Shown here one piece after another: positions 1-64,000 of a stretch of DNA of 64,000 nucleotides. How positions within the stretch are numbered: the first letter of the stretch is position 1; every line of letters begins with the position of its first letter. The notes beneath the pieces are model-generated. The model did not search any database and was not told where the DNA came from. It saw only the letters and a list, made by a program, of their open reading frames with translations. A program made the position numbers and the translations under genes. This stretch comes from Gallionella sp. (GTDB lineage Bacteria; Pseudomonadota; Gammaproteobacteria; Burkholderiales; Gallionellaceae): positions 1-64,000 of the forward strand of contig JAQTWT010000007.1 in the NCBI GenBank assembly GCA_028689145.1. The letters run 5' to 3'.

Positions 1-42
1 GAAGAGGATGAACGGTACGACCAGATGAGACTAGGGCTGTAG
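1..42 (+). CDS. possible C-terminal end of a gene entering from the left edge
   Basis: Frame 1 is open from the first base and ends in TAG at 40-42, giving an acidic tail ending in MRLGL. A strong hairpin begins at the stop codon, as expected for the 3' end of a transcription unit. Thirteen residues are too few to assign a family. The open frame could also be chance. Confidence 0.3.
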   Translation, partial: EEDERYDQMRLGL

Positions 43-115
43 CCGCCTTGGGCGGCTCACGGTTTAATGGCCCCTTTGAGGGGCTCACCCAATAAGCCTC
101 CGGCTTTGCCGGAGG
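41..115 (+). terminator. three consecutive hairpins, probable terminator cluster
   Basis: Three stem-loops follow one another: AGCCGCC/GGCGGCT (41-57), GCCCC/GGGGC (70-84) and CCTCCGGC/GCCGGAGG (97-115). Each is followed by a similar CTCA or TCA tail. Only the last is followed by a T-rich stretch (119-129), so it is the best rho-independent terminator candidate. The similar layout of the three suggests duplication. Confidence 0.55.
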
Positions 116-150
116 TCATTTAACTTTTTCGTACTGGAGGTGGTCAAGGC

Positions 151-291
151 ATGGATCGATCCGGCAAGAAAGAATTCGCGCACCCTGCATCATCTTGGCA
201 AGGGCGCGTTTATGGTTGCGGGCAGGACGATCAAACTGCCGTCCAGAATGAAGTGATGATCAGGGTCAAACAAATTTCGGAGGCAACATGA
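151..291 (+). CDS. possible 46-aa small ORF coupled to the downstream gene
   Basis: An ATG at 151 opens a 46-codon frame whose TGA (289-291) overlaps the ATG of the next gene (288-290) as ATGA, an arrangement typical of translational coupling. GGAGG lies at 136-140, rather far upstream. A second frame (GTG 140 to TGA 254-256, 38 codons) overlaps it and is equally undistinguished. Neither product is recognisable, so this may simply be leader sequence. Confidence 0.2.
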   Translation: MDRSGKKEFAHPASSWQGRVYGCGQDDQTAVQNEVMIRVKQISEAT

Positions 292-941
292 GCAAACCGC
301 TGTTGGTGATCGGTAACAAGAACTATTCGTCCTGGTCGTTGCGCGCCTGGCTGATGCTGAAGCATGCCGGGGTGGATTTCGACGAGTTGCGCATTCCGTT
401 ATACGCGGAAGGCTATAAGGAAAAACTATTTGCCTGCTCGCCGGCCGGCAAGGTGCCGGTATACCGCGACGGCGACCTGCTGGTGTGGGATACGTTGGCA
501 ATTGGTGAATACCTGTATGAGTCCTATCCGTCGTTGTGGCCCGCGCAGCGCGAGGCGCGCGCCCGTGCCCGTTCGATCAGCGCGGAGATGCATTCAGGAT
601 TTATCCCGATACGTAAAGCGATGCCGATGAACATCCGCGCGCATGGCCGCAAGGCGGCGACATCCGCCGGACTCGAAGCCGATGTCGTGCGCGTCAAAGA
701 TATCTGGCGCGAGTCGCGCACGCAGTATGGCGCTGCCGGGCCGTGGTTGTTCGGCCAATACAGCATCGCGGATGCGATGTTCGCGCCGGTGGTGTTCCGC
801 TTTCTGACCTACGGCGCGGGCGAGCCGGGCGCAGTGGACGATTACATGCAGACCGTGGCGCGCGATCCGCTGGTGCAGGAGTGGCTGCGGGACAGCGCAG
901 CGGAGCAGGAGGTAATAGCGGGCAGCGAAGTAGGGGCTTAG
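288..941 (+). CDS. glutathione S-transferase family protein
   Basis: The 217-residue product has the length and two-domain layout of cytosolic glutathione transferases. An N-terminal thioredoxin-like half begins with residues around NKNYSSWSLRAW, where the Ser/Tyr region would activate glutathione. It has the cis-Pro context GKVPVY near residue 55 and the DTLAIGEYL helix near residue 70. The C-terminal half is all-helical. Family members conjugate or reduce electrophiles with glutathione in the cytosol; the substrate cannot be told from sequence. GGAGG at 280-284 precedes the ATG closely. It stands alone before radA, separated from it by a palindromic repeat. Confidence 0.85.
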   Translation: MSKPLLVIGNKNYSSWSLRAWLMLKHAGVDFDELRIPLYAEGYKEKLFACSPAGKVPVYRDGDLLVWDTLAIGEYLYESYPSLWPAQREARARARSISAEMHSGFIPIRKAMPMNIRAHGRKAATSAGLEADVVRVKDIWRESRTQYGAAGPWLFGQYSIADAMFAPVVFRFLTYGAGEPGAVDDYMQTVARDPLVQEWLRDSAAEQEVIAGSEVGA

Positions 942-966
942 TTTTGCGTGTTACATTACCAATGGC

Positions 967-1045
967 GTAGGCTGGTGGTGAGCAACGCGAACCCCAGCAT
1001 ATCGAGTCAACAGACGCTGGGGTTCGTGCCTCACCACCAGCCTAC
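967..1045. repeat. long GTAG/CTAC-ended palindrome, copy 1
   Basis: A 79-bp imperfect inverted repeat starts GTAGGCTGGTGGTGAG and ends with its complement CTCACCACCAGCCTAC. Inner arms around ACCCCAGC/GCTGGGGT are also complementary. A second copy with the same arms is at 21743-21819. The GTAG end is the tetranucleotide that flanks REP elements mobilised by RAYT transposases. It lies in the spacer between the transferase gene and radA and could also act as a terminator. Confidence 0.85.
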
Positions 1046-1106
1046 AAAACTGTTTGGTGGCGGGATATATGTGCGGTCTGGGTTGTAACGGTAACAGAGA
1101 GAATTT

Positions 1107-2468
1107 ATGGCAAAAGCAAAAACGATTTACTCCTGCACCGAGTGCGGCGGGCAGACGGCTAAATGGCAGGGACAGTGCCCGCATTGCATGGAGTGGAACA
1201 CGCTGATCGAGTCGGTCGCCGAGGCTGCCGCGCCCGGTGCCAAGAACCGTTTCAGTGCGCTGGCGGCGAGCGGCAAGGTGCAGATGCTGTCCGAGGTTGA
1301 GGCGGCGGAAGTGCCGCGCACGCCGACCGGCATTGAGGAATTCGACCGCGTGTTGGGTGGCGGGCTGGTGTCCGGCGCGGTGGTGCTGATCGGCGGCGAT
1401 CCGGGCATCGGCAAATCCACGCTGCTACTGCAAGTTCTGGCGCATCTGTCCAAACAACAAAATACTCTGTACGTCAGCGGCGAGGAATCGGCGCAGCAGA
1501 TCGCGTTGCGCGCCAAACGCTTGGCGCTGGATGCGCGCAGCCTGCGCCTGCTGCCGGAAATTCAGCTGGAAAAGATCCAGGCGGCCATTGCACACGATAA
1601 GCCGGACGTGGTGGTGATCGATTCGATCCAGACCGTGTATTCCGAGCAGCTCACCTCCGCGCCCGGCTCGGTGGCACAGGTGCGCGAATGTGCCGCGCAA
1701 CTCACGCGCATCGCCAAGAGCCAGAACATCACCATCATTCTGGTCGGCCATGTCACCAAGGAAGGTGCGCTGGCCGGGCCGCGCGTGCTGGAGCATATTG
1801 TCGATACGGTGCTGTATTTCGAGGGCGACACCCATTCCAGCTTCCGTCTGATCCGCGCGTTCAAGAACCGCTTTGGCGCGGTCAACGAGTTGGGTGTATT
1901 CGCCATGACCGAGAAGGGCCTGCGCGAGGTGAGCAATCCGTCCGCGCTGTTCTTGTCGCAGCATGGCGATCCGGTGGCAGGTTCGTGCGTGATGGTCACG
2001 CAGGAAGGCACCCGCCCGCTGCTGGTGGAGATACAGGCCTTGCTCGACGAGGCGCATTCGCCGAACGTGCGGCGACTGTCGCTGGGGTTGGAGCAGAACC
2101 GCTTGGCGATGTTGCTCGCGGTGTTGCATCGCCACGCGGGCATCGCCTGCTACGATCAGGATGTGTTCATCAACGCGGTGGGCGGCGTGAAGATCACTGA
2201 ACCGGGTGCCGATCTAGCGGTGATCCTCGCGATGGTGTCCAGCCTGCGCAACAAGCCGCTACCGGAGAAGCTGGTGGTGTTCGGCGAAGTCGGGCTGGCG
2301 GGCGAAGTGCGTCCGGTGCAGCGCGGTCAGGAACGTCTGCGCGAAGCCGCCAAACTGGGCTTCACCCAAGCCATCATTCCCAAGGCCAATACGCCCAAGC
2401 AGAAGATCGAAGGCATCGAGATCATCGCGGTGGAGCGCGTCGAAGAGGCAGTTAACCGGATGCGCTAG
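1107..2468 (+). CDS. radA: DNA repair protein RadA
   Basis: This is a RecA-like branch-migration helicase acting in recombinational repair. The 453-residue product has the full RadA architecture. There is an N-terminal C4 zinc finger (CTECGG...CPHC, residues 10-30). The Walker A motif GGDPGIGKST lies at 96-105 (K103), and a Walker B region VVVIDSIQT follows. The RadA-specific KNRFG motif is at 253-257, and the C-terminal Lon-protease-like domain carries the GEVGLAGEVRPV segment. Length matches the family (about 450-460 aa). AACAGAGAG lies upstream of the ATG. No partner gene is adjacent, which is common for radA. Confidence 0.97.
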   Translation: MAKAKTIYSCTECGGQTAKWQGQCPHCMEWNTLIESVAEAAAPGAKNRFSALAASGKVQMLSEVEAAEVPRTPTGIEEFDRVLGGGLVSGAVVLIGGDPGIGKSTLLLQVLAHLSKQQNTLYVSGEESAQQIALRAKRLALDARSLRLLPEIQLEKIQAAIAHDKPDVVVIDSIQTVYSEQLTSAPGSVAQVRECAAQLTRIAKSQNITIILVGHVTKEGALAGPRVLEHIVDTVLYFEGDTHSSFRLIRAFKNRFGAVNELGVFAMTEKGLREVSNPSALFLSQHGDPVAGSCVMVTQEGTRPLLVEIQALLDEAHSPNVRRLSLGLEQNRLAMLLAVLHRHAGIACYDQDVFINAVGGVKITEPGADLAVILAMVSSLRNKPLPEKLVVFGEVGLAGEVRPVQRGQERLREAAKLGFTQAIIPKANTPKQKIEGIEIIAVERVEEAVNRMR

Positions 2469-2591
2469 GGGCCCGGCGCGCCGTGGACTTGCACATGGCA
2501 CCTGCATTAGTTGTGCAGTTTGTCGTCCCGCGTTAAAGTTCGGCTCGGCACAAAAAAATAAAAAAACAACAAATCGGGGAGGGCGGTAGTT

Positions 2592-5030
2592 ATGGCGTTG
2601 ACCATTCTGGTTCTGGTGGCACTGGCGATTTTCACCGTGCTGGCCTTTTTCCGCGCATCCATTGTCAGCTGGGTGCTGGCGATAATGGTCATTGTGCCGC
2701 TGGTGGCGATTCAGGCGCGTTTTTCGGATTCTGTGTTGCTGGTCATTGGTGCCGCGCTGCTATTGTTTATCGTATTGTTCGGTATCCCAGCCGTGCGCCG
2801 CCCGGTGGTCAGTGCCACCGTGCTCAAAATTTTCCGCAGGGTACTGCCGCAAATTTCCCATACCGAACAGGAGGCGATCAATGCCGGTACGGTGTGGTGG
2901 GAGGGCGATCTGTTCAGCGGTGATCCCGATTGGGAGAAGCTGCATGCTTTCCCGAAGTGTTCCCTGAGCGAGACCGAGCAGGCATTCCTCGATAACGAAG
3001 TGGAGCAGTTGTGCGCCATGCTGGACGATTGGGACATCACCCACAACCGTGCCGATTTGCCCCCGGATGTCTGGCAGTTCATCAAGATCAAGGGCTTTTT
3101 CGGCATGATCATCCCCAAAAAATACGGGGGGCTGGAGTTTTCGGCGCAGGCGCATTCCGCGGTGGTGAGCAAAGTGGCATCGCGCAGCGGTACAGCGGCG
3201 GTGACGGTGATGGTGCCGAATTCGCTGGGGCCGGCCGAATTGTTGCTGCACTACGGCACAGACGAGCAGAAGGAGAAATATCTGCGCCGTCTGGCCTACG
3301 GCATCGAAGTGCCGTGCTTCGCACTGACCGGCCCGTTTGCCGGTTCCGATGCCGGCGCGATCCCCGACCACGGCGAGGTGTGCTACGGCGAATTCGCCGG
3401 GCAACAGAACGTGTTGGGCATCCGCGTGACTTGGGAGAAACGCTACATCACACTGGCACCGGTGGCGACGCTGCTCGGTCTGGCATTCAAACTGTACGAT
3501 CCGGGCCATTATCTGGGCGGCGAGGTCAATCGCGGCATCACGCTGGCATTGATTCCGACCGATACACCGGGTGTGCGCATCGGTCGCCGCCACTTTCCGC
3601 TGAATTCCGCATTCATGAACGGCCCGACGCAGGGCAAGGAGGTGTTCATCCCGATGGATTACATCATCGGCGGCACGGAGCGCGTGGGGCAGGGCTGGCG
3701 CATGCTGATGGAGTGTCTCGCGGCGGGACGCTCGATCTCGTTGCCCGCCAGCAGCATAGGCGGCATGAAGATGGCGGCACGCACCTGCGGTGCTTACGCA
3801 CGGGTGCGCAAGCAATTCCACCAGCCTATCGGCAGGTTCGAAGGCATCGAGGAGCCGCTGGCACGCATCGGCGCGCATACTTATATGGTTGATGCGGCGC
3901 GCCGGTTCACCGCTCTGGCACTGGATATCGGCGAGAAGCCGTCGGTGATCTCCGCTATCATCAAATACCACGCCACCGAGCGCGGGCGCATCGTGATGAA
4001 CGATGCGATGGACGTGCACGGCGGCAAGGGAATCTGTCTCGGTCCGGACAACTATCTGGCGCGCGACTACCAGCAAACGCCGATCGGCATCACCGTGGAA
4101 GGCGCGAATATCCTGACGCGCACCATGATCATCTTCGGACAGGGCGCAATCCGTTCCCATCCTTATGTGCTGAAAGAGATCGCGGCGGTGCACGACAGCG
4201 ACCACCAGCGCGCCCTGCACCAGTTCGACGAGGCGCTGTTCGGGCATATCGTTTTTGCGCTGGGCAATGCGGCGCGCAGCTTCGTGTTCGGTTTGAGCAA
4301 CGGGCGCGGCATGACCATGCCGTACGACGACGAGATCTACCGCTACTACCAGCAATTGACGCGATTCTCTTCGGCATTCGCTCTGAGTGCGGACGTGGCG
4401 ATGGCGGTATTGGGCGGTTCGCTGAAGCGGCGCGAGAAATTATCCGCGCGGATGGGCGATGTGCTGAGCCAGATGTACCTGTGTTCGGCAACGCTGAAAC
4501 GCTTTGAAGATGACGGCTCTCCCCTCGAGGATTTGCCGTTGCTGCATTGGGCGATGCAGGACGCGTTGTACAAAATCCAGCAGGCATTTGAAGGCGTGAT
4601 ACAAAATTTCCCGAACGCATTGGTGCGCCGGATATTGGGCATGCTGATCTTTCCGGTAGGGAAAAGTCTGTTGCCGCCTTCCGACCGCCTCGGGCACGAA
4701 ATCGCCGCGTTGCTGATGCAGCCGGGCGAGACGCGCGACCGCCTGACCGCGGGGATGTATCTGTCGCGCGACGAGCAGGATGCGGTGGGCGCGCTGGAAG
4801 CCGCGCTGCATAGCACGCTGGCATGCGAGCCGCTGCAAGCCAAACTTGATGAAGCGCACAAGTCGGGCAAGTTGCGTGCACCGGAGGAGTTGCTGCGTAT
4901 CGCCGAAGCGCGCGATCTGGGCATCATTACGGCTGAGCAGGCGTTGCAATTGCAGCGCGACTACGCGTTGCGTCGCAAGGTTATCATGGTGGATGATTTT
5001 GCTCCGGATCAGTTGCGGGTGAACAAATAA
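2592..5030 (+). CDS. fadE: membrane-associated acyl-CoA dehydrogenase, FadE type
   Basis: This flavoenzyme catalyses the first step of beta-oxidation, acyl-CoA to trans-2-enoyl-CoA. At 812 residues it has the long FadE form rather than the 380-residue soluble form. Two or three hydrophobic segments occupy residues 1-75. The acyl-CoA dehydrogenase core spans about 110-520, with the FAD/substrate segment CFALTGPFAGSDAGA near 245 and the C-terminal core segment DAMDVHGGKGI. A FadE-specific C-terminal extension follows. GGGAGGGCGG provides a strong ribosome site 8-10 nt before ATG. It opens a same-strand fatty-acid block whose next gene starts 19 nt after its stop. Confidence 0.95.
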   Translation: MALTILVLVALAIFTVLAFFRASIVSWVLAIMVIVPLVAIQARFSDSVLLVIGAALLLFIVLFGIPAVRRPVVSATVLKIFRRVLPQISHTEQEAINAGTVWWEGDLFSGDPDWEKLHAFPKCSLSETEQAFLDNEVEQLCAMLDDWDITHNRADLPPDVWQFIKIKGFFGMIIPKKYGGLEFSAQAHSAVVSKVASRSGTAAVTVMVPNSLGPAELLLHYGTDEQKEKYLRRLAYGIEVPCFALTGPFAGSDAGAIPDHGEVCYGEFAGQQNVLGIRVTWEKRYITLAPVATLLGLAFKLYDPGHYLGGEVNRGITLALIPTDTPGVRIGRRHFPLNSAFMNGPTQGKEVFIPMDYIIGGTERVGQGWRMLMECLAAGRSISLPASSIGGMKMAARTCGAYARVRKQFHQPIGRFEGIEEPLARIGAHTYMVDAARRFTALALDIGEKPSVISAIIKYHATERGRIVMNDAMDVHGGKGICLGPDNYLARDYQQTPIGITVEGANILTRTMIIFGQGAIRSHPYVLKEIAAVHDSDHQRALHQFDEALFGHIVFALGNAARSFVFGLSNGRGMTMPYDDEIYRYYQQLTRFSSAFALSADVAMAVLGGSLKRREKLSARMGDVLSQMYLCSATLKRFEDDGSPLEDLPLLHWAMQDALYKIQQAFEGVIQNFPNALVRRILGMLIFPVGKSLLPPSDRLGHEIAALLMQPGETRDRLTAGMYLSRDEQDAVGALEAALHSTLACEPLQAKLDEAHKSGKLRAPEELLRIAEARDLGIITAEQALQLQRDYALRRKVIMVDDFAPDQLRVNK

Positions 5031-5049
5031 ACGGGTGCAAGAGGGCAAC

Positions 5050-6969
5050 ATGGAAATACTGCAAAAGGATGTGATCACACCGCAGCAGGCGGGTACCTTG
5101 CACGGGCTGTTCGTGGAGCGCGTGCGCCGCTCGCCGGACAAAGTTGCCTACCACTATTTTCAGGATAATGCCTGGCGCGACATTACCTGGAGGGAGATGC
5201 TCGGCGAAGTGGCGCGCTGGCAGGCGGCGCTGGCCGGCTTGGCATTGCAGCGCGGCGACCGGGTGGCGATCATGCTGCGCAACTGCCCATACTGGATGAT
5301 GTTCGACCAGGCGGCGATGTCGCTCGGGCTGGTGGTGGTGCCGCTGTACACCGTGGACAGGCCGGACAATATCGCCTACATCGCCAACGATGCGGATGTA
5401 AAAGTGCTGCTGTTTGAAACCGACGAACAATGGCAGGCATTGCGCACGGTGCGCGACCAGATCGGCGGGGTGAAACTTTTCATCAGTATTGAGAACGTGC
5501 GCGACAGCAGCGAACCGCGCCTGCAAGCGATGGCCGAATTTCTGCCTGCCACCGCGAAGTTGCAATCGGGTAACCCTCTCCCCAACCCTCTCCCGATGCC
5601 CTCTCCTCAATCCTCTCCCGCAAGCGGGAGAGGAGGCGAACGAGAAAGGCAATCTTCAACCCCGGCGGGCGAGGGAGCAAACGCACCGCCGCACGGAATT
5701 TGTTCTAACGAACTGGCCAGCATCATTTACACCTCCGGCACCACCGGAAAACCGAAAGGCGTGATGCTGAGCCACGCCAATATGCTGACCAATGCGTATG
5801 CCTGTATGGGTTTTTTTCCGGTCAACGAAAGCGATACCTTTTTGTCATTTTTGCCGCTGTCGCATACTTTCGAGCGCACCGTGGGCTATTACCTGTCGGT
5901 GATGGCCGGAGCCAAGGTGGCTTTTGCGCGCTCCGTCGCGCAGTTGTCGGGGGATTTGCATATCGTCCGCCCGACCATTCTGATTTCGGTGCCGCGCATT
6001 TATGAACGTGTGTATAGCGCGATATGCACCAGTCTGGACGAGGGCTTGCCGTTGAAACGCAAGCTGTTCAATCTGGCGGTGAATATCGGCTGGGCGCGCT
6101 TTTTGAACCGGCAGGGGCGTGGCAAATGGCAATTATCATTCCTGCTCTGGCCGTTGTTGAACCTGCTGGTCGCGCAAAAAGTCCTCAACCATCTCGGCGG
6201 CAGGTTGCGTTTCGCCCTCAGTGGCGGCGCGGCATTGTCGCCGGAAATTTCGCGGGTGTTCATCGGGCTTGGGCTGCCGGTGATACAGGGCTACGGGTTG
6301 ACCGAGACCAGCCCGGTGATTAGCGGCAACCATCCGGAAAACAATTTCCCCGACAGCGTCGGCCAGCCGGTGCGCGATGTGCAGGTGAAACTGGGCGAGC
6401 TGAACGCACTGCTGGTAAGGGGGCCGAATGTGATGATGGGCTACTGGAACAACCCCGAGGCGACCAATGCGATCATCGACGCAGACGGCTGGCTGAACAC
6501 CGGCGATGTGGTGCGCCTCAGCGAAACCGGGCATATCTACATTACCGGCCGCACCAAGGAGATCATCGTCATGTCGAACGGCGAGAAGATCCCTCCGAGC
6601 GATATGGAACTGGCAATCTTGCACGATCCCCTGTTCGATCAGGTCATGATTATCGGCGAAGGTCGTCCCTATCTGGTGGCGCTGGTGGTGCTCAACGCGG
6701 AAGCGTGGAAATCCTTTGCCAGAGAAGTCGGGGTACGCGCCGATATGCCGGAAGCGCTGCATGATAGCCGCGTGGAAGGCAAGGTACTGAAACGGATCGC
6801 GCTCAGTCTGCGCGGTTTTCCCGGCTATGCGCATGTGCGCCGCGTGCTGCTGATGCAGGAACCGTGGACCATGGAAAGCGGTATGCTGACACCCACTCTG
6901 AAACTTAAACGCAGCAAAGTGGTGGGACAATATACGCCGCAGATCAACCATCTTTATGAGAGGCATTAG
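5050..6969 (+). CDS. long-chain acyl-CoA synthetase (AMP-forming) with in-frame repeat insertion
   Basis: This is an ANL-superfamily ligase that activates fatty acids to acyl-CoA with ATP and CoA, feeding FadE. The P-loop YTSGTTGKPKG, the QGYGLTETSP motif and the NTGDVV/GRTKEIIVMSNGEKI motifs are all present. I chose ATG 5050 because AAGAGGG lies 6-10 nt upstream; a GTG at 5035 is in frame but has no better site. The product (639 aa) is somewhat longer than the usual about 600. The excess is a Pro/Gly/Arg-rich tract (about residues 175-214) encoded by a palindromic repeat directly before the P-loop motif. The gene lies between fadE and a thioesterase gene. Confidence 0.93.
   Translation: MEILQKDVITPQQAGTLHGLFVERVRRSPDKVAYHYFQDNAWRDITWREMLGEVARWQAALAGLALQRGDRVAIMLRNCPYWMMFDQAAMSLGLVVVPLYTVDRPDNIAYIANDADVKVLLFETDEQWQALRTVRDQIGGVKLFISIENVRDSSEPRLQAMAEFLPATAKLQSGNPLPNPLPMPSPQSSPASGRGGERERQSSTPAGEGANAPPHGICSNELASIIYTSGTTGKPKGVMLSHANMLTNAYACMGFFPVNESDTFLSFLPLSHTFERTVGYYLSVMAGAKVAFARSVAQLSGDLHIVRPTILISVPRIYERVYSAICTSLDEGLPLKRKLFNLAVNIGWARFLNRQGRGKWQLSFLLWPLLNLLVAQKVLNHLGGRLRFALSGGAALSPEISRVFIGLGLPVIQGYGLTETSPVISGNHPENNFPDSVGQPVRDVQVKLGELNALLVRGPNVMMGYWNNPEATNAIIDADGWLNTGDVVRLSETGHIYITGRTKEIIVMSNGEKIPPSDMELAILHDPLFDQVMIIGEGRPYLVALVVLNAEAWKSFAREVGVRADMPEALHDSRVEGKVLKRIALSLRGFPGYAHVRRVLLMQEPWTMESGMLTPTLKLKRSKVVGQYTPQINHLYERH
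5572..5690. repeat. palindromic repeat read in frame inside the acyl-CoA synthetase gene
   Basis: A CCCTCTCCC-rich run leads into TCTCCCGCAAGCGGGAGA (a perfect stem), then GAACGAGAAAGGCAATCTTCAA. It encodes [17 protein letters not shown] and further residues with no counterpart in the ligase fold. The same core and flank occur inside lpxK (26328-26432, opposite genomic strand, same sense relative to the gene) and in shorter form inside the ATP-grasp-like gene (16226-16292). Confidence 0.85.
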
Positions 6970-6971
6970 TC

Positions 6972-7379
6972 ATGGATGAAAACCAGCCGCATACCACCAC
7001 CCTGCCGCAACGCGAACCGACCCTGCGCGTGGTCGCGATGCCTTCAGACTGCAACTATACCGGCGATGTGTTCGGCGGCTGGATCATGGGTCAGGTGGAT
7101 ATTGCCGGTAGTATTCCGGCGCTGCATCGCGCCAAGGGCAGGGTGGTGACGGTGGCGGTGAATTCATTCATCTTCAAGCAGCCGCTGTTCATGGGCGATA
7201 TGGTGAGTTTCTATACGCAGCTCATCAAAGTGGGGCGCACCTCGATCACCGTCAACGTCGAGGTTTATGCGCAACGCGATCCGCAGTGGCGGACTTGCGT
7301 AAAAGTCACCGAAGCGACACTGACCTATGTCGCGGTGGACGATAACCGCAAGCCGCGCGTCGTGCCGCCTGCCGATTGA
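6972..7379 (+). CDS. acyl-CoA thioesterase, YciA-like hotdog fold
   Basis: The 135-residue product matches short hotdog-fold acyl-CoA thioesterases of the YciA/BACH type. It begins with LRVVAMPSDCNYTGDVFGGWIMGQVDIAG, in which the N/D-containing segment forms the active site. It continues with the conserved FKQPLFMGDMVSFY strand. Such enzymes hydrolyse acyl-CoA to free acid and CoA and can relieve CoA sequestration during fatty-acid breakdown. The ATG lies 2 nt after the ligase stop codon, with AGAGGCATTAGTC upstream, so the two genes are probably co-translated. Confidence 0.9.
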   Translation: MDENQPHTTTLPQREPTLRVVAMPSDCNYTGDVFGGWIMGQVDIAGSIPALHRAKGRVVTVAVNSFIFKQPLFMGDMVSFYTQLIKVGRTSITVNVEVYAQRDPQWRTCVKVTEATLTYVAVDDNRKPRVVPPAD

Positions 7380-7434
7380 GGCAATGCGCGCAGCTTGTCG
7401 TGATTTTTAAAATTTTAGAGGGCCGTCGTCATGG

Positions 7435-8658
7435 TTGACGCGTGCCGGGATTGATATTGCAATGTTGTTTGATAATCACACACTGGTATTTTCTTTGATG
7501 CTGATCAGCGCCATGATGGCGCTGAGCCTGGCTGTCGTGTCATGGGGGCGGGAGCACGACAGCCTGAAAAAATGGGCGGGCGCGCTGGCGCTGGAGTCCG
7601 TGGCTTTTTTGCTGATCGATGCCCGCGGTACGATTCCCGATGGAATTTCCATCGTGTTTCCCGCCGTGCTGACGGTTGCCGCACAGGCATTGAAGCTCGC
7701 CGCGATTTATGAATACCGCGACCTGCCTTGGCCGCGCTGGCAATGCCTGTTGCCGGTGGGACTGGTTATCCTGATTTTTATCGCATTGCCGTATGACGAT
7801 TTTCGCGGCCGCTTGGTCTACGGCAGCCTGATCTACGGGGCGCAAATGCTGCTGATCCTGCAAATTTTGCGCAGCGATACCGAGTCGCGTGCCGGGCGTG
7901 CATGGTGGTTGCTGTTCGGTGCGACGCTGGCCATCCTGCCGTTTGTGGCAATGCGCGCGATTGCCGCGTTCTTCAGGCTCGTCGAGTTTGCCACGATCGA
8001 ATCAAGCGTTGCGCCCAACCCGGTGCAGATGGCGATCTTTATCGGTTTCATCGCGTTTGGCATATTGGGTTCGCTGGGCTTCATCCTGATGGTCAAGGAG
8101 CGCGCCGACCGCGTGATCCGCTCGCTGGCGATGATCGATTCGCTGACCGGCGTGTTCAACCGCCGTGCCTTCATGGAGCGCGCCGATAAGGAATACGCCA
8201 TCGCCCAGCGCAACAAGACTCCCCTCGCGCTGCTGATGATCGACATCGATTTTTTCAAGCGCATCAACGACCAATTCGGCCATCCGACCGGGGATGATGT
8301 GCTCACCGATGTGGCGCACCTGCTCGAATCGCGGCTGCGCAAGCAGGATACGCTGGGGCGCTACGGCGGCGAGGAGTTTTGCGTGCTGCTGCCCGCCACC
8401 GATGATGCCGGTGCCATGGCGGTGGCCGAAACACTGCGCCATACCGTGGAAAATACCCCGCTGGCAACCGAACGCAAGAGCATCTCCGCCACCGTCAGTA
8501 TCGGCGTGACCGTTTGTCCGGCATCCTGTGATAGCTGCAACATCGGGTTCGGCAAGCTGCTGGAAGATGCCGATGCGGCGCTCTATCAGGCCAAACATGA
8601 CGGGCGTAACCGCACGGTAATGTTGCAGTTCGGCTGCCGGAATACCGCGGCAGCCTGA
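7435..8658 (+). CDS. membrane-bound diguanylate cyclase (GGDEF)
   Basis: This enzyme makes cyclic di-GMP from two GTP. The N-terminal 215 residues hold about six hydrophobic segments. The C-terminal GGDEF domain begins near DSLTGVFNRRAF and contains the active-site GGEEF. The product-inhibition I-site RKQD lies five residues upstream of it, so the enzyme should be both active and feedback-inhibited. The start is uncertain. TTG 7435 and ATG 7462 are in frame. AGAGGG at 7418-7423 is best spaced for ATG 7431, which opens only a seven-codon ORF in another frame. The gene lies unexpectedly within fatty-acid genes. Confidence 0.92.
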   Translation: MTRAGIDIAMLFDNHTLVFSLMLISAMMALSLAVVSWGREHDSLKKWAGALALESVAFLLIDARGTIPDGISIVFPAVLTVAAQALKLAAIYEYRDLPWPRWQCLLPVGLVILIFIALPYDDFRGRLVYGSLIYGAQMLLILQILRSDTESRAGRAWWLLFGATLAILPFVAMRAIAAFFRLVEFATIESSVAPNPVQMAIFIGFIAFGILGSLGFILMVKERADRVIRSLAMIDSLTGVFNRRAFMERADKEYAIAQRNKTPLALLMIDIDFFKRINDQFGHPTGDDVLTDVAHLLESRLRKQDTLGRYGGEEFCVLLPATDDAGAMAVAETLRHTVENTPLATERKSISATVSIGVTVCPASCDSCNIGFGKLLEDADAALYQAKHDGRNRTVMLQFGCRNTAAA

Positions 8659-8676
8659 ATCATTTGAGGAGCAAAA

Positions 8677-11217
8677 ATGAGCGAAAATTTCCATATCCGC
8701 AAGGTTGCGGTGCTTGGTGCCGGGGTGATGGGCGCGCAGATCGCGGCGCATCTGGTCAATGCCAATGTCGAGACGCTGCTGTTCGAGTTGCCGGCCAAAG
8801 AAGGTGAACCGAACGGCAACGTGAACAAGGCGCTGGCAGGGCTGAAGAAACTCGATCCCGCACCCGCTGCCAGTCCCGCCAAACTTACTTTCATCCGGCC
8901 CGCCAACTACGAACAGCATCTCGACCTGTTGCGCGACTGCGATCTGGTGATCGAGGCGATCGCCGAGCGTATCGACTGGAAATCCGGCCTGTACCAGAAA
9001 GTCGCGCCCTATCTCGGCGAACGCACCATCTTCGCCAGCAACACCTCCGGCTTGTCGATCAATAAGCTTGCCGAAGCCTTTCCGGAAAATCTGCGCCACC
9101 GCTTCTGCGGCATCCACTTTTTCAACCCGCCGCGCTATATGCATCTGGTCGAGCTGATCCCCTGTGCGGGAACCGACGCGGCATTGCTCAACCAGCTGGA
9201 AATTTTTCTGGTATCCGGTCTGGGCAAGGGCGTGGTGCGTGCCAAGGATACGCCGAACTTCATTGCCAACCGCATCGGCGTGTTCTCGATGCTGGCGACC
9301 AAACACCATGCAGCCGCGTTCAACCTCGGCTTCGACACCGTGGACGCGCTGACCGGGCGCTATCTCGGCCGTCCCAAGAGCGCCACCTTCCGCACGCTGG
9401 ACGTGGTCGGGCTGGACGTGTTCGCGCACGTGGTCAATACCATGCGCGAGAACCTGACCGACGACCCGTGGCACAAGCATTTCGAATTGCCGAACTGGTT
9501 TAACCGGCTGGTCGATCAGGGCGCGCTGGGGCAAAAGGCCAAGCGCGGCATCTACCAGAAGATCGGCAGGGAAATCCATGTACTGGATTTGCACACCGAC
9601 ACCTATAAGCTTTCCGAAGGCAAGGTGGACGACGACGTGAAGGCGATCCTGCGCGAGCGCGACTGGGCCAAAAAACTTCAGGGGTTGCGCGAATGTTCGC
9701 ATCCGCAGGCGCAGTTTCTGTGGGCGACGTTCCGCGACGTGTTCCACTATTGCGCGCTGCAACTGGAGCATATCGCCGACAACGCGCGCGACCTCGATCT
9801 GGCGGTGCGCTGGGGCTTTGGCTGGGACAGCGGCCCGTTCGAAATTTGGCAGGCGGCAGGCTGGCAGAAAGTGGTCGGCTGGATCGAGGACGAGCGCATA
9901 CAGGGCAAGACCATGTCCGAGGCCAGACTGCCGAAATGGGCGGTGGAGCCGGCGCGCAACGGCGTCCACACCCCGCTGGGCTCATACTCCCCTCGCCCCT
10001 CAGTGGGAGAGGGGCGGGGGGAGAGGGGTGGTTCAGGCAGCTATCAGCAACGCTCCCAACTTCCCGTCTACCAGCGCCAAGAATTCCCCGACCGCTTGCT
10101 CGGCGAAGAAGCAAGTTACAGCGAAACCATCTTTGAGACCGACGACGTGCGCCTGTGGCACAGCGGCGACGACATCGCCGTCCTGAGTTTCAAGACCAAG
10201 ATGCACGCGATCAGCAACGAAGTGCTGGACGGTATCCTGCGCGCAGTGGACGAGGCCGAGGCGCATTTCCATGCGCTGATCATCTGGCAAACCGAAGCGC
10301 CGTTCTCTGCCGGTGCGCACCTGCTGCAACTGATGCAGGGCGTGCAGGAAAGCAGTGATGCGTCGCCCGCCGGATTGTTCGATAAACTCAAGGGCGCGGC
10401 GCAGCGCGTCAAATACACTGTCGCGGGCGGCGGCGGGCTGGGTGAGATCGTCGATGCTGCCACCGGAAACGTGCCGCATGTCGAAGAAGTAGTCGCCAAA
10501 TTTCAGCAGGTCTCGTTGCGCCTGCGCTATGCGCAAGTGCCGACCATCGCGGCGGTGTACGGCCTCGCGCTCGGCGGCGGCTGCGAATTCTCGATCCACT
10601 GCACGCGCATCGTTGCCGCGCTGGAAACCTACATCGGCCTGGTCGAAGTCGGTGTCGGCGTATTGCCCGCCGGCGGCGGCTGCAAGGAAATGACGCTGCG
10701 CGCGGCACAGGAGGCCCAGCGTCTTTCCAGTGATGGGCGCGGCGACATCTTCCCGCACCTGCGCCGCTACTTCCAGCAAATCGCCATGGGCGAAGTCGCC
10801 AAGAGCGCCGAACTGGCGCGCGACATGGGCTACCTGAAGCCGTCCGACCGCATCGTACTGAACCAGTATGAGCTGCTGCATGTCGCCAAACAGGAAGCGC
10901 TGGCGCTCACCGCCACCGAATACCGCCCGCCGCTCGCGCCGCGCCAGATCCCCGTCGCCGGACGCCCCGGCATCGCCACCCTCAAAGCCGCGATGATCAA
11001 CCTGCTCGAAGGCGGCTTCATCTCCGAGCACGACTACAACATCGGCTGCCGCATCGCCGAAACCATGTGCGGCGGCGATGTGGAAGCGGGCAGCATGGTG
11101 GACGAGCAATGGCTGCTCGATTTGGAGCGCAAGAATTTCATGGAATTGCTGGCGATGCAGAAGACCCGCGATCGGGTGGAGTTCATGCTGAAGAACGGGA
11201 AGCCGCTGCGGAATTAA
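8677..11217 (+). CDS. bifunctional 3-hydroxyacyl-CoA dehydrogenase / enoyl-CoA hydratase
   Basis: This fused beta-oxidation enzyme hydrates enoyl-CoA and oxidises the 3-hydroxyacyl-CoA. The dehydrogenase half comes first, with the NAD-binding VLGAGVMGAQIAAHL at residues 10-24 and the HFFNPPRYMHLVELIP motif near 148. The crotonase half is C-terminal (from about 490) with the oxyanion-hole segment AAVYGLALGGGCEF. This order is the reverse of E. coli FadB. GAGGAGCAAAA gives a strong ribosome site. The 846-residue length includes a repeat-encoded stretch in the interdomain linker (about residues 437-451). The thiolase partner lies 3.6 kb downstream beyond an islet. Confidence 0.94.
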   Translation: MSENFHIRKVAVLGAGVMGAQIAAHLVNANVETLLFELPAKEGEPNGNVNKALAGLKKLDPAPAASPAKLTFIRPANYEQHLDLLRDCDLVIEAIAERIDWKSGLYQKVAPYLGERTIFASNTSGLSINKLAEAFPENLRHRFCGIHFFNPPRYMHLVELIPCAGTDAALLNQLEIFLVSGLGKGVVRAKDTPNFIANRIGVFSMLATKHHAAAFNLGFDTVDALTGRYLGRPKSATFRTLDVVGLDVFAHVVNTMRENLTDDPWHKHFELPNWFNRLVDQGALGQKAKRGIYQKIGREIHVLDLHTDTYKLSEGKVDDDVKAILRERDWAKKLQGLRECSHPQAQFLWATFRDVFHYCALQLEHIADNARDLDLAVRWGFGWDSGPFEIWQAAGWQKVVGWIEDERIQGKTMSEARLPKWAVEPARNGVHTPLGSYSPRPSVGEGRGERGGSGSYQQRSQLPVYQRQEFPDRLLGEEASYSETIFETDDVRLWHSGDDIAVLSFKTKMHAISNEVLDGILRAVDEAEAHFHALIIWQTEAPFSAGAHLLQLMQGVQESSDASPAGLFDKLKGAAQRVKYTVAGGGGLGEIVDAATGNVPHVEEVVAKFQQVSLRLRYAQVPTIAAVYGLALGGGCEFSIHCTRIVAALETYIGLVEVGVGVLPAGGGCKEMTLRAAQEAQRLSSDGRGDIFPHLRRYFQQIAMGEVAKSAELARDMGYLKPSDRIVLNQYELLHVAKQEALALTATEYRPPLAPRQIPVAGRPGIATLKAAMINLLEGGFISEHDYNIGCRIAETMCGGDVEAGSMVDEQWLLDLERKNFMELLAMQKTRDRVEFMLKNGKPLRN
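9985..10030. repeat. CTC/GAG-rich palindromic element inside the beta-oxidation fusion gene
   Basis: CTCCCCTCGCCCCTC is followed by GTGGGAGAGGGGCGGGGGGAGAGG, so the pyrimidine-rich arm is complementary to the purine-rich arm. It encodes SPRPSVGEGRGERGG in frame, within the linker between the dehydrogenase and crotonase domains. It is related in composition to the CTCTCCC family elsewhere in the window but is a distinct variant. Confidence 0.65.
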
Positions 11218-11244
11218 AATTGTAATTACAGATTATTCGTCTCC

Positions 11245-13224
11245 ATGAGATTTTATAAAGCGGTGCAACTTGGTGAAGTTGTAGGCCCTCTTCGAAGGGA
11301 GTTTAAGGTTCAGGCATGGAAGGATGCCTACCAGAATCTCCAAGATGATGACGCTGATTCGAATCTTTTTAATGCTGGATTGCTCCTTCATGCCAAGGCT
11401 AATGAGATTCGACTTGGATTAAAAGTTACATTTTCAAAAGAGCTAAATGCAACGACCAAGCTTCGATCCTTCGTGGCAATTTCAAACTACAACTTTTGCA
11501 TGCTTCAAAATAAAACACGAGAGGCTTTTGAACGAGCAGCGGAGGGGATTGATACAGTGATGTTGCATGAATTCGCTGCCATCAAACACAAGTTGGGTGT
11601 TGGGGCAGAGTTTTCTGCGGATGAAATTGCTGAATCAATTGTTGATGGTAATCAAGTTCCTATCAAGGTAGTACTTCAAAGTAAACCACAACTAGGGGGC
11701 AATCCACGATATGGCGACGTCGATTGGGGGCGCGTCAATTGGGATGCCAATATGGGGATTTTGTATTCCCATGTGGAGGCTTTGTGGGATGACTGTTTGT
11801 GGAATGACTTTCGAATTCGCCAAGATGAGGAGGGAAATGTTTTTTTACCTAACGACCCAATCTGGCAATATCGACTGACCGCTAGCCGCTTTAGACATGA
11901 TGGTTTGGTATTGCAATTTATGGGTATGTCTAGAGCTGTTATGTCTCGTATGAATAAGGAGGAACTTCACTCGCGTCTTGGGGTGAGAGATGTTACGGGT
12001 ATAAGTAGAAATGGACGAAGGCAGGTTGTTCGGCTAGCTTCACCTTCAAGACCTACAGAGGATGGTGTGTCTTTGCTGGCAGCGCGTCTATATGCTACGG
12101 AACCCTACTATATGGAGTTGCTGCATGAGCCGCGACAGACACTTGGCGGAGCAACGCTTAATGATTTATTGGGCGCATGGACTGTTATTAGCCGTACTTC
12201 GGCGATTTTGCGCGAAGAGATTATAGCTATCGATTTTCCAGAAGGCTCTAAACCTAATAGCTGGCTTCCAAAGTTTGTACCAGTAATGCAAATTGATGCT
12301 TTAGCGCAAGCTATAGCTGCGGCGGTTAACACCCAACTGATTCAAGCTAGAGCGATTTTGGAGTTTTTAATATTTCGAGGGGAGGACGGCCAAGAGCTAT
12401 GGGCTCAGCCCTTAGTGCCTATTAGCATCGAAGGCGTTTCCCCTATGTTCGCAGCTACAACATCCCCTAACCTTGGCCGTCTTGTCGATATTTGGATGAG
12501 GCAGATTGGTATTGATCTTGGATTGCGCGGCCCGGCATTTGAAGATTACGTCAACCTCGAATTGCGTAAAGACATTAGTGCTTCTCCCTTATTGAAGGGA
12601 GCTAAGGTCATTGAGAATGGTATCGTGTTTAAACCGCCAGAAGATAGGGATGAGCAGATAGATACTGTACTTGTTATTGGCGACTTGGTGATACTTGGAG
12701 AGTCGAAATGTATATTGCACCCGGCAGAATCGAAGCAGATTGCGATGCATCGAAAGACAGTAATCGATGCTATTGCTCAAATAAAACGGAAAGCGGTATC
12801 TGTTGAAAAGTATTCGATGGCATTTCGTGAACAGTTAAGTTCGCACGGAATAACGTTGCCGGAGAAGTTTAGGATACTGCCGATAGTGATATTAAATGGA
12901 TCAATTCATTCTGGTTTTGAGGTTGATGGGGTGCCGGTTGTTGATTTGTATATTTTCAATGTTTTCTTTAGTGGTGAACTGATTGATATGGCACGTCAAC
13001 ATGCAGATGGTCATATAGAGAATGTTAAGAAGCGAATTTTATATTCTGATGCTGACGAGGCATCAAGAATTGCACCAGAATACTTTAGTACGCCGCCACA
13101 AATGGAGTTTGTGTTGAGCGGGATGAAAGAGAGGTGGGTTCCAATTGCAAGAATCAGTGATAACGATTGGGCGGGTATGTTCTTCGCTTTTGAATGTAGC
13201 CCGCAAGTCGAAAAAGTAATGTAA
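11245..13224 (+). CDS. uncharacterised protein with PD-(D/E)XK nuclease-like motif
   Basis: No family name is certain for this 659-residue protein. Near the C-terminus, a helix with FEDYVNLEL (E433) precedes a strand pair EQIDTVLVIGDLVILGESK, giving D473 and E486-x-K488. This spacing and hydrophobic pattern fit the PD-(D/E)XK nuclease core. The first 420 residues are unassigned. Codon use and base composition are clearly AT-richer than the flanking fatty-acid genes, indicating acquisition by transfer. The ATG at 11245 lacks a clear Shine-Dalgarno. It sits next to a YhcG-type nuclease remnant and a toxin-antitoxin-like pair, so a defence role is plausible but inferred. Confidence 0.6.
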   Translation: MRFYKAVQLGEVVGPLRREFKVQAWKDAYQNLQDDDADSNLFNAGLLLHAKANEIRLGLKVTFSKELNATTKLRSFVAISNYNFCMLQNKTREAFERAAEGIDTVMLHEFAAIKHKLGVGAEFSADEIAESIVDGNQVPIKVVLQSKPQLGGNPRYGDVDWGRVNWDANMGILYSHVEALWDDCLWNDFRIRQDEEGNVFLPNDPIWQYRLTASRFRHDGLVLQFMGMSRAVMSRMNKEELHSRLGVRDVTGISRNGRRQVVRLASPSRPTEDGVSLLAARLYATEPYYMELLHEPRQTLGGATLNDLLGAWTVISRTSAILREEIIAIDFPEGSKPNSWLPKFVPVMQIDALAQAIAAAVNTQLIQARAILEFLIFRGEDGQELWAQPLVPISIEGVSPMFAATTSPNLGRLVDIWMRQIGIDLGLRGPAFEDYVNLELRKDISASPLLKGAKVIENGIVFKPPEDRDEQIDTVLVIGDLVILGESKCILHPAESKQIAMHRKTVIDAIAQIKRKAVSVEKYSMAFREQLSSHGITLPEKFRILPIVILNGSIHSGFEVDGVPVVDLYIFNVFFSGELIDMARQHADGHIENVKKRILYSDADEASRIAPEYFSTPPQMEFVLSGMKERWVPIARISDNDWAGMFFAFECSPQVEKVM

Positions 13225-13230
13225 ACCAAC

Positions 13231-13350
13231 ATGACGACACCGCTTATCCCACAAGACGATTTCAACGAGATCACGCAACTGATCCATGCCGCACGGCAGC
13301 GTGCGGTGCAGTGCAGGTGTTGAATACTGCGTTGATCGAATTACGCATTC
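13231..13350 (+). pseudogene. N-terminal remnant of a YhcG/DUF1016-type PDDEXK nuclease gene
   Basis: ATG 13231 opens a frame whose residues FNEITQLIHAARQRAVQ resemble the DUF1016 N-terminal helix. It then meets TGA at 13318-13320. Shifting the frame at the duplicated GTGCAG/TGCAG around 13301-13311 restores VLNTALIEL, the expected continuation (usually followed by YW and a Gly). Homology then stops. A frameshift plus loss of the rest of the gene is the simplest reading. YhcG proteins are nuclease-fold proteins frequent in mobile and defence islands. Confidence 0.6.
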
Positions 13351-13422
13351 GCTTTTCGCGAATAGCGAATGTCGTCCATCTGCTATTTGCATATAGCAGA
13401 TGCCATGAGTTGAAAAATGGCT

Positions 13423-13512
13423 ATTCTTTATTCATGAAATGAGAACGGTTGACATTTTACGTATATCCGAACTAGGATTGCATATCTGATTCTTATTTCA
13501 AGAATAAAGAAT
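13423..13512 (+). promoter_or_regulatory. promoter bracketed by an inverted pair of 21-bp operator-like sites
   Basis: TTGACA (13449-13454) and TAGGAT (13473-13478) form a sigma-70-type promoter with an 18-bp spacer. It is flanked by two inverted 21-bp arms at 13423-13443 and 13492-13512 that match at 19 of 21 positions. The left arm contains the local palindrome TTCATGAA. The right arm abuts the ATG at 13513. The first downstream gene encodes a winged-helix protein, so autorepression by binding both arms is the expected logic. Confidence 0.7.
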
Positions 13513-14049
13513 ATGCCTAAAGTTAGTAACCGCCAGATTGCCCTCAAGCCGCAAGACCTCTATGTCTTGCTGGCATTGTTGTGCCGTGGCGGCGGGAGTG
13601 TGGGTTATCCGGAGTTGGCGGAACAGACGGATTTGGCGGTTTCGGCGGTGCATGGGGCATTGAAGCGCGCGGCGGCGGCGCAGTTGGCGATATTTGAAGA
13701 TCGCCGTCCGGTGGTGCTCAAGACGCAGTTGCGGGAATTTTTGTTGCATGGCGCGAAGTATGTTTTTCCTCCGGTATGGGGTTCGCTCACGCGCGGGGTA
13801 CCTACCGGATATGCGGCTGCGCCGTTGAACGAAGTGATTGCGCCTTCCTCCGATCCGGTGCCGGTGTGGCCGCATGCCAAGGGTACGGTGCGCGGGGTGA
13901 GTCTGGTTCCGTTGTACCCTTCGGTGCCGGGGGCTGCGCTCAAGGATGAGCGGTTGTACGCCATTCTTTCGCTGTTCGATGCGCTACGCAGCGGGCAGGC
14001 GCGCGAGCGTGCCGCCGCACAGAAATTGTTGGAAGAGTTTTTTCTGTGA
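13513..14049 (+). CDS. winged-helix DNA-binding protein, probable antitoxin/autoregulator
   Basis: The 178-residue product starts with a helix-turn-helix segment. LKPQDLYVLLALL is followed by YPELAEQTDLAVSAVHGALKRA (about residues 14-58), matching the MarR/winged-helix pattern. The remainder is unassigned, with a Leu/Ala-rich C-terminal helix. Its stop overlaps the next gene's start as GTGA, so the two are co-translated. A winged-helix gene followed by a small nucleotidyltransferase gene is the AbiEi/AbiEii layout, but this protein is shorter than classic AbiEi. The paired inverted repeats upstream support self-regulation. Antitoxin function is inferred. Confidence 0.65.
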   Translation: MPKVSNRQIALKPQDLYVLLALLCRGGGSVGYPELAEQTDLAVSAVHGALKRAAAAQLAIFEDRRPVVLKTQLREFLLHGAKYVFPPVWGSLTRGVPTGYAAAPLNEVIAPSSDPVPVWPHAKGTVRGVSLVPLYPSVPGAALKDERLYAILSLFDALRSGQARERAAAQKLLEEFFL

Positions 14050-14750
14050 AATTACGGCATCCGAATGTGGCCAAGGTGGAGTTGGTTGCACAGGCGCTCG
14101 GAAATTTGCGGGAGCATCTGGTGTTTGTGGGCGGATGCGCGGTGGATTTGTTGCTGACCGATACGGCGGCAGTTCCTTCACGGGTGACTTACGATGTGGA
14201 TTTGGTGGCGCAGGTTGCCGCGCTGGCCGGATACCACAAACTGGAAAAGGAGTTCGCCGGGCTGGGTTTCAAGCGGGATATGTCTACGGATGCGCCTATC
14301 TGCCGTTGGCGGCTTGGTAACCTGGAGGTGGATTTGATGCCTACGGATACCAATATTCTGGGCTTTGCCAACCGGTGGTATCCGCTTGTTGTCGAGACGG
14401 CGCGGCGAGTTGTTTTGCCGAGCGGGGCAGCGATTAATCTCGTTGTCGCCCCAGTATTTCTGGCAACTAAGTTCGAGGCTTTTGCGGATCGCGGCAAGGG
14501 CGATTTGCTGGGTAGTCACGATCTGGAAGATATTGTTAATGTGCTGGACGGCAGGCCCGAGATTGTCAGGGAGATTGAACTGAGTCGAATGGAATTGCGG
14601 CGCTATCTGGCGGATCGGTGTAGTGCATTGTTGGCGATGCCGGATTTTATGGATGCCTTGCAGGGTATGGTATTCCCGGATGAATCGCTCGCCGGGCGTG
14701 TGCAGATGCTGGCAGAGAGGTTCCGGCTAATTGCGCAATTCGAGAGATAG
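14046..14750 (+). CDS. nucleotidyltransferase, AbiEii-like toxin candidate
   Basis: The 234-residue product has the polymerase-beta nucleotidyltransferase signature. Gly29-Gly30 lies in FVGGCAVDLL, the catalytic pair D50-x-D52 in TYDVDLV, and a third acidic residue D96 in LEVDLMPTD. It also carries the conserved ATKFEAFADRGKGD and SHDLEDI segments seen in AbiEii/AbiGii-type proteins. Related toxins transfer nucleotides to tRNA or other targets. Translation starts at GTG 14046 inside the GTGA overlap with the preceding winged-helix gene. The triad is intact, so an active enzyme is expected. The target and the toxin role are inferred. Confidence 0.72.
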   Translation: MKLRHPNVAKVELVAQALGNLREHLVFVGGCAVDLLLTDTAAVPSRVTYDVDLVAQVAALAGYHKLEKEFAGLGFKRDMSTDAPICRWRLGNLEVDLMPTDTNILGFANRWYPLVVETARRVVLPSGAAINLVVAPVFLATKFEAFADRGKGDLLGSHDLEDIVNVLDGRPEIVREIELSRMELRRYLADRCSALLAMPDFMDALQGMVFPDESLAGRVQMLAERFRLIAQFER

Positions 14751-14787
14751 AATCTAACCGCGCGTCACTACGAATGAAGGGGATGTC

Positions 14788-15987
<1,200 letters not shown>

Positions 15988-15997
15988 GGTGTCTGGA

Positions 15998-17248
15998 ATG
16001 GCCACCGAACTGACAACCACGCTGGATCGCGCCGCGTTGCAGAGTGCAATGCTGGCGCAGGGCGAGGCGTGGCATAGCTTGGTGACCGAGCGCTGCCCGC
16101 ATCTGTTCGCCGCTTATCCGGTGTTAATCACGGCTGCGCAGATGCGCCAGATGCGCGAGGTGGTCGGGGCGGTGGAGCGGGTGGTGGGGCTGGCGAAGTG
16201 GATGGATGCTCCTCTCACGCAAGGAAACCCTCTCTCTAACTCTCTCCCGCAAGCGGGAGAAAGGACAAACGAGAAAGGCAATCTTCAATCCCTTGGCGTG
16301 TTCTTTGGTTACGACTTCCACCTGAACAGCGACGGCGCGCATCTGATCGAGATCAACAGCAACGCGGGAGGTGGATTTTTGAATGCACTGCTGCTCGACA
16401 GCCAGCGCGCTGCCGGTTTGCCCGGCCTAACGACCGCAGTCGAAAACCTCGAACAAACTTTCCTTGAGATGTTCCGCAACGAGTGGCTGCTGGCGCGCGG
16501 CGATATGCCGCTCAACAGCATCGCTATCGTGGACGAGCAGCCCGAGGCGCAGTATCTGTATCCCGAATTCCTGTTGGCAAAGAACTGGTTCGAGCGTGCT
16601 GGGATTGCGGCTTTTATCGCCGATCCATCTGCGCTGCAGGCGCGCGATGGCGGTCTATATCTGGGGGAGCAGCAGATCGATCTGGTATACAACCGCTTGA
16701 CGGATTTTTCGTTGCAGCAGCATCCGGTATTGCGTCAGGCGTATCTGGATGGCAGCGTGGTGCTGACACCCGATCCGGCGCACTATGCGTGCTATGCCGA
16801 CAAGCGCAATCTGGCACGGCTGACTGATGCGGAAACATTGCATAGGCTCGGCGCAAGCGAAGCCGACATCGCCGTGTTGCTGGCGGGCATTCCGCAGACC
16901 CGGCTGGTTGAGGCGGCAGACCATGAGCGCTGGTGGCAGGAGCGCAAACAATGGTTCTTCAAACCGGACAGCGGTTACGGCAGCAAGGGCGCATATCGCG
17001 GCGAGAAGCTGACCAAGCGCGTGTTCGACGAGATCATGCAGGGCGGTTATGTCGCGCAGCGCATGGCCGCGCCGGGCGAACTCGCGGTGCGCGCAGACGA
17101 TGCCGAAGCGGTTGCGCTGAAGTACGATGTGCGCTGCTATGTTTACGACGGGCGGGTGCAGCTGGTAGCGGCGCGCCTCTATCAGGGCCAGACCACCAAT
17201 TTCCGCACGCCGGGGGGCGGATTTGCGCCGGTGCGTGTTGTAGAATGA
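15998..17248 (+). CDS. conserved protein with ATP-grasp-like features
   Basis: I do not recognise a named enzyme in this 416-residue product. EINSNAGGGFLNALLLD (about residue 120) and WFFKPDSGYGSKGAYRGEKL (about residue 320) resemble metal/phosphate-binding parts of ATP-grasp ligases such as glutathione-synthase relatives. ATG 15998 was chosen because AGGG lies at 15986-15989. GTG 15989 is an in-frame alternative, and the frame also runs back into the thiolase gene. A repeat-encoded insert (about residues 77-97, NPLSNSLPQAGER) lies before GVFFGYDFHL. The gene follows the thiolase at 10 nt. Confidence 0.6.
   Translation: MATELTTTLDRAALQSAMLAQGEAWHSLVTERCPHLFAAYPVLITAAQMRQMREVVGAVERVVGLAKWMDAPLTQGNPLSNSLPQAGERTNEKGNLQSLGVFFGYDFHLNSDGAHLIEINSNAGGGFLNALLLDSQRAAGLPGLTTAVENLEQTFLEMFRNEWLLARGDMPLNSIAIVDEQPEAQYLYPEFLLAKNWFERAGIAAFIADPSALQARDGGLYLGEQQIDLVYNRLTDFSLQQHPVLRQAYLDGSVVLTPDPAHYACYADKRNLARLTDAETLHRLGASEADIAVLLAGIPQTRLVEAADHERWWQERKQWFFKPDSGYGSKGAYRGEKLTKRVFDEIMQGGYVAQRMAAPGELAVRADDAEAVALKYDVRCYVYDGRVQLVAARLYQGQTTNFRTPGGGFAPVRVVE
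16226..16292. repeat. palindromic repeat read in frame inside the ATP-grasp-like gene
   Basis: CTCTCCCGCAAGCGGGAGA forms a stem, followed by AACGAGAAAGGCAATCTTCAA, the same downstream flank as in the acyl-CoA synthetase copy at 5572-5690. Here it is translated in a different frame (SLPQAGERTNEKGNLQS), showing that the DNA, not one peptide, is what is shared. Confidence 0.85.
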
Positions 17249-17277
17249 CGGCGAATAATAATCAGTAAGATTTCTTT

Positions 17278-17661
17278 ATGACGGCTTACGCTTTTATTGC
17301 AATCGGAATCGGTGCGGCACTCGGTGCTTGGCTGCGCTGGGGTTTCGGGCTGTGGTTCAATCCGGTGTTGCCGGAATTACCGCTCGGCACGCTGGCGGCA
17401 AATCTGGTCGGCGGCTATCTGGTCGGGCTTGCGATCGCTTTTTTTCTGCAGCATCCTTCACTGTCGCCGGAATGGCGGCTGTTCATCATTACCGGCTTTC
17501 TCGGCGGGTTGACCACGTTTTCCACTTTTTCGGCGGAAACTGTCACGCTGTTATTGCGCGGGCAGTATGCGTGGGGAACGGGTATCATCATGGCGCATCT
17601 AGGCGGGTCGTTGCTGATGACGGTACTGGGTATCCAGACGATAAAATGGTTGCAGAATTAA
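17278..17661 (+). CDS. crcB: fluoride ion exporter CrcB/Fluc
   Basis: This inner-membrane fluoride channel protects against intracellular F-. The 127-residue product has four hydrophobic helices and the family motifs [26 protein letters not shown] and [14 protein letters not shown], whose Asn, Phe and Thr/Ser residues line the pore. Length is normal. A DUF190 gene follows at 17788, a pairing found in many genomes. The 29-nt space from the previous gene leaves no room for a fluoride riboswitch. Confidence 0.95.
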
Positions 17662-17672
17662 CAGGAGCATCG

Positions 17673-17720
17673 CGCAGCGATTCGTTTGCCCTTTCTCTTG
17701 CTTGCGGGGGAAAGTTGGAT
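17673..17720. repeat. degenerate relic of the CTCTCCC palindrome family
   Basis: CGCGCAGCGATTCGTTTGC at 17671-17690 matches the flank of the lpxK-internal element (26313-26331). CTCTTGCTTGCGGGGG follows, a decayed form of the CTCCCGCTTGCGGGAG stem. It lies in the crcB-DUF190 spacer. Confidence 0.45.
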
Positions 17721-17787
17721 AGGGGAACGGGTGCGGCAATTTTCATAATCAGGTGTGGCAACTTGCCATGACAGTTAGGAGATAAAA

Positions 17788-18093
17788 ATGGATCAGCTCA
17801 CTTTTTATGTCACTGAAAAACAGCATCATGCCGGTGTGCCGTTGTACGAGTGGTTGCTGGAAGAGGCCAAGGCACTCGGGATTCATGGCGGCTCGGCGTT
17901 CCGCGCCATTGCCGGGTTCGGTCGTCACGGCAGGTTGCGCGAGGATACTTTTTTCGAACTGGCCGGGGAATTGGCGGTGAAGGTGGAGTTTATTCTGGAC
18001 GACAATCTAGCCGAACAGATCATGCAACGGGTGCGTTCGCAAAGTCTGGATATCTTCTATGTGCGCTATGCGGTTCAATCCGGAATTCTTTGA
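17788..18093 (+). CDS. DUF190 family protein
   Basis: This is a 101-residue cytosolic protein of the DUF190 family, with a PII-like ferredoxin fold predicted for relatives. It has the typical opening LTFYVTEKQHHAGVPLYEWLLEEAKALGIHGGSAFRAIAGFG and C-terminal ILDDNLAEQIMQRV. AGGAGATAAAA gives a strong ribosome site. Members often accompany crcB, and a regulatory or accessory role in ion transport is suspected. The biochemical function is unknown. Confidence 0.88.
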   Translation: MDQLTFYVTEKQHHAGVPLYEWLLEEAKALGIHGGSAFRAIAGFGRHGRLREDTFFELAGELAVKVEFILDDNLAEQIMQRVRSQSLDIFYVRYAVQSGIL

Positions 18094-18156
18094 TACGGTT
18101 ATCCTTAAATAATGGCGCCGGCATAGCCGGATTCCTGAACATCCAGATGTATTCTC

Positions 18157-19131
18157 ATGAAGCAAGGTAGTCACGCACAGGCTTTGGAATGGCTGAAAAC
18201 CAATCCGTCTTTCGACGAACTTTGCGCCAGATACCCTGAGGAATGGTCGGCGGTGCAACAGGATATTGCTACCATTATCGAACGCGGCGTGGCGGAGGAA
18301 TTGAAAGCATATTTGGAACGCCTGTCCGCACCTGCTGCAGTGCAACAGCCTTTTCATGCCAAGCAACCAAACAGCAAATCGGTACAGGCGAACCTGTCGC
18401 GGTTTATCCGCAGCCGGATGGCGCATGATGCCGTCAAAAAACTTTGTCTATCCACGCTGGCAGCGGATACCGGAGTAAGCAAAGGCAAGCTGCGTTTCAA
18501 TCTGTTCAACGGCTATATCGCGCAGAGGCTGCTTTTTTCAAAAGGGTTGGTGCGCAAGCCGGCCTCCCTGTTCTGGTTTCGCCTGCTCTGGCCGCTGGTC
18601 TGGCAGAAGAAGCGGCTGATGCCGCTGGTGCAGCCGAAGGGCATCTATTGTTTCTATTCGCGCGCGCTGATCGAGGCGCTGGTCGCTATGATCGGTTCCA
18701 GCAACTGCCTGGAAATCGGCGCGGGTGACGGCACGCTGGCGCGCTTCCTGAAAGATGGCGGTGTGCGGATAACCGCGACGGACAACCATAGCTGGAACAA
18801 AGCCGTGGCCTATAGCGGGGAGGTCATCAAACTCGATGCACGGGAGGCGCTGAGCACTTATACTCCCGAGGTGGTTATTTGCTCGTGGCCTCCGTCCCAG
18901 AACGATTTTGAACGCCAGGTATTCAACACTCCCAGCGTGCAGCTTTACATCGTCATCGGCAGCCGCTACCAGTTTGCCTTCGGCAATTGGAACGATTACC
19001 GCAAGCAATCGCTGTTTGATCTTGAAGAAGATAAAAAACTGGGTGCGCTGCTGTTGCCTCCCGAATTGGAATCTGCGGTTTATGTGTTCCGGAGAAAAAC
19101 TGCTGCCAATGTGCATGAACAAAACCAATGA
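18157..19131 (+). CDS. predicted class I SAM-dependent methyltransferase-like protein
   Basis: The 324-residue product carries LEIGAGDGTLARFL at residues 185-198, the glycine-rich S-adenosylmethionine-binding motif I. An acidic residue follows in ITATDNHSW. A later VVICSWPPSQNDFE segment resembles the motif IV region. The N-terminal 130 residues are polar and helical and unassigned. Substrate is unknown. It follows the DUF190 gene on the same strand with a 63-nt gap. Confidence 0.6.
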   Translation: MKQGSHAQALEWLKTNPSFDELCARYPEEWSAVQQDIATIIERGVAEELKAYLERLSAPAAVQQPFHAKQPNSKSVQANLSRFIRSRMAHDAVKKLCLSTLAADTGVSKGKLRFNLFNGYIAQRLLFSKGLVRKPASLFWFRLLWPLVWQKKRLMPLVQPKGIYCFYSRALIEALVAMIGSSNCLEIGAGDGTLARFLKDGGVRITATDNHSWNKAVAYSGEVIKLDAREALSTYTPEVVICSWPPSQNDFERQVFNTPSVQLYIVIGSRYQFAFGNWNDYRKQSLFDLEEDKKLGALLLPPELESAVYVFRRKTAANVHEQNQ

Positions 19132-19173
19132 TGCGCGTTTTAAAACATAACAAATTTTTTGCTTTGCTGATAC

Positions 19174-20745
19174 ATGCCCACTAATACATCCGAACTGGCA
19201 TTAACCGAACCCGGCACCGTCGGCCCCTGTCATGTTGGCTCCGATGCCTTGCAGGGCATCAAGCGCCAGCAGACCAACCCAACCCGCTGGAATGGGCAGG
19301 GCTGGACGGAGTTCGCCGCCGCATTGCGCGATAACGGCATCGAGCTGCGTGTAGCCAAAGCCGCGCGCGGTATCTTCGCCACCGATGCGGGTGGCACGGC
19401 TTACGGTTTGCCGCACGGCGTGGTGATCGCGCGCAGTGCGGCGCAAGTTGCAGGATTGCTCAAGGCCGCGCAGCAATTCCGCGTGCCGGTCACGGTGCGC
19501 GGCGGCGGGCTGACCACCGAGGGCGAGTCGGTCGCATTCGGCGGCGTGCTGCTGGACATGACCGGGATGAGCCGGGTATTGCAGGTCGATAGCGATGCGC
19601 TGACGGTGCGCACCGAGGGCGGGATTTTCTGGCACAGCCTCGCCGAGGAATTGCGCCGTTGCGGCATGGATTACCTGTCCGCGCCGCTTAATATGACTGC
19701 TTCGGTCGGCGGCACGCTGGGGGTCGGCGGCATCGACGTGAATTCGCCGCGCCTCGGCTGCAGCGCCGATCAGGCGATTTCTTTACAGGTGGTCACCCCG
19801 ACCGGCGACATCGTCGAGTGCTCGGATACGCAGCATGCGGAATTATTTCAGCGCGTGATTCTGGGCTACGGGCAATTCGGTGTGATCACCGAAGCGACGC
19901 TGAAGATTCGCCGCTACACGCCGCTGCGCATGCATTATTTTTATTACGACTCGCTGCGCACTGCCGTCGAGGACATGCAGTTGTTGAACCGCAACGATGC
20001 CAGTGATTATTCGGGCATCCTGACCATCATGGATTGCGCGGTGAACCTGCTGGTGGCGTTCGATTCGGACGAGCGCGAGGCGGCGTTCCGCGCCAACTGG
20101 CAGCGGCATCTGCGCGGTTACGGCGAATCCGGCTTTGCACTGTGCATGCTGCGGCGTTATGCGCTGCGCCCGTGGAAGCTGCCCGAGGCGTGGTTCCTGT
20201 TGCAGCGCAAGCGCGAGCTGTTCCCGGAGTTTCGCCGCCCCGAGTATATGCGCGACGGCCTGATGCACGATCGCGCCGTGGTGTTTTCGCGCGCGGTGTG
20301 GAAGTTCTGGGGCAGCAAGCAGATGGTTATTCCCGACCTCGCGACTTCGGCGGAAAAATTCGTCGAGGCGGTGGAGCGCGGCAACGCGGTGTGCCGCAAA
20401 TATTTTCAGCATTACACGCTGTATTGCGTCGGCATCAAACTGCGCCCGGAACACCGGCCGCATTACGAAATGTCCTGCATCCCGCCCGATGCGGAAGGCT
20501 GGGCGTACGGCTGCGAGTTCGAGCCGATGATGGACGAGCGGGTGTACAGCCGCGATTATCTGCAATCGTTCAAGAACGCAATTTACGACATCGGTGTCGA
20601 CCTGGGCGGTAGCTATTACCGTTTTGGCGGCATGATGAAAGGCTATATCCGCCGAGTGTTCGGCGACGAAGTGGTGGATCGCCATCTGGCGATGAAACGC
20701 GCGACCGATCCGGCGATGATACTAAACCGGGATGTGATTTTCTGA
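19174..20745 (+). CDS. FAD-binding oxidoreductase, GlcD/PCMH type
   Basis: The 523-residue product has the PCMH-type FAD-binding fold. HGVVIARSAAQVAGLLKAA, VTVRGGGLTTEGES and SVGGTLGVGGID occupy about residues 85-190, and a C-terminal cap domain follows. Related enzymes oxidise 2-hydroxyacids or similar substrates; the substrate here is not deducible. Its TGA shares one base with the next gene's ATG. That gene encodes a dicluster Fe-S protein, so together they likely form an electron-transfer complex of the glycolate/lactate-dehydrogenase style. Confidence 0.85.
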   Translation: MPTNTSELALTEPGTVGPCHVGSDALQGIKRQQTNPTRWNGQGWTEFAAALRDNGIELRVAKAARGIFATDAGGTAYGLPHGVVIARSAAQVAGLLKAAQQFRVPVTVRGGGLTTEGESVAFGGVLLDMTGMSRVLQVDSDALTVRTEGGIFWHSLAEELRRCGMDYLSAPLNMTASVGGTLGVGGIDVNSPRLGCSADQAISLQVVTPTGDIVECSDTQHAELFQRVILGYGQFGVITEATLKIRRYTPLRMHYFYYDSLRTAVEDMQLLNRNDASDYSGILTIMDCAVNLLVAFDSDEREAAFRANWQRHLRGYGESGFALCMLRRYALRPWKLPEAWFLLQRKRELFPEFRRPEYMRDGLMHDRAVVFSRAVWKFWGSKQMVIPDLATSAEKFVEAVERGNAVCRKYFQHYTLYCVGIKLRPEHRPHYEMSCIPPDAEGWAYGCEFEPMMDERVYSRDYLQSFKNAIYDIGVDLGGSYYRFGGMMKGYIRRVFGDEVVDRHLAMKRATDPAMILNRDVIF

Positions 20746-21731
20746 TGGAAAACTATAAGAAGAGTGTGCAAACCGCGCCCAAGAGTCACAGCGATTGCAG
20801 CGGCTGCGGCCTGTGTATGCTGGTGTGTCCGATGTGGCGGCGCAACCGCGATCTGCAACACAGCCCGCACGGTTGTGCCAAGGCGCTGCAACACGGTGCC
20901 GCGCCGGACGATTTGGCAGAGGCGCTGTGGAATTGCACTTTGTGCCGCGCGTGCGATCCGGTGTGTCCGGAGCAGCTGGACATCAGCGGCATGATACTGA
21001 AACTGCGCGGGCAACTGGCGCACCCGCAAACAACAGTGCTGCAAGGACGCATGGTGGCGCAGACCAAGCGGCCCGCTTCGGCCTGTCAGGAAAAGACCGC
21101 GTTGCTGGCGGGCGAAGCATTGCGCGCGCATCCTGCCCTGCTGAAGCGCATCACGGCGCTGCTTGGCGAATCGGGCGTGCTTGCCGTGGCCCATGATGAC
21201 GGTGCCGATATTTCACTGGCGCTGGAGGCCGGTCTGGCGATTCCACCGGCAAGATTGGCCGCCATGATCGAGCCGTTGCGTCGCGCGGATAAGGTCATCG
21301 TGGCCGATGGTCTGCTGCTGCCCTATCTGGCGCAGTGGCTGCCTGCCGCGCAAATCTTCAGTCTGGGCGAAACTTTGAGCTCGCTCGAATCGATACGTCG
21401 TAACCTGCGCAGCACCGACTTATATGTGATCGAACCGCGCGCCTACCATGCCGACTATGTGCGGCTGGTCAAACACTACGACCGCCTGCGCAAGGAATGC
21501 GGCTGCGATTTCAATCTCGACCTGCAGCGTATCGCCATTCCCGCCACCGTGCGCAGCCTGCCGCAGCGGCTGGGATTGGTAGCATCAAATGATGAAGATC
21601 AAACGCGCTGGGTACTGCATGGCCGCCGCATTACGCGCATCGTGGTCGAGAGTCTGGAAGATCGCGCGGCTTTCGAGAAGGTTTGCGCAATCTCGGTGGT
21701 GCATCTGGCGGAGTTGGCGGATGATCTATAA
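20745..21731 (+). CDS. 4Fe-4S dicluster electron-transfer protein
   Basis: Two ferredoxin-type Cys clusters open this 328-residue protein: CSGCGLCMLVCP...C and CTLCRACDPVCP (residues 19-80). The rest resembles no catalytic domain I can name and lacks a clear CCG cysteine-rich domain, unlike full-length GlcF. It overlaps the upstream FAD oxidoreductase gene by one base, indicating a two-subunit oxidoreductase. A GTAG-type palindrome lies directly after the stop and may end transcription. Confidence 0.85.
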   Translation: MENYKKSVQTAPKSHSDCSGCGLCMLVCPMWRRNRDLQHSPHGCAKALQHGAAPDDLAEALWNCTLCRACDPVCPEQLDISGMILKLRGQLAHPQTTVLQGRMVAQTKRPASACQEKTALLAGEALRAHPALLKRITALLGESGVLAVAHDDGADISLALEAGLAIPPARLAAMIEPLRRADKVIVADGLLLPYLAQWLPAAQIFSLGETLSSLESIRRNLRSTDLYVIEPRAYHADYVRLVKHYDRLRKECGCDFNLDLQRIAIPATVRSLPQRLGLVASNDEDQTRWVLHGRRITRIVVESLEDRAAFEKVCAISVVHLAELADDL

Positions 21732-21742
21732 AAAAGTTGACC

Positions 21743-21819
21743 GTGGCTGGTGGTGAGGCACGAACCCCAGCATGATTGCATCGAAAAATGCTGGGGTTCG
21801 TGCCTCACCACCAGCCTAC
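21743..21819. repeat. long GTAG/CTAC-type palindrome, copy 2
   Basis: This 77-bp inverted repeat, with arms GGCTGGTGGTGAGGCACG and GCCTCACCACCAGCCTAC, is nearly identical in its arms to the element at 967-1045. The loop differs. It fills the spacer between the Fe-S gene and the geranylgeranyl-reductase-like gene. Confidence 0.88.
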
Positions 21820-21856
21820 CGCAGCATATTGGTAAATAATTTATTGAAGGTTTTTA

Positions 21857-23065
21857 ATGCGTACAGTTGATGTCGTTATCGTCGGGGCCGGCCTGGCCGC
21901 TGCCGCTGCTGCCAAGCGGCTGGTGGATGCCGGTCTGGAGACTATTGTGCTGGAGCGTTTTCAGTTGCCGCGCCACAAGATTTGCAGCGGCATTTTGTCG
22001 CCGCGCGGGCATCGTTTTCTGCTGGAGAACTTCGGCCCGTTGCCGCGCGAAACGCTGCACGATCCGGTGTCGTGCCGCGGCGTGACCTTTCACTTCCCCA
22101 GCATGGTGTCGATGCCGATGGATTTTTTCGGCGGCACGACCCCGCACCTGCACCGCAAATATGCCGATCACTGGGCAATCCAGCGCAGCGGGGCGGAGGT
22201 TCACGACCAGACTGCGTTCACCGGGTTGCAGGACAACGGCGACCACGTGATCGTGCAGGCCAAACGCATGGGTGAACCGGTCGAGTATCGCGCGCGTCAG
22301 GTCATCGGCGCGGACGGGCCGAGTTCGCCGGTGGTGCGCGCGGTTTATCCGGAATACCAGCAGTCCATCCCGTGGTTTTTTGTCGGGCAGAAATTCCATG
22401 AAATTATCGACTGTCCGCTGGACGAACAGTATTTTCATTTCTGGTTTCATCCCGAGCTCGGGCACTACACCTGGAGCCATGCGCGCGACGGGCGACAGAT
22501 CGTCGGGGTGGGTTTCAAGCGCGGCGACAATTTCGCGCGGAAACATGCCAACGTGGTGAAATATTTTCACGAGAAGCACGGCGTGCATCTCGGCGAGCCA
22601 CTCGACGACGAAGGCTGCGGCGAAAATTTTGGGCCGTCGCTGATCAACCGTTATGTGTTCGGCAAGGGCAATGTGCTGATCACCGGGCAGGCGGCGGGCT
22701 TCCTCAATATGATCGGCGAGGGCATGAGCTGCGCATTGCATTCCGGCGCGATTTGCGGCGAGGCCATTGTTGAGGCCAGATTGCGCAACCGCCCGATGCA
22801 GGAGATGTACCGCCGCATGATCTCTTCGGAAGTGCGCCGTACCTCGGATCAGTGGAACCCGCTGAAGATCGCTTTCGACCGGCCGCACGAAGCCGATTTT
22901 CCCGCTGCACTGATGGCTTTGGGCTTGCGTGACCGCGTCAAGGTGCTGCGCGACATGTGGCGCTTCGTCGTGCTGTATAAGGAATTCAAATGGGGCAGGC
23001 AAATCATGCAGGCCGCGCTACAGCGTCCGCTGATCGGCGGTTATTCGATGAAGCGCTGGTTGTGA
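21857..23065 (+). CDS. geranylgeranyl reductase family flavoprotein
   Basis: The 402-residue flavoprotein has an N-terminal Rossmann motif VDVVIVGAGLAAAAAAKRL, then the family segment RHKICSGILSPRGH. VIGADGPSSPVVR is the second FAD-contact motif, and VLITGQAAGFLNMIGEGMSCAL the third. Members reduce isoprenoid double bonds or act as related FAD monooxygenases/dehydrogenases. AAGG precedes the ATG by 7-10 nt. It follows the FAD/Fe-S pair, so electrons may flow between them, though this is inference. Confidence 0.85.
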   Translation: MRTVDVVIVGAGLAAAAAAKRLVDAGLETIVLERFQLPRHKICSGILSPRGHRFLLENFGPLPRETLHDPVSCRGVTFHFPSMVSMPMDFFGGTTPHLHRKYADHWAIQRSGAEVHDQTAFTGLQDNGDHVIVQAKRMGEPVEYRARQVIGADGPSSPVVRAVYPEYQQSIPWFFVGQKFHEIIDCPLDEQYFHFWFHPELGHYTWSHARDGRQIVGVGFKRGDNFARKHANVVKYFHEKHGVHLGEPLDDEGCGENFGPSLINRYVFGKGNVLITGQAAGFLNMIGEGMSCALHSGAICGEAIVEARLRNRPMQEMYRRMISSEVRRTSDQWNPLKIAFDRPHEADFPAALMALGLRDRVKVLRDMWRFVVLYKEFKWGRQIMQAALQRPLIGGYSMKRWL

Positions 23066-23072
23066 TTTGTTT

Positions 23073-23594
23073 TTAGATTGTGCTTAATTCGCCGGCGTAG
23101 TGTGCCGCGCGTTCCACGTAGCGTGCGGTGTTGGCATGCATCGCGGCGATCTCTTCTGCGGTCAGGGTGCGCAGCACTTTCCCCGGGGAGCCGACCACCA
23201 GCGAGTTGTCCGGGATAACCTTGCCTTCGGTGACCAGCGCGTTGGCTCCGATCAGGCAATTTTTGCCGATGACGGCGTGGTTGAGTATCACCGCTTTGAT
23301 GCCGATCAGGCTGCCTTCGCCTATCGTGCAGCCGTGCAGTGTGGCCTGATGTCCCACCGTGACATTGGCGGCGACCGTGAGCGGCGCGCCGGGATCGGTA
23401 TGCAGCACCGCGCCATCCTGGATGTTGCTGTTTTCCCCGATATGGATAGGTTCGTTGTCGCCGCGCAGCACGGCGTTGAACCAGATGCTGGCATTGTTTT
23501 CCAGGATCACTGTGCCAATGACCGAGGCATTATCGGCAACGAAGTGCCACGTGCCGCGCAATTCAGGGATACGATCTTCCAGACGGTAGAGCAT
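23073..23594 (-). CDS. gamma-carbonic anhydrase family protein
   Basis: This is a 173-residue left-handed beta-helix hexapeptide-repeat protein of the YrdA/CaiE type. The metal-binding His pattern is visible in VLHTD and [10 protein letters not shown] (about residues 70-95). Family members bind Zn or Fe as trimers and some hydrate CO2. It ends eight bases after the convergent flavoprotein gene. It is the last gene of the minus-strand run that starts at exbB. Confidence 0.93.
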
Positions 23595-23643
23595 GGGGTT
23601 CCTATGCAGGGGATTCGGGTGCGGGGGATGCGGGCGTAATGCC

Positions 23644-24048
23644 TTACGCCCCTACAACCGCCGCGCCGACCGCCGCGATTTGCCCGTCCTGGGGCGAGCG
23701 TACGCCGCTGATGCCCAATCCGCCCACCACGACATCGCCGATTTTCAGCGGCACACCGCCCTCGGCGGGTATTACGCCGGGCAGCGCGAGATGTATCAGC
23801 CGCCCGCTCATCACCGCATCTTCGGAGGTTTTGGTCGGGCGTTGAAAAGCCACTGCCGCATGCGCTTTGGCGATTGCCGTTTCCACGCTGCCGAACTGGG
23901 TGTCGTGGCTGCGTTGCAGATAGAGCAGGTGGCCGCCGTCGTCAACTACTGCGATGACCACACGCCAGTCGTTGCGTCGTGCTTCGTCCTCTGCCGCTGC
24001 AGCCACGCGCTTGGCATCTTCCAGCGTAAGGATAGGTTTGCTGGTCAT
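23644..24048 (-). CDS. heme-binding protein, HbpS/GlcG (DUF336) family
   Basis: This 134-residue protein of the GlcG/HbpS family has an N-terminal [17 protein letters not shown] helix. The domain continues with [17 protein letters not shown] and the C-terminal [17 protein letters not shown] signature. ATG 24048 is preferred over longer frame extensions because it gives the standard family N-terminus; the upstream extension overlaps adk. Relatives bind heme or sit with glycolate oxidation genes. It lies 17 nt downstream of adk. Confidence 0.88.
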
Positions 24049-24065
24049 GATTATTTGTTGCCCGA

Positions 24066-25561
<1,496 letters not shown>

Positions 25562-25571
25562 TTAAAACCTA

Positions 25572-25680
25572 CTGCGCAATTCGATAGCGGCGTTGCGCGG
25601 TGCTCGCTCCTCGCCTACCCAAAAGGTATGTCTCGTTCGCTGTGCGCCGCGCGCCTTGCTCTCGAACTGCTCGCTACGGT
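25572..25680. repeat. intergenic repeat-like block between kdsB and the Trm112-like gene
   Basis: This spacer holds no credible gene, although both neighbours are minus-strand and otherwise tightly packed. GCGCAATTCGATAGCGG near its left end and TCTCGAACTGC near its right end are partly complementary. The sequence between them (ACCCAAAAGGTATGTCTCG) looks like the conserved part of a dispersed betaproteobacterial spacer repeat. No second copy is in this window. Confidence 0.4.
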
Positions 25681-25683
25681 TTT

Positions 25684-25872
25684 TCATTTGATACTTTCTG
25701 CTTCTTCCGGAGTGAGCTTGCGTGCTTCGTCGACCAGCATCACCGGAATGTCATCTTCGATCTTGAAGGCCAGACGGTCGGCTTTGCAGATCAGTTCCTG
25801 CGCGGCTTTCTGGTAGACCAGCGGGGATTTGCACAGCGGGCAAACGAGAATATCAAGCAGTTTTGCGTCCAT
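25684..25872 (-). CDS. Trm112 family protein (UPF0434, YcaR-like)
   Basis: This is a 62-residue zinc-ribbon-type protein: [17 protein letters not shown] at the start and [20 protein letters not shown] in the middle. Homologues of Trm112 activate methyltransferases in eukaryotes; the bacterial role is not settled. Its ATG lies inside the 3' end of lpxK (20-nt overlap), the standard lpxK-ycaR-kdsB arrangement. Confidence 0.93.
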
Positions 25873-27040
25873 GAGGGGTGATCTTTCGCAGTATGTGGTC
25901 GATCAGGTTCGGGTCGATTTCGGCGTCCACGCGCAACACCCAGTATCGGGCATCGGCGAATGCAGCGCATTTTACCGCATCTTTTTCGGTCAGGAGTATC
26001 GCATCGCAGTCGCTGAAAGTCAGATCGGTATCGCGGTAGGGGTGATGGTCGGGGAAAGGGTGCGGGGTAAAGGGAATGCCGAGCGTCCGCAGATGCTTGA
26101 AGTAGCGTTGCGGATGGCCGATTCCGGCGACGGCGTGATTATTGGTGGCGTGAAAATGATCGGCACTGACTATTTGGGATGAATCGAGCAGATTGTGGAA
26201 AACTTTCCCCGACAGACGCATAGCGTACTGGCCTATCGTAGGGGCGAGATTCATCGCGCCCTTCTTGACTAGATCAGATGCCGAAGTCTCGTCGCCAGTA
26301 AATATAAATTCGCGCAGCGATTCGTTTGCTCCCTCGCCCGCAGGGTTTGAAAAATGCTTTTCTCGATCGCCTCCTCGCCCGCTTGCGGGAGAGGATTGAG
26401 GAGAGGGCATCGGGAGAGGGTTGGGGAGAGGGAAACGGGCTTGCCCGTTTATTACCACGGCATCCACGCTTCGCAAGCGCGACAGCGGCTCGCGCAGCGG
26501 CCCGGCGGGAAGCATCAGGCCGTTGCCAAAGCCGCGTACACCGTCGATGACCGCGACTTCGACATCGCGCTGCAAGCGGTAATGCTGCAAGCCGTCGTCG
26601 CACAGCACGACATCGCATTGCGGGTGGGTTTGCAGGGCGGCCCGCGCGGCGGCGGCACGGTCTTGTCCGATCCACACAGGGCAAAGCTTGCGCCGTGCCA
26701 TCAGTAGCGGTTCGTCGCCCACCTGCTGTGCGTCGCTATGCGTATTGACCTGTTGCGGCTGTTGCGCCGCACCGCCGTAGCCGCGGCTGACGATCAGCGG
26801 ATGCCAGCCGCGTCCGGCAAGCTGCTGTGCCAGCGCAAGTGTGAGCGGGGTTTTGCCGGTTCCGCCGACGCTGATATTGCCGACCACGATGACCGGCACG
26901 GGCAATTTATCGCCGGACAAAATACCGCCGCGATACAGCGCGCGACGCAATGCCGCCAGCAGGCGGAACAGCAAACTGATAGGGAACAGAATCAGGTGTA
27001 GCGGGGTGATGCGGTGCCAGTAATGTTGCAGCCCATGCAC
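25853..27040 (-). CDS. lpxK: tetraacyldisaccharide 4'-kinase with two in-frame repeat insertions
   Basis: This inner-membrane kinase phosphorylates the lipid A disaccharide at the 4' position. The P-loop [14 protein letters not shown] is at about 52-65, an N-terminal membrane helix at 17-35, and the C-terminal [10 protein letters not shown] motif is intact. The usual length is 320-345; here it is 395. The excess lies between NGQARF and the region before GKVFHNLL. One repeat encodes [17 protein letters not shown] and onward; a second, GTAG-type REP encodes [10 protein letters not shown]. Because lpxK is normally essential, the insertions are presumably tolerated. Confidence 0.94.
26238..26261. 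repeat. GTAG-headed REP element inside lpxK
   Basis: GTAGGGGCGAGATTCATCGCGCCC begins with GTAG and folds as GGGCG/CGCCC. The same unit occurs as an inverted pair in the spacer at 54462-54533. In lpxK it is read on the opposite strand as GAMNLAPTI. Confidence 0.8.
26328..26432. repeat. palindromic repeat read in frame inside lpxK
   Basis: On the lpxK strand it runs CCCTCTCCCCAACCCTCTCC, then ATCCTCTCCCGCAAGCGGGC, then a GCGATCGAGAAAAGC tail. It is collinear with the acyl-CoA synthetase element at 5572-5690 and read in the same frame, so two unrelated proteins share [17 protein letters not shown] and a downstream PAGEGAN. Confidence 0.88.
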
Positions 27041-27053
27041 GTTGGGGCTTCCG

Positions 27054-27470
27054 TTACTTTTGATTTTGCGTGGTGAAGGTAATGCGCCCGAACCCCGCCA
27101 ACCGTGCCGCTTCCATCACGTTGATTACCGATTGGTGCGGTGCTTTGGCATCGGCGCTGATGACGATGGTGGGGTCGGTCTGCTCACCAGCGGCAGTTTT
27201 CAGCGAATCCGCCAACGCCGCTATGCCGGTATAAGGCACGCTCTGACTGTTGATGGCATAGTGCTCGGAGGTATCCACCGCGATATTGATTGGTTTGTCG
27301 GCCGCTACGGCCGCTTCCCCGCCGCCTTGCGGCAGGTTGATTTGCAACTCGGAAAACTTGGCGTAGCTGGTGGTCACCATCAGGAAGATCAGGATCACCA
27401 GCAGCACGTCTATCATCGGAATCAGGTTGATTTCCGGTTCCTCACGAGTGCGTCCGCGCTGAAAGTCCAT
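27054..27470 (-). CDS. exbD: ExbD/TolR family biopolymer transport protein
   Basis: This is a 138-residue inner-membrane protein with a short cytosolic N-terminus. A single membrane helix (EINLIPMIDVLLVILIFLMV, residues 12-32) carries the proton-path Asp in PMID. A periplasmic domain follows. It partners ExbB in using proton-motive force to energise TonB-dependent or Tol-type outer-membrane processes. It starts 3 nt after exbB and is followed by lpxK. No tonB is adjacent, so the energised partner is elsewhere. Confidence 0.95.
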   Translation of the reverse strand: MDFQRGRTREEPEINLIPMIDVLLVILIFLMVTTSYAKFSELQINLPQGGGEAAVAADKPINIAVDTSEHYAINSQSVPYTGIAALADSLKTAAGEQTDPTIVISADAKAPHQSVINVMEAARLAGFGRITFTTQNQK

Positions 27471-27473
27471 CGC

Positions 27474-28082
27474 TTAATCCCTGCGTTGGCCGTGCACGAT
27501 CTCTACCAGTTTGACTGCTTGCTGTTCCATTTCTATGGTCAGGCTGTCCACCTGGGCACGGAAGTGCCGGTAGAAAATCATGCTGGGAATCGCCACGATC
27601 AGGCCGAACGCGGTGTTGTATAAAGCCACCGATATGCCGTGGGCAAGTGTTGCCGGGTTGTTGCCCATCGCGGTTTGCGAACCGAAGATTTCGATCATGC
27701 CGACCACCGTGCCGAACAATCCGAGTAACGGGCTGATGGAAGCGATCGTGCCGAGCGTGGTCAGAAAATGCTCGAGATCGTGCGCGACTTTGCGACCGGC
27801 TTCCTCGATGGATTCCTTCATCACCTCGGGCGGGCTCTTGATGTTCTTGAGTCCGGCGGCAAAGATAGTCCCCAGCGGCGAACTTTCCGCAAGCCTGACC
27901 AGCATGCCGTCGCTGACCCCGCGTTGCTTCATTTCCTTGATGACTTCATCGAGCAGAGACGGGGGAGATACCCGGTTCGCGCGCAGGAACAGCGAACGCT
28001 CGACGATCAGACCGACTGCAATGATGGATGCCAGAATCAAAAACCAGATCGGCCAACCGGCCGCTTCTACAATTGCAAACAC
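27474..28082 (-). CDS. exbB: ExbB/TolQ family proton channel protein
   Basis: The 202-residue product has three membrane helices: FAIVEAAGWPIWFLILASII at the N-terminus, then TTLGTIASISPLLGLFGTVVGMIEIF, then LYNTAFGLIVAIPSMIFY. The last two are the conserved MotA/TolQ/ExbB segments. GTG 28082 is chosen because GGAG lies 7-10 nt upstream and it gives the standard ExbB N-terminus. A longer frame to 28136 adds a basic leader without a ribosome site. It heads the minus-strand run exbB-exbD-lpxK-trm112-kdsB-adk. Confidence 0.93.
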   Translation of the reverse strand: MFAIVEAAGWPIWFLILASIIAVGLIVERSLFLRANRVSPPSLLDEVIKEMKQRGVSDGMLVRLAESSPLGTIFAAGLKNIKSPPEVMKESIEEAGRKVAHDLEHFLTTLGTIASISPLLGLFGTVVGMIEIFGSQTAMGNNPATLAHGISVALYNTAFGLIVAIPSMIFYRHFRAQVDSLTIEMEQQAVKLVEIVHGQRRD

Positions 28083-28476
28083 GCGGATTCTCCAAATGTG
28101 CTTAAATTTCCAAATGCGCCTAAACAGGATGCGCACAAATTAGATGTGTTAAAAAATTTAAAGGTGGCTAAAATTTTTCAGAGCGCAACTGTATCGTGTC
28201 GCGCCGAGTTGAGCAACATTTCCCGTGAGTCATCAGGATTTACTTTAGCTATATTTGGCTAACTCGGCATTTGGAAAGAGTATTTTTATTTACCCACAAA
28301 ATCTGTGGATAACTTTGTGGATGATTGCTGTGGATAGTCGGATAAAGTGGCGTGGAATAAGGATTTTTGTTGCCTTGCCTATTTTTTGTGTGGTTATTAA
28401 ATTTATTAAAAACAATAGGTTATTGTAAGTTGTCGGTTTTGTTACGGGGTGTCGCTGCAAGAACTGGCGAATTTCC
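28083..28476. promoter_or_regulatory. AT-rich divergent intergenic region with four DnaA-box-like 9-mers
   Basis: No gene is visible in this spacer between exbB (minus) and xseA (plus). At 28290-28337 it holds TTACCCACA (28290-28298), a perfect DnaA box TGTGGATAA (28304-28312), TGTGGATGA (28316-28324) and TGTGGATAG (28329-28337). The last three share orientation with 12-13 bp periodicity. AT-rich stretches flank them (28140-28170 and 28385-28425). It may be a DnaA titration or regulatory site. Origin function is possible but unproven, as no dnaA, dnaN or gidA is nearby. Confidence 0.6.
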
Positions 28477-28506
28477 TTGATGTGTGGATTATTTGGACTT
28501 GTCAAT

Positions 28507-29853
28507 ATGCCTGATGGCCTAATTTTTGAAGAAAAAAACCGCGTTTTGCGCGTCGCGGAACTCAACTTTGCAATCAAGCAGTTGCTGGAAAGCAACATCC
28601 CGTTGCTGTGGGTGCGCGGCGAAATTTCCAATCTGGTGAAGGCTGCTTCCGGTCACTGGTATTTCGCGTTGAAGGACGATCAGGCGCAGGTGCGTTGCGT
28701 GATGTTCCGCAACCGCAACCAGTTGTTGAGTAATCCGGTCGCCAATGGTCAGCAAGTCGAAATCTTGGCCGCTGCCACCCTGTACGAACAGCGCGGCGAT
28801 TTTCAACTGACCGTCGAACAGATGCGCCCGGCCGGGCTGGGCATCCTGTATGAACAATTCGAGCGGCTGAAACAATCGCTGCAAAGCGAAGGCCTGTTTG
28901 CCGCCGAACGCAAACGCCCCTTGCCGACGATGCCGAAACGCATCGGCATCGTCACCTCTCCGCAGGCCGCCGCGTTGCGCGATGTGCTAACTACCTTGAG
29001 GTTGCGTCTGCCGACCGTGTCGGTACTGCTGTACCCAACACCGGTGCAGGGCAGCGGCAGCGCGGAGAAGATCGCCGCCGCTATCCGGCTCGCCAACCAG
29101 CGCGCCGAATGCGACGTGCTGATCTTGTGCCGTGGCGGCGGCAGCATCGAAGACCTGTGGGCGTTCAACGAAGAGATCGTGGCGCGCGCCATCGCTTTCA
29201 GCGAGATTCCCGTCGTCAGCGGCGTCGGCCACGAGACAGATTTCACCATTGCCGACTTCGTCGCCGACGAGCGCGCGCCGACCCCCACCGCCGCCGCGCA
29301 GCGCGTCGTGCCGGATCGCCACGCGCTGCTGAGAGGCTTGCGCGACACCGTGCAACACCTGCAGCGCGCGCAGCGCAACCGCCTGCAAAACGCTATGCAG
29401 GCGCTGGATTATTTGCAGCGCCGCCTGGTGCATCCCGCGCAACAGTTGCAGCGTCAGGCCCAACAATTAAACCAACTGCAACAGCGCCTGCAACGCGCAT
29501 TCGCCTACCGCAAGCAACAGCAACACTGGCAGTGGCAAGCGCTGGCGCAACGCCTGCGTGCCGCCAGTGGCGGTTTCGCCCGCCTGCACGACCAGCAGGC
29601 CAATCTGGCGCAACGTCTGGTCAAGGCGATGCGCGCCACGCATGTGCAACGCGCGGGGCGCGTGGAAAATCTCGCGCAGCATTTGATCCTGCTCGATCCG
29701 AAACAGGTATTGGCACGCGGCTATAGTCTGGTGCAGGATGCCAGTGGCGGGGTGGTGGCGGATGCCAGTCAGTTGGAGGTTGGCGCGGAGTTGCGGGTTA
29801 CGTTTGCGAAGGGGTGGGTGAGGGGTGAGGTGAAAGAGAAGGGTGGGGAATAG
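28507..29853 (+). CDS. xseA: exodeoxyribonuclease VII large subunit
   Basis: This is the catalytic subunit of exonuclease VII, which degrades single-stranded DNA. The product has an N-terminal OB-fold (VAELNFAIKQLLESNIPLLWVRGEISN...GHWYFALKD). The nuclease core has KRIGIVTSPQAAALRDVL, the CRGGGSIEDLWAFNEE motif and GVGHETDFTIADFVADERAPTPTAAA. A long Gln/Arg-rich coiled-coil region (about 290-400) follows. ATG 28507 is the most family-like start; ATG 28480 and TTG 28477 are in frame upstream, and none has a strong ribosome site. The small subunit xseB is not adjacent. Confidence 0.95.
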   Translation: MPDGLIFEEKNRVLRVAELNFAIKQLLESNIPLLWVRGEISNLVKAASGHWYFALKDDQAQVRCVMFRNRNQLLSNPVANGQQVEILAAATLYEQRGDFQLTVEQMRPAGLGILYEQFERLKQSLQSEGLFAAERKRPLPTMPKRIGIVTSPQAAALRDVLTTLRLRLPTVSVLLYPTPVQGSGSAEKIAAAIRLANQRAECDVLILCRGGGSIEDLWAFNEEIVARAIAFSEIPVVSGVGHETDFTIADFVADERAPTPTAAAQRVVPDRHALLRGLRDTVQHLQRAQRNRLQNAMQALDYLQRRLVHPAQQLQRQAQQLNQLQQRLQRAFAYRKQQQHWQWQALAQRLRAASGGFARLHDQQANLAQRLVKAMRATHVQRAGRVENLAQHLILLDPKQVLARGYSLVQDASGGVVADASQLEVGAELRVTFAKGWVRGEVKEKGGE

Positions 29854-29871
29854 GCTGTTTTAGAAAAGGCC

Positions 29872-30142
29872 GTTCGCCCTGAGCTTGTCGAAGGGTGCTT
29901 GAACGTAGATTAAAAACAAATCAACACCGCCGGGGGTAGCCCGGCAGCTAGTCACTTTTTCTTGCTTCGCCAAAGAAAAAGTAACCAAAAAGAAGGCGCC
30001 CCCAGTTTGCCGCCCCTGCGGGGTTCCCTGCGTTGCTCGGCTGGTCAGGCGGCTGCGGAACTCGCGCTACGCGCTCAAACATAACCAGCGACTTGGCTGG
30101 CGTCGTTTGCCAGCTTAGTCGAATGGCTAGTTGTTTCATCAG
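29872..30142. repeat. dispersed repeat block between xseA and the integron
   Basis: There are three parts. CGTTCGCCCTGAGCTTGTCG with AAGGG (29874-29898) also occurs at 35161-35185. A 29940-30060 block has the inverted segments ACTTTTTCTTGCTTCGCCAA and AAAGAAAAAGTAACC. At 30113-30142, GCTTAGTC-N2-ATGGCTAGTT recurs at 36953. No gene is credible here. The block borders the left end of the cassette array and may have replaced its terminal attC site. Confidence 0.65.
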
Positions 30143-30238
30143 TCCTCGCCGACATCCCCTGACCCGCCTGCGCTACTTGGCGGCGCTCAGTGGAGGAAAA
30201 GCAAAAAACTGAAAGTCGAAAGTCGTAGAGTGTTAACA

Positions 30239-30511
30239 ATGAAAAACAAATACACAATTAACGATTACACAGAATTAGGCATCCCGAGTATAGAGGTGCA
30301 TGGGGAGTGTTTTCACTACCGAGATTTGTATGAATTGGTTGGACGCAATCAATTTATGACCACCTTCAACCTAAAGGAGGGTAGTTCCTCGCAAAGTCAG
30401 TACGGCAGAGAAGTACTTGGGGTTGCTTACTATAGTTTTAGTCAAACTCAAGAGCTTGAGGAGCCAGTAAGGCGGCTATTATTGAAGATGCTCTCATGGA
30501 TGACTCAATGA
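30239..30511 (+). CDS. hypothetical protein, putative cassette gene in reverse orientation
   Basis: This is a 90-residue protein of unknown function, starting MKNKYTINDYTELGIPSIEVHGECFHYRDLY. It has no signal peptide or membrane segment. I prefer the ATG at 30239 over an upstream in-frame ATG because the latter runs through repeat sequence. Its stop (30509-30511) ends two bases before an attC core, so the gene lies inside the array but points toward the integrase, opposite to the other cassettes. Its composition is AT-richer than that of xseA. The left attC of this cassette is not visible. Confidence 0.6.
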   Translation: MKNKYTINDYTELGIPSIEVHGECFHYRDLYELVGRNQFMTTFNLKEGSSSQSQYGREVLGVAYYSFSQTQELEEPVRRLLLKMLSWMTQ

Positions 30512-30512
30512 C

Positions 30513-30575
30513 GCCCAACGTAAAAGTAAGGGGCTGCGCACTTTTACGCAGTCCCGCTTGACTGCCGGGTTGGGC
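30513..30575 (-). mobile_element. integron attC site 3
   Basis: The 63-bp imperfect palindrome is bounded by GCCCAAC (30513-30519) and GTTGGGC (30569-30575), matching RYYYAAC and GTTRRRY. The inner stem is GGGGCTGCG...CGCAGTCCC around a TTTTA loop. Length and core spacing equal those of the other two sites. Confidence 0.85.
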
Positions 30576-30576
30576 A

Positions 30577-30981
30577 TCACTTCAACGAAGCCCGGCACTC
30601 AGAAGATGTGCGGTAAATATTCCCGGTTTTAGGGGAGATGAACACGCCGTAATCTAGGTCGTAGTTTTTTGGGTGAGAGTGTCCGGGAACTATAGCTACG
30701 CAGCCAAAGTACAGCACAGCGTACAACTCGTTATTGATATTCGAGTTGTGAAAGCCGACTACCGTATCTGAGCCGCCGACATCCTTAATGCCTATTTCAA
30801 GCACCTTCCCGAATTTGTATGTGCAATAGCGCCCATTGTTAGGAATTTCTTCACATTTTATTGCATCAGTCGCACGTTGAAACAGGCGGTTTTGAAGCGA
30901 CTGCTGTGCGAAGGCTGACCCGGCGGTAAGCAACAGTGCAAGTGTAGGAATGAGAACGCGCAGGATGATTTTAATGTGCAT
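30577..30981 (-). CDS. hypothetical secreted protein, integron cassette 3
   Basis: The 134-residue product has a classical signal peptide (IKIILRVLIPTLALLLTAGSAFAQQ, cleavage near residue 25). Four further cysteines lie in the mature part (CEE, YCTY, FGCV, ECRA), suggesting periplasmic disulfides. No family is recognised. Its stop abuts attC 3 and its start lies 27 nt from attC 2, with CAGGAAC upstream of the ATG, so it forms a complete cassette reading away from the integrase. Confidence 0.75.
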   Translation of the reverse strand: MHIKIILRVLIPTLALLLTAGSAFAQQSLQNRLFQRATDAIKCEEIPNNGRYCTYKFGKVLEIGIKDVGGSDTVVGFHNSNINNELYAVLYFGCVAIVPGHSHPKNYDLDYGVFISPKTGNIYRTSSECRASLK

Positions 30982-31007
30982 TTGTGAGTTCCTGTTCAGA
31001 TGATTAT

Positions 31008-31070
31008 GCCCAACGTGGAGCTAAGCCGCCGCCCCGCTTTTGGGCGGTCGGCTTGAGCGTAGGGTTAGAA
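31008..31070 (-). mobile_element. integron attC site 2
   Basis: This 63-bp palindrome runs from GCCCAAC (31008-31014) to GTTAGAA (31064-31070). The inner stem is GCCGCCGCCCCGC/GGGCGGTCGGC around CTTTT. The outer cores differ on the two sides (GTTGGGC versus TTCTAAC), as expected after independent cassette insertions. Confidence 0.85.
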
Positions 31071-31071
31071 A

Positions 31072-31512
31072 TCATGGGTTATTACCTCGACTCTTTAAAT
31101 CAATTTCATCTTGTAGTCGTCGCGCATCTTCCATGCGCAGCACTTTTCGCATGGTGGTTTTATAGAGAAGTACGGAAAAACCGGCAGCAACAAGACATGT
31201 GGGAGCGAAGACAGCAAGAACGATGGCAGGCCAAGTATGAAGATACTGAGGAAGGGCTGCGAGAGTGGTTGATGACGCTAGGGCTGCCGCAACTTGAAGA
31301 GCAAACGCGGTTAGAAGCAGCAGCGCGCCAACTACGTATTGTGATCTCTGAGCGGCTAATGAAGATGCCACGGGTTCACTGAAGTCCCAGAACGGAGTGG
31401 CTTGGATCAAGATTTTCGCGGACGTATTGGAGGTATTGCCAATGCAGAAAAAGATTGCCGAAGCAAAACCGACTGATGCGGCGACAAGTGTAAGTACAAG
31501 TTGCTCGGTCAT
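31072..31512 (-). CDS. hypothetical membrane protein, integron cassette 2
   Basis: The 146-residue product has about four hydrophobic segments (residues 5-25, 55-75, 85-105, and a shorter one near 115). The basic C-terminal tail is KTTMRKVLRMEDARRLQDEI. No family is recognised. ATG 31512 is chosen because it follows the attC core GTTAGAA by six bases, a usual cassette geometry; longer frames would run through attC. The stop lies one base from attC 2. Confidence 0.72.
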   Translation of the reverse strand: MTEQLVLTLVAASVGFASAIFFCIGNTSNTSAKILIQATPFWDFSEPVASSLAAQRSQYVVGALLLLTAFALQVAAALASSTTLAALPQYLHTWPAIVLAVFAPTCLVAAGFSVLLYKTTMRKVLRMEDARRLQDEIDLKSRGNNP

Positions 31513-31518
31513 AATGAT

Positions 31519-31582
31519 TTCTAACGTAAAGTTGAGGGGCTGCCCCGCTTTTGGGCAGTCCCTCTCGAACGACAGGTTAGAG
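31519..31582 (-). mobile_element. integron attC site 1
   Basis: This 64-bp palindrome is bounded by TTCTAAC (31519-31525) and GTTAGAG (31576-31582). Read on the minus strand, CTCTAAC is followed by TGTCGTTCGAG, a GGGACTGCCC/GGGGCAGCCCC hairpin, CTCAACTTTAC and GTTAGAA. The inner boxes pair with one unpaired extra base, a hallmark of attC folded on the bottom strand. Confidence 0.88.
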
Positions 31583-31600
31583 GTGGATAAATGAGTGACA

Positions 31601-31936
31601 TTAGTGGGTGGAAGAGGATACAGGGATATGAGCGAGCACCGGATAATCTTCAACTGCGAAGGTGCGGCATAGTTCTGGCGGGCATGGGTCGTCGAAAAGT
31701 TCCTTGGGTACTGTCAGTCCCAAACGAATCAGTCCATCTGGCATTACGGCAGGGTAGAATTTCTCCAGCAGCGCTATTCTTTCTGGGGTGCGCTTGCCTG
31801 TGGAAGGCGCTTCTAGCCACGATAAAACAAGCCAGTGGGTATCTTTATGAAGAATAACCATCGCCTGCATATCTTCTTGGTCGTTCCAAACATCCAACCC
31901 AAACACGGCCTTGCCAACAATAAATGGTTCATTCAT
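31601..31936 (-). CDS. hypothetical protein, integron cassette 1 (attI-proximal)
   Basis: The 111-residue product starts MNEPFIVGKAVFGLDVWNDQEDMQAM and has no signal peptide or recognised domain. ATG 31936 is chosen because it lies just after the attI/cassette junction GTTAGAGG; the open frame continues upstream only through attI. As the first cassette it should be the best expressed and most recently acquired. Confidence 0.72.
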   Translation of the reverse strand: MNEPFIVGKAVFGLDVWNDQEDMQAMVILHKDTHWLVLSWLEAPSTGKRTPERIALLEKFYPAVMPDGLIRLGLTVPKELFDDPCPPELCRTFAVEDYPVLAHIPVSSSTH

Positions 31937-31944
31937 AGCGTAAC

Positions 31945-32049
31945 CTCTAACGTAATGTAGACACCCTAAAAAGCGCCGGGAAAGGCACCTTTGAGGTGTA
32001 TAATCTGGCATCCGTTCTGCAATGCCTTGTTTGTATTGGGAGAGAAAAT
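31945..32049. mobile_element. integron attI region and integrase promoter
   Basis: On the minus strand the recombination core GTTAGAG (31945-31951) separates attI from cassette 1. The 98 bases up to the integrase start hold a TATAAT box (31999-32004) for rightward transcription of intI. No convincing cognate -35 box, no outward cassette promoter and no LexA box could be identified by eye. Confidence 0.65.
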
Positions 32050-33045
32050 ATGGCACACCCTAATTTCCCCGATAAAAACACCACGATAAATCCTCCTAGA
32101 TTACTCAATCAAGTGCGCGATAAATTGCGCGTGAAGCACTACAGTATCCGCACTGAACAATCTTATGTGGGCTGGATTAAACGCTTTATTTTCTTTCATG
32201 GCAAGCGTCACCCGAAAGACATGGGGGCGCGGGATGTGGAGGATTTCCTTACCCATCTGGCGGTGGTTGGCAAGGTTTCAGCTTCCACGCAGAATCAAGC
32301 CAAATCGGCGTTGCTGTTTCTTTACCGCGAAGTGTTGGAAATTCAATTGCCTTGGTTGGATAACATTACTCAGGCAAAAACGCCCAAACGTTTACCCGTG
32401 GTGTTGACGGTGAATGAGGTGCAGTCTTTGTTGTCTCATTTGACCGGAACGTATGCGCTGATCGCATCGTTGTTGTACGGCGGGGGGATGCGTCTGATGG
32501 AGGCGGTGCGCTTGCGGGTGAAAGATGTGGATTTTGCTCGGCATGAAATCGTGGTGCGCGAAGGTAAGGGTTTTAAGGATCGGGTGACAATGCTGCCGGA
32601 GGCTGTGGTTGCATCGCTCAAGGCTCACTTGATGAAGGCGAAAACTTTGCATACCGAGGATTTGGCGCAGGGTTTTGGCGAGGTGTATTTGCCTTTCGCA
32701 CTGGACAAAAAATATCCGAACGCCGGGCGCGAGTGGGGCTGGCAGTATGTGTTTCCTTCGAAGAATCTGTCGGTTGATCCGCGCTCCGACAAAACGCGCC
32801 GCCATCATGTTGATGAGAAGGGTGTGCAGCGCGCCGTGAAGCAGGCGGTTCGCGATGCCGAGTTGAGCAAGCCCGCAACACCGCACACTTTGCGCCATTC
32901 TTTTGCCACGCATCTGTTGCAAAACGGCTACGACATACGCACCGTGCAGGAGTTGCTGGGGCATTCGGATGTTTCCACCACGATGATTTACACTCACGTG
33001 CTGAACAAGGGCGGCAGGGGTGTGGTGAGTCCGTTAGACAGGTAA
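32050..33045 (+). CDS. intI: integron integrase IntI
   Basis: This tyrosine recombinase inserts and excises attC-bearing cassettes at attI. The 331-residue product is complete, with catalytic R148 ([11 protein letters not shown]), H279-x-x-R282 (HTLRH), H305 (GHSD) and nucleophile Y314 (MIYTHV). The integron-specific extra segment, [21 protein letters not shown] (about residues 215-237), is absent from XerC/D and confirms the family. ATG 32050 is preceded by GGGAGAG; an upstream GTG would lie inside the promoter. The array extends leftward from its 5' side. dppD-like ATPase sequence follows at 4 nt. Confidence 0.96.
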
Positions 33046-33049
33046 GTCA

Positions 33050-35137
33050 ATGAGCGAAATTCTTTCAGTCGATTCTTTAACCGCTGCGTTGCACAGCGGC
33101 GTTGCCATCGTCGATGGCATTTCGTTCGGCATCGAACAGGGCGAGACTTTTGCGCTGCTCGGCGAATCGGGTTGCGGCAAGTCGATGACGGCGCTGTCGC
33201 TGCTGCGGTTGTTGCCGGACGGGGTGAAGCATGCGGGCGGCACGGCGCGACTGGATGGCGTGGAGTTGTTTGGCCTGCGCGAACGCGAGATGCGCGCGGT
33301 GCGCGGCGGGATTGCGGCGATGATTTTTCAGGAGCCTGGGCTGAGTCTGAATCCGGTGCTGACGGTGGGGCAGCAGATCGCCGAGGTGCTGGAGTTGCAT
33401 GGTAAATCACCCTCTCCCCCAGCCCCTCTCCCGCAAGCGGGAGAGGGGAGATATAAAATCATGCAACGCTGCATCGAGTTGCTCGAGCAGGTCGGTATAC
33501 CCGATGCGGCGCGGCGCGTGACGGAGTATCCGTTCCAGCTTTCCGGCGGGATGAAGCAGCGCGTGATGATCGCGATGGCGTTGGCCGGGCAACCGAAATT
33601 ATTGATCGCCGACGAGCCGACCACCGCGCTGGACGTGACGATACAGGCGCAGGTGTTGCAACTGTTGCGCGACACGCAACAGGACAGCGCCATGTCGCTG
33701 CTGCTGATTACCCACGATCTCGGCGTGGTGGCGGAAATGGCGCACCGGGTCGGCGTGATGTATGCCGGGCAGATCGTCGAGCAGGCCAGCCGCGCGCAGT
33801 TGTTTGCCATGCCGCTGCATCCCTACACGCAAAAATTGTTTGCCGCGTTGCCCGATGCGGCACGGCGCAACCAGCCGCTGGCCGCTATTCCCGGCAATGT
33901 GCCGCCGCCGGGCAGCATCGCGCGGGGTTGTCGCTTTGCGCCGCGCTGCGACAGGGCGTGGGCGTTGTGCGGCGAGCAAACACCGCAGTGGACGGAGCTG
34001 GGGGAAGGGCAGGGGGTTAGGTGCCACCTTTATCAGGATCGGGGAGCGACGAGCGAAGAGCGTGTAGGATGGGTGGAGCGCAGCGATACCCATCAATCAC
34101 TCAATATTGGCGATGGGTATCGCTGCGCTCCACCCATCCTACCTGATACGAAGCACGCGCTCCTGCAGGTTGAAAAACTGCAAGTCCACTTCCCGATCCG
34201 CAAAGGTATTTTGCAGCGCGTGGTCGGGCAGGTGAAGGCGGTGGACGGGGTGTCGCTGGAGATACCGCAGGGGCGCACGCTGGCACTGGTGGGTGAATCG
34301 GGGTGCGGCAAGACCACGCTGGGCAAGGCGCTGCTGCAATTGATTGCGCCCACGGCGGGCAGCGTGCGATTTGCCGGGCAGGAACTGACCGGGCTGGCGG
34401 CGCGCGAATTGCGCACGCGGCGCGCGGCGATGCAGATGGTGTTTCAGGACCCTTACGCTTCGCTGAATCCGAAAATGCGCATCGCGGAAATTCTCGAAGA
34501 GGGCATGGTCGCGCTGAATAGCCCCTCTCCCGCTTGCGGGAGAGGGGTTGGGGAGAGGGAATTTCGCCAGGCGTATCTCGACGGTCTGCTGGAAAAAACC
34601 GGGCTGGATCGCGCCGCCAAATGGCGTTATCCGCATGAATTCTCCGGCGGGCAGCGCCAGCGCGTTGCCATCGCGCGCGCGCTGGCGGTGTCGCCGCAAC
34701 TGCTGATTTGCGACGAGCCGACCAGCGCGCTGGATGTGTCGGTGCAGGCGCAGATTCTGAATCTGCTGAAGTCGCTGCAACAGGAATTGAATCTGAGTTA
34801 TCTGTTTATCACCCACAACCTCGCGGTGGTGGAATATCTCGCGCACGAGGTATGCGTGATGTATCTCGGGCGCATCGTCGAGCGCGGCACGGCGGAGGAG
34901 GTGTTGCGCGCGCCGAAACATCCTTACACCCGGGCCTTGTTGTCCGCCGTGCCGCGCATCGACGGCAAGGGCCGGGAGCGCATCAGGCTGGAGGGCGATC
35001 TGCCGTCACCGGCCAATCCTCCGCCGGGCTGTCATTTCGCGCCGCGCTGCGCGCAGGCCGAAGATCGGTGCCGCACCGGCTATCCGCCCGCGACCGACTG
35101 TTCGGCGACGCATGTGGTGCATTGTTATTTGTTTTAG
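33050..35137 (+). CDS. fused oligopeptide/dipeptide-type ABC transporter ATPase with three in-frame repeat insertions
   Basis: Two ABC ATPase domains are fused as in YejF/DppD-DppF fusions, energising peptide import. Domain 1 has Walker A GESGCGKSMT (about residue 38), signature QLSGGMKQR and Walker B LLIADEPTTALD, ending in the Cys-rich oligopeptide-family tail. Domain 2 has GESGCGKTTL, EFSGGQRQR and LLICDEPTSALD. At 695 residues it is about 150 longer than usual. Three repeat-derived stretches account for much of this: SPSPPAPLPQAGEG (~121), GWVERSDTH...RCAPPILPD (~340-365) and SPSPACGRGVGERE (~492). No permease genes are nearby. Confidence 0.93.
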   Translation: MSEILSVDSLTAALHSGVAIVDGISFGIEQGETFALLGESGCGKSMTALSLLRLLPDGVKHAGGTARLDGVELFGLREREMRAVRGGIAAMIFQEPGLSLNPVLTVGQQIAEVLELHGKSPSPPAPLPQAGEGRYKIMQRCIELLEQVGIPDAARRVTEYPFQLSGGMKQRVMIAMALAGQPKLLIADEPTTALDVTIQAQVLQLLRDTQQDSAMSLLLITHDLGVVAEMAHRVGVMYAGQIVEQASRAQLFAMPLHPYTQKLFAALPDAARRNQPLAAIPGNVPPPGSIARGCRFAPRCDRAWALCGEQTPQWTELGEGQGVRCHLYQDRGATSEERVGWVERSDTHQSLNIGDGYRCAPPILPDTKHALLQVEKLQVHFPIRKGILQRVVGQVKAVDGVSLEIPQGRTLALVGESGCGKTTLGKALLQLIAPTAGSVRFAGQELTGLAARELRTRRAAMQMVFQDPYASLNPKMRIAEILEEGMVALNSPSPACGRGVGEREFRQAYLDGLLEKTGLDRAAKWRYPHEFSGGQRQRVAIARALAVSPQLLICDEPTSALDVSVQAQILNLLKSLQQELNLSYLFITHNLAVVEYLAHEVCVMYLGRIVERGTAEEVLRAPKHPYTRALLSAVPRIDGKGRERIRLEGDLPSPANPPPGCHFAPRCAQAEDRCRTGYPPATDCSATHVVHCYLF
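33409..33450. repeat. CTCTCCCGCAAGCGGGAGAG palindrome inside ABC ATPase domain 1
   Basis: CCCTCTCCCCCAGCCCCTCT leads into a perfect CTCTCCCGC/GCGGGAGAG stem. It is read as SPSPPAPLPQAGEG, the same frame as in the ATP-grasp-like gene, and lies between LELHG and the helix containing MQRCIELL. Confidence 0.85.
34064..34142. repeat. 79-bp GTAG/CTAC palindrome in the linker between the two ABC domains
   Basis: GTAGGATGGGTGGAGCGCAG with CGATACCC, a short loop, then the exact complement ending CCACCCATCCTAC. It is translated as VGWVERSDTH through YRCAPPILP. It forms the same kind of GTAG-to-CTAC inverted unit as the spacer elements at 967 and 21743, but with different arms. Confidence 0.9.
34520..34562. 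repeat. palindrome inside ABC ATPase domain 2, opposite strand orientation
   Basis: CCCCTCTCCCGCTTGCGGGA followed by GAGGGGTTGGGGAGAGGGA is the reverse-complement orientation of the element at 33409-33450. It is read as SPSPACGRGVGERE without a stop codon. Confidence 0.85.
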
Positions 35138-35157
35138 GGACACGCTGATTAAATCAA

Positions 35158-35200
35158 ACCGTTCGCCCTGAGCTTGTCGAAGGGCTTGCCACGAACGGAA
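35158..35200. repeat. CGTTCGCCCTGAGCTTGTCG-type dispersed repeat, copy 2
   Basis: CCGTTCGCCCTGAGCTTGTC plus GAAGGG, ending in a complementary CGAACGG, forms a hairpin after the ABC ATPase stop. Another copy of the core is at 29874-29898. It may serve as a terminator for the gene. Confidence 0.7.
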
Positions 35201-35229
35201 TAAATCCGCGTTTCCTTAGGTTGACAGCA

Positions 35230-35535
35230 TCAGCCGTACGAAGCCAATCCCATGATTACCCCGGCCATTTCCAAAGCGTCATGGGTAAATTTCACGCCGA
35301 GTTCTTCGCCCTGCTGCCAGGCGACCGTCGCGCTGAATTGGCCGAATTCGCCGATTTGCAGCGATACCGCCGTGCCGTGATTAAAACGCCGGTCGATCTG
35401 CAATTTGGCACCGCCGGTCGAGATGTTCATTATTTTGCAGCTATGCCAATCACCGTCGGCCATGAGTTTCGCCTGGGTGAAAATGCCTTCGCGGGTGTCT
35501 TTTCGCTGGTATTGCGTCTCGTTCTGGTCAAGCAT
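35230..35535 (-). CDS. PilZ domain protein, cyclic di-GMP receptor candidate
   Basis: The 101-residue single-domain PilZ protein has both ligand motifs: RKDTR (residues 11-15, RxxxR) and NISTGG (D/NxSxxG, about residue 36). Such proteins bind cyclic di-GMP and pass the signal to a partner. ATG 35535 was chosen because AAGGTGA lies 7-13 nt upstream; a longer frame lacks this. Cyclic di-GMP enzymes in this window (GGDEF at 7435, HD-GYP at 39072) provide the likely signal. Confidence 0.9.
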   Translation of the reverse strand: MLDQNETQYQRKDTREGIFTQAKLMADGDWHSCKIMNISTGGAKLQIDRRFNHGTAVSLQIGEFGQFSATVAWQQGEELGVKFTHDALEMAGVIMGLASYG

Positions 35536-35760
35536 TGCAGTCACCTTGTGCCGGGGCAAAATACGAGGCCGAATAATGGCACAATCCCGCCGCGGAATCA
35601 TCATCAAATATTTGTCGGGTCGCCGGATATCCATCGTTGGGGTTAGTACCGGCAGCCATTGCGATTGACAGAGCTTTTTGGGGCGCTTTGGCGTTGTAGT
35701 ACAATTACACGGTGTTAACTTGCAGTTCTTTTTATCGTTTAATTTACTAAGGAGTGAATC

Positions 35761-36087
35761 ATGAATGCTTCAACAGGCGTGTCGGGCGAAGTCAGCAAAG
35801 AAAAATTGATGCAGGATTTGCGCGTGGTTGTGTCGGATGCCGAGGAATTGCTGCGCGCAACCGCCAGCCAGGCGGGTGATAAAGTGACTGCGGCACGCGA
35901 GCGTATCCAGGATAGTCTGGCGGTCGCCAAGGAACGTTTGGCCGATGCGCAGGAACAGGTTGCGGAAAAAGCCAAGCAGGCTGCAAGAGTGACCGACGAG
36001 TATGTGCATGAGAACCCGTGGAAGGCGGTTGGTATTGCTGCCGGAGCAGGACTGATCATCGGTATGCTGATCTCGCGCGGTCGTTAA
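35761..36087 (+). CDS. DUF883 family protein (YqjD/ElaB-like)
   Basis: The 108-residue protein is a long amphipathic helix ending in a glycine-rich C-terminal membrane anchor (WKAVGIAAGAGLIIGMLISRGR). Relatives YqjD and ElaB anchor ribosomes to the inner membrane in stationary phase. CTAAGGAG gives a strong ribosome site. It leads a three-gene group with yqjE- and yqjK-like genes at 3-nt and overlapping spacing. Confidence 0.92.
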   Translation: MNASTGVSGEVSKEKLMQDLRVVVSDAEELLRATASQAGDKVTAARERIQDSLAVAKERLADAQEQVAEKAKQAARVTDEYVHENPWKAVGIAAGAGLIIGMLISRGR

Positions 36088-36090
36088 GTC

Positions 36091-36489
36091 ATGCAGGAAG
36101 CAGGTTCGGGTTTGCTCGGATCAATCAGGCGGCTAACCGGGTCGCTGACTTCCATCGTTTCAACGCGGCTTGAACTGTTGGCGAACGAGTTGCAGGAGGA
36201 GCGTTTGCGTTTGACGCAAATGCTTCTGTTTGCATTGTTTGCGCTGTTTTGTTTCGGTATGGGTTTGTTGTTGCTGACGGTGTTTATCGTGGTGCTGTTC
36301 TGGGATGACCACCGGCTTGTCGTGCTCGGCACACTGAGTGTTATTTTTTTCGTGTCGGGTGTATTGGCCGCGCTGTCTCTGCGCGGCAAGGCACAGCAGA
36401 AATCCAAACTGTTTTCTGCCAGCTTGGCCGAATTGGCCAGGGACAGGGAACAGCTCGGTGTCGGTAATGAAGGTGCCGGGCATGAATAA
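36091..36489 (+). CDS. phage holin family / YqjE-like membrane protein
   Basis: The 132-residue product has two central membrane helices (MLLFALFALFCFGMGLLLLTVFIVVLFW and VVLGTLSVIFFVSGVLAALSL). Polar ends flank them, matching the YqjE pattern. It follows the DUF883 gene by 3 nt and overlaps the next gene by 8 nt, which supports co-expression. Molecular function is unknown; the holin name reflects similarity only. Confidence 0.88.
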   Translation: MQEAGSGLLGSIRRLTGSLTSIVSTRLELLANELQEERLRLTQMLLFALFALFCFGMGLLLLTVFIVVLFWDDHRLVVLGTLSVIFFVSGVLAALSLRGKAQQKSKLFSASLAELARDREQLGVGNEGAGHE

Positions 36490-36787
36490 GCAAATGTTGG
36501 CGGTGATGCAGCGGCGCGGCGAGTTGCTTGCGCGGATCGCTGTGCAACGCGAGCAGGTGGCGGCAACGGCGCTGCGTTGGCAAACACCGTTGGCGCTTGC
36601 CGATAAAGGTCTGGCCGTGGTGCGCTTCCTGCGTTCCAATCCCGTGCTGGTTGCCGGCGTGCTGGCCGTTGCGGTGTTACGCCGGCGCGGCATGACGGGC
36701 ATGCTGGCGGTTGGCTGGCGGGCATGGCGCTTGTATCAATCCGCACGGGCATTTTCGGCAAAAGTCGCCGTGCAGACACGCCATTAA
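36482..36787 (+). CDS. YqjK-like protein
   Basis: This small basic 101-residue protein has an N-terminal helix MLAVMQRRGELLARIAVQREQVA and a C-terminal hydrophobic stretch with arginine-rich ends. By position and character it corresponds to YqjK in the yqjD-yqjE-yqjK trio. Its ATG lies within the end of the yqjE-like gene. Function is unknown. Confidence 0.75.
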   Translation: MNKQMLAVMQRRGELLARIAVQREQVAATALRWQTPLALADKGLAVVRFLRSNPVLVAGVLAVAVLRRRGMTGMLAVGWRAWRLYQSARAFSAKVAVQTRH

Positions 36788-36952
36788 CCCTGAAAACAGC
36801 AGGTCATCCACGAAAGGCACGAAATAAAACATGAATTTGCATTGACTCGGCAATTCACCCAATAGGTATTAACTTGCCGCACGGAGTTATTTGAATTTTT
36901 TCGTGTTTTTCGTGACTTTCGTTAACCAATGACTTAGCGTATGTTTCACCGC

Positions 36953-36982
36953 GCTTAGTCAGATGGCTAGTTAGTTCATCAG
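36953..36982. repeat. direct repeat of the 30113-30142 sequence
   Basis: GCTTAGTC-N2-ATGGCTAGTT-N2/3-TTCATCAG occurs here and at 30113-30142 in the same orientation. The two copies lie 6.84 kb apart and enclose the integron and the ABC ATPase. The rest of the 36788-37068 spacer shows AT-rich sequence but no gene. Confidence 0.55.
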
Positions 36983-37068
36983 GACAGTTGCTTTTTCTGG
37001 ATTAATGCTTGCGTACCTTAGTAGTTGTGTCCTGATCCGGACACGTTAATCCAATTTTATCCAGGCAA

Positions 37069-37407
37069 ATGAAACAGCCACCGCGCGGAAAAAGTATTTT
37101 ACGGTTGCAGCAGCAATGGGCAAACGTGCGCTCGTTGCACGAAAGCCAGCGCTTGTATATTCGTGACGAGCTTCTGCAGGTGCGGGGGCTGTTGCCCATT
37201 TTGATGAAGCACCGCAATGGCGGGCAATGGAGCAAGGAAGAACGCGCGATATTGCTGCGCGATCTGCGTGCCTTGTCCAACCTGAGCCCTTATCTGATTC
37301 CGCTGATCATGCCCGGCGGAATTTTGATGTTGCCGATATTGGCATGGTGGCTGGATCACCGCCGCAAGGGGCGGGAAAGCGAGAGTGAGCGGGAAAACGC
37401 TTCTTGA
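37069..37407 (+). CDS. LETM1-related small protein
   Basis: The 112-residue product contains SPYLIPLIMPGGILMLPILAWWLDHRR near the C-terminus. This resembles the LETM1 membrane-associated segment, and short bacterial LETM1-like proteins of this size exist. The N-terminal part is basic and helical. No clear ribosome site precedes ATG 37069. A bidirectional terminator lies downstream at 37433. Confidence 0.6.
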   Translation: MKQPPRGKSILRLQQQWANVRSLHESQRLYIRDELLQVRGLLPILMKHRNGGQWSKEERAILLRDLRALSNLSPYLIPLIMPGGILMLPILAWWLDHRRKGRESESERENAS

Positions 37408-37432
37408 AGCGTAATGCTGGTAGCTGAAAATG

Positions 37433-37458
37433 AAAGGGCGCGATTTATCGCGCCCTTT
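37433..37458. terminator. bidirectional terminator between convergent genes
   Basis: AAAGGGCGCGATTTATCGCG with CCCTTT is a perfect 11-bp stem with a TTTA loop, A-rich on one side and T-rich on the other. It sits between the + strand LETM1-related gene and the minus strand mltD. Confidence 0.85.
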
Positions 37459-37477
37459 CTGTTGCCGGTGAATTGTT

Positions 37478-38983
37478 TCAGCGGCCGTTGTTGTAAACGA
37501 CCTGCATACGTTTTTGATTTTTGTGTTGTGCTTGACTCTTGCCGGCAGCAGCGCGCCGTGCCGTTTGGCGCGTGCGGTTGGCGGATTTTGCCAGACGGCC
37601 GGAACGTTTGCGGGATAAGTTCTGCACGACGATGACTACCTGGCCCGGTTTGAGTTGCTTCAGCTTGCTGTTCCTGCGTTGCAGACCGGCGACGCTGACA
37701 TTGTAACGGCGTGCCACGCTTGCCAGTGTCTCGCCTTTGCGTACTGTGTGTTTGATGGTGCGGGTGCGTCCGTCGCCGGTGGGCGAGAGGTGCATGTTGA
37801 ATGCCGCAAATTCATTTTCATTGTCTTCGCCGTTGAGGGGTACCAGTAGCGTTTGTCCGGTGCTGGCATTGGCGCGGCCGGACAGGCCGTTTACCGACTT
37901 GAGTTTTTCCACGGAAAGGCCGAAGCGCGGCGCGAGACGGTCGAGGCGTTCGCCTTTCTTGGGCTGGTAGGCTTGCCAGCTGACCAGCGGTTTGTCGTAG
38001 TTTTCCAGATTGGCGCGAAAAGTCTCGACGGACTTTACCGGCAGCAGAATCAGATCGCTGTTGTCCTGCAGGATCACCGGCCGGTTGTGGGCCGGATTGA
38101 GCGCGGTGAATTCTTCCATCGGGATGTCGGCTAATTTTGCGGCCAATTTTACGTCGATGTGCTGGGTCGTGGAGACAGCCGCAAAGTAAGGTTCATTGGG
38201 AATATCCTGCAACACCAGACCGAAGCTGGCCGGATTTGCGATGATGTTTTTGATCGCCAGTAATTTCGGCACGTAGCTGCGGGTTTCATCGGGCAGTTTC
38301 AGACTGGTGTAGTTCACCGGCAAGCCGCGTTTGCGGTTGCGTGCCTGGGCGCGCTGCACCGCACCTTCTCCCCAGTTGTATGCCGCCAGAGCCAGTTCCC
38401 AATCGCCGAACATGTCGTGTAATTTTTGCAGGTAGTCGAGTGCGCCTGTGGTGGCGCTGATTACGTCGCGGCGACCGTCGTACCACCAGTTCTGCTGCAT
38501 GCCGAAATTCTTGCCGGTGGAAGGGATGAATTGCCAGATGCCGGAGGCGCGGCTGGTCGAATATGCGCCGGGATTGAAGGCGCTCTCTATCATCGGCAGC
38601 AGGGCTATTTCGCTGGGCATGCCGCGGCGTTCAACTTCGCCGGTGATGTAGTACAGATAACGTCCCGCGCGATCAGTCATGCGTGCCACATATTCGGGGC
38701 GGCTGGCATACCATTTTTCGTGTCTGGCGATCAGCGGGCTTTCCAGGTCGCGCATGGCGAAACCGTTGCGGATACGTTCCCACAGGTCATGCGAGGCCAG
38801 ATAATTGTCCGGCAACAGTTCCAGTTTGATGTTGCGCGCGGTCGATAGCGCCAGCGGGGCAGTGGAGTCGGTTAACGGCGCACCGAGCGCGAGATGCTCA
38901 TCCGCATGGGCGAGCATCGGCGAGGTCATGATGCCTATCGCGATAAATGCGGAAAAAAACTGTCGAATCAATGACACAAACAC
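37478..38983 (-). CDS. mltD: membrane-bound lytic murein transglycosylase D
   Basis: This enzyme cleaves the MurNAc-GlcNAc bond of peptidoglycan. The 501-residue product has a signal sequence (residues 1-27). The SLT domain has catalytic Glu in LLPMIESAFNPGAYSTSRASGIWQF (about 135). ALAAYNWGEGAVQRA and, later, LysM-type modules (WQAYQPKKGERLDRLAPRFGLSVEKLKSVNGL; HTVRKGETLASVARRYNVSVAGLQ) follow. The C-terminus is unusually basic (RSGRLAKSANRTRQTARRAAAG). There is no lipobox cysteine visible at the signal cleavage site, unlike E. coli MltD. Confidence 0.94.
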   Translation of the reverse strand: MFVSLIRQFFSAFIAIGIMTSPMLAHADEHLALGAPLTDSTAPLALSTARNIKLELLPDNYLASHDLWERIRNGFAMRDLESPLIARHEKWYASRPEYVARMTDRAGRYLYYITGEVERRGMPSEIALLPMIESAFNPGAYSTSRASGIWQFIPSTGKNFGMQQNWWYDGRRDVISATTGALDYLQKLHDMFGDWELALAAYNWGEGAVQRAQARNRKRGLPVNYTSLKLPDETRSYVPKLLAIKNIIANPASFGLVLQDIPNEPYFAAVSTTQHIDVKLAAKLADIPMEEFTALNPAHNRPVILQDNSDLILLPVKSVETFRANLENYDKPLVSWQAYQPKKGERLDRLAPRFGLSVEKLKSVNGLSGRANASTGQTLLVPLNGEDNENEFAAFNMHLSPTGDGRTRTIKHTVRKGETLASVARRYNVSVAGLQRRNSKLKQLKPGQVVIVVQNLSRKRSGRLAKSANRTRQTARRAAAGKSQAQHKNQKRMQVVYNNGR

Positions 38984-39071
38984 AACCCCAGTAAGCTCAA
39001 ACGCCCGCGATAGTAGCCGAGGTATAGCGGTTTGGTCAATCTAAACTACCGGGCAAAAACACGGGCCGGAA

Positions 39072-40691
39072 TCAGGCCGCGGCTTCAAACCCCGGTATTT
39101 TGCTCAAGTCCACTTCGTCTACCTGCTCGGGCGAGAGGAATTGCTTGCCGTAGTCGAGATAGACTTTTTCGCGTACGAAGACATCGAACAAGTCCGGGTC
39201 GATATGCCCGCCGAGCTTGAATTTGCCGAGAATAGTGAGCGATTCGGTCAGTGTCTTACCTTTTTTGTACGGCCTGTCCTTGGCGGTGAGTGCTTCGAAA
39301 ATATCGGCGATACCCATCATGCGCGCCTGTACCGACATCTGCTCGCGGGTGAGGCCGCGCGGATAGCCTTTGCCGTCCATGCGTTCGTGATGCCCGCCCG
39401 CGTATTCGGTGACATTTTTGAGCTGTACCGGCCACGGCAGCGAATCCAGCATCTTGATGGTGATGTCGATATGGTGATTGATGATTTGGCGCTCTTCTGC
39501 CGTCAAAGTACCGGCGCGTATCGAGAAGTTATCCAATTCATTGTCGCTGAGGAAATTGGCCATCTTGCCTTCGGTGTCGCACCACTGGTAGGTGGCGATT
39601 TGGCGCAAGCGCTGTTGTGCTTCATCCGACATGGCTTCGCCGCCGATATTGCAGTGGCGCAGAAATTCGCGGTCCTGATTGAGTTGTTCTATACGCGCCG
39701 CATAGGCTTGGTGCGCGGTTTCGGCGCTCCCCGCATCTGCGGCAATTTCGCGCAGCATGGCAATTTCGGCATCGCGTTTGAGCACCTCGAATTTAGCATC
39801 CACCAGATGGATGCGGTCAAAAATGGTTTCCAGTTTGGTCGCCTTGTCCACCACGTGCACCGGTGTGGTGATTTTGCCGCAGTCGTGCAACAGTCCGGCA
39901 AGCTTTAATTCGCGGCGGTCTTTGTCGGTCAGCGTGAAATCCTTGAGCGGGCCTTGGTCGGTACGGTTGACCGCCTCGGCCAGCATCATGGTCAGCACCG
40001 GTACGCGGGTGCAATGGCCGCTGGTATAGGGCGATTTATCGTCAATCGCGGTGTTGATCATGTTGACGAACGCTTCGAACAGCTCTTCCAGCTGCGCGAT
40101 CAGGCGGCGGTTGCTGAGCGCGATGGCGGCCTGCGAGGCCAGCGATTCCAGCAACTGCTGGTCGTCGTTGGAGAACGGCACGATCTCGCCGTTCTCACGG
40201 TCTTGGGCGTTGATCAGCTGCAGCACGCCGATGACCTGGTCTTCGTGGTCGAGCATCGGCACAGTCAGGAAAGATTGGGAGCGGTAGCCGGTTGCGCCGT
40301 CGAATTTTTTGGTGCCGGAAAAATCGTAGCCCTGCGCGGTGTAGGCATCGGGAATATTCACCGTTTCCCGGCTGAGCGCGGAGTGGCTCGCCACGTTGTT
40401 GTGGTTGGGATTGCCTTCATCGTCGTACAGGCGGATTGCAGGGAAGGTGATCGCCACGCCGCTGGTGCCGCCCATCACTGTTTTTAACTTGTCGTTGCGC
40501 AATATTTCGAAACGCAGTACCCGCTGCTCCGCATCGTGCAGATAGAGTGTGCCGGCATCGGCATTGGTAATGCGTTTGGCGGCAACCAGAATAGTTTCGA
40601 GCAGGCTGTTGATGTCGCGTTGCTGCGACAGCGCGATACCGATCTCGTTCAGTTCTTTAAGGCGGTGCAGCATGTGGTCTGTAGCGTTCAT
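39072..40691 (-). CDS. GAF-HD-GYP cyclic di-GMP phosphodiesterase candidate
   Basis: The 539-residue cytosolic protein has an N-terminal GAF domain (about 20-185, SLLETILVAAKRITNADAGTLYL at its start). An HD-GYP domain follows, with HD in LAGLLHDCGKITTP (about 266), then HHI and HHERMDGKGYPRGL (GYP, about 435), and DIFEALTAKDRPYKKG. A roughly 100-residue insertion separates the HD and HH parts. HD-GYP enzymes hydrolyse cyclic di-GMP. It is the last gene of the signalling run, 11 nt after the GspE-like gene. Confidence 0.92.
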   Translation of the reverse strand: MNATDHMLHRLKELNEIGIALSQQRDINSLLETILVAAKRITNADAGTLYLHDAEQRVLRFEILRNDKLKTVMGGTSGVAITFPAIRLYDDEGNPNHNNVASHSALSRETVNIPDAYTAQGYDFSGTKKFDGATGYRSQSFLTVPMLDHEDQVIGVLQLINAQDRENGEIVPFSNDDQQLLESLASQAAIALSNRRLIAQLEELFEAFVNMINTAIDDKSPYTSGHCTRVPVLTMMLAEAVNRTDQGPLKDFTLTDKDRRELKLAGLLHDCGKITTPVHVVDKATKLETIFDRIHLVDAKFEVLKRDAEIAMLREIAADAGSAETAHQAYAARIEQLNQDREFLRHCNIGGEAMSDEAQQRLRQIATYQWCDTEGKMANFLSDNELDNFSIRAGTLTAEERQIINHHIDITIKMLDSLPWPVQLKNVTEYAGGHHERMDGKGYPRGLTREQMSVQARMMGIADIFEALTAKDRPYKKGKTLTESLTILGKFKLGGHIDPDLFDVFVREKVYLDYGKQFLSPEQVDEVDLSKIPGFEAAA

Positions 40692-40702
40692 GACGTTCCT
40701 TT

Positions 40703-43108
40703 CTACTTAATACAAACTGCTCGTATCTGGTGCATGTCGGTAATCCCCTGCAGCACCTTCTCCATACCGTCCTGTTTCAGGGTGTGCATGCCGTCTTCGA
40801 GACAGATGGCCAGCAACTCGGAGACACGCGCATGCTCCTGAATGGCTTTTTTGACCGCGTCGGTGCCGATCAGCAGTTCGTGCAAACCCACCCGCCCGCG
40901 GTAGCCGGTGCCGGAACATTTCTCGCAGCCGACCGGTTCGTAAAGCGTAAATTGCCCTTTGTCGTCGGCGAATAATTTTATCCACTCGTCGCGCAGTGCC
41001 TTGGTGGCCGCTGCCGTGTCTTTTTTCCAGGTGGTGGTGTAAGCCAGTTCGGCACTGTATTCGGCGAGCATCGCTTTGATTTCTTCTTCCGTCGCGATAT
41101 GCGGTTTCTTGCAGTCGCCGCACAGGCGTTTGCCCAGACGCTGCGCCAGAATTCCCAGCAGCGCGTCGGCAAAGTTGAAAGGATCCATGCCCATATCCAG
41201 CAGGCGGTTGATGGATTCCGGCGCGCTGTTGGTGTGCAGGGTGGCAAACACCAGGTGGCCGGTCAGCGAGGCTTCGATACCGATGGACACAGTTTCCTTG
41301 TCGCGCATTTCGCCGACCATGATCACGTCCGGATCGGCACGCAAAAAGGCGCGCATGATGGTGGCGAAATCCAGCCCGGCCTTTTTGTTGATCTGTACCT
41401 GACGCAAGCCCTTCTGGGTAATTTCGACCGGGTCTTCCGCCGTCCAGATTTTGGTGTCGGGCGTGTTGATGAATTTGAGAATAGAGTGCAGCGTGGTGGT
41501 TTTACCGGAACCGGTCGGGCCGCACACGAAGAACAGCCCGTACGGCTTGCTGACGGTTGTCCTGATCAGTTCGTTGTTGCGCGCCGAAAAGCCCATTTTC
41601 TCAAGCGGTAACGGTTCGCCGGATGCCAGAATACGCATCACCACGTCTTCCACGCCGCCCTGTGACGGGATGGTCGCAACGCGCAGCTCGATATCCAGCG
41701 GGCCGTATTTCTTGAACTTGATCTTGCCGTCCTGCGGTTTGCGCTTTTCGGAAATATCCAGATCGCACATGATCTTGAGGCGGGTCACCAATGCGTTGCG
41801 GTAGGTGGACGGCACCTCGATATAGTTCAGCAGCGAGCCGTCCTTGCGCACGCGAATATGCGTCTTGGCTTTGCCCGGTCCCGGCTCGATATGAATATCG
41901 GACGCGCCCATCCGGTAACTGTCCACGATAATTTTATTGACCAGTTTGACCAGTTCGTTGTCGGCTGCGGCGCTGACATCATCCTGGCTGACACCGGCGC
42001 TTTCTTCATCGTCCCCACCCAGACTGGACAAGAGATCGTCCATCGACGATTCGTCGCCCGCCAGGATTCCGCTGCCATCGGAAGCCGCACCGCCGCCGCC
42101 ATAGAACAGATTCAGGGTCTGGATGAATTCGCGCTGCGGGCAGACTTTATAAACCAGCTTGTGCTTGGGGAAAATATTATTGACCACCCGCGAGGCCTGG
42201 ATGCGTTCCGGATCGGTGGTCAATATGCTTAACCCTTCCTGTCCATCCTCGATGGGTACCCACAGGCCGCTCTCGACGTATTCGCGCTTCAGGTTCTTCA
42301 GCAGGTCGGACGGTTTGATACGGTCCGACTTGTAGGGTTCGTAAGCAACCCCGAAGAAACTGGACAGTGCTTTGCCCAAGGCCGGGATGCTGACCTGAAA
42401 CTCGTCGATCAGCACTTCTTCGATGTCGATTCCTTTGCGCCGTGCGGTACGCGCAGCCAATTCGAATTCCGCCGCGGACAAGACCGCATCGGCCATCAGG
42501 TAATCGTATTTGGTCTTGATCGGTTTGTTTTGTTGCCGTTGGCGCAGTGCCACCGCCATGGTCTGCGTCAACTCGTGTACGGCCTCTTCGACGATCGGCG
42601 AAAACGAATGCCCGGCTTTGTTGTTGATGACCTGAATGACACCGATCAGATTGCTGGTTTCGGCATCCAGAATCGGTGCGACCAGCATCTGCTTGGTGCG
42701 GTAGCCGGTGCGTTTGTCCACTTCCTGCAGGAAGCGCAGATGCGCGCTATAGACGGTCAGTTCCTGCTGGTCATAAACATCCTTGATATTGAGCAGCTTC
42801 TTGTGCATAGCCGCATAGCCGGCGACGCTTTGTTCGGCAATCGGCAGCTTGAGATCCTTGAATGAATTCAGGCCGGTCTTGACCTTTGAAATCAGCGAGG
42901 TGTTATCCTCGCTCACCACATAAATGGTCAGACGGTCTGCATTGAACATCGTGCAGATGTCCTTGCTGACATCCAGCATGATTTCATCTATGTTGTTGGT
43001 GGCATGTATCTTGTTGATGACATGATTGAGGCTTTTGGTGAGCTCAAGCTTGACGCTCATTTCATCGGCACCACCGTTTACTGCATTGTTCTCCATGACT
43101 GTACCCAT
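40703..43108 (-). CDS. GAF domain-containing GspE/PilB-family ATPase
   Basis: This is an 801-residue secretion-type ATPase with an added N-terminal GAF sensor domain (about 35-185). After a GspE N-domain-like region, the ATPase core has Walker A GPTGSGKTTTL (about 529), the Asp box and EDPVEI, and the His box HTNSAPESINRLLDMG. The Zn-binding CGDCKKP/CEKCSGTGYRGR module follows. ATG 43108 is favoured because AGGAT lies 6-10 nt upstream; the frame extends to 43234 without support. No pilin or secretin genes adjoin, so it may be a regulatory relative. Confidence 0.88.
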   Translation of the reverse strand: MGTVMENNAVNGGADEMSVKLELTKSLNHVINKIHATNNIDEIMLDVSKDICTMFNADRLTIYVVSEDNTSLISKVKTGLNSFKDLKLPIAEQSVAGYAAMHKKLLNIKDVYDQQELTVYSAHLRFLQEVDKRTGYRTKQMLVAPILDAETSNLIGVIQVINNKAGHSFSPIVEEAVHELTQTMAVALRQRQQNKPIKTKYDYLMADAVLSAAEFELAARTARRKGIDIEEVLIDEFQVSIPALGKALSSFFGVAYEPYKSDRIKPSDLLKNLKREYVESGLWVPIEDGQEGLSILTTDPERIQASRVVNNIFPKHKLVYKVCPQREFIQTLNLFYGGGGAASDGSGILAGDESSMDDLLSSLGGDDEESAGVSQDDVSAAADNELVKLVNKIIVDSYRMGASDIHIEPGPGKAKTHIRVRKDGSLLNYIEVPSTYRNALVTRLKIMCDLDISEKRKPQDGKIKFKKYGPLDIELRVATIPSQGGVEDVVMRILASGEPLPLEKMGFSARNNELIRTTVSKPYGLFFVCGPTGSGKTTTLHSILKFINTPDTKIWTAEDPVEITQKGLRQVQINKKAGLDFATIMRAFLRADPDVIMVGEMRDKETVSIGIEASLTGHLVFATLHTNSAPESINRLLDMGMDPFNFADALLGILAQRLGKRLCGDCKKPHIATEEEIKAMLAEYSAELAYTTTWKKDTAAATKALRDEWIKLFADDKGQFTLYEPVGCEKCSGTGYRGRVGLHELLIGTDAVKKAIQEHARVSELLAICLEDGMHTLKQDGMEKVLQGITDMHQIRAVCIK

Positions 43109-43268
43109 ACTAATCCTGTTTCGTCCCGGTTGCCCGCAGCACAGCCGGCGCAGGGTAATAATTTTCCGGTTCCCGCGGCAATATTGCGGATGCATGCAGC
43201 GCATCCGCTGCGGCGAAAACCCGGGCCGATTCAATCCTTGTCCTGTTGTAATCTATGCGAGCCATCAC

Positions 43269-44039
43269 TTACTCCTGAAGGTTGAACTCTTGATTGTTCA
43301 ACAGCATTACGGGATGTGATCCGCTCGCCAGATTATCAATTTCCCGCATCGTCAGCTCGACTTCACCCGGTTTAAGATGGGTGATAAATACTTCCGCATC
43401 GAGTTTTAATTTGGTTAATTCTTCGCCCAGCAGGCAGGGGCACAGATGTTTGGAAATAATCGCCAGATCTTTTTCACTGTCCGGGAATGCCGTTTCGATA
43501 ACGAGATAACGCAAATTTTTAATTTCGTTAACCACTTTCCACAGCGCATCATTCGTTGTGGTATCGCCGCTGAACACCAGACTGGCATTGCCGCTGTCCA
43601 GATGATATCCCACCGCGGGAACGGTATGATTGGCCGGGATAGCGGTTATCTTGCGCCCGTTCAGCACGACGGTTTCGCCCAGTTTGATCGGCTGATAGCG
43701 CATCACCGGGTGTTGTGCGTTCGGGATTACGCTGAAATCCGGCCAGATTTTCCAGTTGAAAATGTGCTGTTTTAGAATGTCCAGTGTTTCTTCGGATGCA
43801 TACACGGTCAGTGGGCGATCCCGCAATAAACCAACGCTATCCAGCAGCAACGGAATGCAGGCGATATGGTCGAGATGGGAGTGCGTGACGAAGATATGCT
43901 CGATTGCCACCAATTCGGAAAGGGCGAGTTCTCCCACGCCGGTTCCGGCATCGATCAATACATCACGGTCGAGCAGAAACGAAGTGGTGCGCAGATTGCC
44001 ACCGATACCCCCGCTGCATCCCAATACCCTGAGTTTCAT
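43269..44039 (-). CDS. metallo-beta-lactamase-fold hydrolase, cyclic nucleotide phosphodiesterase candidate
   Basis: The 256-residue product has the MBL metal motif THSHLDHI (residues 52-59), an N-terminal VLGCSGGIGGNLRTTSFLLD strand and FSGDTTTNDAL near 165. The later histidine is in FITHLKPGE. The pattern is like class II 3',5'-cyclic nucleotide phosphodiesterases and RNase Z-like proteins. Its position directly downstream (30 nt) of a nucleotide cyclase gene favours cyclic nucleotide hydrolysis; this is contextual inference. Confidence 0.75.
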   Translation of the reverse strand: MKLRVLGCSGGIGGNLRTTSFLLDRDVLIDAGTGVGELALSELVAIEHIFVTHSHLDHIACIPLLLDSVGLLRDRPLTVYASEETLDILKQHIFNWKIWPDFSVIPNAQHPVMRYQPIKLGETVVLNGRKITAIPANHTVPAVGYHLDSGNASLVFSGDTTTNDALWKVVNEIKNLRYLVIETAFPDSEKDLAIISKHLCPCLLGEELTKLKLDAEVFITHLKPGEVELTMREIDNLASGSHPVMLLNNQEFNLQE

Positions 44040-44069
44040 TTGTTATCTGCTTTCCATTATTTTGCCGCT

Positions 44070-46289
44070 TTATTTGGTCTGGAACACATATACACCGTCC
44101 CAATCCGCAGGCGGCGGATCATTGCGGAAGTGGGCGATACGCTCGGCATAAATACCGTATAACGCGGTATCCGGCGATATGCGTTGCAGGTTCATCAGTT
44201 GCAATTCAGCCTGCTCCCAATCCTGTTTGAGATACAGGCGGCGAAACTCGTGGAATAACTTGATTTCATCCTGCGTATCCTTGTCCACTTCGCTGATCAA
44301 TCCGATCGGTTCGTAGATCGCCACGGGTTTGTCTTTGCCTTTTACCCGTACTTGATCGAGTTCGCGGTAGACGAAATCCGGTACGGAATTTTTGGTGTTT
44401 TCTCCGACCACGATGCCCACACCGTATTGTTTGGTGATGCCTTCCAGACGCGACGCAAGGTTTACGTCGTCTCCCATCACCGTGTAAGCGACGCGCACCT
44501 CGGAGCCCATGTTGCCGACACTGACGCGCCCGGTATTGATGCCCACGCCGATATGGATTTCCGGCCAGCCGCGTTCCTTGAAATGCGGTTGCAGGGTTTC
44601 TAATGTTTTCAGCATTTCCAGTCCGGCTGTGATGGCGTTACGCGCATGTGTTTCGTCCGGCAAGGGAGCGCCCCAGAACGCCATGATGCAGTCGCCCATA
44701 TATTTGTCGATGGTACCGCGGTGTTTGTAAACGATGCGCGATAACGGGGTCAGGAATTCATTCATCAGCAGCGTCAATTCCTTGGCATCCAGCCCCTCTG
44801 AAATAGTGGTGAAACTGCGCACGTCCGAGAACAGGATGGTCATTTCGCGGCTTTCGCCTTCCATCGACACGCTGCCGGGATTCTTGCTCATTTCATCCAC
44901 CAGTTCGCTGGGTACATATTGACCGAACAGGCCGGTGATCTGCCGCTTGGTGCGCGATTCGACGAAGAAGCCGTAGGACATGTCAATGGCGAACAGCAGC
45001 ATAATCATCACCAGACTGTTGGCCACCGGCATCACAATATTGCCGTATTGCCAACTGGCTATGCTCAAACCCAGGTTGGTGGCCACAATGGTTACGATGA
45101 GCAGTATTGCTTTGGCCGGCCCGAGCTGCGGCAACAGGATGCTCAGCGCGATGCCGGTCAGCAGCAGCCAAATCACTTCCGCGCCAACCATATAGGCGGG
45201 CTGCTCTTTCAAATTCTGGTCGAGAATACCGGCAATCATGTTGGCGTGGACTTCTACCCCCGGATAGACTTCCGACACGGGGGTTGCGCGCAAGTCCAGC
45301 AGTCCGGGAGCGGTTGTGCCGATCAGCACGATCTTGTCTTTCAATTGCGCCGGATCAATGCGGTCATGCAGTACATCGGCGATGGAAATATAGTTGAAAC
45401 TACCCGCGTTGCCGCGGAACGGCACCAGTGTGGTGACATCGTTGCCCACCGGTATTTTTAACGGGCCGATCGGCGAATCCAGTTCCAGCCATTCCAGACC
45501 GGCGTATCCGCTGGCATTGCCTTCGGCAAAGCCGGGCAGCATCGGCGGATAGCCGAACAGGGTGCGTACCATCGCCAGCGACAGGGATTCGTAATACGCG
45601 CCGTTGTATTCGGCCACCATCGGCACGCGCCGCACCATGCCGTCCGAATCCACCGCGGGATTAAAATGCCCGGCTCTGATCGCAGCCTGTTGCAATTCGG
45701 GCAGATTGGCTCCGTAGCCCTGATAGGTTGTAAAAGTGATCGGACGATCCTTGAATGAACCGGCCTCAAAAACCGGTTCCGGAAGCATCCCGGAGATACT
45801 GCCTTTCTTGTCGGTCAGGTAGTATCCCAGCACGATATTCCGGTTCTTGAGCTTTTCGGCAAACAGATTGTCGTATTCGAGTTCCGGACGAATTTGCGCA
45901 AGCGTGGCCTGATACTTGGCGTTGTCCTTGAGCTGGTTTTGCCCCAGCTTTTGCAGCACCTTAAGTCCGGAGCTCTCGTCCTTTTCGGCGAATACCACGT
46001 CGAAACCCACAACCGCGGCACCATATTTATCGAACAACTGGTCCATCAGCAGGCCGAGCCGGTCGCGGCTCCACGGCCAGCGGCCTTCTTCCTTGAGGCT
46101 TTTTTCGTCAATGTCGAGAATGACGATGCGGTCGTCCACCGTTTTTGGCATGGTCAGACGCAAACGGTAGTCGTAGAGAATATCGGACAGCTGCTCGACA
46201 AAATGCAGCCGGTAAATATGGGCGGCATTGCCGACAAAAATCAAAACGATCAGCAGTCCAATCCCGATCAAAAATGAATGCTTCTTCAT
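44070..46289 (-). CDS. CHASE2-domain class III adenylate/guanylate cyclase
   Basis: The 739-residue membrane protein has an N-terminal helix (8-25) and a periplasmic CHASE2 sensor domain (about 35-340). Three helices (about 350-430) precede a C-terminal class III cyclase domain starting at TILFSDVRSFTTI (about 483). Metal-binding Asp residues lie there and in DKYMGDCIMAFWGAP (about 535). VMGDDVNLASRLEG carries an Asp typical of ATP specificity, so cAMP is the more likely product. A C-terminal TPR-like tail follows. Confidence 0.92.
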   Translation of the reverse strand: MKKHSFLIGIGLLIVLIFVGNAAHIYRLHFVEQLSDILYDYRLRLTMPKTVDDRIVILDIDEKSLKEEGRWPWSRDRLGLLMDQLFDKYGAAVVGFDVVFAEKDESSGLKVLQKLGQNQLKDNAKYQATLAQIRPELEYDNLFAEKLKNRNIVLGYYLTDKKGSISGMLPEPVFEAGSFKDRPITFTTYQGYGANLPELQQAAIRAGHFNPAVDSDGMVRRVPMVAEYNGAYYESLSLAMVRTLFGYPPMLPGFAEGNASGYAGLEWLELDSPIGPLKIPVGNDVTTLVPFRGNAGSFNYISIADVLHDRIDPAQLKDKIVLIGTTAPGLLDLRATPVSEVYPGVEVHANMIAGILDQNLKEQPAYMVGAEVIWLLLTGIALSILLPQLGPAKAILLIVTIVATNLGLSIASWQYGNIVMPVANSLVMIMLLFAIDMSYGFFVESRTKRQITGLFGQYVPSELVDEMSKNPGSVSMEGESREMTILFSDVRSFTTISEGLDAKELTLLMNEFLTPLSRIVYKHRGTIDKYMGDCIMAFWGAPLPDETHARNAITAGLEMLKTLETLQPHFKERGWPEIHIGVGINTGRVSVGNMGSEVRVAYTVMGDDVNLASRLEGITKQYGVGIVVGENTKNSVPDFVYRELDQVRVKGKDKPVAIYEPIGLISEVDKDTQDEIKLFHEFRRLYLKQDWEQAELQLMNLQRISPDTALYGIYAERIAHFRNDPPPADWDGVYVFQTK

Positions 46290-46449
46290 GCAGTTTTCCT
46301 TGGCTGAAGATATAACCGGCGAACAGGTTGACGTTGTTTGTCAATCTGTTCGGACGGTGGTAAGTTTTATTAGAGCATCGATTACGTCCAGCTACTACCC
46401 ATCAAGTTCGCGGATGAGTCGCGATGTTACTTTTGTACCCTGCCTGCCG

Positions 46450-47226
46450 CTATCCCTTGAAATAGAACTCCATCTTGACGCCGGCCAATTCGATCACATC
46501 ATGATCGTTCATCTGATGCGGCTTGTCGTTCAGCACCTGGCCGTTTACCGAGGGGAAACTGGTTCCCTCTACGTGGGTGATAAAGAATCCATGCGGGCGG
46601 CGTGTCAGTACCGCCACCTGTACACCCGGTTTACCCAGAGTCGTCAGATTCTTTACCAAATCCAGCTCTTTACCGGCATTCGGGCCGGTCAGGATTTGCA
46701 CTGCGGCCGCTTGCGCTGCTGCCGGCGCATTTGCCGGCGCGGCTGCCGGTGCGGTTGCCGGTGCGGTTGCCGGTGCGGTTGCCGGTGTGCTGTCAACCGG
46801 AGGAAGCGCGCCAAATTTGCCGGTTTTTTCAACGTTATTGGCTGTCGCAGAGACTTGAGCGTTGGCTTCAGCAGATTTTGCCGGCGCGCGCAGTATCATG
46901 GTTTTTTCAAAATCGTCGGGGTTGGCTTGACTGACCTGGTCGCTGATGTATTTCAGGTGGTATTTGCCGATGCCGATCACGTCATTGGCTTGCATGACAT
47001 GTTTTTTGATCATCACGCCGTTTACTTCCACGCCGTTGGTGCTGTCCAGATCCTCGAGGAATGAATCGTTCAGTATGGTAACAATCGCAGCATGCTCGCC
47101 GCTTACCGCCAGATTATCGATGACGATGTCGTTGTGCGTTTTGCGCCCGATAGTCATGCGCTCCTTGCTTATGGGGAATTCGTTGATTACTACCCCGTCC
47201 ATACTAAGTATCAGTTTTGCCGCCAT
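46450..47226 (-). CDS. FHA domain protein with alanine/proline-rich linker
   Basis: The 258-residue protein has an N-terminal forkhead-associated domain that binds phosphothreonine. MTIGRKTHNDIVIDNLAVSGEHAAI and LEDLDSTNGVEVNG carry the conserved GR, SxxHA and TNG residues. A degenerate second FHA-like domain (about 170-258, HVEG..PSVNG) follows. An Ala/Pro/Thr linker of 12-bp repeats lies between. ATG 47226 has AAAGGGG upstream. Adjacent PP2C and kinase genes make it the likely reader of kinase output. Confidence 0.9.
   Translation of the reverse strand: MAAKLILSMDGVVINEFPISKERMTIGRKTHNDIVIDNLAVSGEHAAIVTILNDSFLEDLDSTNGVEVNGVMIKKHVMQANDVIGIGKYHLKYISDQVSQANPDDFEKTMILRAPAKSAEANAQVSATANNVEKTGKFGALPPVDSTPATAPATAPATAPAAAPANAPAAAQAAAVQILTGPNAGKELDLVKNLTTLGKPGVQVAVLTRRPHGFFITHVEGTSFPSVNGQVLNDKPHQMNDHDVIELAGVKMEFYFKG
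46745..46786. repeat. 12-bp tandem repeat in the FHA linker
   Basis: GCCGGTGCGGTT is repeated three times plus a half unit, encoding repeated APAT/TAPA residues on the minus strand. Unit length is a multiple of three, so copy-number slippage changes linker length without frameshift. Confidence 0.85.
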
Positions 47227-47264
47227 AGTTGCGCCCCTTTGCACATGCTAAATTTCCAAGCCAA

Positions 47265-48092
47265 TCATTTGTTAAACCAGTTGACCAATTCTGCAAACCA
47301 GCCGCGCGGTGCGGCAAATCCGCCTTTTACTTTTACCAAAACTACCGAAACATTATCACGGCCACCGTTGTCGTTTGCCATCTGAATCAGTTGTTCCGCG
47401 GCCAGCGGCAAGTTCCCCTGCATTGCATACAGCGTGGTGCCGATGTCGTCGTCCTCGACCATATCGTTCAAACCGTCCGAACAGAGCAGGTAAATATCGC
47501 CTATCCGCACGTCATGCACATGGATTTCCGCGCTTATTTCCGCGTCGATTCCGACTGCGCGGGTGACCAGATTTTTGTTCTTGGAATGACGTGCATCCTC
47601 GATGCTGATCATCCCGCTGTCAATTTGTTCCTGCAGCAGCGAATGGTCGCGGGTAATACTTTCCAGCGTTTCGTCGCGCAACCGGTACATGCGCGAGTCG
47701 CCGACATGGCCGACCGCCACTCGGTTGTCGTAAAACAGTCCGGCCACAATGGTCGTACCCATTCCGGCATACTGCGGCTGGCTTTGCGATGCGTGGAAGA
47801 TCGAAGCATTGGCCTTCTGGATATTGTCGCGCAACAACAATACGCCCAATTCTTCACCGGATTGCTCATCGCGCTCAACGGGGCTGGCATTTTGCAAGCG
47901 GTGGGATATCTCCATGGCCGTGACCGAAACGGCGATGCCGCTCGCCACTTCGCCCGCATTGTAACCGCCCATGCCGTCCGCCAACACTACCAAACCGCAT
48001 GCTGCCTCGCATGCCACACTATCCTCGTTGTGCGAACGCACCATACCGGGGTTAGTTTGGCTGACTATTTCCAAAGCGTCTTGTACTTTCAT
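47265..48092 (-). CDS. PP2C-family serine/threonine protein phosphatase
   Basis: This 275-residue Stp1/PrpC-type phosphatase removes phosphates from Ser/Thr. All family motifs are visible: R19-x-x-NED (residues 19-24), the metal-binding D39-G40 in VLADGMGG, GHVGDSRMYRL, and LLCSDGLNDMV. The NGGRDNVSVVLV segment closes the core. A short hydrophilic C-terminus follows. It starts 3 nt after the kinase stop codon, so phosphatase and kinase are co-expressed antagonists. Confidence 0.95.
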   Translation of the reverse strand: MKVQDALEIVSQTNPGMVRSHNEDSVACEAACGLVVLADGMGGYNAGEVASGIAVSVTAMEISHRLQNASPVERDEQSGEELGVLLLRDNIQKANASIFHASQSQPQYAGMGTTIVAGLFYDNRVAVGHVGDSRMYRLRDETLESITRDHSLLQEQIDSGMISIEDARHSKNKNLVTRAVGIDAEISAEIHVHDVRIGDIYLLCSDGLNDMVEDDDIGTTLYAMQGNLPLAAEQLIQMANDNGGRDNVSVVLVKVKGGFAAPRGWFAELVNWFNK

Positions 48093-48095
48093 CGC

Positions 48096-50723
48096 TTACC
48101 CCTCCAGACTGGCGGCGCATTTGCGCAGCGCGTCGGCCATTGCGGCGCCATTTGCGTAACGGTCTTCATTCTGTTTGGCCAGCGACTTATTGATAATCGC
48201 CACCAGGCACGGCGGCAAATTCGGCCGGATGCTCAATATGTCGGTAGGCGCGTCATTGGCAATGCGGTACATCAGCTGGGCCATCGAGTCGCCCGCGAAC
48301 GGGAGCTTACCACAAGCCAGTTGGTACAAGCTCACGCCCAGCGAGAACAAATCCGAGCCGCCGCCGATCTTTTTGCCGGCCAGTTGCTCGGGCGACATAT
48401 ACGATGGTGTGCCCAATACCATGCCGGTTTTGGTCTTGCTCGAATCGGTGATGCGCGCGATGCCGAAATCCGTCACCTTGGGCGTGTCCGTGTCGGGGTC
48501 GTACATGATGTTGGCGGGCTTGATGTCGCGGTGCACCACGTTTTGTTTGTGCGCATAATCCAGCGCGTCGGCCACGCGCGCGACGATGCTCATCACCTTT
48601 GGCAGCGGCAGCAGATTATCCGGCTTGGTATAGGGGATCAAATCCTTGCCTTTGAGGAACTCCATCGCGATGAAGGCCAGATCATGTTCTTCGCCCGCAT
48701 CGTAGATCGACACGATGTTCGGATGATTCAGGCGGCCCGCCGTTTCGGCTTCGCGGAAGAAGCGTTCTTTGACTTCCTGCAATTCGTCGGCTTCGAACTC
48801 CTGCGACAACGCCATGGTTTTGATCGCCACCACCCGGCCGATTTTGGGGTCTTTGCCGTAATACACCACGCCCATCGCGCCCTTGCCGAGTTCTTTTTCG
48901 ATCTCGTAGCGTCCCAGCATCGGTTTGGAAACGCCTTCCCTGCCCAGCACCATGGTGCTGGCATTGCTCTTGCCGGAGGAGCCGCCGAGTATCACCGTTT
49001 CCGACATCGCTTTGGACTGTACCAGGCGTGCTTCGAGGTCGCGGAACTTGGGGTTGTATTCGGCCATGTATTTGAAGACCGACTCGGCTTTGTTGAACTG
49101 GCGCTTGCGTTCGAAATCCAGCCCGAGGTTATACAAAACTTCCATCAGGCTGTCGTCGACCGGAACCTTGCGGAATTTGTCGAAAGCGATATCCAGTTGT
49201 CCCTGCCCCTGGAAAGCCAGGCCGAGCATACGGTTGCTCTCGGCCGATTCGGCATCGGACTTTTGCTTGCCCTTTTCTGTCATCAGGAAACGCTTGGTGG
49301 TCAGCAATAAATGCCCGGCCAGTAACAGCGCGGCGGGCAGCATCAGCTGCAGCCACATGGCTTGCGTCGTCATCAGCACAAAATGTGTCGCCAGCAGCGC
49401 CGCGAGCAATGTGACGGTAACCACTGCGCCAATCGCCGCACTCAGGCGCGGCAGCAGCAGGATCAGATACAGCGAGACCAGTATGAATACGCCGGTTTGT
49501 GCCATCGCCGCCCAAGCCGGGGTAACGAAAAAATCGCCCTTGAGGATGCTGGATACCGAATGCGCCAGAATGGACACCGGAGCCATGCCGGCAGAGATCG
49601 GTGTCACTTGCAGCGAGCCGACACCCGCTGCCGATCCGCCGATCAGCACGATCTTGTCGCGATATTTTTCCGCCGGGATTTTGCCGGTAAATACATCGTA
49701 GAAAGAATCCACCGGGAAAGCGGGGTGTCCGCCGCTATCCTTGTAGAAATAGGTGTGCATTTGCACGGCTTGATCGGTATCGATTTTCTGGTTGCCCAGT
49801 TGCACGCTTTCGCCCAGATTGACGTGGATGTCCTTGGGTTCCAGATTAAGGCTCTTGGCCGCCAGCATCAGCGACAGCGACGGATAATATTGATTGTAGT
49901 AGCCCACCACCAGCGGCTCGGTACGCACCGCGCCGTCCACATCCGGAAAACTGTTGAGATGCCCGATCGCCAGCGCTTGGTTGCCCAGCGAAGGGATGGG
50001 CGACAATGCCCCGCGCGCAGGCAGCGGCAGCGCGCCCGAGCCGCTGGCATCTGTTACGTTGGTGAGATTATTGCGCAGTACATAATCCGGTAACGGCTGA
50101 TCCGGTTTGCCCTGCGGCTCGCCCAGATTGAAGAACATCGCCAGCAACACATCGTTGGCCTTGTCCATGCTGTCGCTGAGTTTTTTGTCGTTGTCGAGAT
50201 TCTTTGCCGCTTCCTGCAGCAGTATATCGAGCTGGGATAATTCAGCCGGGGTGTCGGGAGCAACCATGCTGGCCGGATTTATCGCGCTTACGGCACTCGC
50301 CGGAACCAGTGTGGCATCCAGACTTTCCGGGATGGTGTTTTCCGGTACGGCAACTTCCAGCAGGGAAGATTTACCGAGCAAATCGGCGATCTTGTAGATG
50401 TAGCCCAGCCCGGCATCGACCTGCGGCTCGAAAAAGAAAGCGGTATGCCCGATCACCTTGGCGTGACCGGTGGTCAGAATATCCACCATTTTTGCGTGTA
50501 TTTCACGCGGCCACGGCCAGCGTCCAAGATTGGCGATACTCTGGTCGTCGATTGCGATCACCGCAATTTTGTCGCTCGGTGTGCGCGATGAAGCCAGTAC
50601 GCCAAGGTCATAAGCCTTGCGCTCCAGACTTTGCATCAGGCCGCTATTTGCGCCGGCCAAAAACACCAATGCGACCAGCAAACCGACGAACCAGTCTTTT
50701 TTCCAGAACGACTGATTATTCAT
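48096..50723 (-). CDS. CHASE2-domain serine/threonine protein kinase
   Basis: The 875-residue receptor-type kinase has an N-terminal helix, an extracytoplasmic CHASE2 domain (about 40-390) and three membrane helices (about 395-480). A TPR-like segment (about 510-590) precedes a C-terminal Hanks-type kinase domain (603-865). GKGAMGVVY, AIKTM, HRDIKPANIM (about 731), DFGIA and APE-type SPEQ motifs are intact. This is the reverse of the common PknB order (kinase inside, sensor outside at the C-terminus). It heads the minus-strand signalling run and shares its sensor type with the cyclase downstream. Confidence 0.95.
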   Translation of the reverse strand: MNNQSFWKKDWFVGLLVALVFLAGANSGLMQSLERKAYDLGVLASSRTPSDKIAVIAIDDQSIANLGRWPWPREIHAKMVDILTTGHAKVIGHTAFFFEPQVDAGLGYIYKIADLLGKSSLLEVAVPENTIPESLDATLVPASAVSAINPASMVAPDTPAELSQLDILLQEAAKNLDNDKKLSDSMDKANDVLLAMFFNLGEPQGKPDQPLPDYVLRNNLTNVTDASGSGALPLPARGALSPIPSLGNQALAIGHLNSFPDVDGAVRTEPLVVGYYNQYYPSLSLMLAAKSLNLEPKDIHVNLGESVQLGNQKIDTDQAVQMHTYFYKDSGGHPAFPVDSFYDVFTGKIPAEKYRDKIVLIGGSAAGVGSLQVTPISAGMAPVSILAHSVSSILKGDFFVTPAWAAMAQTGVFILVSLYLILLLPRLSAAIGAVVTVTLLAALLATHFVLMTTQAMWLQLMLPAALLLAGHLLLTTKRFLMTEKGKQKSDAESAESNRMLGLAFQGQGQLDIAFDKFRKVPVDDSLMEVLYNLGLDFERKRQFNKAESVFKYMAEYNPKFRDLEARLVQSKAMSETVILGGSSGKSNASTMVLGREGVSKPMLGRYEIEKELGKGAMGVVYYGKDPKIGRVVAIKTMALSQEFEADELQEVKERFFREAETAGRLNHPNIVSIYDAGEEHDLAFIAMEFLKGKDLIPYTKPDNLLPLPKVMSIVARVADALDYAHKQNVVHRDIKPANIMYDPDTDTPKVTDFGIARITDSSKTKTGMVLGTPSYMSPEQLAGKKIGGGSDLFSLGVSLYQLACGKLPFAGDSMAQLMYRIANDAPTDILSIRPNLPPCLVAIINKSLAKQNEDRYANGAAMADALRKCAASLEG

Positions 50724-50959
50724 TGACTCTCCCTGAGACCTGTTGTCGAACCAGTTGCGCCGCGGATATTAAAGTATTTCGCAATAATGCACCACTCAAG
50801 CCTTTTGATTTATTACGGGTAATCAGGATCGGTTCATCGGACCGGGGCGGGGAAAATTGCCGGGTTTATTACGATAAATTTTGGTCGAATCTGCCTGCTT
50901 TGCAAGGATCGGTATTACTAAAATTTTCAAGGCCGGATCTGGCACGGATGGAACCCCGG

Positions 50960-52342
50960 TTATTTGGCGAGGCCGGCGCGCGCGCGCGCAATCGCGGCGG
51001 CAACTTGATTGGGTGCGGTCCCGCCGGTGTGGTTGCGGCTGGCAAGCGATCCTTCCAGCGACAGCACCTGATACACATCATCCCCGATCAGCGGTGAGAA
51101 TTGCTGCAGTTCGGCCAGCGCGATGTCGCTCAGGTCGCAGCCACGCTGCTCGGCAAAACGTACCGCGAGCGCCACGGCTTCATGCGCATCGCGGAACGGC
51201 ACGCCCTTTTTCACCAGATAATCGGCCAGATCGGTGGCGGTGGCATAACCCTGCAACGCCGCGTTGCGCATGGCTGCCGGTTTGACCCTGATGCCGCCGA
51301 TCATGTCGGCATAGATGCGCAGGGTTTGCGTCAGGGTTTCCACCGTGTCGAACAGCGGCTCCTTGTCTTCCTGGTTATCCTTGTTGTAGGCCAGCGGCTG
51401 GCCTTTCATCAGCGTGAGCAGCGCGACCAGATGGCCGTTGACCCGTCCGGTTTTGCCGCGCACCAGTTCCGGCACGTCGGGATTTTTCTTCTGCGGCATG
51501 ATGCTCGAGCCGGTGCAGAAGCGGTCGGCGATGTCGATGAAACCGAAGCGCGGGCTCATCCACAGGATCAGTTCCTCGGAAAAGCGCGACAGATGCGTCA
51601 TGATCAGCGCGGCGCAGGCGGTGAATTCGATGGCGAAGTCGCGATCCGAAACCGCATCCAGCGAGTTCTCGCACACGCCGTCGAAATCCAGCAATTGGGC
51701 GACATATTCGCGCTTGATCGGATAGCTGGTTCCGGCCAGCGCCGCCGCGCCCAGCGGCAAACGGTTGACGCGCTTGCGGCAATCCCGCAGGCGTTCCGCA
51801 TCGCGCTTGAGCATCTCGAAATACGCCATCAGGTGATGCGCGAAACTGATCGGTTGCGCGACCTGCAAATGGGTGAAACCGGGCATGATGGTGTGGGTAT
51901 GCTGCTCGGCAAGGTCGAGCAGCGCGCCTTGCAGGGCTTTGACCAGTCCGCCTAGCTCGTCGATCGCGTGGCGCAGATATAGCCGCACATCGGTCGCGAC
52001 CTGATCGTTGCGCGAACGCCCGGTGTGCAGGCGTTTTCCGGCATCGCCGACCAGTGTGGTGAGGCGCTTCTCGATATTGAGGTGCACGTCTTCAAGGTCG
52101 AGCGACCAGACGAATTCGCCGCAGAGAATTTCCTGTTCGATTTGCCCGAGACCGCGCTGAATATCTTTTAAATCCTGCAATCCGATGATGTCGCAAGCCG
52201 CCAGCATCTGCGCGTGGGCCAGCGAACCCTGAATATCGAACATCGCCAGCTTGTGATCGAAGCCCACCGATGCGGTGTAGCGTTTCACCAGTTCCGCGAC
52301 CGGTTCGTTAAAACGCCCCGACCATGTATCTTTATCTTGCAT
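50960..52342 (-). CDS. argH: argininosuccinate lyase
   Basis: This enzyme catalyses the last step of arginine synthesis, argininosuccinate to arginine and fumarate. The 460-residue product is of normal length, with the WSGRFNEP start, [28 protein letters not shown] and the fumarase/ASL signature [15 protein letters not shown] (about 280). ATG 52342 has GAGGG 6-10 nt upstream; the frame extends to 52408 into repeat sequence without support. It is a single-gene unit. Confidence 0.97.
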
Positions 52343-52381
52343 TGCTGCCCTCACTTGTACCAGAATGAAGCATGAAAAACC

Positions 52382-52523
52382 GGGAACCTCTAAAAATCCA
52401 GATTTCATCCCAACAGATGCGTTGCGGAAAAAATTTCTTGCTTACATATAATGCATATGCGGCGCTGCGGAATTTTTCACCGCGCCTTGCATTTGGGCGA
52501 ACTCTGAATTTTTAGAGGCTCCC
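52382..52523. repeat. 142-bp MITE-like element with 21-bp terminal inverted repeats
   Basis: Left end GGGAACCTCTAAAAATCCAG (52382 onward) and right end TCTGAATTTTTAGAGGCTCC (from 52503) are inverted copies with 19 of 21 matches. The interior has TGCGTTGCGGAAAAAATTTC and GGCGCTGCGGAATTTTTCAC, which resemble each other loosely. It contains no ORF and fills the spacer between argH and the divergent histidine kinase gene, so it probably carries or displaces their promoters. Confidence 0.7.
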
Positions 52524-52539
52524 TTGAAACTTTCACGCC

Positions 52540-53586
52540 ATGAATAACCCGCGCAGTATAAAACAAAACGCATGGGCAGATGCGTTGCCCAACTTTAGCA
52601 ATCTCGGCGTTACCTTGCGCATCCTGCTGGTATGTACTGGGCTGGCATTGTTGCAGGCATTGTTGCAGGCGGGCAGCTGGAATGAAGTGCCGCTGTACAT
52701 GATGCAGATTGCCTCGCTGCTTACGCCGGTATTGCTGTCCTCCTTGCTGTTGCTGTGGGTGTTGCAGCCGTGGTTGAACCGGCTTGCCTACTGGCACGGC
52801 GTACTGGCGGTGAATGTGCTGGTGGTGGCGTTAACGTTACTCGCGTATTACCTTGTCGGGGAACTTTATCACCCGTCTGGTCGCCATGACGTGTGGCTGG
52901 ATACGCTGCGCTATGCGTTGCTTGCCGTGTTGGTGTGCTGCACCCTGCTGATGTATTTTCGCTGGCGCAGCCGGATACTGTCGCATGCTTTGCACGATGC
53001 GCGTTTGCAGGTGCTGCGCGCCCGCATCCGCCCGCATTTTCTGTTCAACACCATCAACGCCGTGCTGGGTATCGTGCGCGCGCAACCGAAACAGGCCGAA
53101 GCCGCGCTGGAAGATATGGCGGATTTGTTCCGCATGGCGATGACGGATGTGCAGGATCTGGTGCCGTTGCGCCAAGAGATCCGGTTGGGCAAGCAATACG
53201 TCGCGCTGGAACAATTGCGCATGGGCGAACGGCTGCAGGTTGATTGGCAGATGCAGAATGTGCCGGATGACGCGCTGATTCCGCCGCTGCTGCTGCAGCC
53301 GTTGCTGGAAAACGCCGTGTACCACGGCATCGAATCCCTGTCGCAAGGCGGCAGTATTACGGTCGCGGTGAGTTATAGCGGCAATACCGTGCGGATCAAG
53401 GTGGATAATCCCCGCGCGCCGGACAGCGCGGCAGCGCATACCGGCGGCCACAAAATGGCGCTGCAGAATATCCGCGAACGGTTGGCGCTGCTGTTCGATG
53501 CCGAGGCGCGTTACCAGGTTGCCAGCGGCAAAGATCACTATCGCGTGGAAATAAAACTGCCCTATGTGAAGGAGAAAAAGACATGA
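52540..53586 (+). CDS. algZ: LytS/AlgZ-type sensor histidine kinase
   Basis: The 348-residue product has four hydrophobic helices (about 25-150), then the HisKA_7TM/LytS-type phospho-acceptor region ARIRPHFLFNTINAVLGIVRAQP (His near 166). An atypical HATPase follows (LLLQPLLENAVYHGIESLSQGG). This is the AlgZ/FimS subfamily. ATG 52540 lies shortly after the MITE-like element. Its stop overlaps the response-regulator start as ATGA, so they form a two-component pair. Confidence 0.9.
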   Translation: MNNPRSIKQNAWADALPNFSNLGVTLRILLVCTGLALLQALLQAGSWNEVPLYMMQIASLLTPVLLSSLLLLWVLQPWLNRLAYWHGVLAVNVLVVALTLLAYYLVGELYHPSGRHDVWLDTLRYALLAVLVCCTLLMYFRWRSRILSHALHDARLQVLRARIRPHFLFNTINAVLGIVRAQPKQAEAALEDMADLFRMAMTDVQDLVPLRQEIRLGKQYVALEQLRMGERLQVDWQMQNVPDDALIPPLLLQPLLENAVYHGIESLSQGGSITVAVSYSGNTVRIKVDNPRAPDSAAAHTGGHKMALQNIRERLALLFDAEARYQVASGKDHYRVEIKLPYVKEKKT

Positions 53587-54371
53587 GCGTTATCGAACTG
53601 GCTTTGCGCATCTTCATCGTGGACGACGAGCCGCCCGCGCGCAACCGTCTGCGCGACTTGCTGGGCGATTGCGGCGACCAGTTGGCGCTGGAAGTGGTGG
53701 GCGAGGCGGGTAATGGCGAGGAAGCGCTGAACAAGCTGCTGGAAACGCCCGCCGATGTGGTGCTGCTGGATATCCGCATGCCGCAGATGGACGGCATCGA
53801 ACTTGCGCAGCATCTTAACCGGCTACCCAAGCCCGCGCTGCATGCGGCGAATTGGCCGCCGGTGATCATCTTCACCACCGCTTACGACAGTTACGCGATC
53901 AAGGCGTTCGAGTTGCACGCGGTCGATTACCTGCTCAAGCCGATCCGGCTGGGGCGGTTGTTTGAAGCGCTCACCCGCGCGCGCAATGCCGTACCGGTAC
54001 AAACCACAGTGCTGCGCGAACTGCTGCCCGAGCCGCGCAAATTTCTCTCCATCCACGAGCGCGGCAAGATACATCTGGTGCCGGTCGAACAGGTGCTTTT
54101 CCTGCGCGCCGAGTTGAAATACATCACCGTGCGCACCGCCGAACGCGAATACCTGCTCGAAGAATCGCTCAATGCTCTGGAAAAGGAATTTGCAACGCGC
54201 TTCGTGCGTATTCACCGCAACTGTCTGGTCGCCAAAGAATCCATCGAGGGTTTTGAGAAAGGCGGCGGCGAAGAAGGCGAGGGCAGCGGCTGGATGGTCA
54301 AACTCAAAGGTCTGGACGAACTGATCGCGATCAGCCGCCGCCAGCAGCACATCGTCAAAGAGTTCGGCTAA
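53583..54371 (+). CDS. algR: LytTR-family response regulator, AlgR-like
   Basis: The 262-residue product has an N-terminal receiver domain (IFIVDDEPPARNRL, phospho-acceptor Asp in VVLLDIRMPQMDG about residue 62, Lys in VDYLLKPI). A C-terminal LytTR DNA-binding domain (IHLVPVEQVLFLRAELKYITVRTAEREYLLEESL...FVRIHRNCLV) follows. It overlaps the kinase gene by 4 nt. AlgR-type regulators control surface and motility genes; the targets here are unknown. Confidence 0.93.
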   Translation: MSVIELALRIFIVDDEPPARNRLRDLLGDCGDQLALEVVGEAGNGEEALNKLLETPADVVLLDIRMPQMDGIELAQHLNRLPKPALHAANWPPVIIFTTAYDSYAIKAFELHAVDYLLKPIRLGRLFEALTRARNAVPVQTTVLRELLPEPRKFLSIHERGKIHLVPVEQVLFLRAELKYITVRTAEREYLLEESLNALEKEFATRFVRIHRNCLVAKESIEGFEKGGGEEGEGSGWMVKLKGLDELIAISRRQQHIVKEFG

Positions 54372-54382
54372 ACATTGATGCG

Positions 54383-54438
54383 GTAGAGTGCGCTGTGCGC
54401 ACGATTTGGTCGAAGGTCGCGCGCACAGCGCACGCTAC
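54383..54438. repeat. GTAG/CTAC palindrome
   Basis: GTAGAGTGCGCTGTGCGC, a short loop, then GCGCGCACAGCGCACGCTAC. It is a third arm variant of the GTAG-to-CTAC inverted units, placed after algR. Confidence 0.8.
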
Positions 54439-54461
54439 GGTTTTCCAGCGATGCAGTTATA

Positions 54462-54533
54462 GGGGCGCGATTCATCGCGCCCTTCGCTTGATACATGAAT
54501 AAATCAGGGCGCGATGAATCTCGCCCCTACAAA
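54462..54533. repeat. inverted pair of GGGGCGCGATTCATCGCGCC REP units
   Basis: A unit TAGGGGCGCGATTCATCGCG is followed after about 25 bases by its inverted copy ending CGCCCCTAC. This BIME-like doublet is the spacer counterpart of the single unit inside lpxK (26238-26261). It directly precedes the 3' end of the DUF1841 gene. Confidence 0.85.
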
Positions 54534-54535
54534 AT

Positions 54536-54958
54536 TCATTGCTTTTCCAGACAGGCCAAATAAATAGCCGCATCCGGCTGGGTGCGGTTGTGCTGCGCCT
54601 GCCAGATCATCTCGCCGAGGCATTCCATCATACGGTGTTGCGCGTCGTGTTCCGATTGGTAATGCTGCGTCAGGCGCGTGAAATGCGCGCGTATCCCGGC
54701 CGGCTGGTTGATGGAAATCTGTTCCTCGATGGTGAGGTGCATCATCAGATGCAGGAACGGATTGGTATCGCCCTGCGCAGGCGCGTAGTCCTTGTCCTGA
54801 TAGCGCTCCGGGTCGGCCAGCAGGTCGTGGTATTCCGGATGCTTTTCGATAAGCTGCGCCATCAGGTCTTCCAGCGGTGTGAGCAGCGCACCTTCGCGGC
54901 GCTTGCGCCATGATTCGAACAGGAATTGGCGGGCTTCGTCTCGTGTGGGATTGAACAT
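54536..54958 (-). CDS. DUF1841 family protein
   Basis: The 140-residue cytosolic protein matches DUF1841 with FNPTRDEARQFLFESWRKRR at the start. NPFLHLMMHLTIEEQISINQPAGIRAHF is the conserved centre. Function is unknown. ATG 54958 gives the family N-terminus; an upstream frame extension is unsupported. The gene commonly neighbours nth in betaproteobacteria, as it does here. Confidence 0.9.
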   Translation of the reverse strand: MFNPTRDEARQFLFESWRKRREGALLTPLEDLMAQLIEKHPEYHDLLADPERYQDKDYAPAQGDTNPFLHLMMHLTIEEQISINQPAGIRAHFTRLTQHYQSEHDAQHRMMECLGEMIWQAQHNRTQPDAAIYLACLEKQ

Positions 54959-55064
54959 CAGGCTGCACCTAAAAATTCGTCGTTCCGGCACAGGCCGGAA
55001 TCCAGTTGATAAAAATCTCCCGCAACGCGGGAGCAAAATCTAATGGCATATTGGATAAATCACG

Positions 55065-55697
55065 TCAGAGGGTTTTCTCTTTGCATTCGCACAAATCCGC
55101 GATCAAACACTGCGCGCATTTTGGTTTGCGCGCCTGACAAGTATAACGCCCGTGCAAAATCAGCCAGTGGTGCGCGTCGTGTTTGAATTCGTCCGGCACG
55201 AACTTGAGCAACTTCTTTTCCACCTCCAGCACATCCTTGCCGGGCGCGATGCCGGTGCGGTTCGATACGCGGAAGATGTGCGTGTCCACCGCGATGGTCG
55301 GCTGGCCGAACGCGGTGTTGAGCACCACGTTGGCGGTCTTGCGCCCCACGCCGGGCAGGGCTTCCAGCTCCTCGCGTGTTTGCGGCACTGTTCCGTCGTG
55401 TTTTTCCAGCAGCAACTGGCACATCCTGATGATGTGCTTCGACTTGGTCTGGTACAGCCCGATGCGCTGCACATACTCGCGCAGTTTCTCTTCGCCGAGG
55501 TCGAGCAGGGCCTGCGGGGTGTTCGCCAGCGGAAACAGAATGCGCGTCGCGGAATTCACGCTAACATCGGTGGCCTGCGCCGACAGGATCACCGCGACCA
55601 GTAACTCGAACGGCGTGGCATATTCCAGCTCTGTTTTCGGGTGCGGGTTGGCGGCACGGAAGCGCGTGAAAATTTCTTGGCGTTTGGCGGGGTTCAT
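55065..55697 (-). CDS. nth: endonuclease III
   Basis: This DNA glycosylase/AP lyase removes oxidised pyrimidines. The 210-residue product has the helix-hairpin-helix LPGVGRKTANVVLNTAFG with catalytic Lys (about 120). The catalytic Asp lies in VDTHIFRVSNR (about 138). The C-terminal 4Fe-4S Cys set is CQARKPKCAQCLIADLC. Length is normal. It lies downstream of rnfB on the same strand, as nth does in E. coli, with a HicB-like gene between them. Confidence 0.97.
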   Translation of the reverse strand: MNPAKRQEIFTRFRAANPHPKTELEYATPFELLVAVILSAQATDVSVNSATRILFPLANTPQALLDLGEEKLREYVQRIGLYQTKSKHIIRMCQLLLEKHDGTVPQTREELEALPGVGRKTANVVLNTAFGQPTIAVDTHIFRVSNRTGIAPGKDVLEVEKKLLKFVPDEFKHDAHHWLILHGRYTCQARKPKCAQCLIADLCECKEKTL

Positions 55698-55744
55698 GGA
55701 ATGGTTACCTGCGGGATTATTTGGTAGGCGCGGACGTTATTTTC

Positions 55745-55831
55745 GTAGGTTGGGTTAGCAGCTTTGTTGCGTAACCCAACAGCTTTTAAAATGACGTTGG
55801 GTTACGCGGTGGAACTGCTAACCCAACCTAC
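55745..55831. repeat. 87-bp GTAG/CTAC palindrome overlapping the 3' end of the HicB-like gene
   Basis: GTAGGTTGGGTTAGCAG at the left and CTGCTAACCCAACCTAC at the right are exact complements, with an inner GTAACCCAAC/GTTGGGTTAC pair. The last 30 bases (55802-55831) encode the C-terminus and stop codon of the HicB-like gene on the minus strand. Confidence 0.9.
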
Positions 55832-55981
55832 CTCAAGGCAAAGTTCGATAGCCTCGCGGATACGCTCCATCAGGGTGTCGAGTGACTTGGCCTGTGTGTG
55901 GCAACCCGGCAACGCAGGAACCGAGGCAACCAAATACCCCACCGAATCTTTTTCAATAATTACATCAAACTGGTGTGTCAT
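55802..55981 (-). CDS. HicB-like antitoxin fold protein, C-terminus formed by a repeat
   Basis: The 59-residue product has the HicB RNase-H-like start: FDVIIEKDSVGYLVASVPALPGCHTQAKSLDTLMERIREAIELCLE. The last residues, VGWVSSSTA and stop, are encoded by the palindrome at 55745-55831. The usual HicB C-terminal DNA-binding part is absent. GGAGG precedes ATG 55981 by 7 nt, so translation looks active. No hicA is found on either side. It may be a small stand-alone HicB_lk protein rather than half of a toxin-antitoxin pair. Confidence 0.75.
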   Translation of the reverse strand: MTHQFDVIIEKDSVGYLVASVPALPGCHTQAKSLDTLMERIREAIELCLEVGWVSSSTA

Positions 55982-56096
55982 AGCAACCTCCATGGCAATG
56001 ACAAAATTGTACACTGAAGCGATTATGGCGGGAGAAACATCCGGTGCACTACACTAGCAGCATTTCCCGTAAATAAGTTGCCAAAACGAGCCTGCA

Positions 56097-56903
56097 TCAT
56101 TCCTTCGTCTTGGCGCGGCGAGCTTCGATCTCGTCGATCTGCGCTTGCTGTTCGGGTGTCAGTTGCGCGGTGTTCTTGGGGGCGGCGGCAGCGGCCTGCG
56201 CCTTGGCGCGCTCCAGCGCCGCCTGAATCAGCGCTTGCGCATCAGTCTCTTGGGTGACAGCCGTTTTCGCGGCAGCAGCTTCCTTCTGTGCCAGCCGTTC
56301 GGCTTTCTCGCGCTTGTCGCGTTCGATGCGTGCCAAGCGGAACCGGTAGCGTTCGCGTGCGGCTTTGGCGGCGGCGCGTTGTTGTTCCCGCGTCGGTGCC
56401 GTTTGCGGCAACGGCTGTATGCTGATGCAGTCCACCGGGCAGGGTGCGACGCATAGTTCGCAGCCGGTGCACAGCGGGGAGATGACGGTGTGCATCAGTT
56501 TGGATGCGCCGGAGATCGCATCCACCGGGCAGGCTTGCAGGCACAGCGTGCAGCCGATGCAAATATTCTCGTCGATATACGCGACGGACGGCGGTTTGAT
56601 TACCACGTCTGCGCCGAACGGTTTGAATGCAACACCGAGCAGGGAGGCCAGTTCGCGGATGCCCGCTTCGCCGCCGGGCGGGCAATGGTTGATCTCCGCC
56701 TCATGGTTGGCGATGGCTTCGGCATAGGGCCTGCAACCGGGATAGCCGCACTTGCCGCACTGCGTCTGCGGCAGGATGTCGTCTATCCGATCCGCCAGCG
56801 GGGTGGTCGGGACATTGAACTTGAACGAGGCAAACATCAGCACCGCGCCGAGCACGATGGTAATGGCCGATATGATGATCAGCACGGCGCTCAACATGCG
56901 CAA
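56097..56903 (-). CDS. rnfB: RnfB/RsxB-like ferredoxin protein
   Basis: The 268-residue product has an N-terminal membrane helix (3-25). The Fe-S Cys cluster [16 protein letters not shown] (48-63) is the RnfB-specific 4Fe-4S domain. Two ferredoxin clusters [16 protein letters not shown] and [16 protein letters not shown] (115-165) follow. A charged, Ala/Lys-rich C-terminal extension is added. None of the other rnf/rsx genes is adjacent, so it is an orphan and may donate electrons to another partner. It lies upstream of nth in the same direction. Confidence 0.92.
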
Positions 56904-56961
56904 GCCCCTGTGCCCGCAGGGGGGCAGTCTGGCAGCCGGTACAACCCTCCGGTGCCGGCCA

Positions 56962-57102
56962 TCAGGTCAGTATTTTCAATTTTCTGAGTTGCCGGAACAG
57001 GGCATCGTAGAATTCCGTCTGTGTTATCTCGACGGTATCCCTGAAGAACTGTTGGGTTGATGCGTAATATACATGCCCGTCGAACTTGAATTTCTCGCTC
57101 AT
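56962..57102 (-). CDS. 46-aa small protein, unknown family
   Basis: ATG 57102 is preceded by AAGGAG at 8-nt spacing, the best ribosome site in the neighbourhood. It opens a 46-codon frame starting [20 protein letters not shown] and ending RKLKILT. The sequence is hydrophilic with many aromatics and no cysteine or membrane helix. It ends 59 nt before rnfB and probably shares its transcript. No homologue is known to me. The rest of the 56904-57316 spacer shows no other gene. Confidence 0.6.
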
Positions 57103-57316
57103 ATTCGCTGCTCCTTTTCCTTACGGGTGATCTGTTGCGAGCATCCGGTGGGGCGTTATGCCCTCCGTACCCACTGTGGGTATCGGCAAATAGCGGCACA
57201 ACTTTAGGCTGTTTCAGCGCGGGCATGGGGCGGTCATCCGCTGGATCATGGGATTGGCGTGATGGTTGAAATGGTGAAAAGAGGGGTAGGCGGGTTGGCC
57301 AGCCTCCCCTAGCGGG

Positions 57317-59803
57317 TTATTTTCCCTTGACCGGTTTTGCCTCTACTTGCGGCAAATGCCAGATGTCGCGGTTGTAATCCAGAATGGTACGGTCGCTGGA
57401 AAATTTGCCGCTGGTCGCGGTGTTGATGATGCTCATGCGGGTCCAGCGTTCCGTATCGCGGTAGGCTTTTGACACCTGTTGTTGCGCCTCGACATAGCCG
57501 CGAAAATCCGCCGCAGTCAGCCACGGGTCGCCCGGATGGTAGATCGACTGGATGATCGGGTCGAAGATGCCGGGCTCGAACAGGTTGAAATGGCCGCTTT
57601 CCAGCAGGTGCATCACGCGGCGCAGGTCATCGTCCGCGGCGACAATCGCGCCCGGGTCGTAGTGCCCCCGTGTGGCATCTACTTGTTCCGCGGTGAGACC
57701 GAACAGGAAGAAATTCTCATCTCCGGCTTCCTCGCGAATCTCGATGTTGGCACCGTCCAGCGTGCCGATGGTCAGCGCGCCGTTCATCATGAATTTCATG
57801 TTGCCGGTTCCGGAGGCTTCCTTGCCGGCGGTGGAAATCTGCTCCGACAAATCGGTTCCGGCGCAGATAACTTCCATCGCGGATACCCGGTAGTTCGGCA
57901 GGAAAGCAAGTTTCAACAGGCCGGATGTATCCGGGTCGTTGTTGACCACATGAGCCACCGCATTGACCAGCTTGATGATGCGCTTGGCCATCATATAACC
58001 GGGTGCAGCCTTGCCGCCGATCAGCACGCAACGCGGAGTCCAGTCAGCCGTGTCGCCGCGTTTGATGCGGTCATACAGGTGGATGACATGCAGCACGTTG
58101 AGCAATTGGCGCTTGTATTCGTGGATGCGTTTCACCTGTACGTCAAATAATGCTTCGACATCGAACGTCACGCCGCAATCGCGTCGTACCATTTCTGCCA
58201 GACATGCTTTGTTGGCCTGTTTGATCGCGCGCCACTCGGCGCGGAATTCAGCATCGTCGGCATGCGGTAACAGCTCTTTCAGCCGGGACATGTCGGTGAT
58301 CCAGTTGTTGTTGGCGGTATGGTTCATCAGGTTGGCAATCCAGCCCTTGCCGATGGTGCGCGTGATCAGTTCGTTCAGAGCCGGGTTACTCGCCACTATC
58401 CAGCGGCGGGAAGTAACGCCGTTGGTCTTGTTATTGAATTTTTCCGGCCACAGCTCATAGAAATCATGGAACAGATGCTGCTGCAGCAGACGCGAATGCA
58501 GTTCCGCCACGCCGTTCACCGAAACGCTTGCCACCACGGCCATGTAGGCCATGCGGATATGCCGGTCATGTCCTTCCTCGATGATCGACATGCGCCGCTG
58601 CCGCTCGACATCGCCGGGCCAGTGCAGTGCCACCACCTCGATGAAACGGGCGTTGATCTCGTGAATGATCTCCGACAGTCTCGGCAACAGCCGTCCGAAC
58701 ATGCCGACCGACCAGCGTTCCAGCGCCTCGGGCAGCAGGGTGTGGTTGGTGTAGGCGACCGTTTTGGTGACGATGTTCCAGGCCGCATCCCAGCCCAGAC
58801 CGTGTTCGTCCATCAGCAAGCGCATCAACTCGGGCACCGCGCAGGTGGGGTGGGTGTCATTCAATTGAAAGAAATTCTTGTCGGCAAACCCGCTGAAATC
58901 GTTACCGTGTTTGTTTACCCAAGTTCGCAGCACATCCTGCAAACTGGCCGAGGCCAGAAAATACTGCTGGCGCAGGCGCAATTCCTTGCCGTTCTCGCTG
59001 GCATCATTGGGGTACAACACCATGGTGATGTGCTCGGCGGCATTCTTGGCGGCAACCGCATCGGCATAGCTGCCCGCGTTGAATTCATTCAGGTTGAACT
59101 CTTCGGTGGCGGTGGATTTCCACAAACGCAGGGTATTGACCGTGCCGTTGCGATAGCCGGGCACGGGAACGTCGTAAGGCACTGCCATCACGTCATTGGT
59201 GTATTTCCAGTGCGCATGTGTAGTGCCGTCGGCATCCTTGTAATGTTCGGTATGCCCGCCGAATTTTACCCGCACGCTGAACTCGGGGCGTTCGATTTCC
59301 CACGGGTTGCCGTTGGTCAGCCAGTGGTCGGGTTCTTCCAACTGGTAGCCGTTGTCGATCTTCTGGCGGAACATCCCGTATTCGTAACGCAGGCCGTAGC
59401 CTTTCACCGGCAGTTGCAGGGTGGCGCAACTGTCCAGAAAACACGCGGCCAGCCTTCCCAAACCGCCATTGCCCAAACCGGCATCATGTTCTTGGTCGAT
59501 GATTTCTTCCAGCTCAAGCCCAAGTTTCGCCAGCGCATGGGAAGTCGATGATTCGACTTCCAGATTCAGCATGGCATTACCCAGCGCCCGCCCCATCAGG
59601 AACTCCAGCGACAGGTAGTAGGTGCGTTTGCAGTTCTGTTCGTTATAGGCGTATTGGGTTTTTTTCCAGCGCTCTACCAGACGATCGCGCAACGAAAGCG
59701 ACAGCGATGTATAGACGTAGTAGGACGCGTGGCTTAATTTGTCCCGGCCCAGCGTGTGGCTGAAATAACGGCGGAAATCCTCGACGATGCTCTCGGCATC
59801 CAT
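57317..59803 (-). CDS. glgP: glycogen/starch phosphorylase
   Basis: This PLP enzyme releases glucose-1-phosphate from glycogen or maltodextrin. At 828 residues it is full length. [27 protein letters not shown] lies near 110-135. The PLP-lysine region [28 protein letters not shown] is near 660-690, and [12 protein letters not shown] near 560. No other glycogen genes adjoin, and no clear ribosome site precedes ATG 59803, whose N-terminus [19 protein letters not shown] fits the family. Confidence 0.97.
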   Translation of the reverse strand: [828 protein letters not shown]

Positions 59804-60055
59804 GCCCAGCGGGGGAAGCTCCGCGATATTTGGCGAAGGTTTTTTGACGGGCTTGGTATTGATGATGTTTCTCCAGAATTTTCTCGTAGCCTGCCACTAT
59901 AGCAAAGAATAATGACAAAATTATGGATACAGGCGGAATCAATAGTAGCTTGTTGCCTTGATTTATGGGGTTAGCGTGCCCCGACAGACCGCAAATAGCG
60001 TTGTGAAACCAATTAAGTTGCGGGTGTATGGTTTCAGTGACGCAATTTTTTTCGG

Positions 60056-60469
60056 CTAGCGCTTGGGTGCCGGTTTGACACGGGTAACCTTCCCGCAAGC
60101 AATCTTCAGTAAATTTACATAAACGGTATCCGGCGCGATAGGTATCCATTTTCCCGGATCAGGCTCGGTGTAAACAATCAACCCTGAAACCATATTTTCA
60201 GCGTGCCCGGTTAAATAAATTCGGCGGTATTTCTCTTCCTTGCAATCGAATTCATTCTGTTCTTTGGTGGAAAGCAATGTCACTACAGAATATGTTTGCG
60301 GGGCTTTGAAGTCGAATACAAACCACATTTTGGCGGTGTTGCCGGTCTTGCGAATGGAGGAATAATCGACATATATCGTATTGCTGTCACTTTTTGCAAC
60401 GACTTCCCATTTGGCCGCCGCGCTGCCGCTAAAACCGGCCAGCAATATCATCAAAATAATTTTATGCAT
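60056..60469 (-). CDS. secreted surface-adhesin-E-like protein
   Basis: The 137-residue product has a signal peptide (KIILMILLAGFSGSAAA, cleavage near 19). The mature part starts KWEVVAKSDSNTIYVDYSSIRKTGNTAKMWFVFDF, the pattern of the surface-adhesin E domain seen in many small exported proteobacterial proteins. Two cysteines (FDCKE and IACGK) could form a disulfide. ATG 60469 removes an unsupported 17-residue extension. Function is unknown. Confidence 0.75.
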   Translation of the reverse strand: MHKIILMILLAGFSGSAAAKWEVVAKSDSNTIYVDYSSIRKTGNTAKMWFVFDFKAPQTYSVVTLLSTKEQNEFDCKEEKYRRIYLTGHAENMVSGLIVYTEPDPGKWIPIAPDTVYVNLLKIACGKVTRVKPAPKR

Positions 60470-60523
60470 CGCAATCCCCAAAAAAAATTGAATGTTCGCA
60501 ACTGCAGCAGATTGCGTCATACA

Positions 60524-60598
60524 TGGTGTCCTCGACAGGAATCGAACCTGTAATTGACCCTTAGGAGGGGCCGGTTATATCCATTTAACTACGGGGAC
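60524..60598 (-). tRNA. tRNA-Arg (anticodon CCT)
   Basis: Read on the minus strand it folds as a cloverleaf. The acceptor is GTCCCCG/CGAGGAC with one mismatch, the D stem GTTA/TAAC and the anticodon stem GGCCC/GGGTC. The loop CTCCTAA gives anticodon CCT, decoding AGG. The T arm is ACAGG TTCGATT CCTGT. CCA is encoded. It is a common integration target type, but no adjacent integrase is seen. Confidence 0.95.
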
Positions 60599-60701
60599 AT
60601 CTGAAGTAATCCGGCATTCTAACGGAAACTCGCTGTAATCAAAACTGCGGGCTGGTATTATGTGCGCCCCTCGAAGAAAAGTATCACTTGGATAAAAATT
60701 T

Positions 60702-61136
60702 ATGCTGATCCGTTTTAATTTATTTGTTGCATGGTTCCTGATTCCCCTGACACTGGCTATGGAATGGGTGGGTAGTATTGGACGTTTTGTGTTGCGAATG
60801 TTGGGTGTTGTTACGCCGGAACAAGCAGTGCCCGAGCGTATCATGGGGGCATTGTTGCTGCTTGTTGCGGTGTTCCTGGTGCAGTATTTTCGCGGCTCGT
60901 TGCCACCGGTAGGCAAGCCGGAAGGAAATGGTTTTCGTTTAGGTTTTCGTCTGGTGTTGGCGGGAAATTTACTTGCCGCTACCATGGTCATTTTTACATT
61001 CACTTACCCTTTGATAGAGGGCCGTGATGTAGTAATCGTGCTTTCGTGGTTTGTTAACGTATTCAGTTATCTTGCGGTGACTTGCTGGGCAATCGGTTTT
61101 TCTTTGCTTTATCAATCTTCACTTCCTCTCAAGTAG
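60702..61136 (+). CDS. hypothetical membrane protein
   Basis: The 144-residue product has about four membrane helices (near 5-25, 48-66, 85-105 and 112-135) and no recognised family. Its stop lies 9 nt before uup, and spacing suggests co-transcription. Function is unknown. Confidence 0.65.
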   Translation: MLIRFNLFVAWFLIPLTLAMEWVGSIGRFVLRMLGVVTPEQAVPERIMGALLLLVAVFLVQYFRGSLPPVGKPEGNGFRLGFRLVLAGNLLAATMVIFTFTYPLIEGRDVVIVLSWFVNVFSYLAVTCWAIGFSLLYQSSLPLK

Positions 61137-61145
61137 TTTTTAAAT

Positions 61146-63053
61146 ATGCCATTTATTACTCTCGACAAGGCGAGTCTCGCCTTTGGTCATGTCGCGTTAC
61201 TGGATCATGCCGATTTTCAACTCGACGAGGGCGAACGCGTCGGCCTGATCGGGCGCAACGGCGGGGGCAAGTCCAGCATGATGCGCGTGCTTGCCGGGCA
61301 GGGGAATCTGGATGACGGGCTGGTGTGGCGCGCGCCGACCGCGCGCATCTGCTATGTCAGCCAGGAGCCGGTGCTGGATGCCGACGACTCGGTGTTCGAC
61401 GCGGTGGCGAAGGGGCTGGGCAAGCTGCAAAAGCTGCTGCACGATTATCACCATGTATCCCATCAGCTCGCGGAACCGGATGCGGACTTCGACAAGTTGC
61501 TGGAAGAAATGCAGCACCTTCAGACCCAGCTGGAAGCACAGGACGGCTGGTCGGTGCAGGCGCGCATCGAGACCGCGATCACCAAACTGGATCTTGATCC
61601 GGACAAGCGCGTTGGCGACCTGTCCGGCGGACAGCGCAAACGCGTGGCATTGGCGCAGGCGCTGGTCGCCGAGCCGGATGTGCTGATCCTGGACGAACCG
61701 ACCAACCATCTGGACTTCGCCTCAATCGAATGGCTGGAAGGGTTACTTAATAATTTTCTCGGCGCGGTACTGTTTGTCACGCATGACCGGCGTTTTCTGG
61801 ATAACGTCGCGACGCGCATCGTCGAACTGGATCGCGGCAATCTGGCGAGTTTTCCCGGCACTTTTTCCGCCTACCTGGCAATCAAGGAACGCATGTTGAG
61901 CGACGAGGCGGTGGTGAATGCCAAGTTCGACAAGGTGCTGGCGCAGGAAGAGGTGTGGATACGCCAGGGCGTGAAAGCCCGCCGTGTACGCAACGAGGGG
62001 CGCGTGCTGCGTCTTGAGCAGTTGCGCCGCGAGCGCGCCGCGCGCCGCGAGAAAGTCGGCAAGGTCGAAATGAGCGTGGAGACCGGGGAGCGTTCCGGAA
62101 AACTGGTCGCCGAGCTGGAGCATGTCTGCAAAGCATACGGTGAACGGACGCTGGTGGACGATTTTTCCTGCCGCATTCAGCGCGGCGACAAAATCGGACT
62201 GCTCGGTCCGAACGGCGCTGGCAAGAGCACACTGCTGAAAATGATTCTGGGTAATCTGGAGCCGGATTCCGGGACGGTGAAGCTCGGTACCAAAATATCG
62301 GTGGCGTATTTCGACCAGTTGCGCGAGCAGCTCGATGACAATGCCACGCTGGCCGACACCATCAGCCAGGGTTCTGATTTCGTGGATATCGGCGGACAGA
62401 AAAAACACGTCATCAGCTATCTCGGCGATTTCCTGTTTCCGCCGGAGCGTGCCCGTTCGCCGGTCAAGAGCTGTTCTGGCGGCGAGCGCAACCGTTTGTT
62501 GCTGGCAAGGCTGTTCACCCAACCTGCCAATGTACTGGTGCTTGACGAACCGACCAACGACCTCGATATCGAGACGTTGGAACTCCTCGAAGAACTGCTG
62601 GCGCAATATGACGGTACGCTGTTTCTGGTCAGCCATGACCGCGCGTTTCTCGACAATGTGGTCACACAGGTGATCGCCTTCGAGGGTGACGGCAAACTGA
62701 TCGAATATGTCGGCGGTTACGAGGATTGGGTGCGGGTGAAAAAATATCAGGCCACGGCAGCTTCCGCCAAGCCGCCTGTTTCAACACCGCCGCGTGCAGT
62801 TGCCGCACCTCTGGAAAAAGCGAAAGCCGTCAATAAACTTAATTTCAAGGAACAGCGCGAGCTGGACGAATTGCCCAAACGTGTCGAAGCACTGGAGCGC
62901 GAGCAAAGCGATATTGCAGCGCACCTTGCCGATGGCACAATCTACCGTAACGATGCCAAGCGCGCCAAACAATTGCAAACGCGCAGCGAAGAGATTGAGG
63001 CGGAAGTGACGGCGGCGATGGGACGCTGGGAAGAGCTGGAACGGCGTTCTTAA
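61146..63053 (+). CDS. uup: ABC-F family ATPase Uup
   Basis: This soluble protein of two ABC domains has no membrane part and acts on ribosomes or on replication-fork DNA, as Uup does. Domain 1 has Walker A GRNGGGKSSM (36-45), signature LSGGQRKRVALA and DEPTNHLD. Domain 2 has GPNGAGKSTL (about 360), CSGGERNRLLLA and DEPTNDLD. The charged Uup-type C-terminal coiled coil (about 545-635) is present, supporting Uup over EttA or YheS. Length 635 matches the family. Confidence 0.94.
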   Translation: MPFITLDKASLAFGHVALLDHADFQLDEGERVGLIGRNGGGKSSMMRVLAGQGNLDDGLVWRAPTARICYVSQEPVLDADDSVFDAVAKGLGKLQKLLHDYHHVSHQLAEPDADFDKLLEEMQHLQTQLEAQDGWSVQARIETAITKLDLDPDKRVGDLSGGQRKRVALAQALVAEPDVLILDEPTNHLDFASIEWLEGLLNNFLGAVLFVTHDRRFLDNVATRIVELDRGNLASFPGTFSAYLAIKERMLSDEAVVNAKFDKVLAQEEVWIRQGVKARRVRNEGRVLRLEQLRRERAARREKVGKVEMSVETGERSGKLVAELEHVCKAYGERTLVDDFSCRIQRGDKIGLLGPNGAGKSTLLKMILGNLEPDSGTVKLGTKISVAYFDQLREQLDDNATLADTISQGSDFVDIGGQKKHVISYLGDFLFPPERARSPVKSCSGGERNRLLLARLFTQPANVLVLDEPTNDLDIETLELLEELLAQYDGTLFLVSHDRAFLDNVVTQVIAFEGDGKLIEYVGGYEDWVRVKKYQATAASAKPPVSTPPRAVAAPLEKAKAVNKLNFKEQRELDELPKRVEALEREQSDIAAHLADGTIYRNDAKRAKQLQTRSEEIEAEVTAAMGRWEELERRS

Positions 63054-63101
63054 ACCGGTGACGGTGAGCTGTCACCATGCGTTTATTTTCCGTACTTGCC
63101 G

Positions 63102-63431
63102 TTATTCCTGTGTTGCTGTATCTGGTTCTTGGCGCCGTTCCGTGCCTGTCGAAGCGCGTCTTGGATTGCCGGGCAGTGTTTGATCCGATTTGGTGGCAGT
63201 GCTTCTTGCGCCACGGCGCGGCGATGGCGGGATAGCATCGAGCTTTAGCTGTCTGGCATCATGATTACTCGCTTTGTTGAACAGTCGTTGTCTGCCGAGT
63301 GATTTTGACAGGCGCGCTTTATTGGCAGCTCTCTGTCTGTCCAGCGTGGCTGCATCGATCTTGGCGGAAACTTCGGGTGGAATTGCCATGCCGATCGCCA
63401 ACAGCATGATGGCCAGTGTCAGATTTTTCAT
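63102..63431 (-). CDS. hypothetical exported basic protein
   Basis: The 109-residue product has a plausible signal peptide (MKNLTLAIMLLAIGMAIPPEVSA). A strongly basic mature part without cysteines or known domain follows. No convincing ribosome site precedes ATG 63431. The C-terminal third looks like low-complexity sequence, so the true gene could be shorter. Confidence 0.45.
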   Translation of the reverse strand: MKNLTLAIMLLAIGMAIPPEVSAKIDAATLDRQRAANKARLSKSLGRQRLFNKASNHDARQLKLDAIPPSPRRGARSTATKSDQTLPGNPRRASTGTERRQEPDTATQE

Positions 63432-63586
63432 ATTTGGATATCCGTTAAGTTTTGGCTAAGATGCGCTGAAACCGCCACATCGCTGACCATATGATAATGG
63501 CAAACCGGACAGATTGAAAATGGGCGTGGAATCAGCACTGCTGGCCGGGGTTGCCCGTCGCTGGCGGTGAGTTCCCGTCTCCGCGA

Positions 63587-64000
63587 TCAAAGCGGAGGGT
63601 TGTTAATTATAGGCAGCAGCGTACTTAGCGGCATATCCAGACGGGTGATATTCATCTCTTTCATAAAACGCGTTTCGTTTTTGGTCAGTTCACCCTCGAT
63701 GAGCGCCCAATGTTTTGCAGACGAGCGTTTTATGATCTGGCTCGCGAAGATGCGGTCGAGCTGGTAGGCGAAGCGGCAGCCGAGGAACAGAAAATTCCTG
63801 CCGGTGCGGCGCTGTTGCACGATCTCCGGGATCGGGGTCTGGATGTCGATTTCGGTCAGTATCTCGACATAATCGGAGTCCGATACGATGTAGTTGTTGG
63901 ACGGGCTGGCTGAACCCAGCGGGCGGTACAGCAGCGTCTGCCATTGCTGTGCGGATGCGGCATCGGTCAACTCGCCTTGGGCGCTGTAGTAGCGTACCCA
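63587..64000 (-). CDS. SIR2-like family protein, C-terminal part (runs off the right edge)
   Basis: The frame is open to the window end and ends at 63587. The visible 137 residues contain IVSDSDYVEILTEIDIQTPIPEIV and then FLFLGCRFAYQLDRIFASQI. This is the spacing of the C-terminal segment of SIR2_2-type proteins, where a YV element is followed by an LFLG motif. The NAD-binding half would lie outside the window. Such proteins occur in defence systems and elsewhere, so function is open. Confidence 0.55.
   Translation of the reverse strand, partial: WVRYYSAQGELTDAASAQQWQTLLYRPLGSASPSNNYIVSDSDYVEILTEIDIQTPIPEIVQQRRTGRNFLFLGCRFAYQLDRIFASQIIKRSSAKHWALIEGELTKNETRFMKEMNITRLDMPLSTLLPIINNPPL

Follow-up and report, generated by a model that had tools for sequence, protein, structure and literature searches.

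Unrelated palindromic repeats occupy the same protein loops in different species of a single betaproteobacterial genus, a point that goes beyond the earlier note on this DNA, in which palindromes were reported to lie in frame within at least six genes. In our assessment these sequences are most likely selfish or passive palindromes that are kept where an insert with an open frame meets a permissive, disordered loop, and we place the probability of the whole explanation, i.e., spread of the repeats, loss, survival in permissive loops, and reuse of those loops, at about 0.85.

The window, by which we mean the entire stretch of 64,000 nucleotides analyzed here, belongs to a genome of 2.74 Mb (23 contigs, completeness 96.7%). 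The nearest named relatives of its KdsB protein are Gallionella metagenome-assembled genomes with identities of 81–83%, and the source is therefore a Gallionella-like betaproteobacterium. Palindromic segments are present inside all six of the unrelated window genes in which they had been reported; the six host ORFs are uninterrupted, and each carries one or more in-frame, hairpin-forming segments:

5035–6969, + strand, acyl-CoA synthetase gene (ACS; Pfam/NCBIfam)
5572–5691, + strand, element A copy with an extra left arm and a tail, in the acyl-CoA synthetase gene
8677–11217, + strand, 3HCDH/ECH fusion gene (fadB-type; Pfam/NCBIfam)
9985–10030, + strand, element A variant, 3HCDH/ECH fusion gene, linker
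15959–17248, + strand, ATP-grasp-like gene (open ORF)
16226–16290, + strand, element A copy, in the ATP-grasp-like gene
24722–25561, − strand, kdsB (Pfam/NCBIfam KdsB)
24986–25057, − strand, two-hairpin insert bound to kdsB (folding z −1.78)
25853–27040, − strand, lpxK (Pfam/NCBIfam LpxK)
26238–26264, − strand, short palindrome of the GGGGCG-GATTCATCG-CGCCC family, in the lpxK insert, close to its 3′ end
26300–26446, − strand, element A plus a AACGAATCGCTGCGCGA-type tail, in lpxK
33050–35137, + strand, double ABC ATPase gene (Pfam/NCBIfam)
33408–33450, + strand, element A copy, ABC gene, first ATPase half
34064–34142, + strand, GTAG-type REP dimer with 31-nt arms, in the variable linker between the ATPase halves of the ABC gene
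34520–34560, + strand, element A copy, ABC gene, second ATPase half

The "ATP-grasp-like" protein has no match among Pfam and NCBIfam models. The suggestion that several element families are involved is supported, as the segments comprise element A, the GTAG type, and smaller palindromes.

Element A, CTCTCCCGC-N2-GCGGGAGAG, is about 40–50 bp long. A search of the source genome with CTCTCCCGC-N2-GCGGGAGA, allowing up to two mismatches, returned 96 forward and 94 reverse matches and none in the reversed control; because the element is palindromic and both strands mostly match the same places, this corresponds to about 95 copies. With at most one mismatch there are 61 forward matches in the source genome and from 0 to 66 in each of 36 genomes of the same genus, and of the 24 genomes from the order's other genera, a single one reaches 42 matches, with 0 or 1 in each of the rest. 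Copies are also present outside genes. By eye, the listed copies start with a CCCTCTCCC-like sequence and are without a GTAG or CGTC tag at their ends. The six A-type window segments that were folded have z values of −1.25 to −4.83, and given values as weak as −1.25, single copies are not all remarkable when taken alone. The element contains no stop in any of the six frames, a property shared by 89 of 500 shuffles; the kdsB-bound segment (21 of 500 shuffles) and the CCCCCCTTTG repeat discussed below (205 of 500) are likewise stop-free in six frames, so that composition accounts for part of the open frames. Chance palindromes are ruled out by the controls of zero for both element A and the GTAG type, and since comparable inserts occur in many further genomes of the genus, we rejected an error of a single assembly.

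Exact cores of element A number 32 in the source genome, 15 of which lie within conserved genes. The hosts of these cores are mfd, tilS, the acyl-CoA synthetase gene, the ATP-grasp-like gene, the ABC gene (twice), two CobQ/CobB-type amidotransferase genes, a cobD-type aminotransferase gene, a U32 peptidase gene, earP, an ABC permease gene, polA, mutS, and a VWA-domain gene. The count is based on Pfam domains and on relatives conserved on both sides of the core, with gene names read from Pfam hits, and leaves aside two cores in open frames upstream of the first domain (L013 and L162) and three in open frames that were not judged (L001, L004, and L016). Mismatched copies, among the sites listed, add AcrB-like, NuoCD, FolC-type, RlmI-type, and RNB genes as hosts; a histidine kinase and a TPS-domain protein join them on the basis of Pfam only. 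Each of the seven hosts that were checked was found at a single genomic site; MutS, PolA, NuoCD, and the FolC-type protein match there as two pieces that flank the insert. We accordingly reject the possibility that the host genes are broken paralogs beside an intact copy. There is likewise no second full match to lpxK among the genomic matches listed. A codon-bias score found coding-like flanks at 5 of 65 A sites and at 122 of 300 random places, a threshold too strict to use.

The dimer at 34064–34142 is the strongest palindrome, with arms that are 100% complementary and a folding z of −11.8, and it is open in only two of the six frames. GTAG-type matches number 24 forward and 24 reverse in the source genome, and the reversed control gave 0. 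The dimer carries GTAG at its end and has many copies, as expected of a GTAG-tagged REP, but its GTAG bases are paired in the dimer fold, whereas the available text of PMC3733652 describes them as unpaired in the REP unit. Two copies of a further GTAG-type palindrome lie between ORFs of the window, and the genome contains four matches to Y1 transposases (L031, L032, L033, and L034), two of which are given here with these copies:

967–1045, between ORFs, GTAG-type palindrome GTAGGCTGGTGGTGAG...
21745–21819, between ORFs, second copy of the palindrome at 967–1045
G000:C7:217693-221052 (L033), Y1-type transposase match with a GTAGCGTGCGCTGTGCGCACG palindrome on both sides
G000:C7:227620-230949 (L034), Y1-type transposase match

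Palindromes are found near three of the four matches: GTAG-like ones at L033 and L034, the latter adjoined on one side by a palindrome like that at 21745–21819, and another palindrome at L032. None was found at L031, which like L032 lies near a contig end. No element A core (up to four mismatches) and no member of the window's GTAG dimer family was seen at any of the four loci. From the literature, the mobilizer of the GTAG-type repeats is probably a RAYT (Y1) transposase. The window contains other repeats as well. Identical CCGTTCGCCCTGAGCTTGTCGAAGGG copies occur at 29870–29895 and 35159–35184, and this family also has members within two genes of relatives, the lpxK gene in G015 and the ABC gene in G036; 46719–46792 is a run of 12-bp direct repeats (TTGCCGGTGCGG-like); and 31000–31049 and 31511–31560 form a direct repeat pair of 50 nt with 74% identity.

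The reading frames together with alignment to relatives support in-frame insertion at loops or linkers, and each of the six window genes has at least one insert that some relatives are without. The genomes compared are assemblies, a good number of them fragmentary. At the acyl-CoA synthetase site, inserts of at least eight residues occur in 4 of 29 relatives. In the fadB-type fusion, three families between them fill the linker of 13 of 29 relatives, whereas 14 have it empty and in 2 it is cut off. Four relatives of the ATP-grasp-like gene divide into two without the insert (G020 and G026) and two with other A-type inserts (G016 and G007). The tail and end of the lpxK insert are built of smaller palindromes, among them 26238–26264 (folding z −3.2), whose family has 10 copies in the stretches of the source genome that were scanned; the whole segment measures 216 nt versus about 21 nt in most relatives. 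Among 29 LpxK relatives, inserts are large in L036, L037, and L044 and small in L063, the others having about seven to nine residues. Relatives of the ABC gene provide empty sites for the copies at 33408 and 34520, and here the claim of insertion stands; for the dimer at 34064 there is no clean empty site, since the linker between the halves differs in nearly every relative, with a like peptide in L141 (G005). For 16 further hosts, searched in seven relatives with three to seven aligned per host, at least one relative without the insert was read by eye for 15, the remaining case being PolA, for which no relative among those aligned is clearly empty. Inspection by eye of the filled and empty pairs (a comparison that excluded the source genome's own copies of MutS and TilS) revealed no target duplication, and the elements are palindromic, both points being relevant to classification as MITEs.

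The insert in kdsB behaves differently from what a dispersed repeat would imply, and this part of the earlier note is not borne out: the sequence is found essentially only at kdsB. It matches in 12 of 37 genomes, with nine matches at the kdsB place as judged by distance to lpxK and three weak ones (three mismatches) elsewhere, and the reversed control of the search also gave a few matches. One weak match with three mismatches (G036:C10:40400-40420) lies near lpxK and is probably another kdsB with an insert. The site is filled in 13 and empty in 16 of 29 relatives, and in other Betaproteobacteria the loop, measured at 76 of 80 loci, ranges from 3 to 27 residues. Named genomes, too, have lengthened KdsB loops that contain repeat-like peptides, namely a Sideroxydans MAG (L198) and Gallionella MAGs (L195 and L196), and the kdsB gene of G029 (L036) has a very long loop insert, with runs of 14 and 70 residues and several repeat-like parts. 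In an alignment to the solved KdsB structure (1vh1) the segment stands opposite gaps (the alignment of KdsB relatives used 27 of 30 rows). A structural model predicted from 42 sequences, the window protein plus 41 of the 80 loci, has a mean pLDDT of 88.4, with 203 of 279 residues at 90 or above; over residues 161–170, 171–180, and 181–190, the mean falls to 55, 50, and 50. The KdsB insert, the one that was modeled, has a pLDDT of about 50 and looks disordered, and the proposal that the repeats create new protein segments stands at the level of sequence and not as to function.

The linker of the fadB-type fusion is filled, depending on species, by element A, by GTAG-type repeats (G014, G026, and G033), or by a CCCCCCTTTG-N-AAAAGGGGGG repeat (G019 and G031, with 40 and 7 matches in the respective genomes). 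The first loop of the ABC gene accommodates element A, a GTTCGCCCTGAGCTTGTCGAA-type repeat, or a third palindrome; the KdsB loop contains element A, or element A with a nested element, alongside the kdsB-bound segment; and varied inserts occur at one place in MutS, the FolC-type protein, CobB, the RlmI-type protein, EarP, and RNB. Nested or chained repeats, in which a second unit lies inside element A or several units follow in a row, are seen in L038 and L042 (kdsB) and in L122 (fadB-type linker). When the five window proteins were aligned with their relatives, 44 of 56 inserts of at least eight amino acids in the relatives fell within seven columns of a window insert, zones that represent 3.9% of columns (relatives counted without correction for kinship). 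On a tree of 35 genomes, without G002 and G017 (few columns), the minimum numbers of state changes in the fadB-type linker are six for element A, three for the GTAG type, and two for the CCCCCCTTTG repeat, and elsewhere five for A-type inserts and eight for the bound segment in kdsB, seven for the ABC first loop, four for ACS, and four for lpxK. These counts include losses and use family labels assigned by eye, and two inserts were labeled as absent: one of 11 residues in ACS of G016 and one of 16 residues in the ABC first loop of G018. Presence of an A insert at a loop goes with more A copies in the genome (one-sided p of 0.005 for fadB, 0.014 for kdsB, and 0.049 for ABC, with 0.16 for the kdsB-bound segment as a control, all four uncorrected for kinship). 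The source genome and G016 have inserts in common in the AcrB-like, RNB, and FolC-type genes, and some same-loop inserts are thus shared by descent; a codon-position test of four shared inserts gave 6, 7, and 14 differences in 110 codons, with no clear sign of selection.

We propose that several short palindromic repeat families have probably spread through the genomes of the genus and that most insertions within genes would have been lost. The survivors would be those that kept the frame open and lay in an exposed loop or an interdomain linker, where they are presumably translated into probably disordered peptides that may be neutral or nearly so. Selection would in this way retain open-frame copies in permissive loops, and different families would come to lie in the same loops across species if tolerated loops are few and common to orthologs. 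A different account of loop reuse is that insertion is biased toward certain DNA or toward earlier inserts, through a preference of the repeats themselves or of their transposase, such that reuse reflects targeting more than selection. The nested and chained inserts of L038, L042, and L122 are in its favor, as are the insertions in the fadB-type linker, which by eye begin at nearly the same base; nevertheless, the families that share a loop are without sequence likeness and no common flanking motif was noticed at the in-gene sites, and we regard targeting as unlikely. The segments might instead be old conserved linkers or domains that were lost or changed in some species and were never mobile DNA. 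The restriction of the kdsB segment to kdsB in scattered species, which makes a single old gain with losses possible for this gene, would fit such a history, as would the variable KdsB loop of other Betaproteobacteria and the ABC linker that differs in nearly all relatives. The remaining segments belong to dispersed repeats with further copies outside genes, which contradicts it for element A and the GTAG type, and unrelated families lie at one loop in different species; as a general account it is very improbable.

An adaptive role, such as tuning of enzyme dynamics or service as mRNA hairpins within the gene, could be argued from the AcrB-like, RNB, and FolC-type inserts common to G016, which have outlasted a species split. 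We find it improbable given that empty orthologs are common, that unrelated sequences occupy the same loop, and that the shared inserts give no clear sign of codon selection. Hairpin "byp" elements of a yeast mitochondrion are reported to be skipped by ribosomes, and the inserts described here could in principle be untranslated in the same way, as some form strong hairpins and look mobile. This is exceedingly improbable: inserts in the hosts keep the frame open, and 29 A copies (30 listed, with one chance match in CobB excluded) are read as SPxxGR in 13 cases, LPxAGE in 13, and LSRxRE in 3, the charged frame being the rarer by simple count, although frame-breaking copies would be missed because hosts were found via open frames. 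Retention of selfish or passive palindromes in permissive loops is thus the reading that we prefer. More tentatively, and with somewhat less than even expectation, we suggest that across the genus several unrelated palindrome families serve as a constant mutagen that makes in-frame insertions in core enzymes. Turnover of mobile DNA, through repeated gain, replacement, and nesting in shared loops, would on this view determine how long the loops are in enzymes such as MutS, FolC, KdsB, and the fadB-type fusion; the repeats would then be the ordinary source of new loop sequence, possibly with some target preference.

These genomes amount to a natural insertion scan: across dozens of species one can read off where the loops of core enzymes admit foreign peptides. 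With them it becomes testable whether mobile DNA is a supplier of new protein loops or is merely tolerated. They also call for caution in annotation, as peptides such as SPASGRG or LPLAGEG may derive from repeats. Among the open-licence PubMed Central papers that the searches listed, judged by title and the start of the abstract, none concerned in-gene palindromes of Gallionella or reuse of the same loop by unrelated families. Intragenic REPs and the argument from tolerance of loops are already published, as the available text of PMC3733652 attests; the points added here are the untagged family, the number of core hosts, and the finding that unrelated families recur at shared loops throughout a genus.

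The closest parallel in mode of insertion is the Rickettsia palindromic elements (RPEs), which likewise comprise several families of in-frame palindromes in unrelated conserved genes; the likeness is one of mode. RPEs are about 105–150 bp long (Ogata 2000, 2002, as related in the accessible portions of the reviews PMC10969869 and PMC2229807), in contrast to the 40–50 bp of element A, which is stop-free in six frames and belongs to a betaproteobacterial genus in which reuse of the same loop by unrelated families is an added feature. The parallel drawn in the earlier note consequently holds for the mode of insertion, but going by the available text of PMC3733652 the present case is not the first outside Rickettsia. 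That text describes intragenic GTAG/CGTC REPs in Thauera, Opitutus, Xanthomonas, and other bacteria; one of the hosts is DNA polymerase I, and location in loops or linkers is proposed as the reason for their tolerance. The dimer at 34064–34142 is of the GTAG type, whereas element A has no GTAG/CGTC end tag. In the same text, recB of two Xanthomonas is the one species pair with REPs at about the same site, and other genes of recB's functional category are hit at different sites; by comparison, same-site reuse is found here at several loops across one genus. With respect to RAYT/REPtron systems, three of the four Y1 matches have palindromes nearby (L033 on either side), and no A core is present at any of the four. 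Small mobile sequences of enterobacteria and Yersinia, as far as the accessible text of PMC2229807 describes them, are also fused in frame to genes, some of them conserved, and are in this respect alike, but their units are longer (about 100–170 bp) and their sequences are other than those of the repeats described here.
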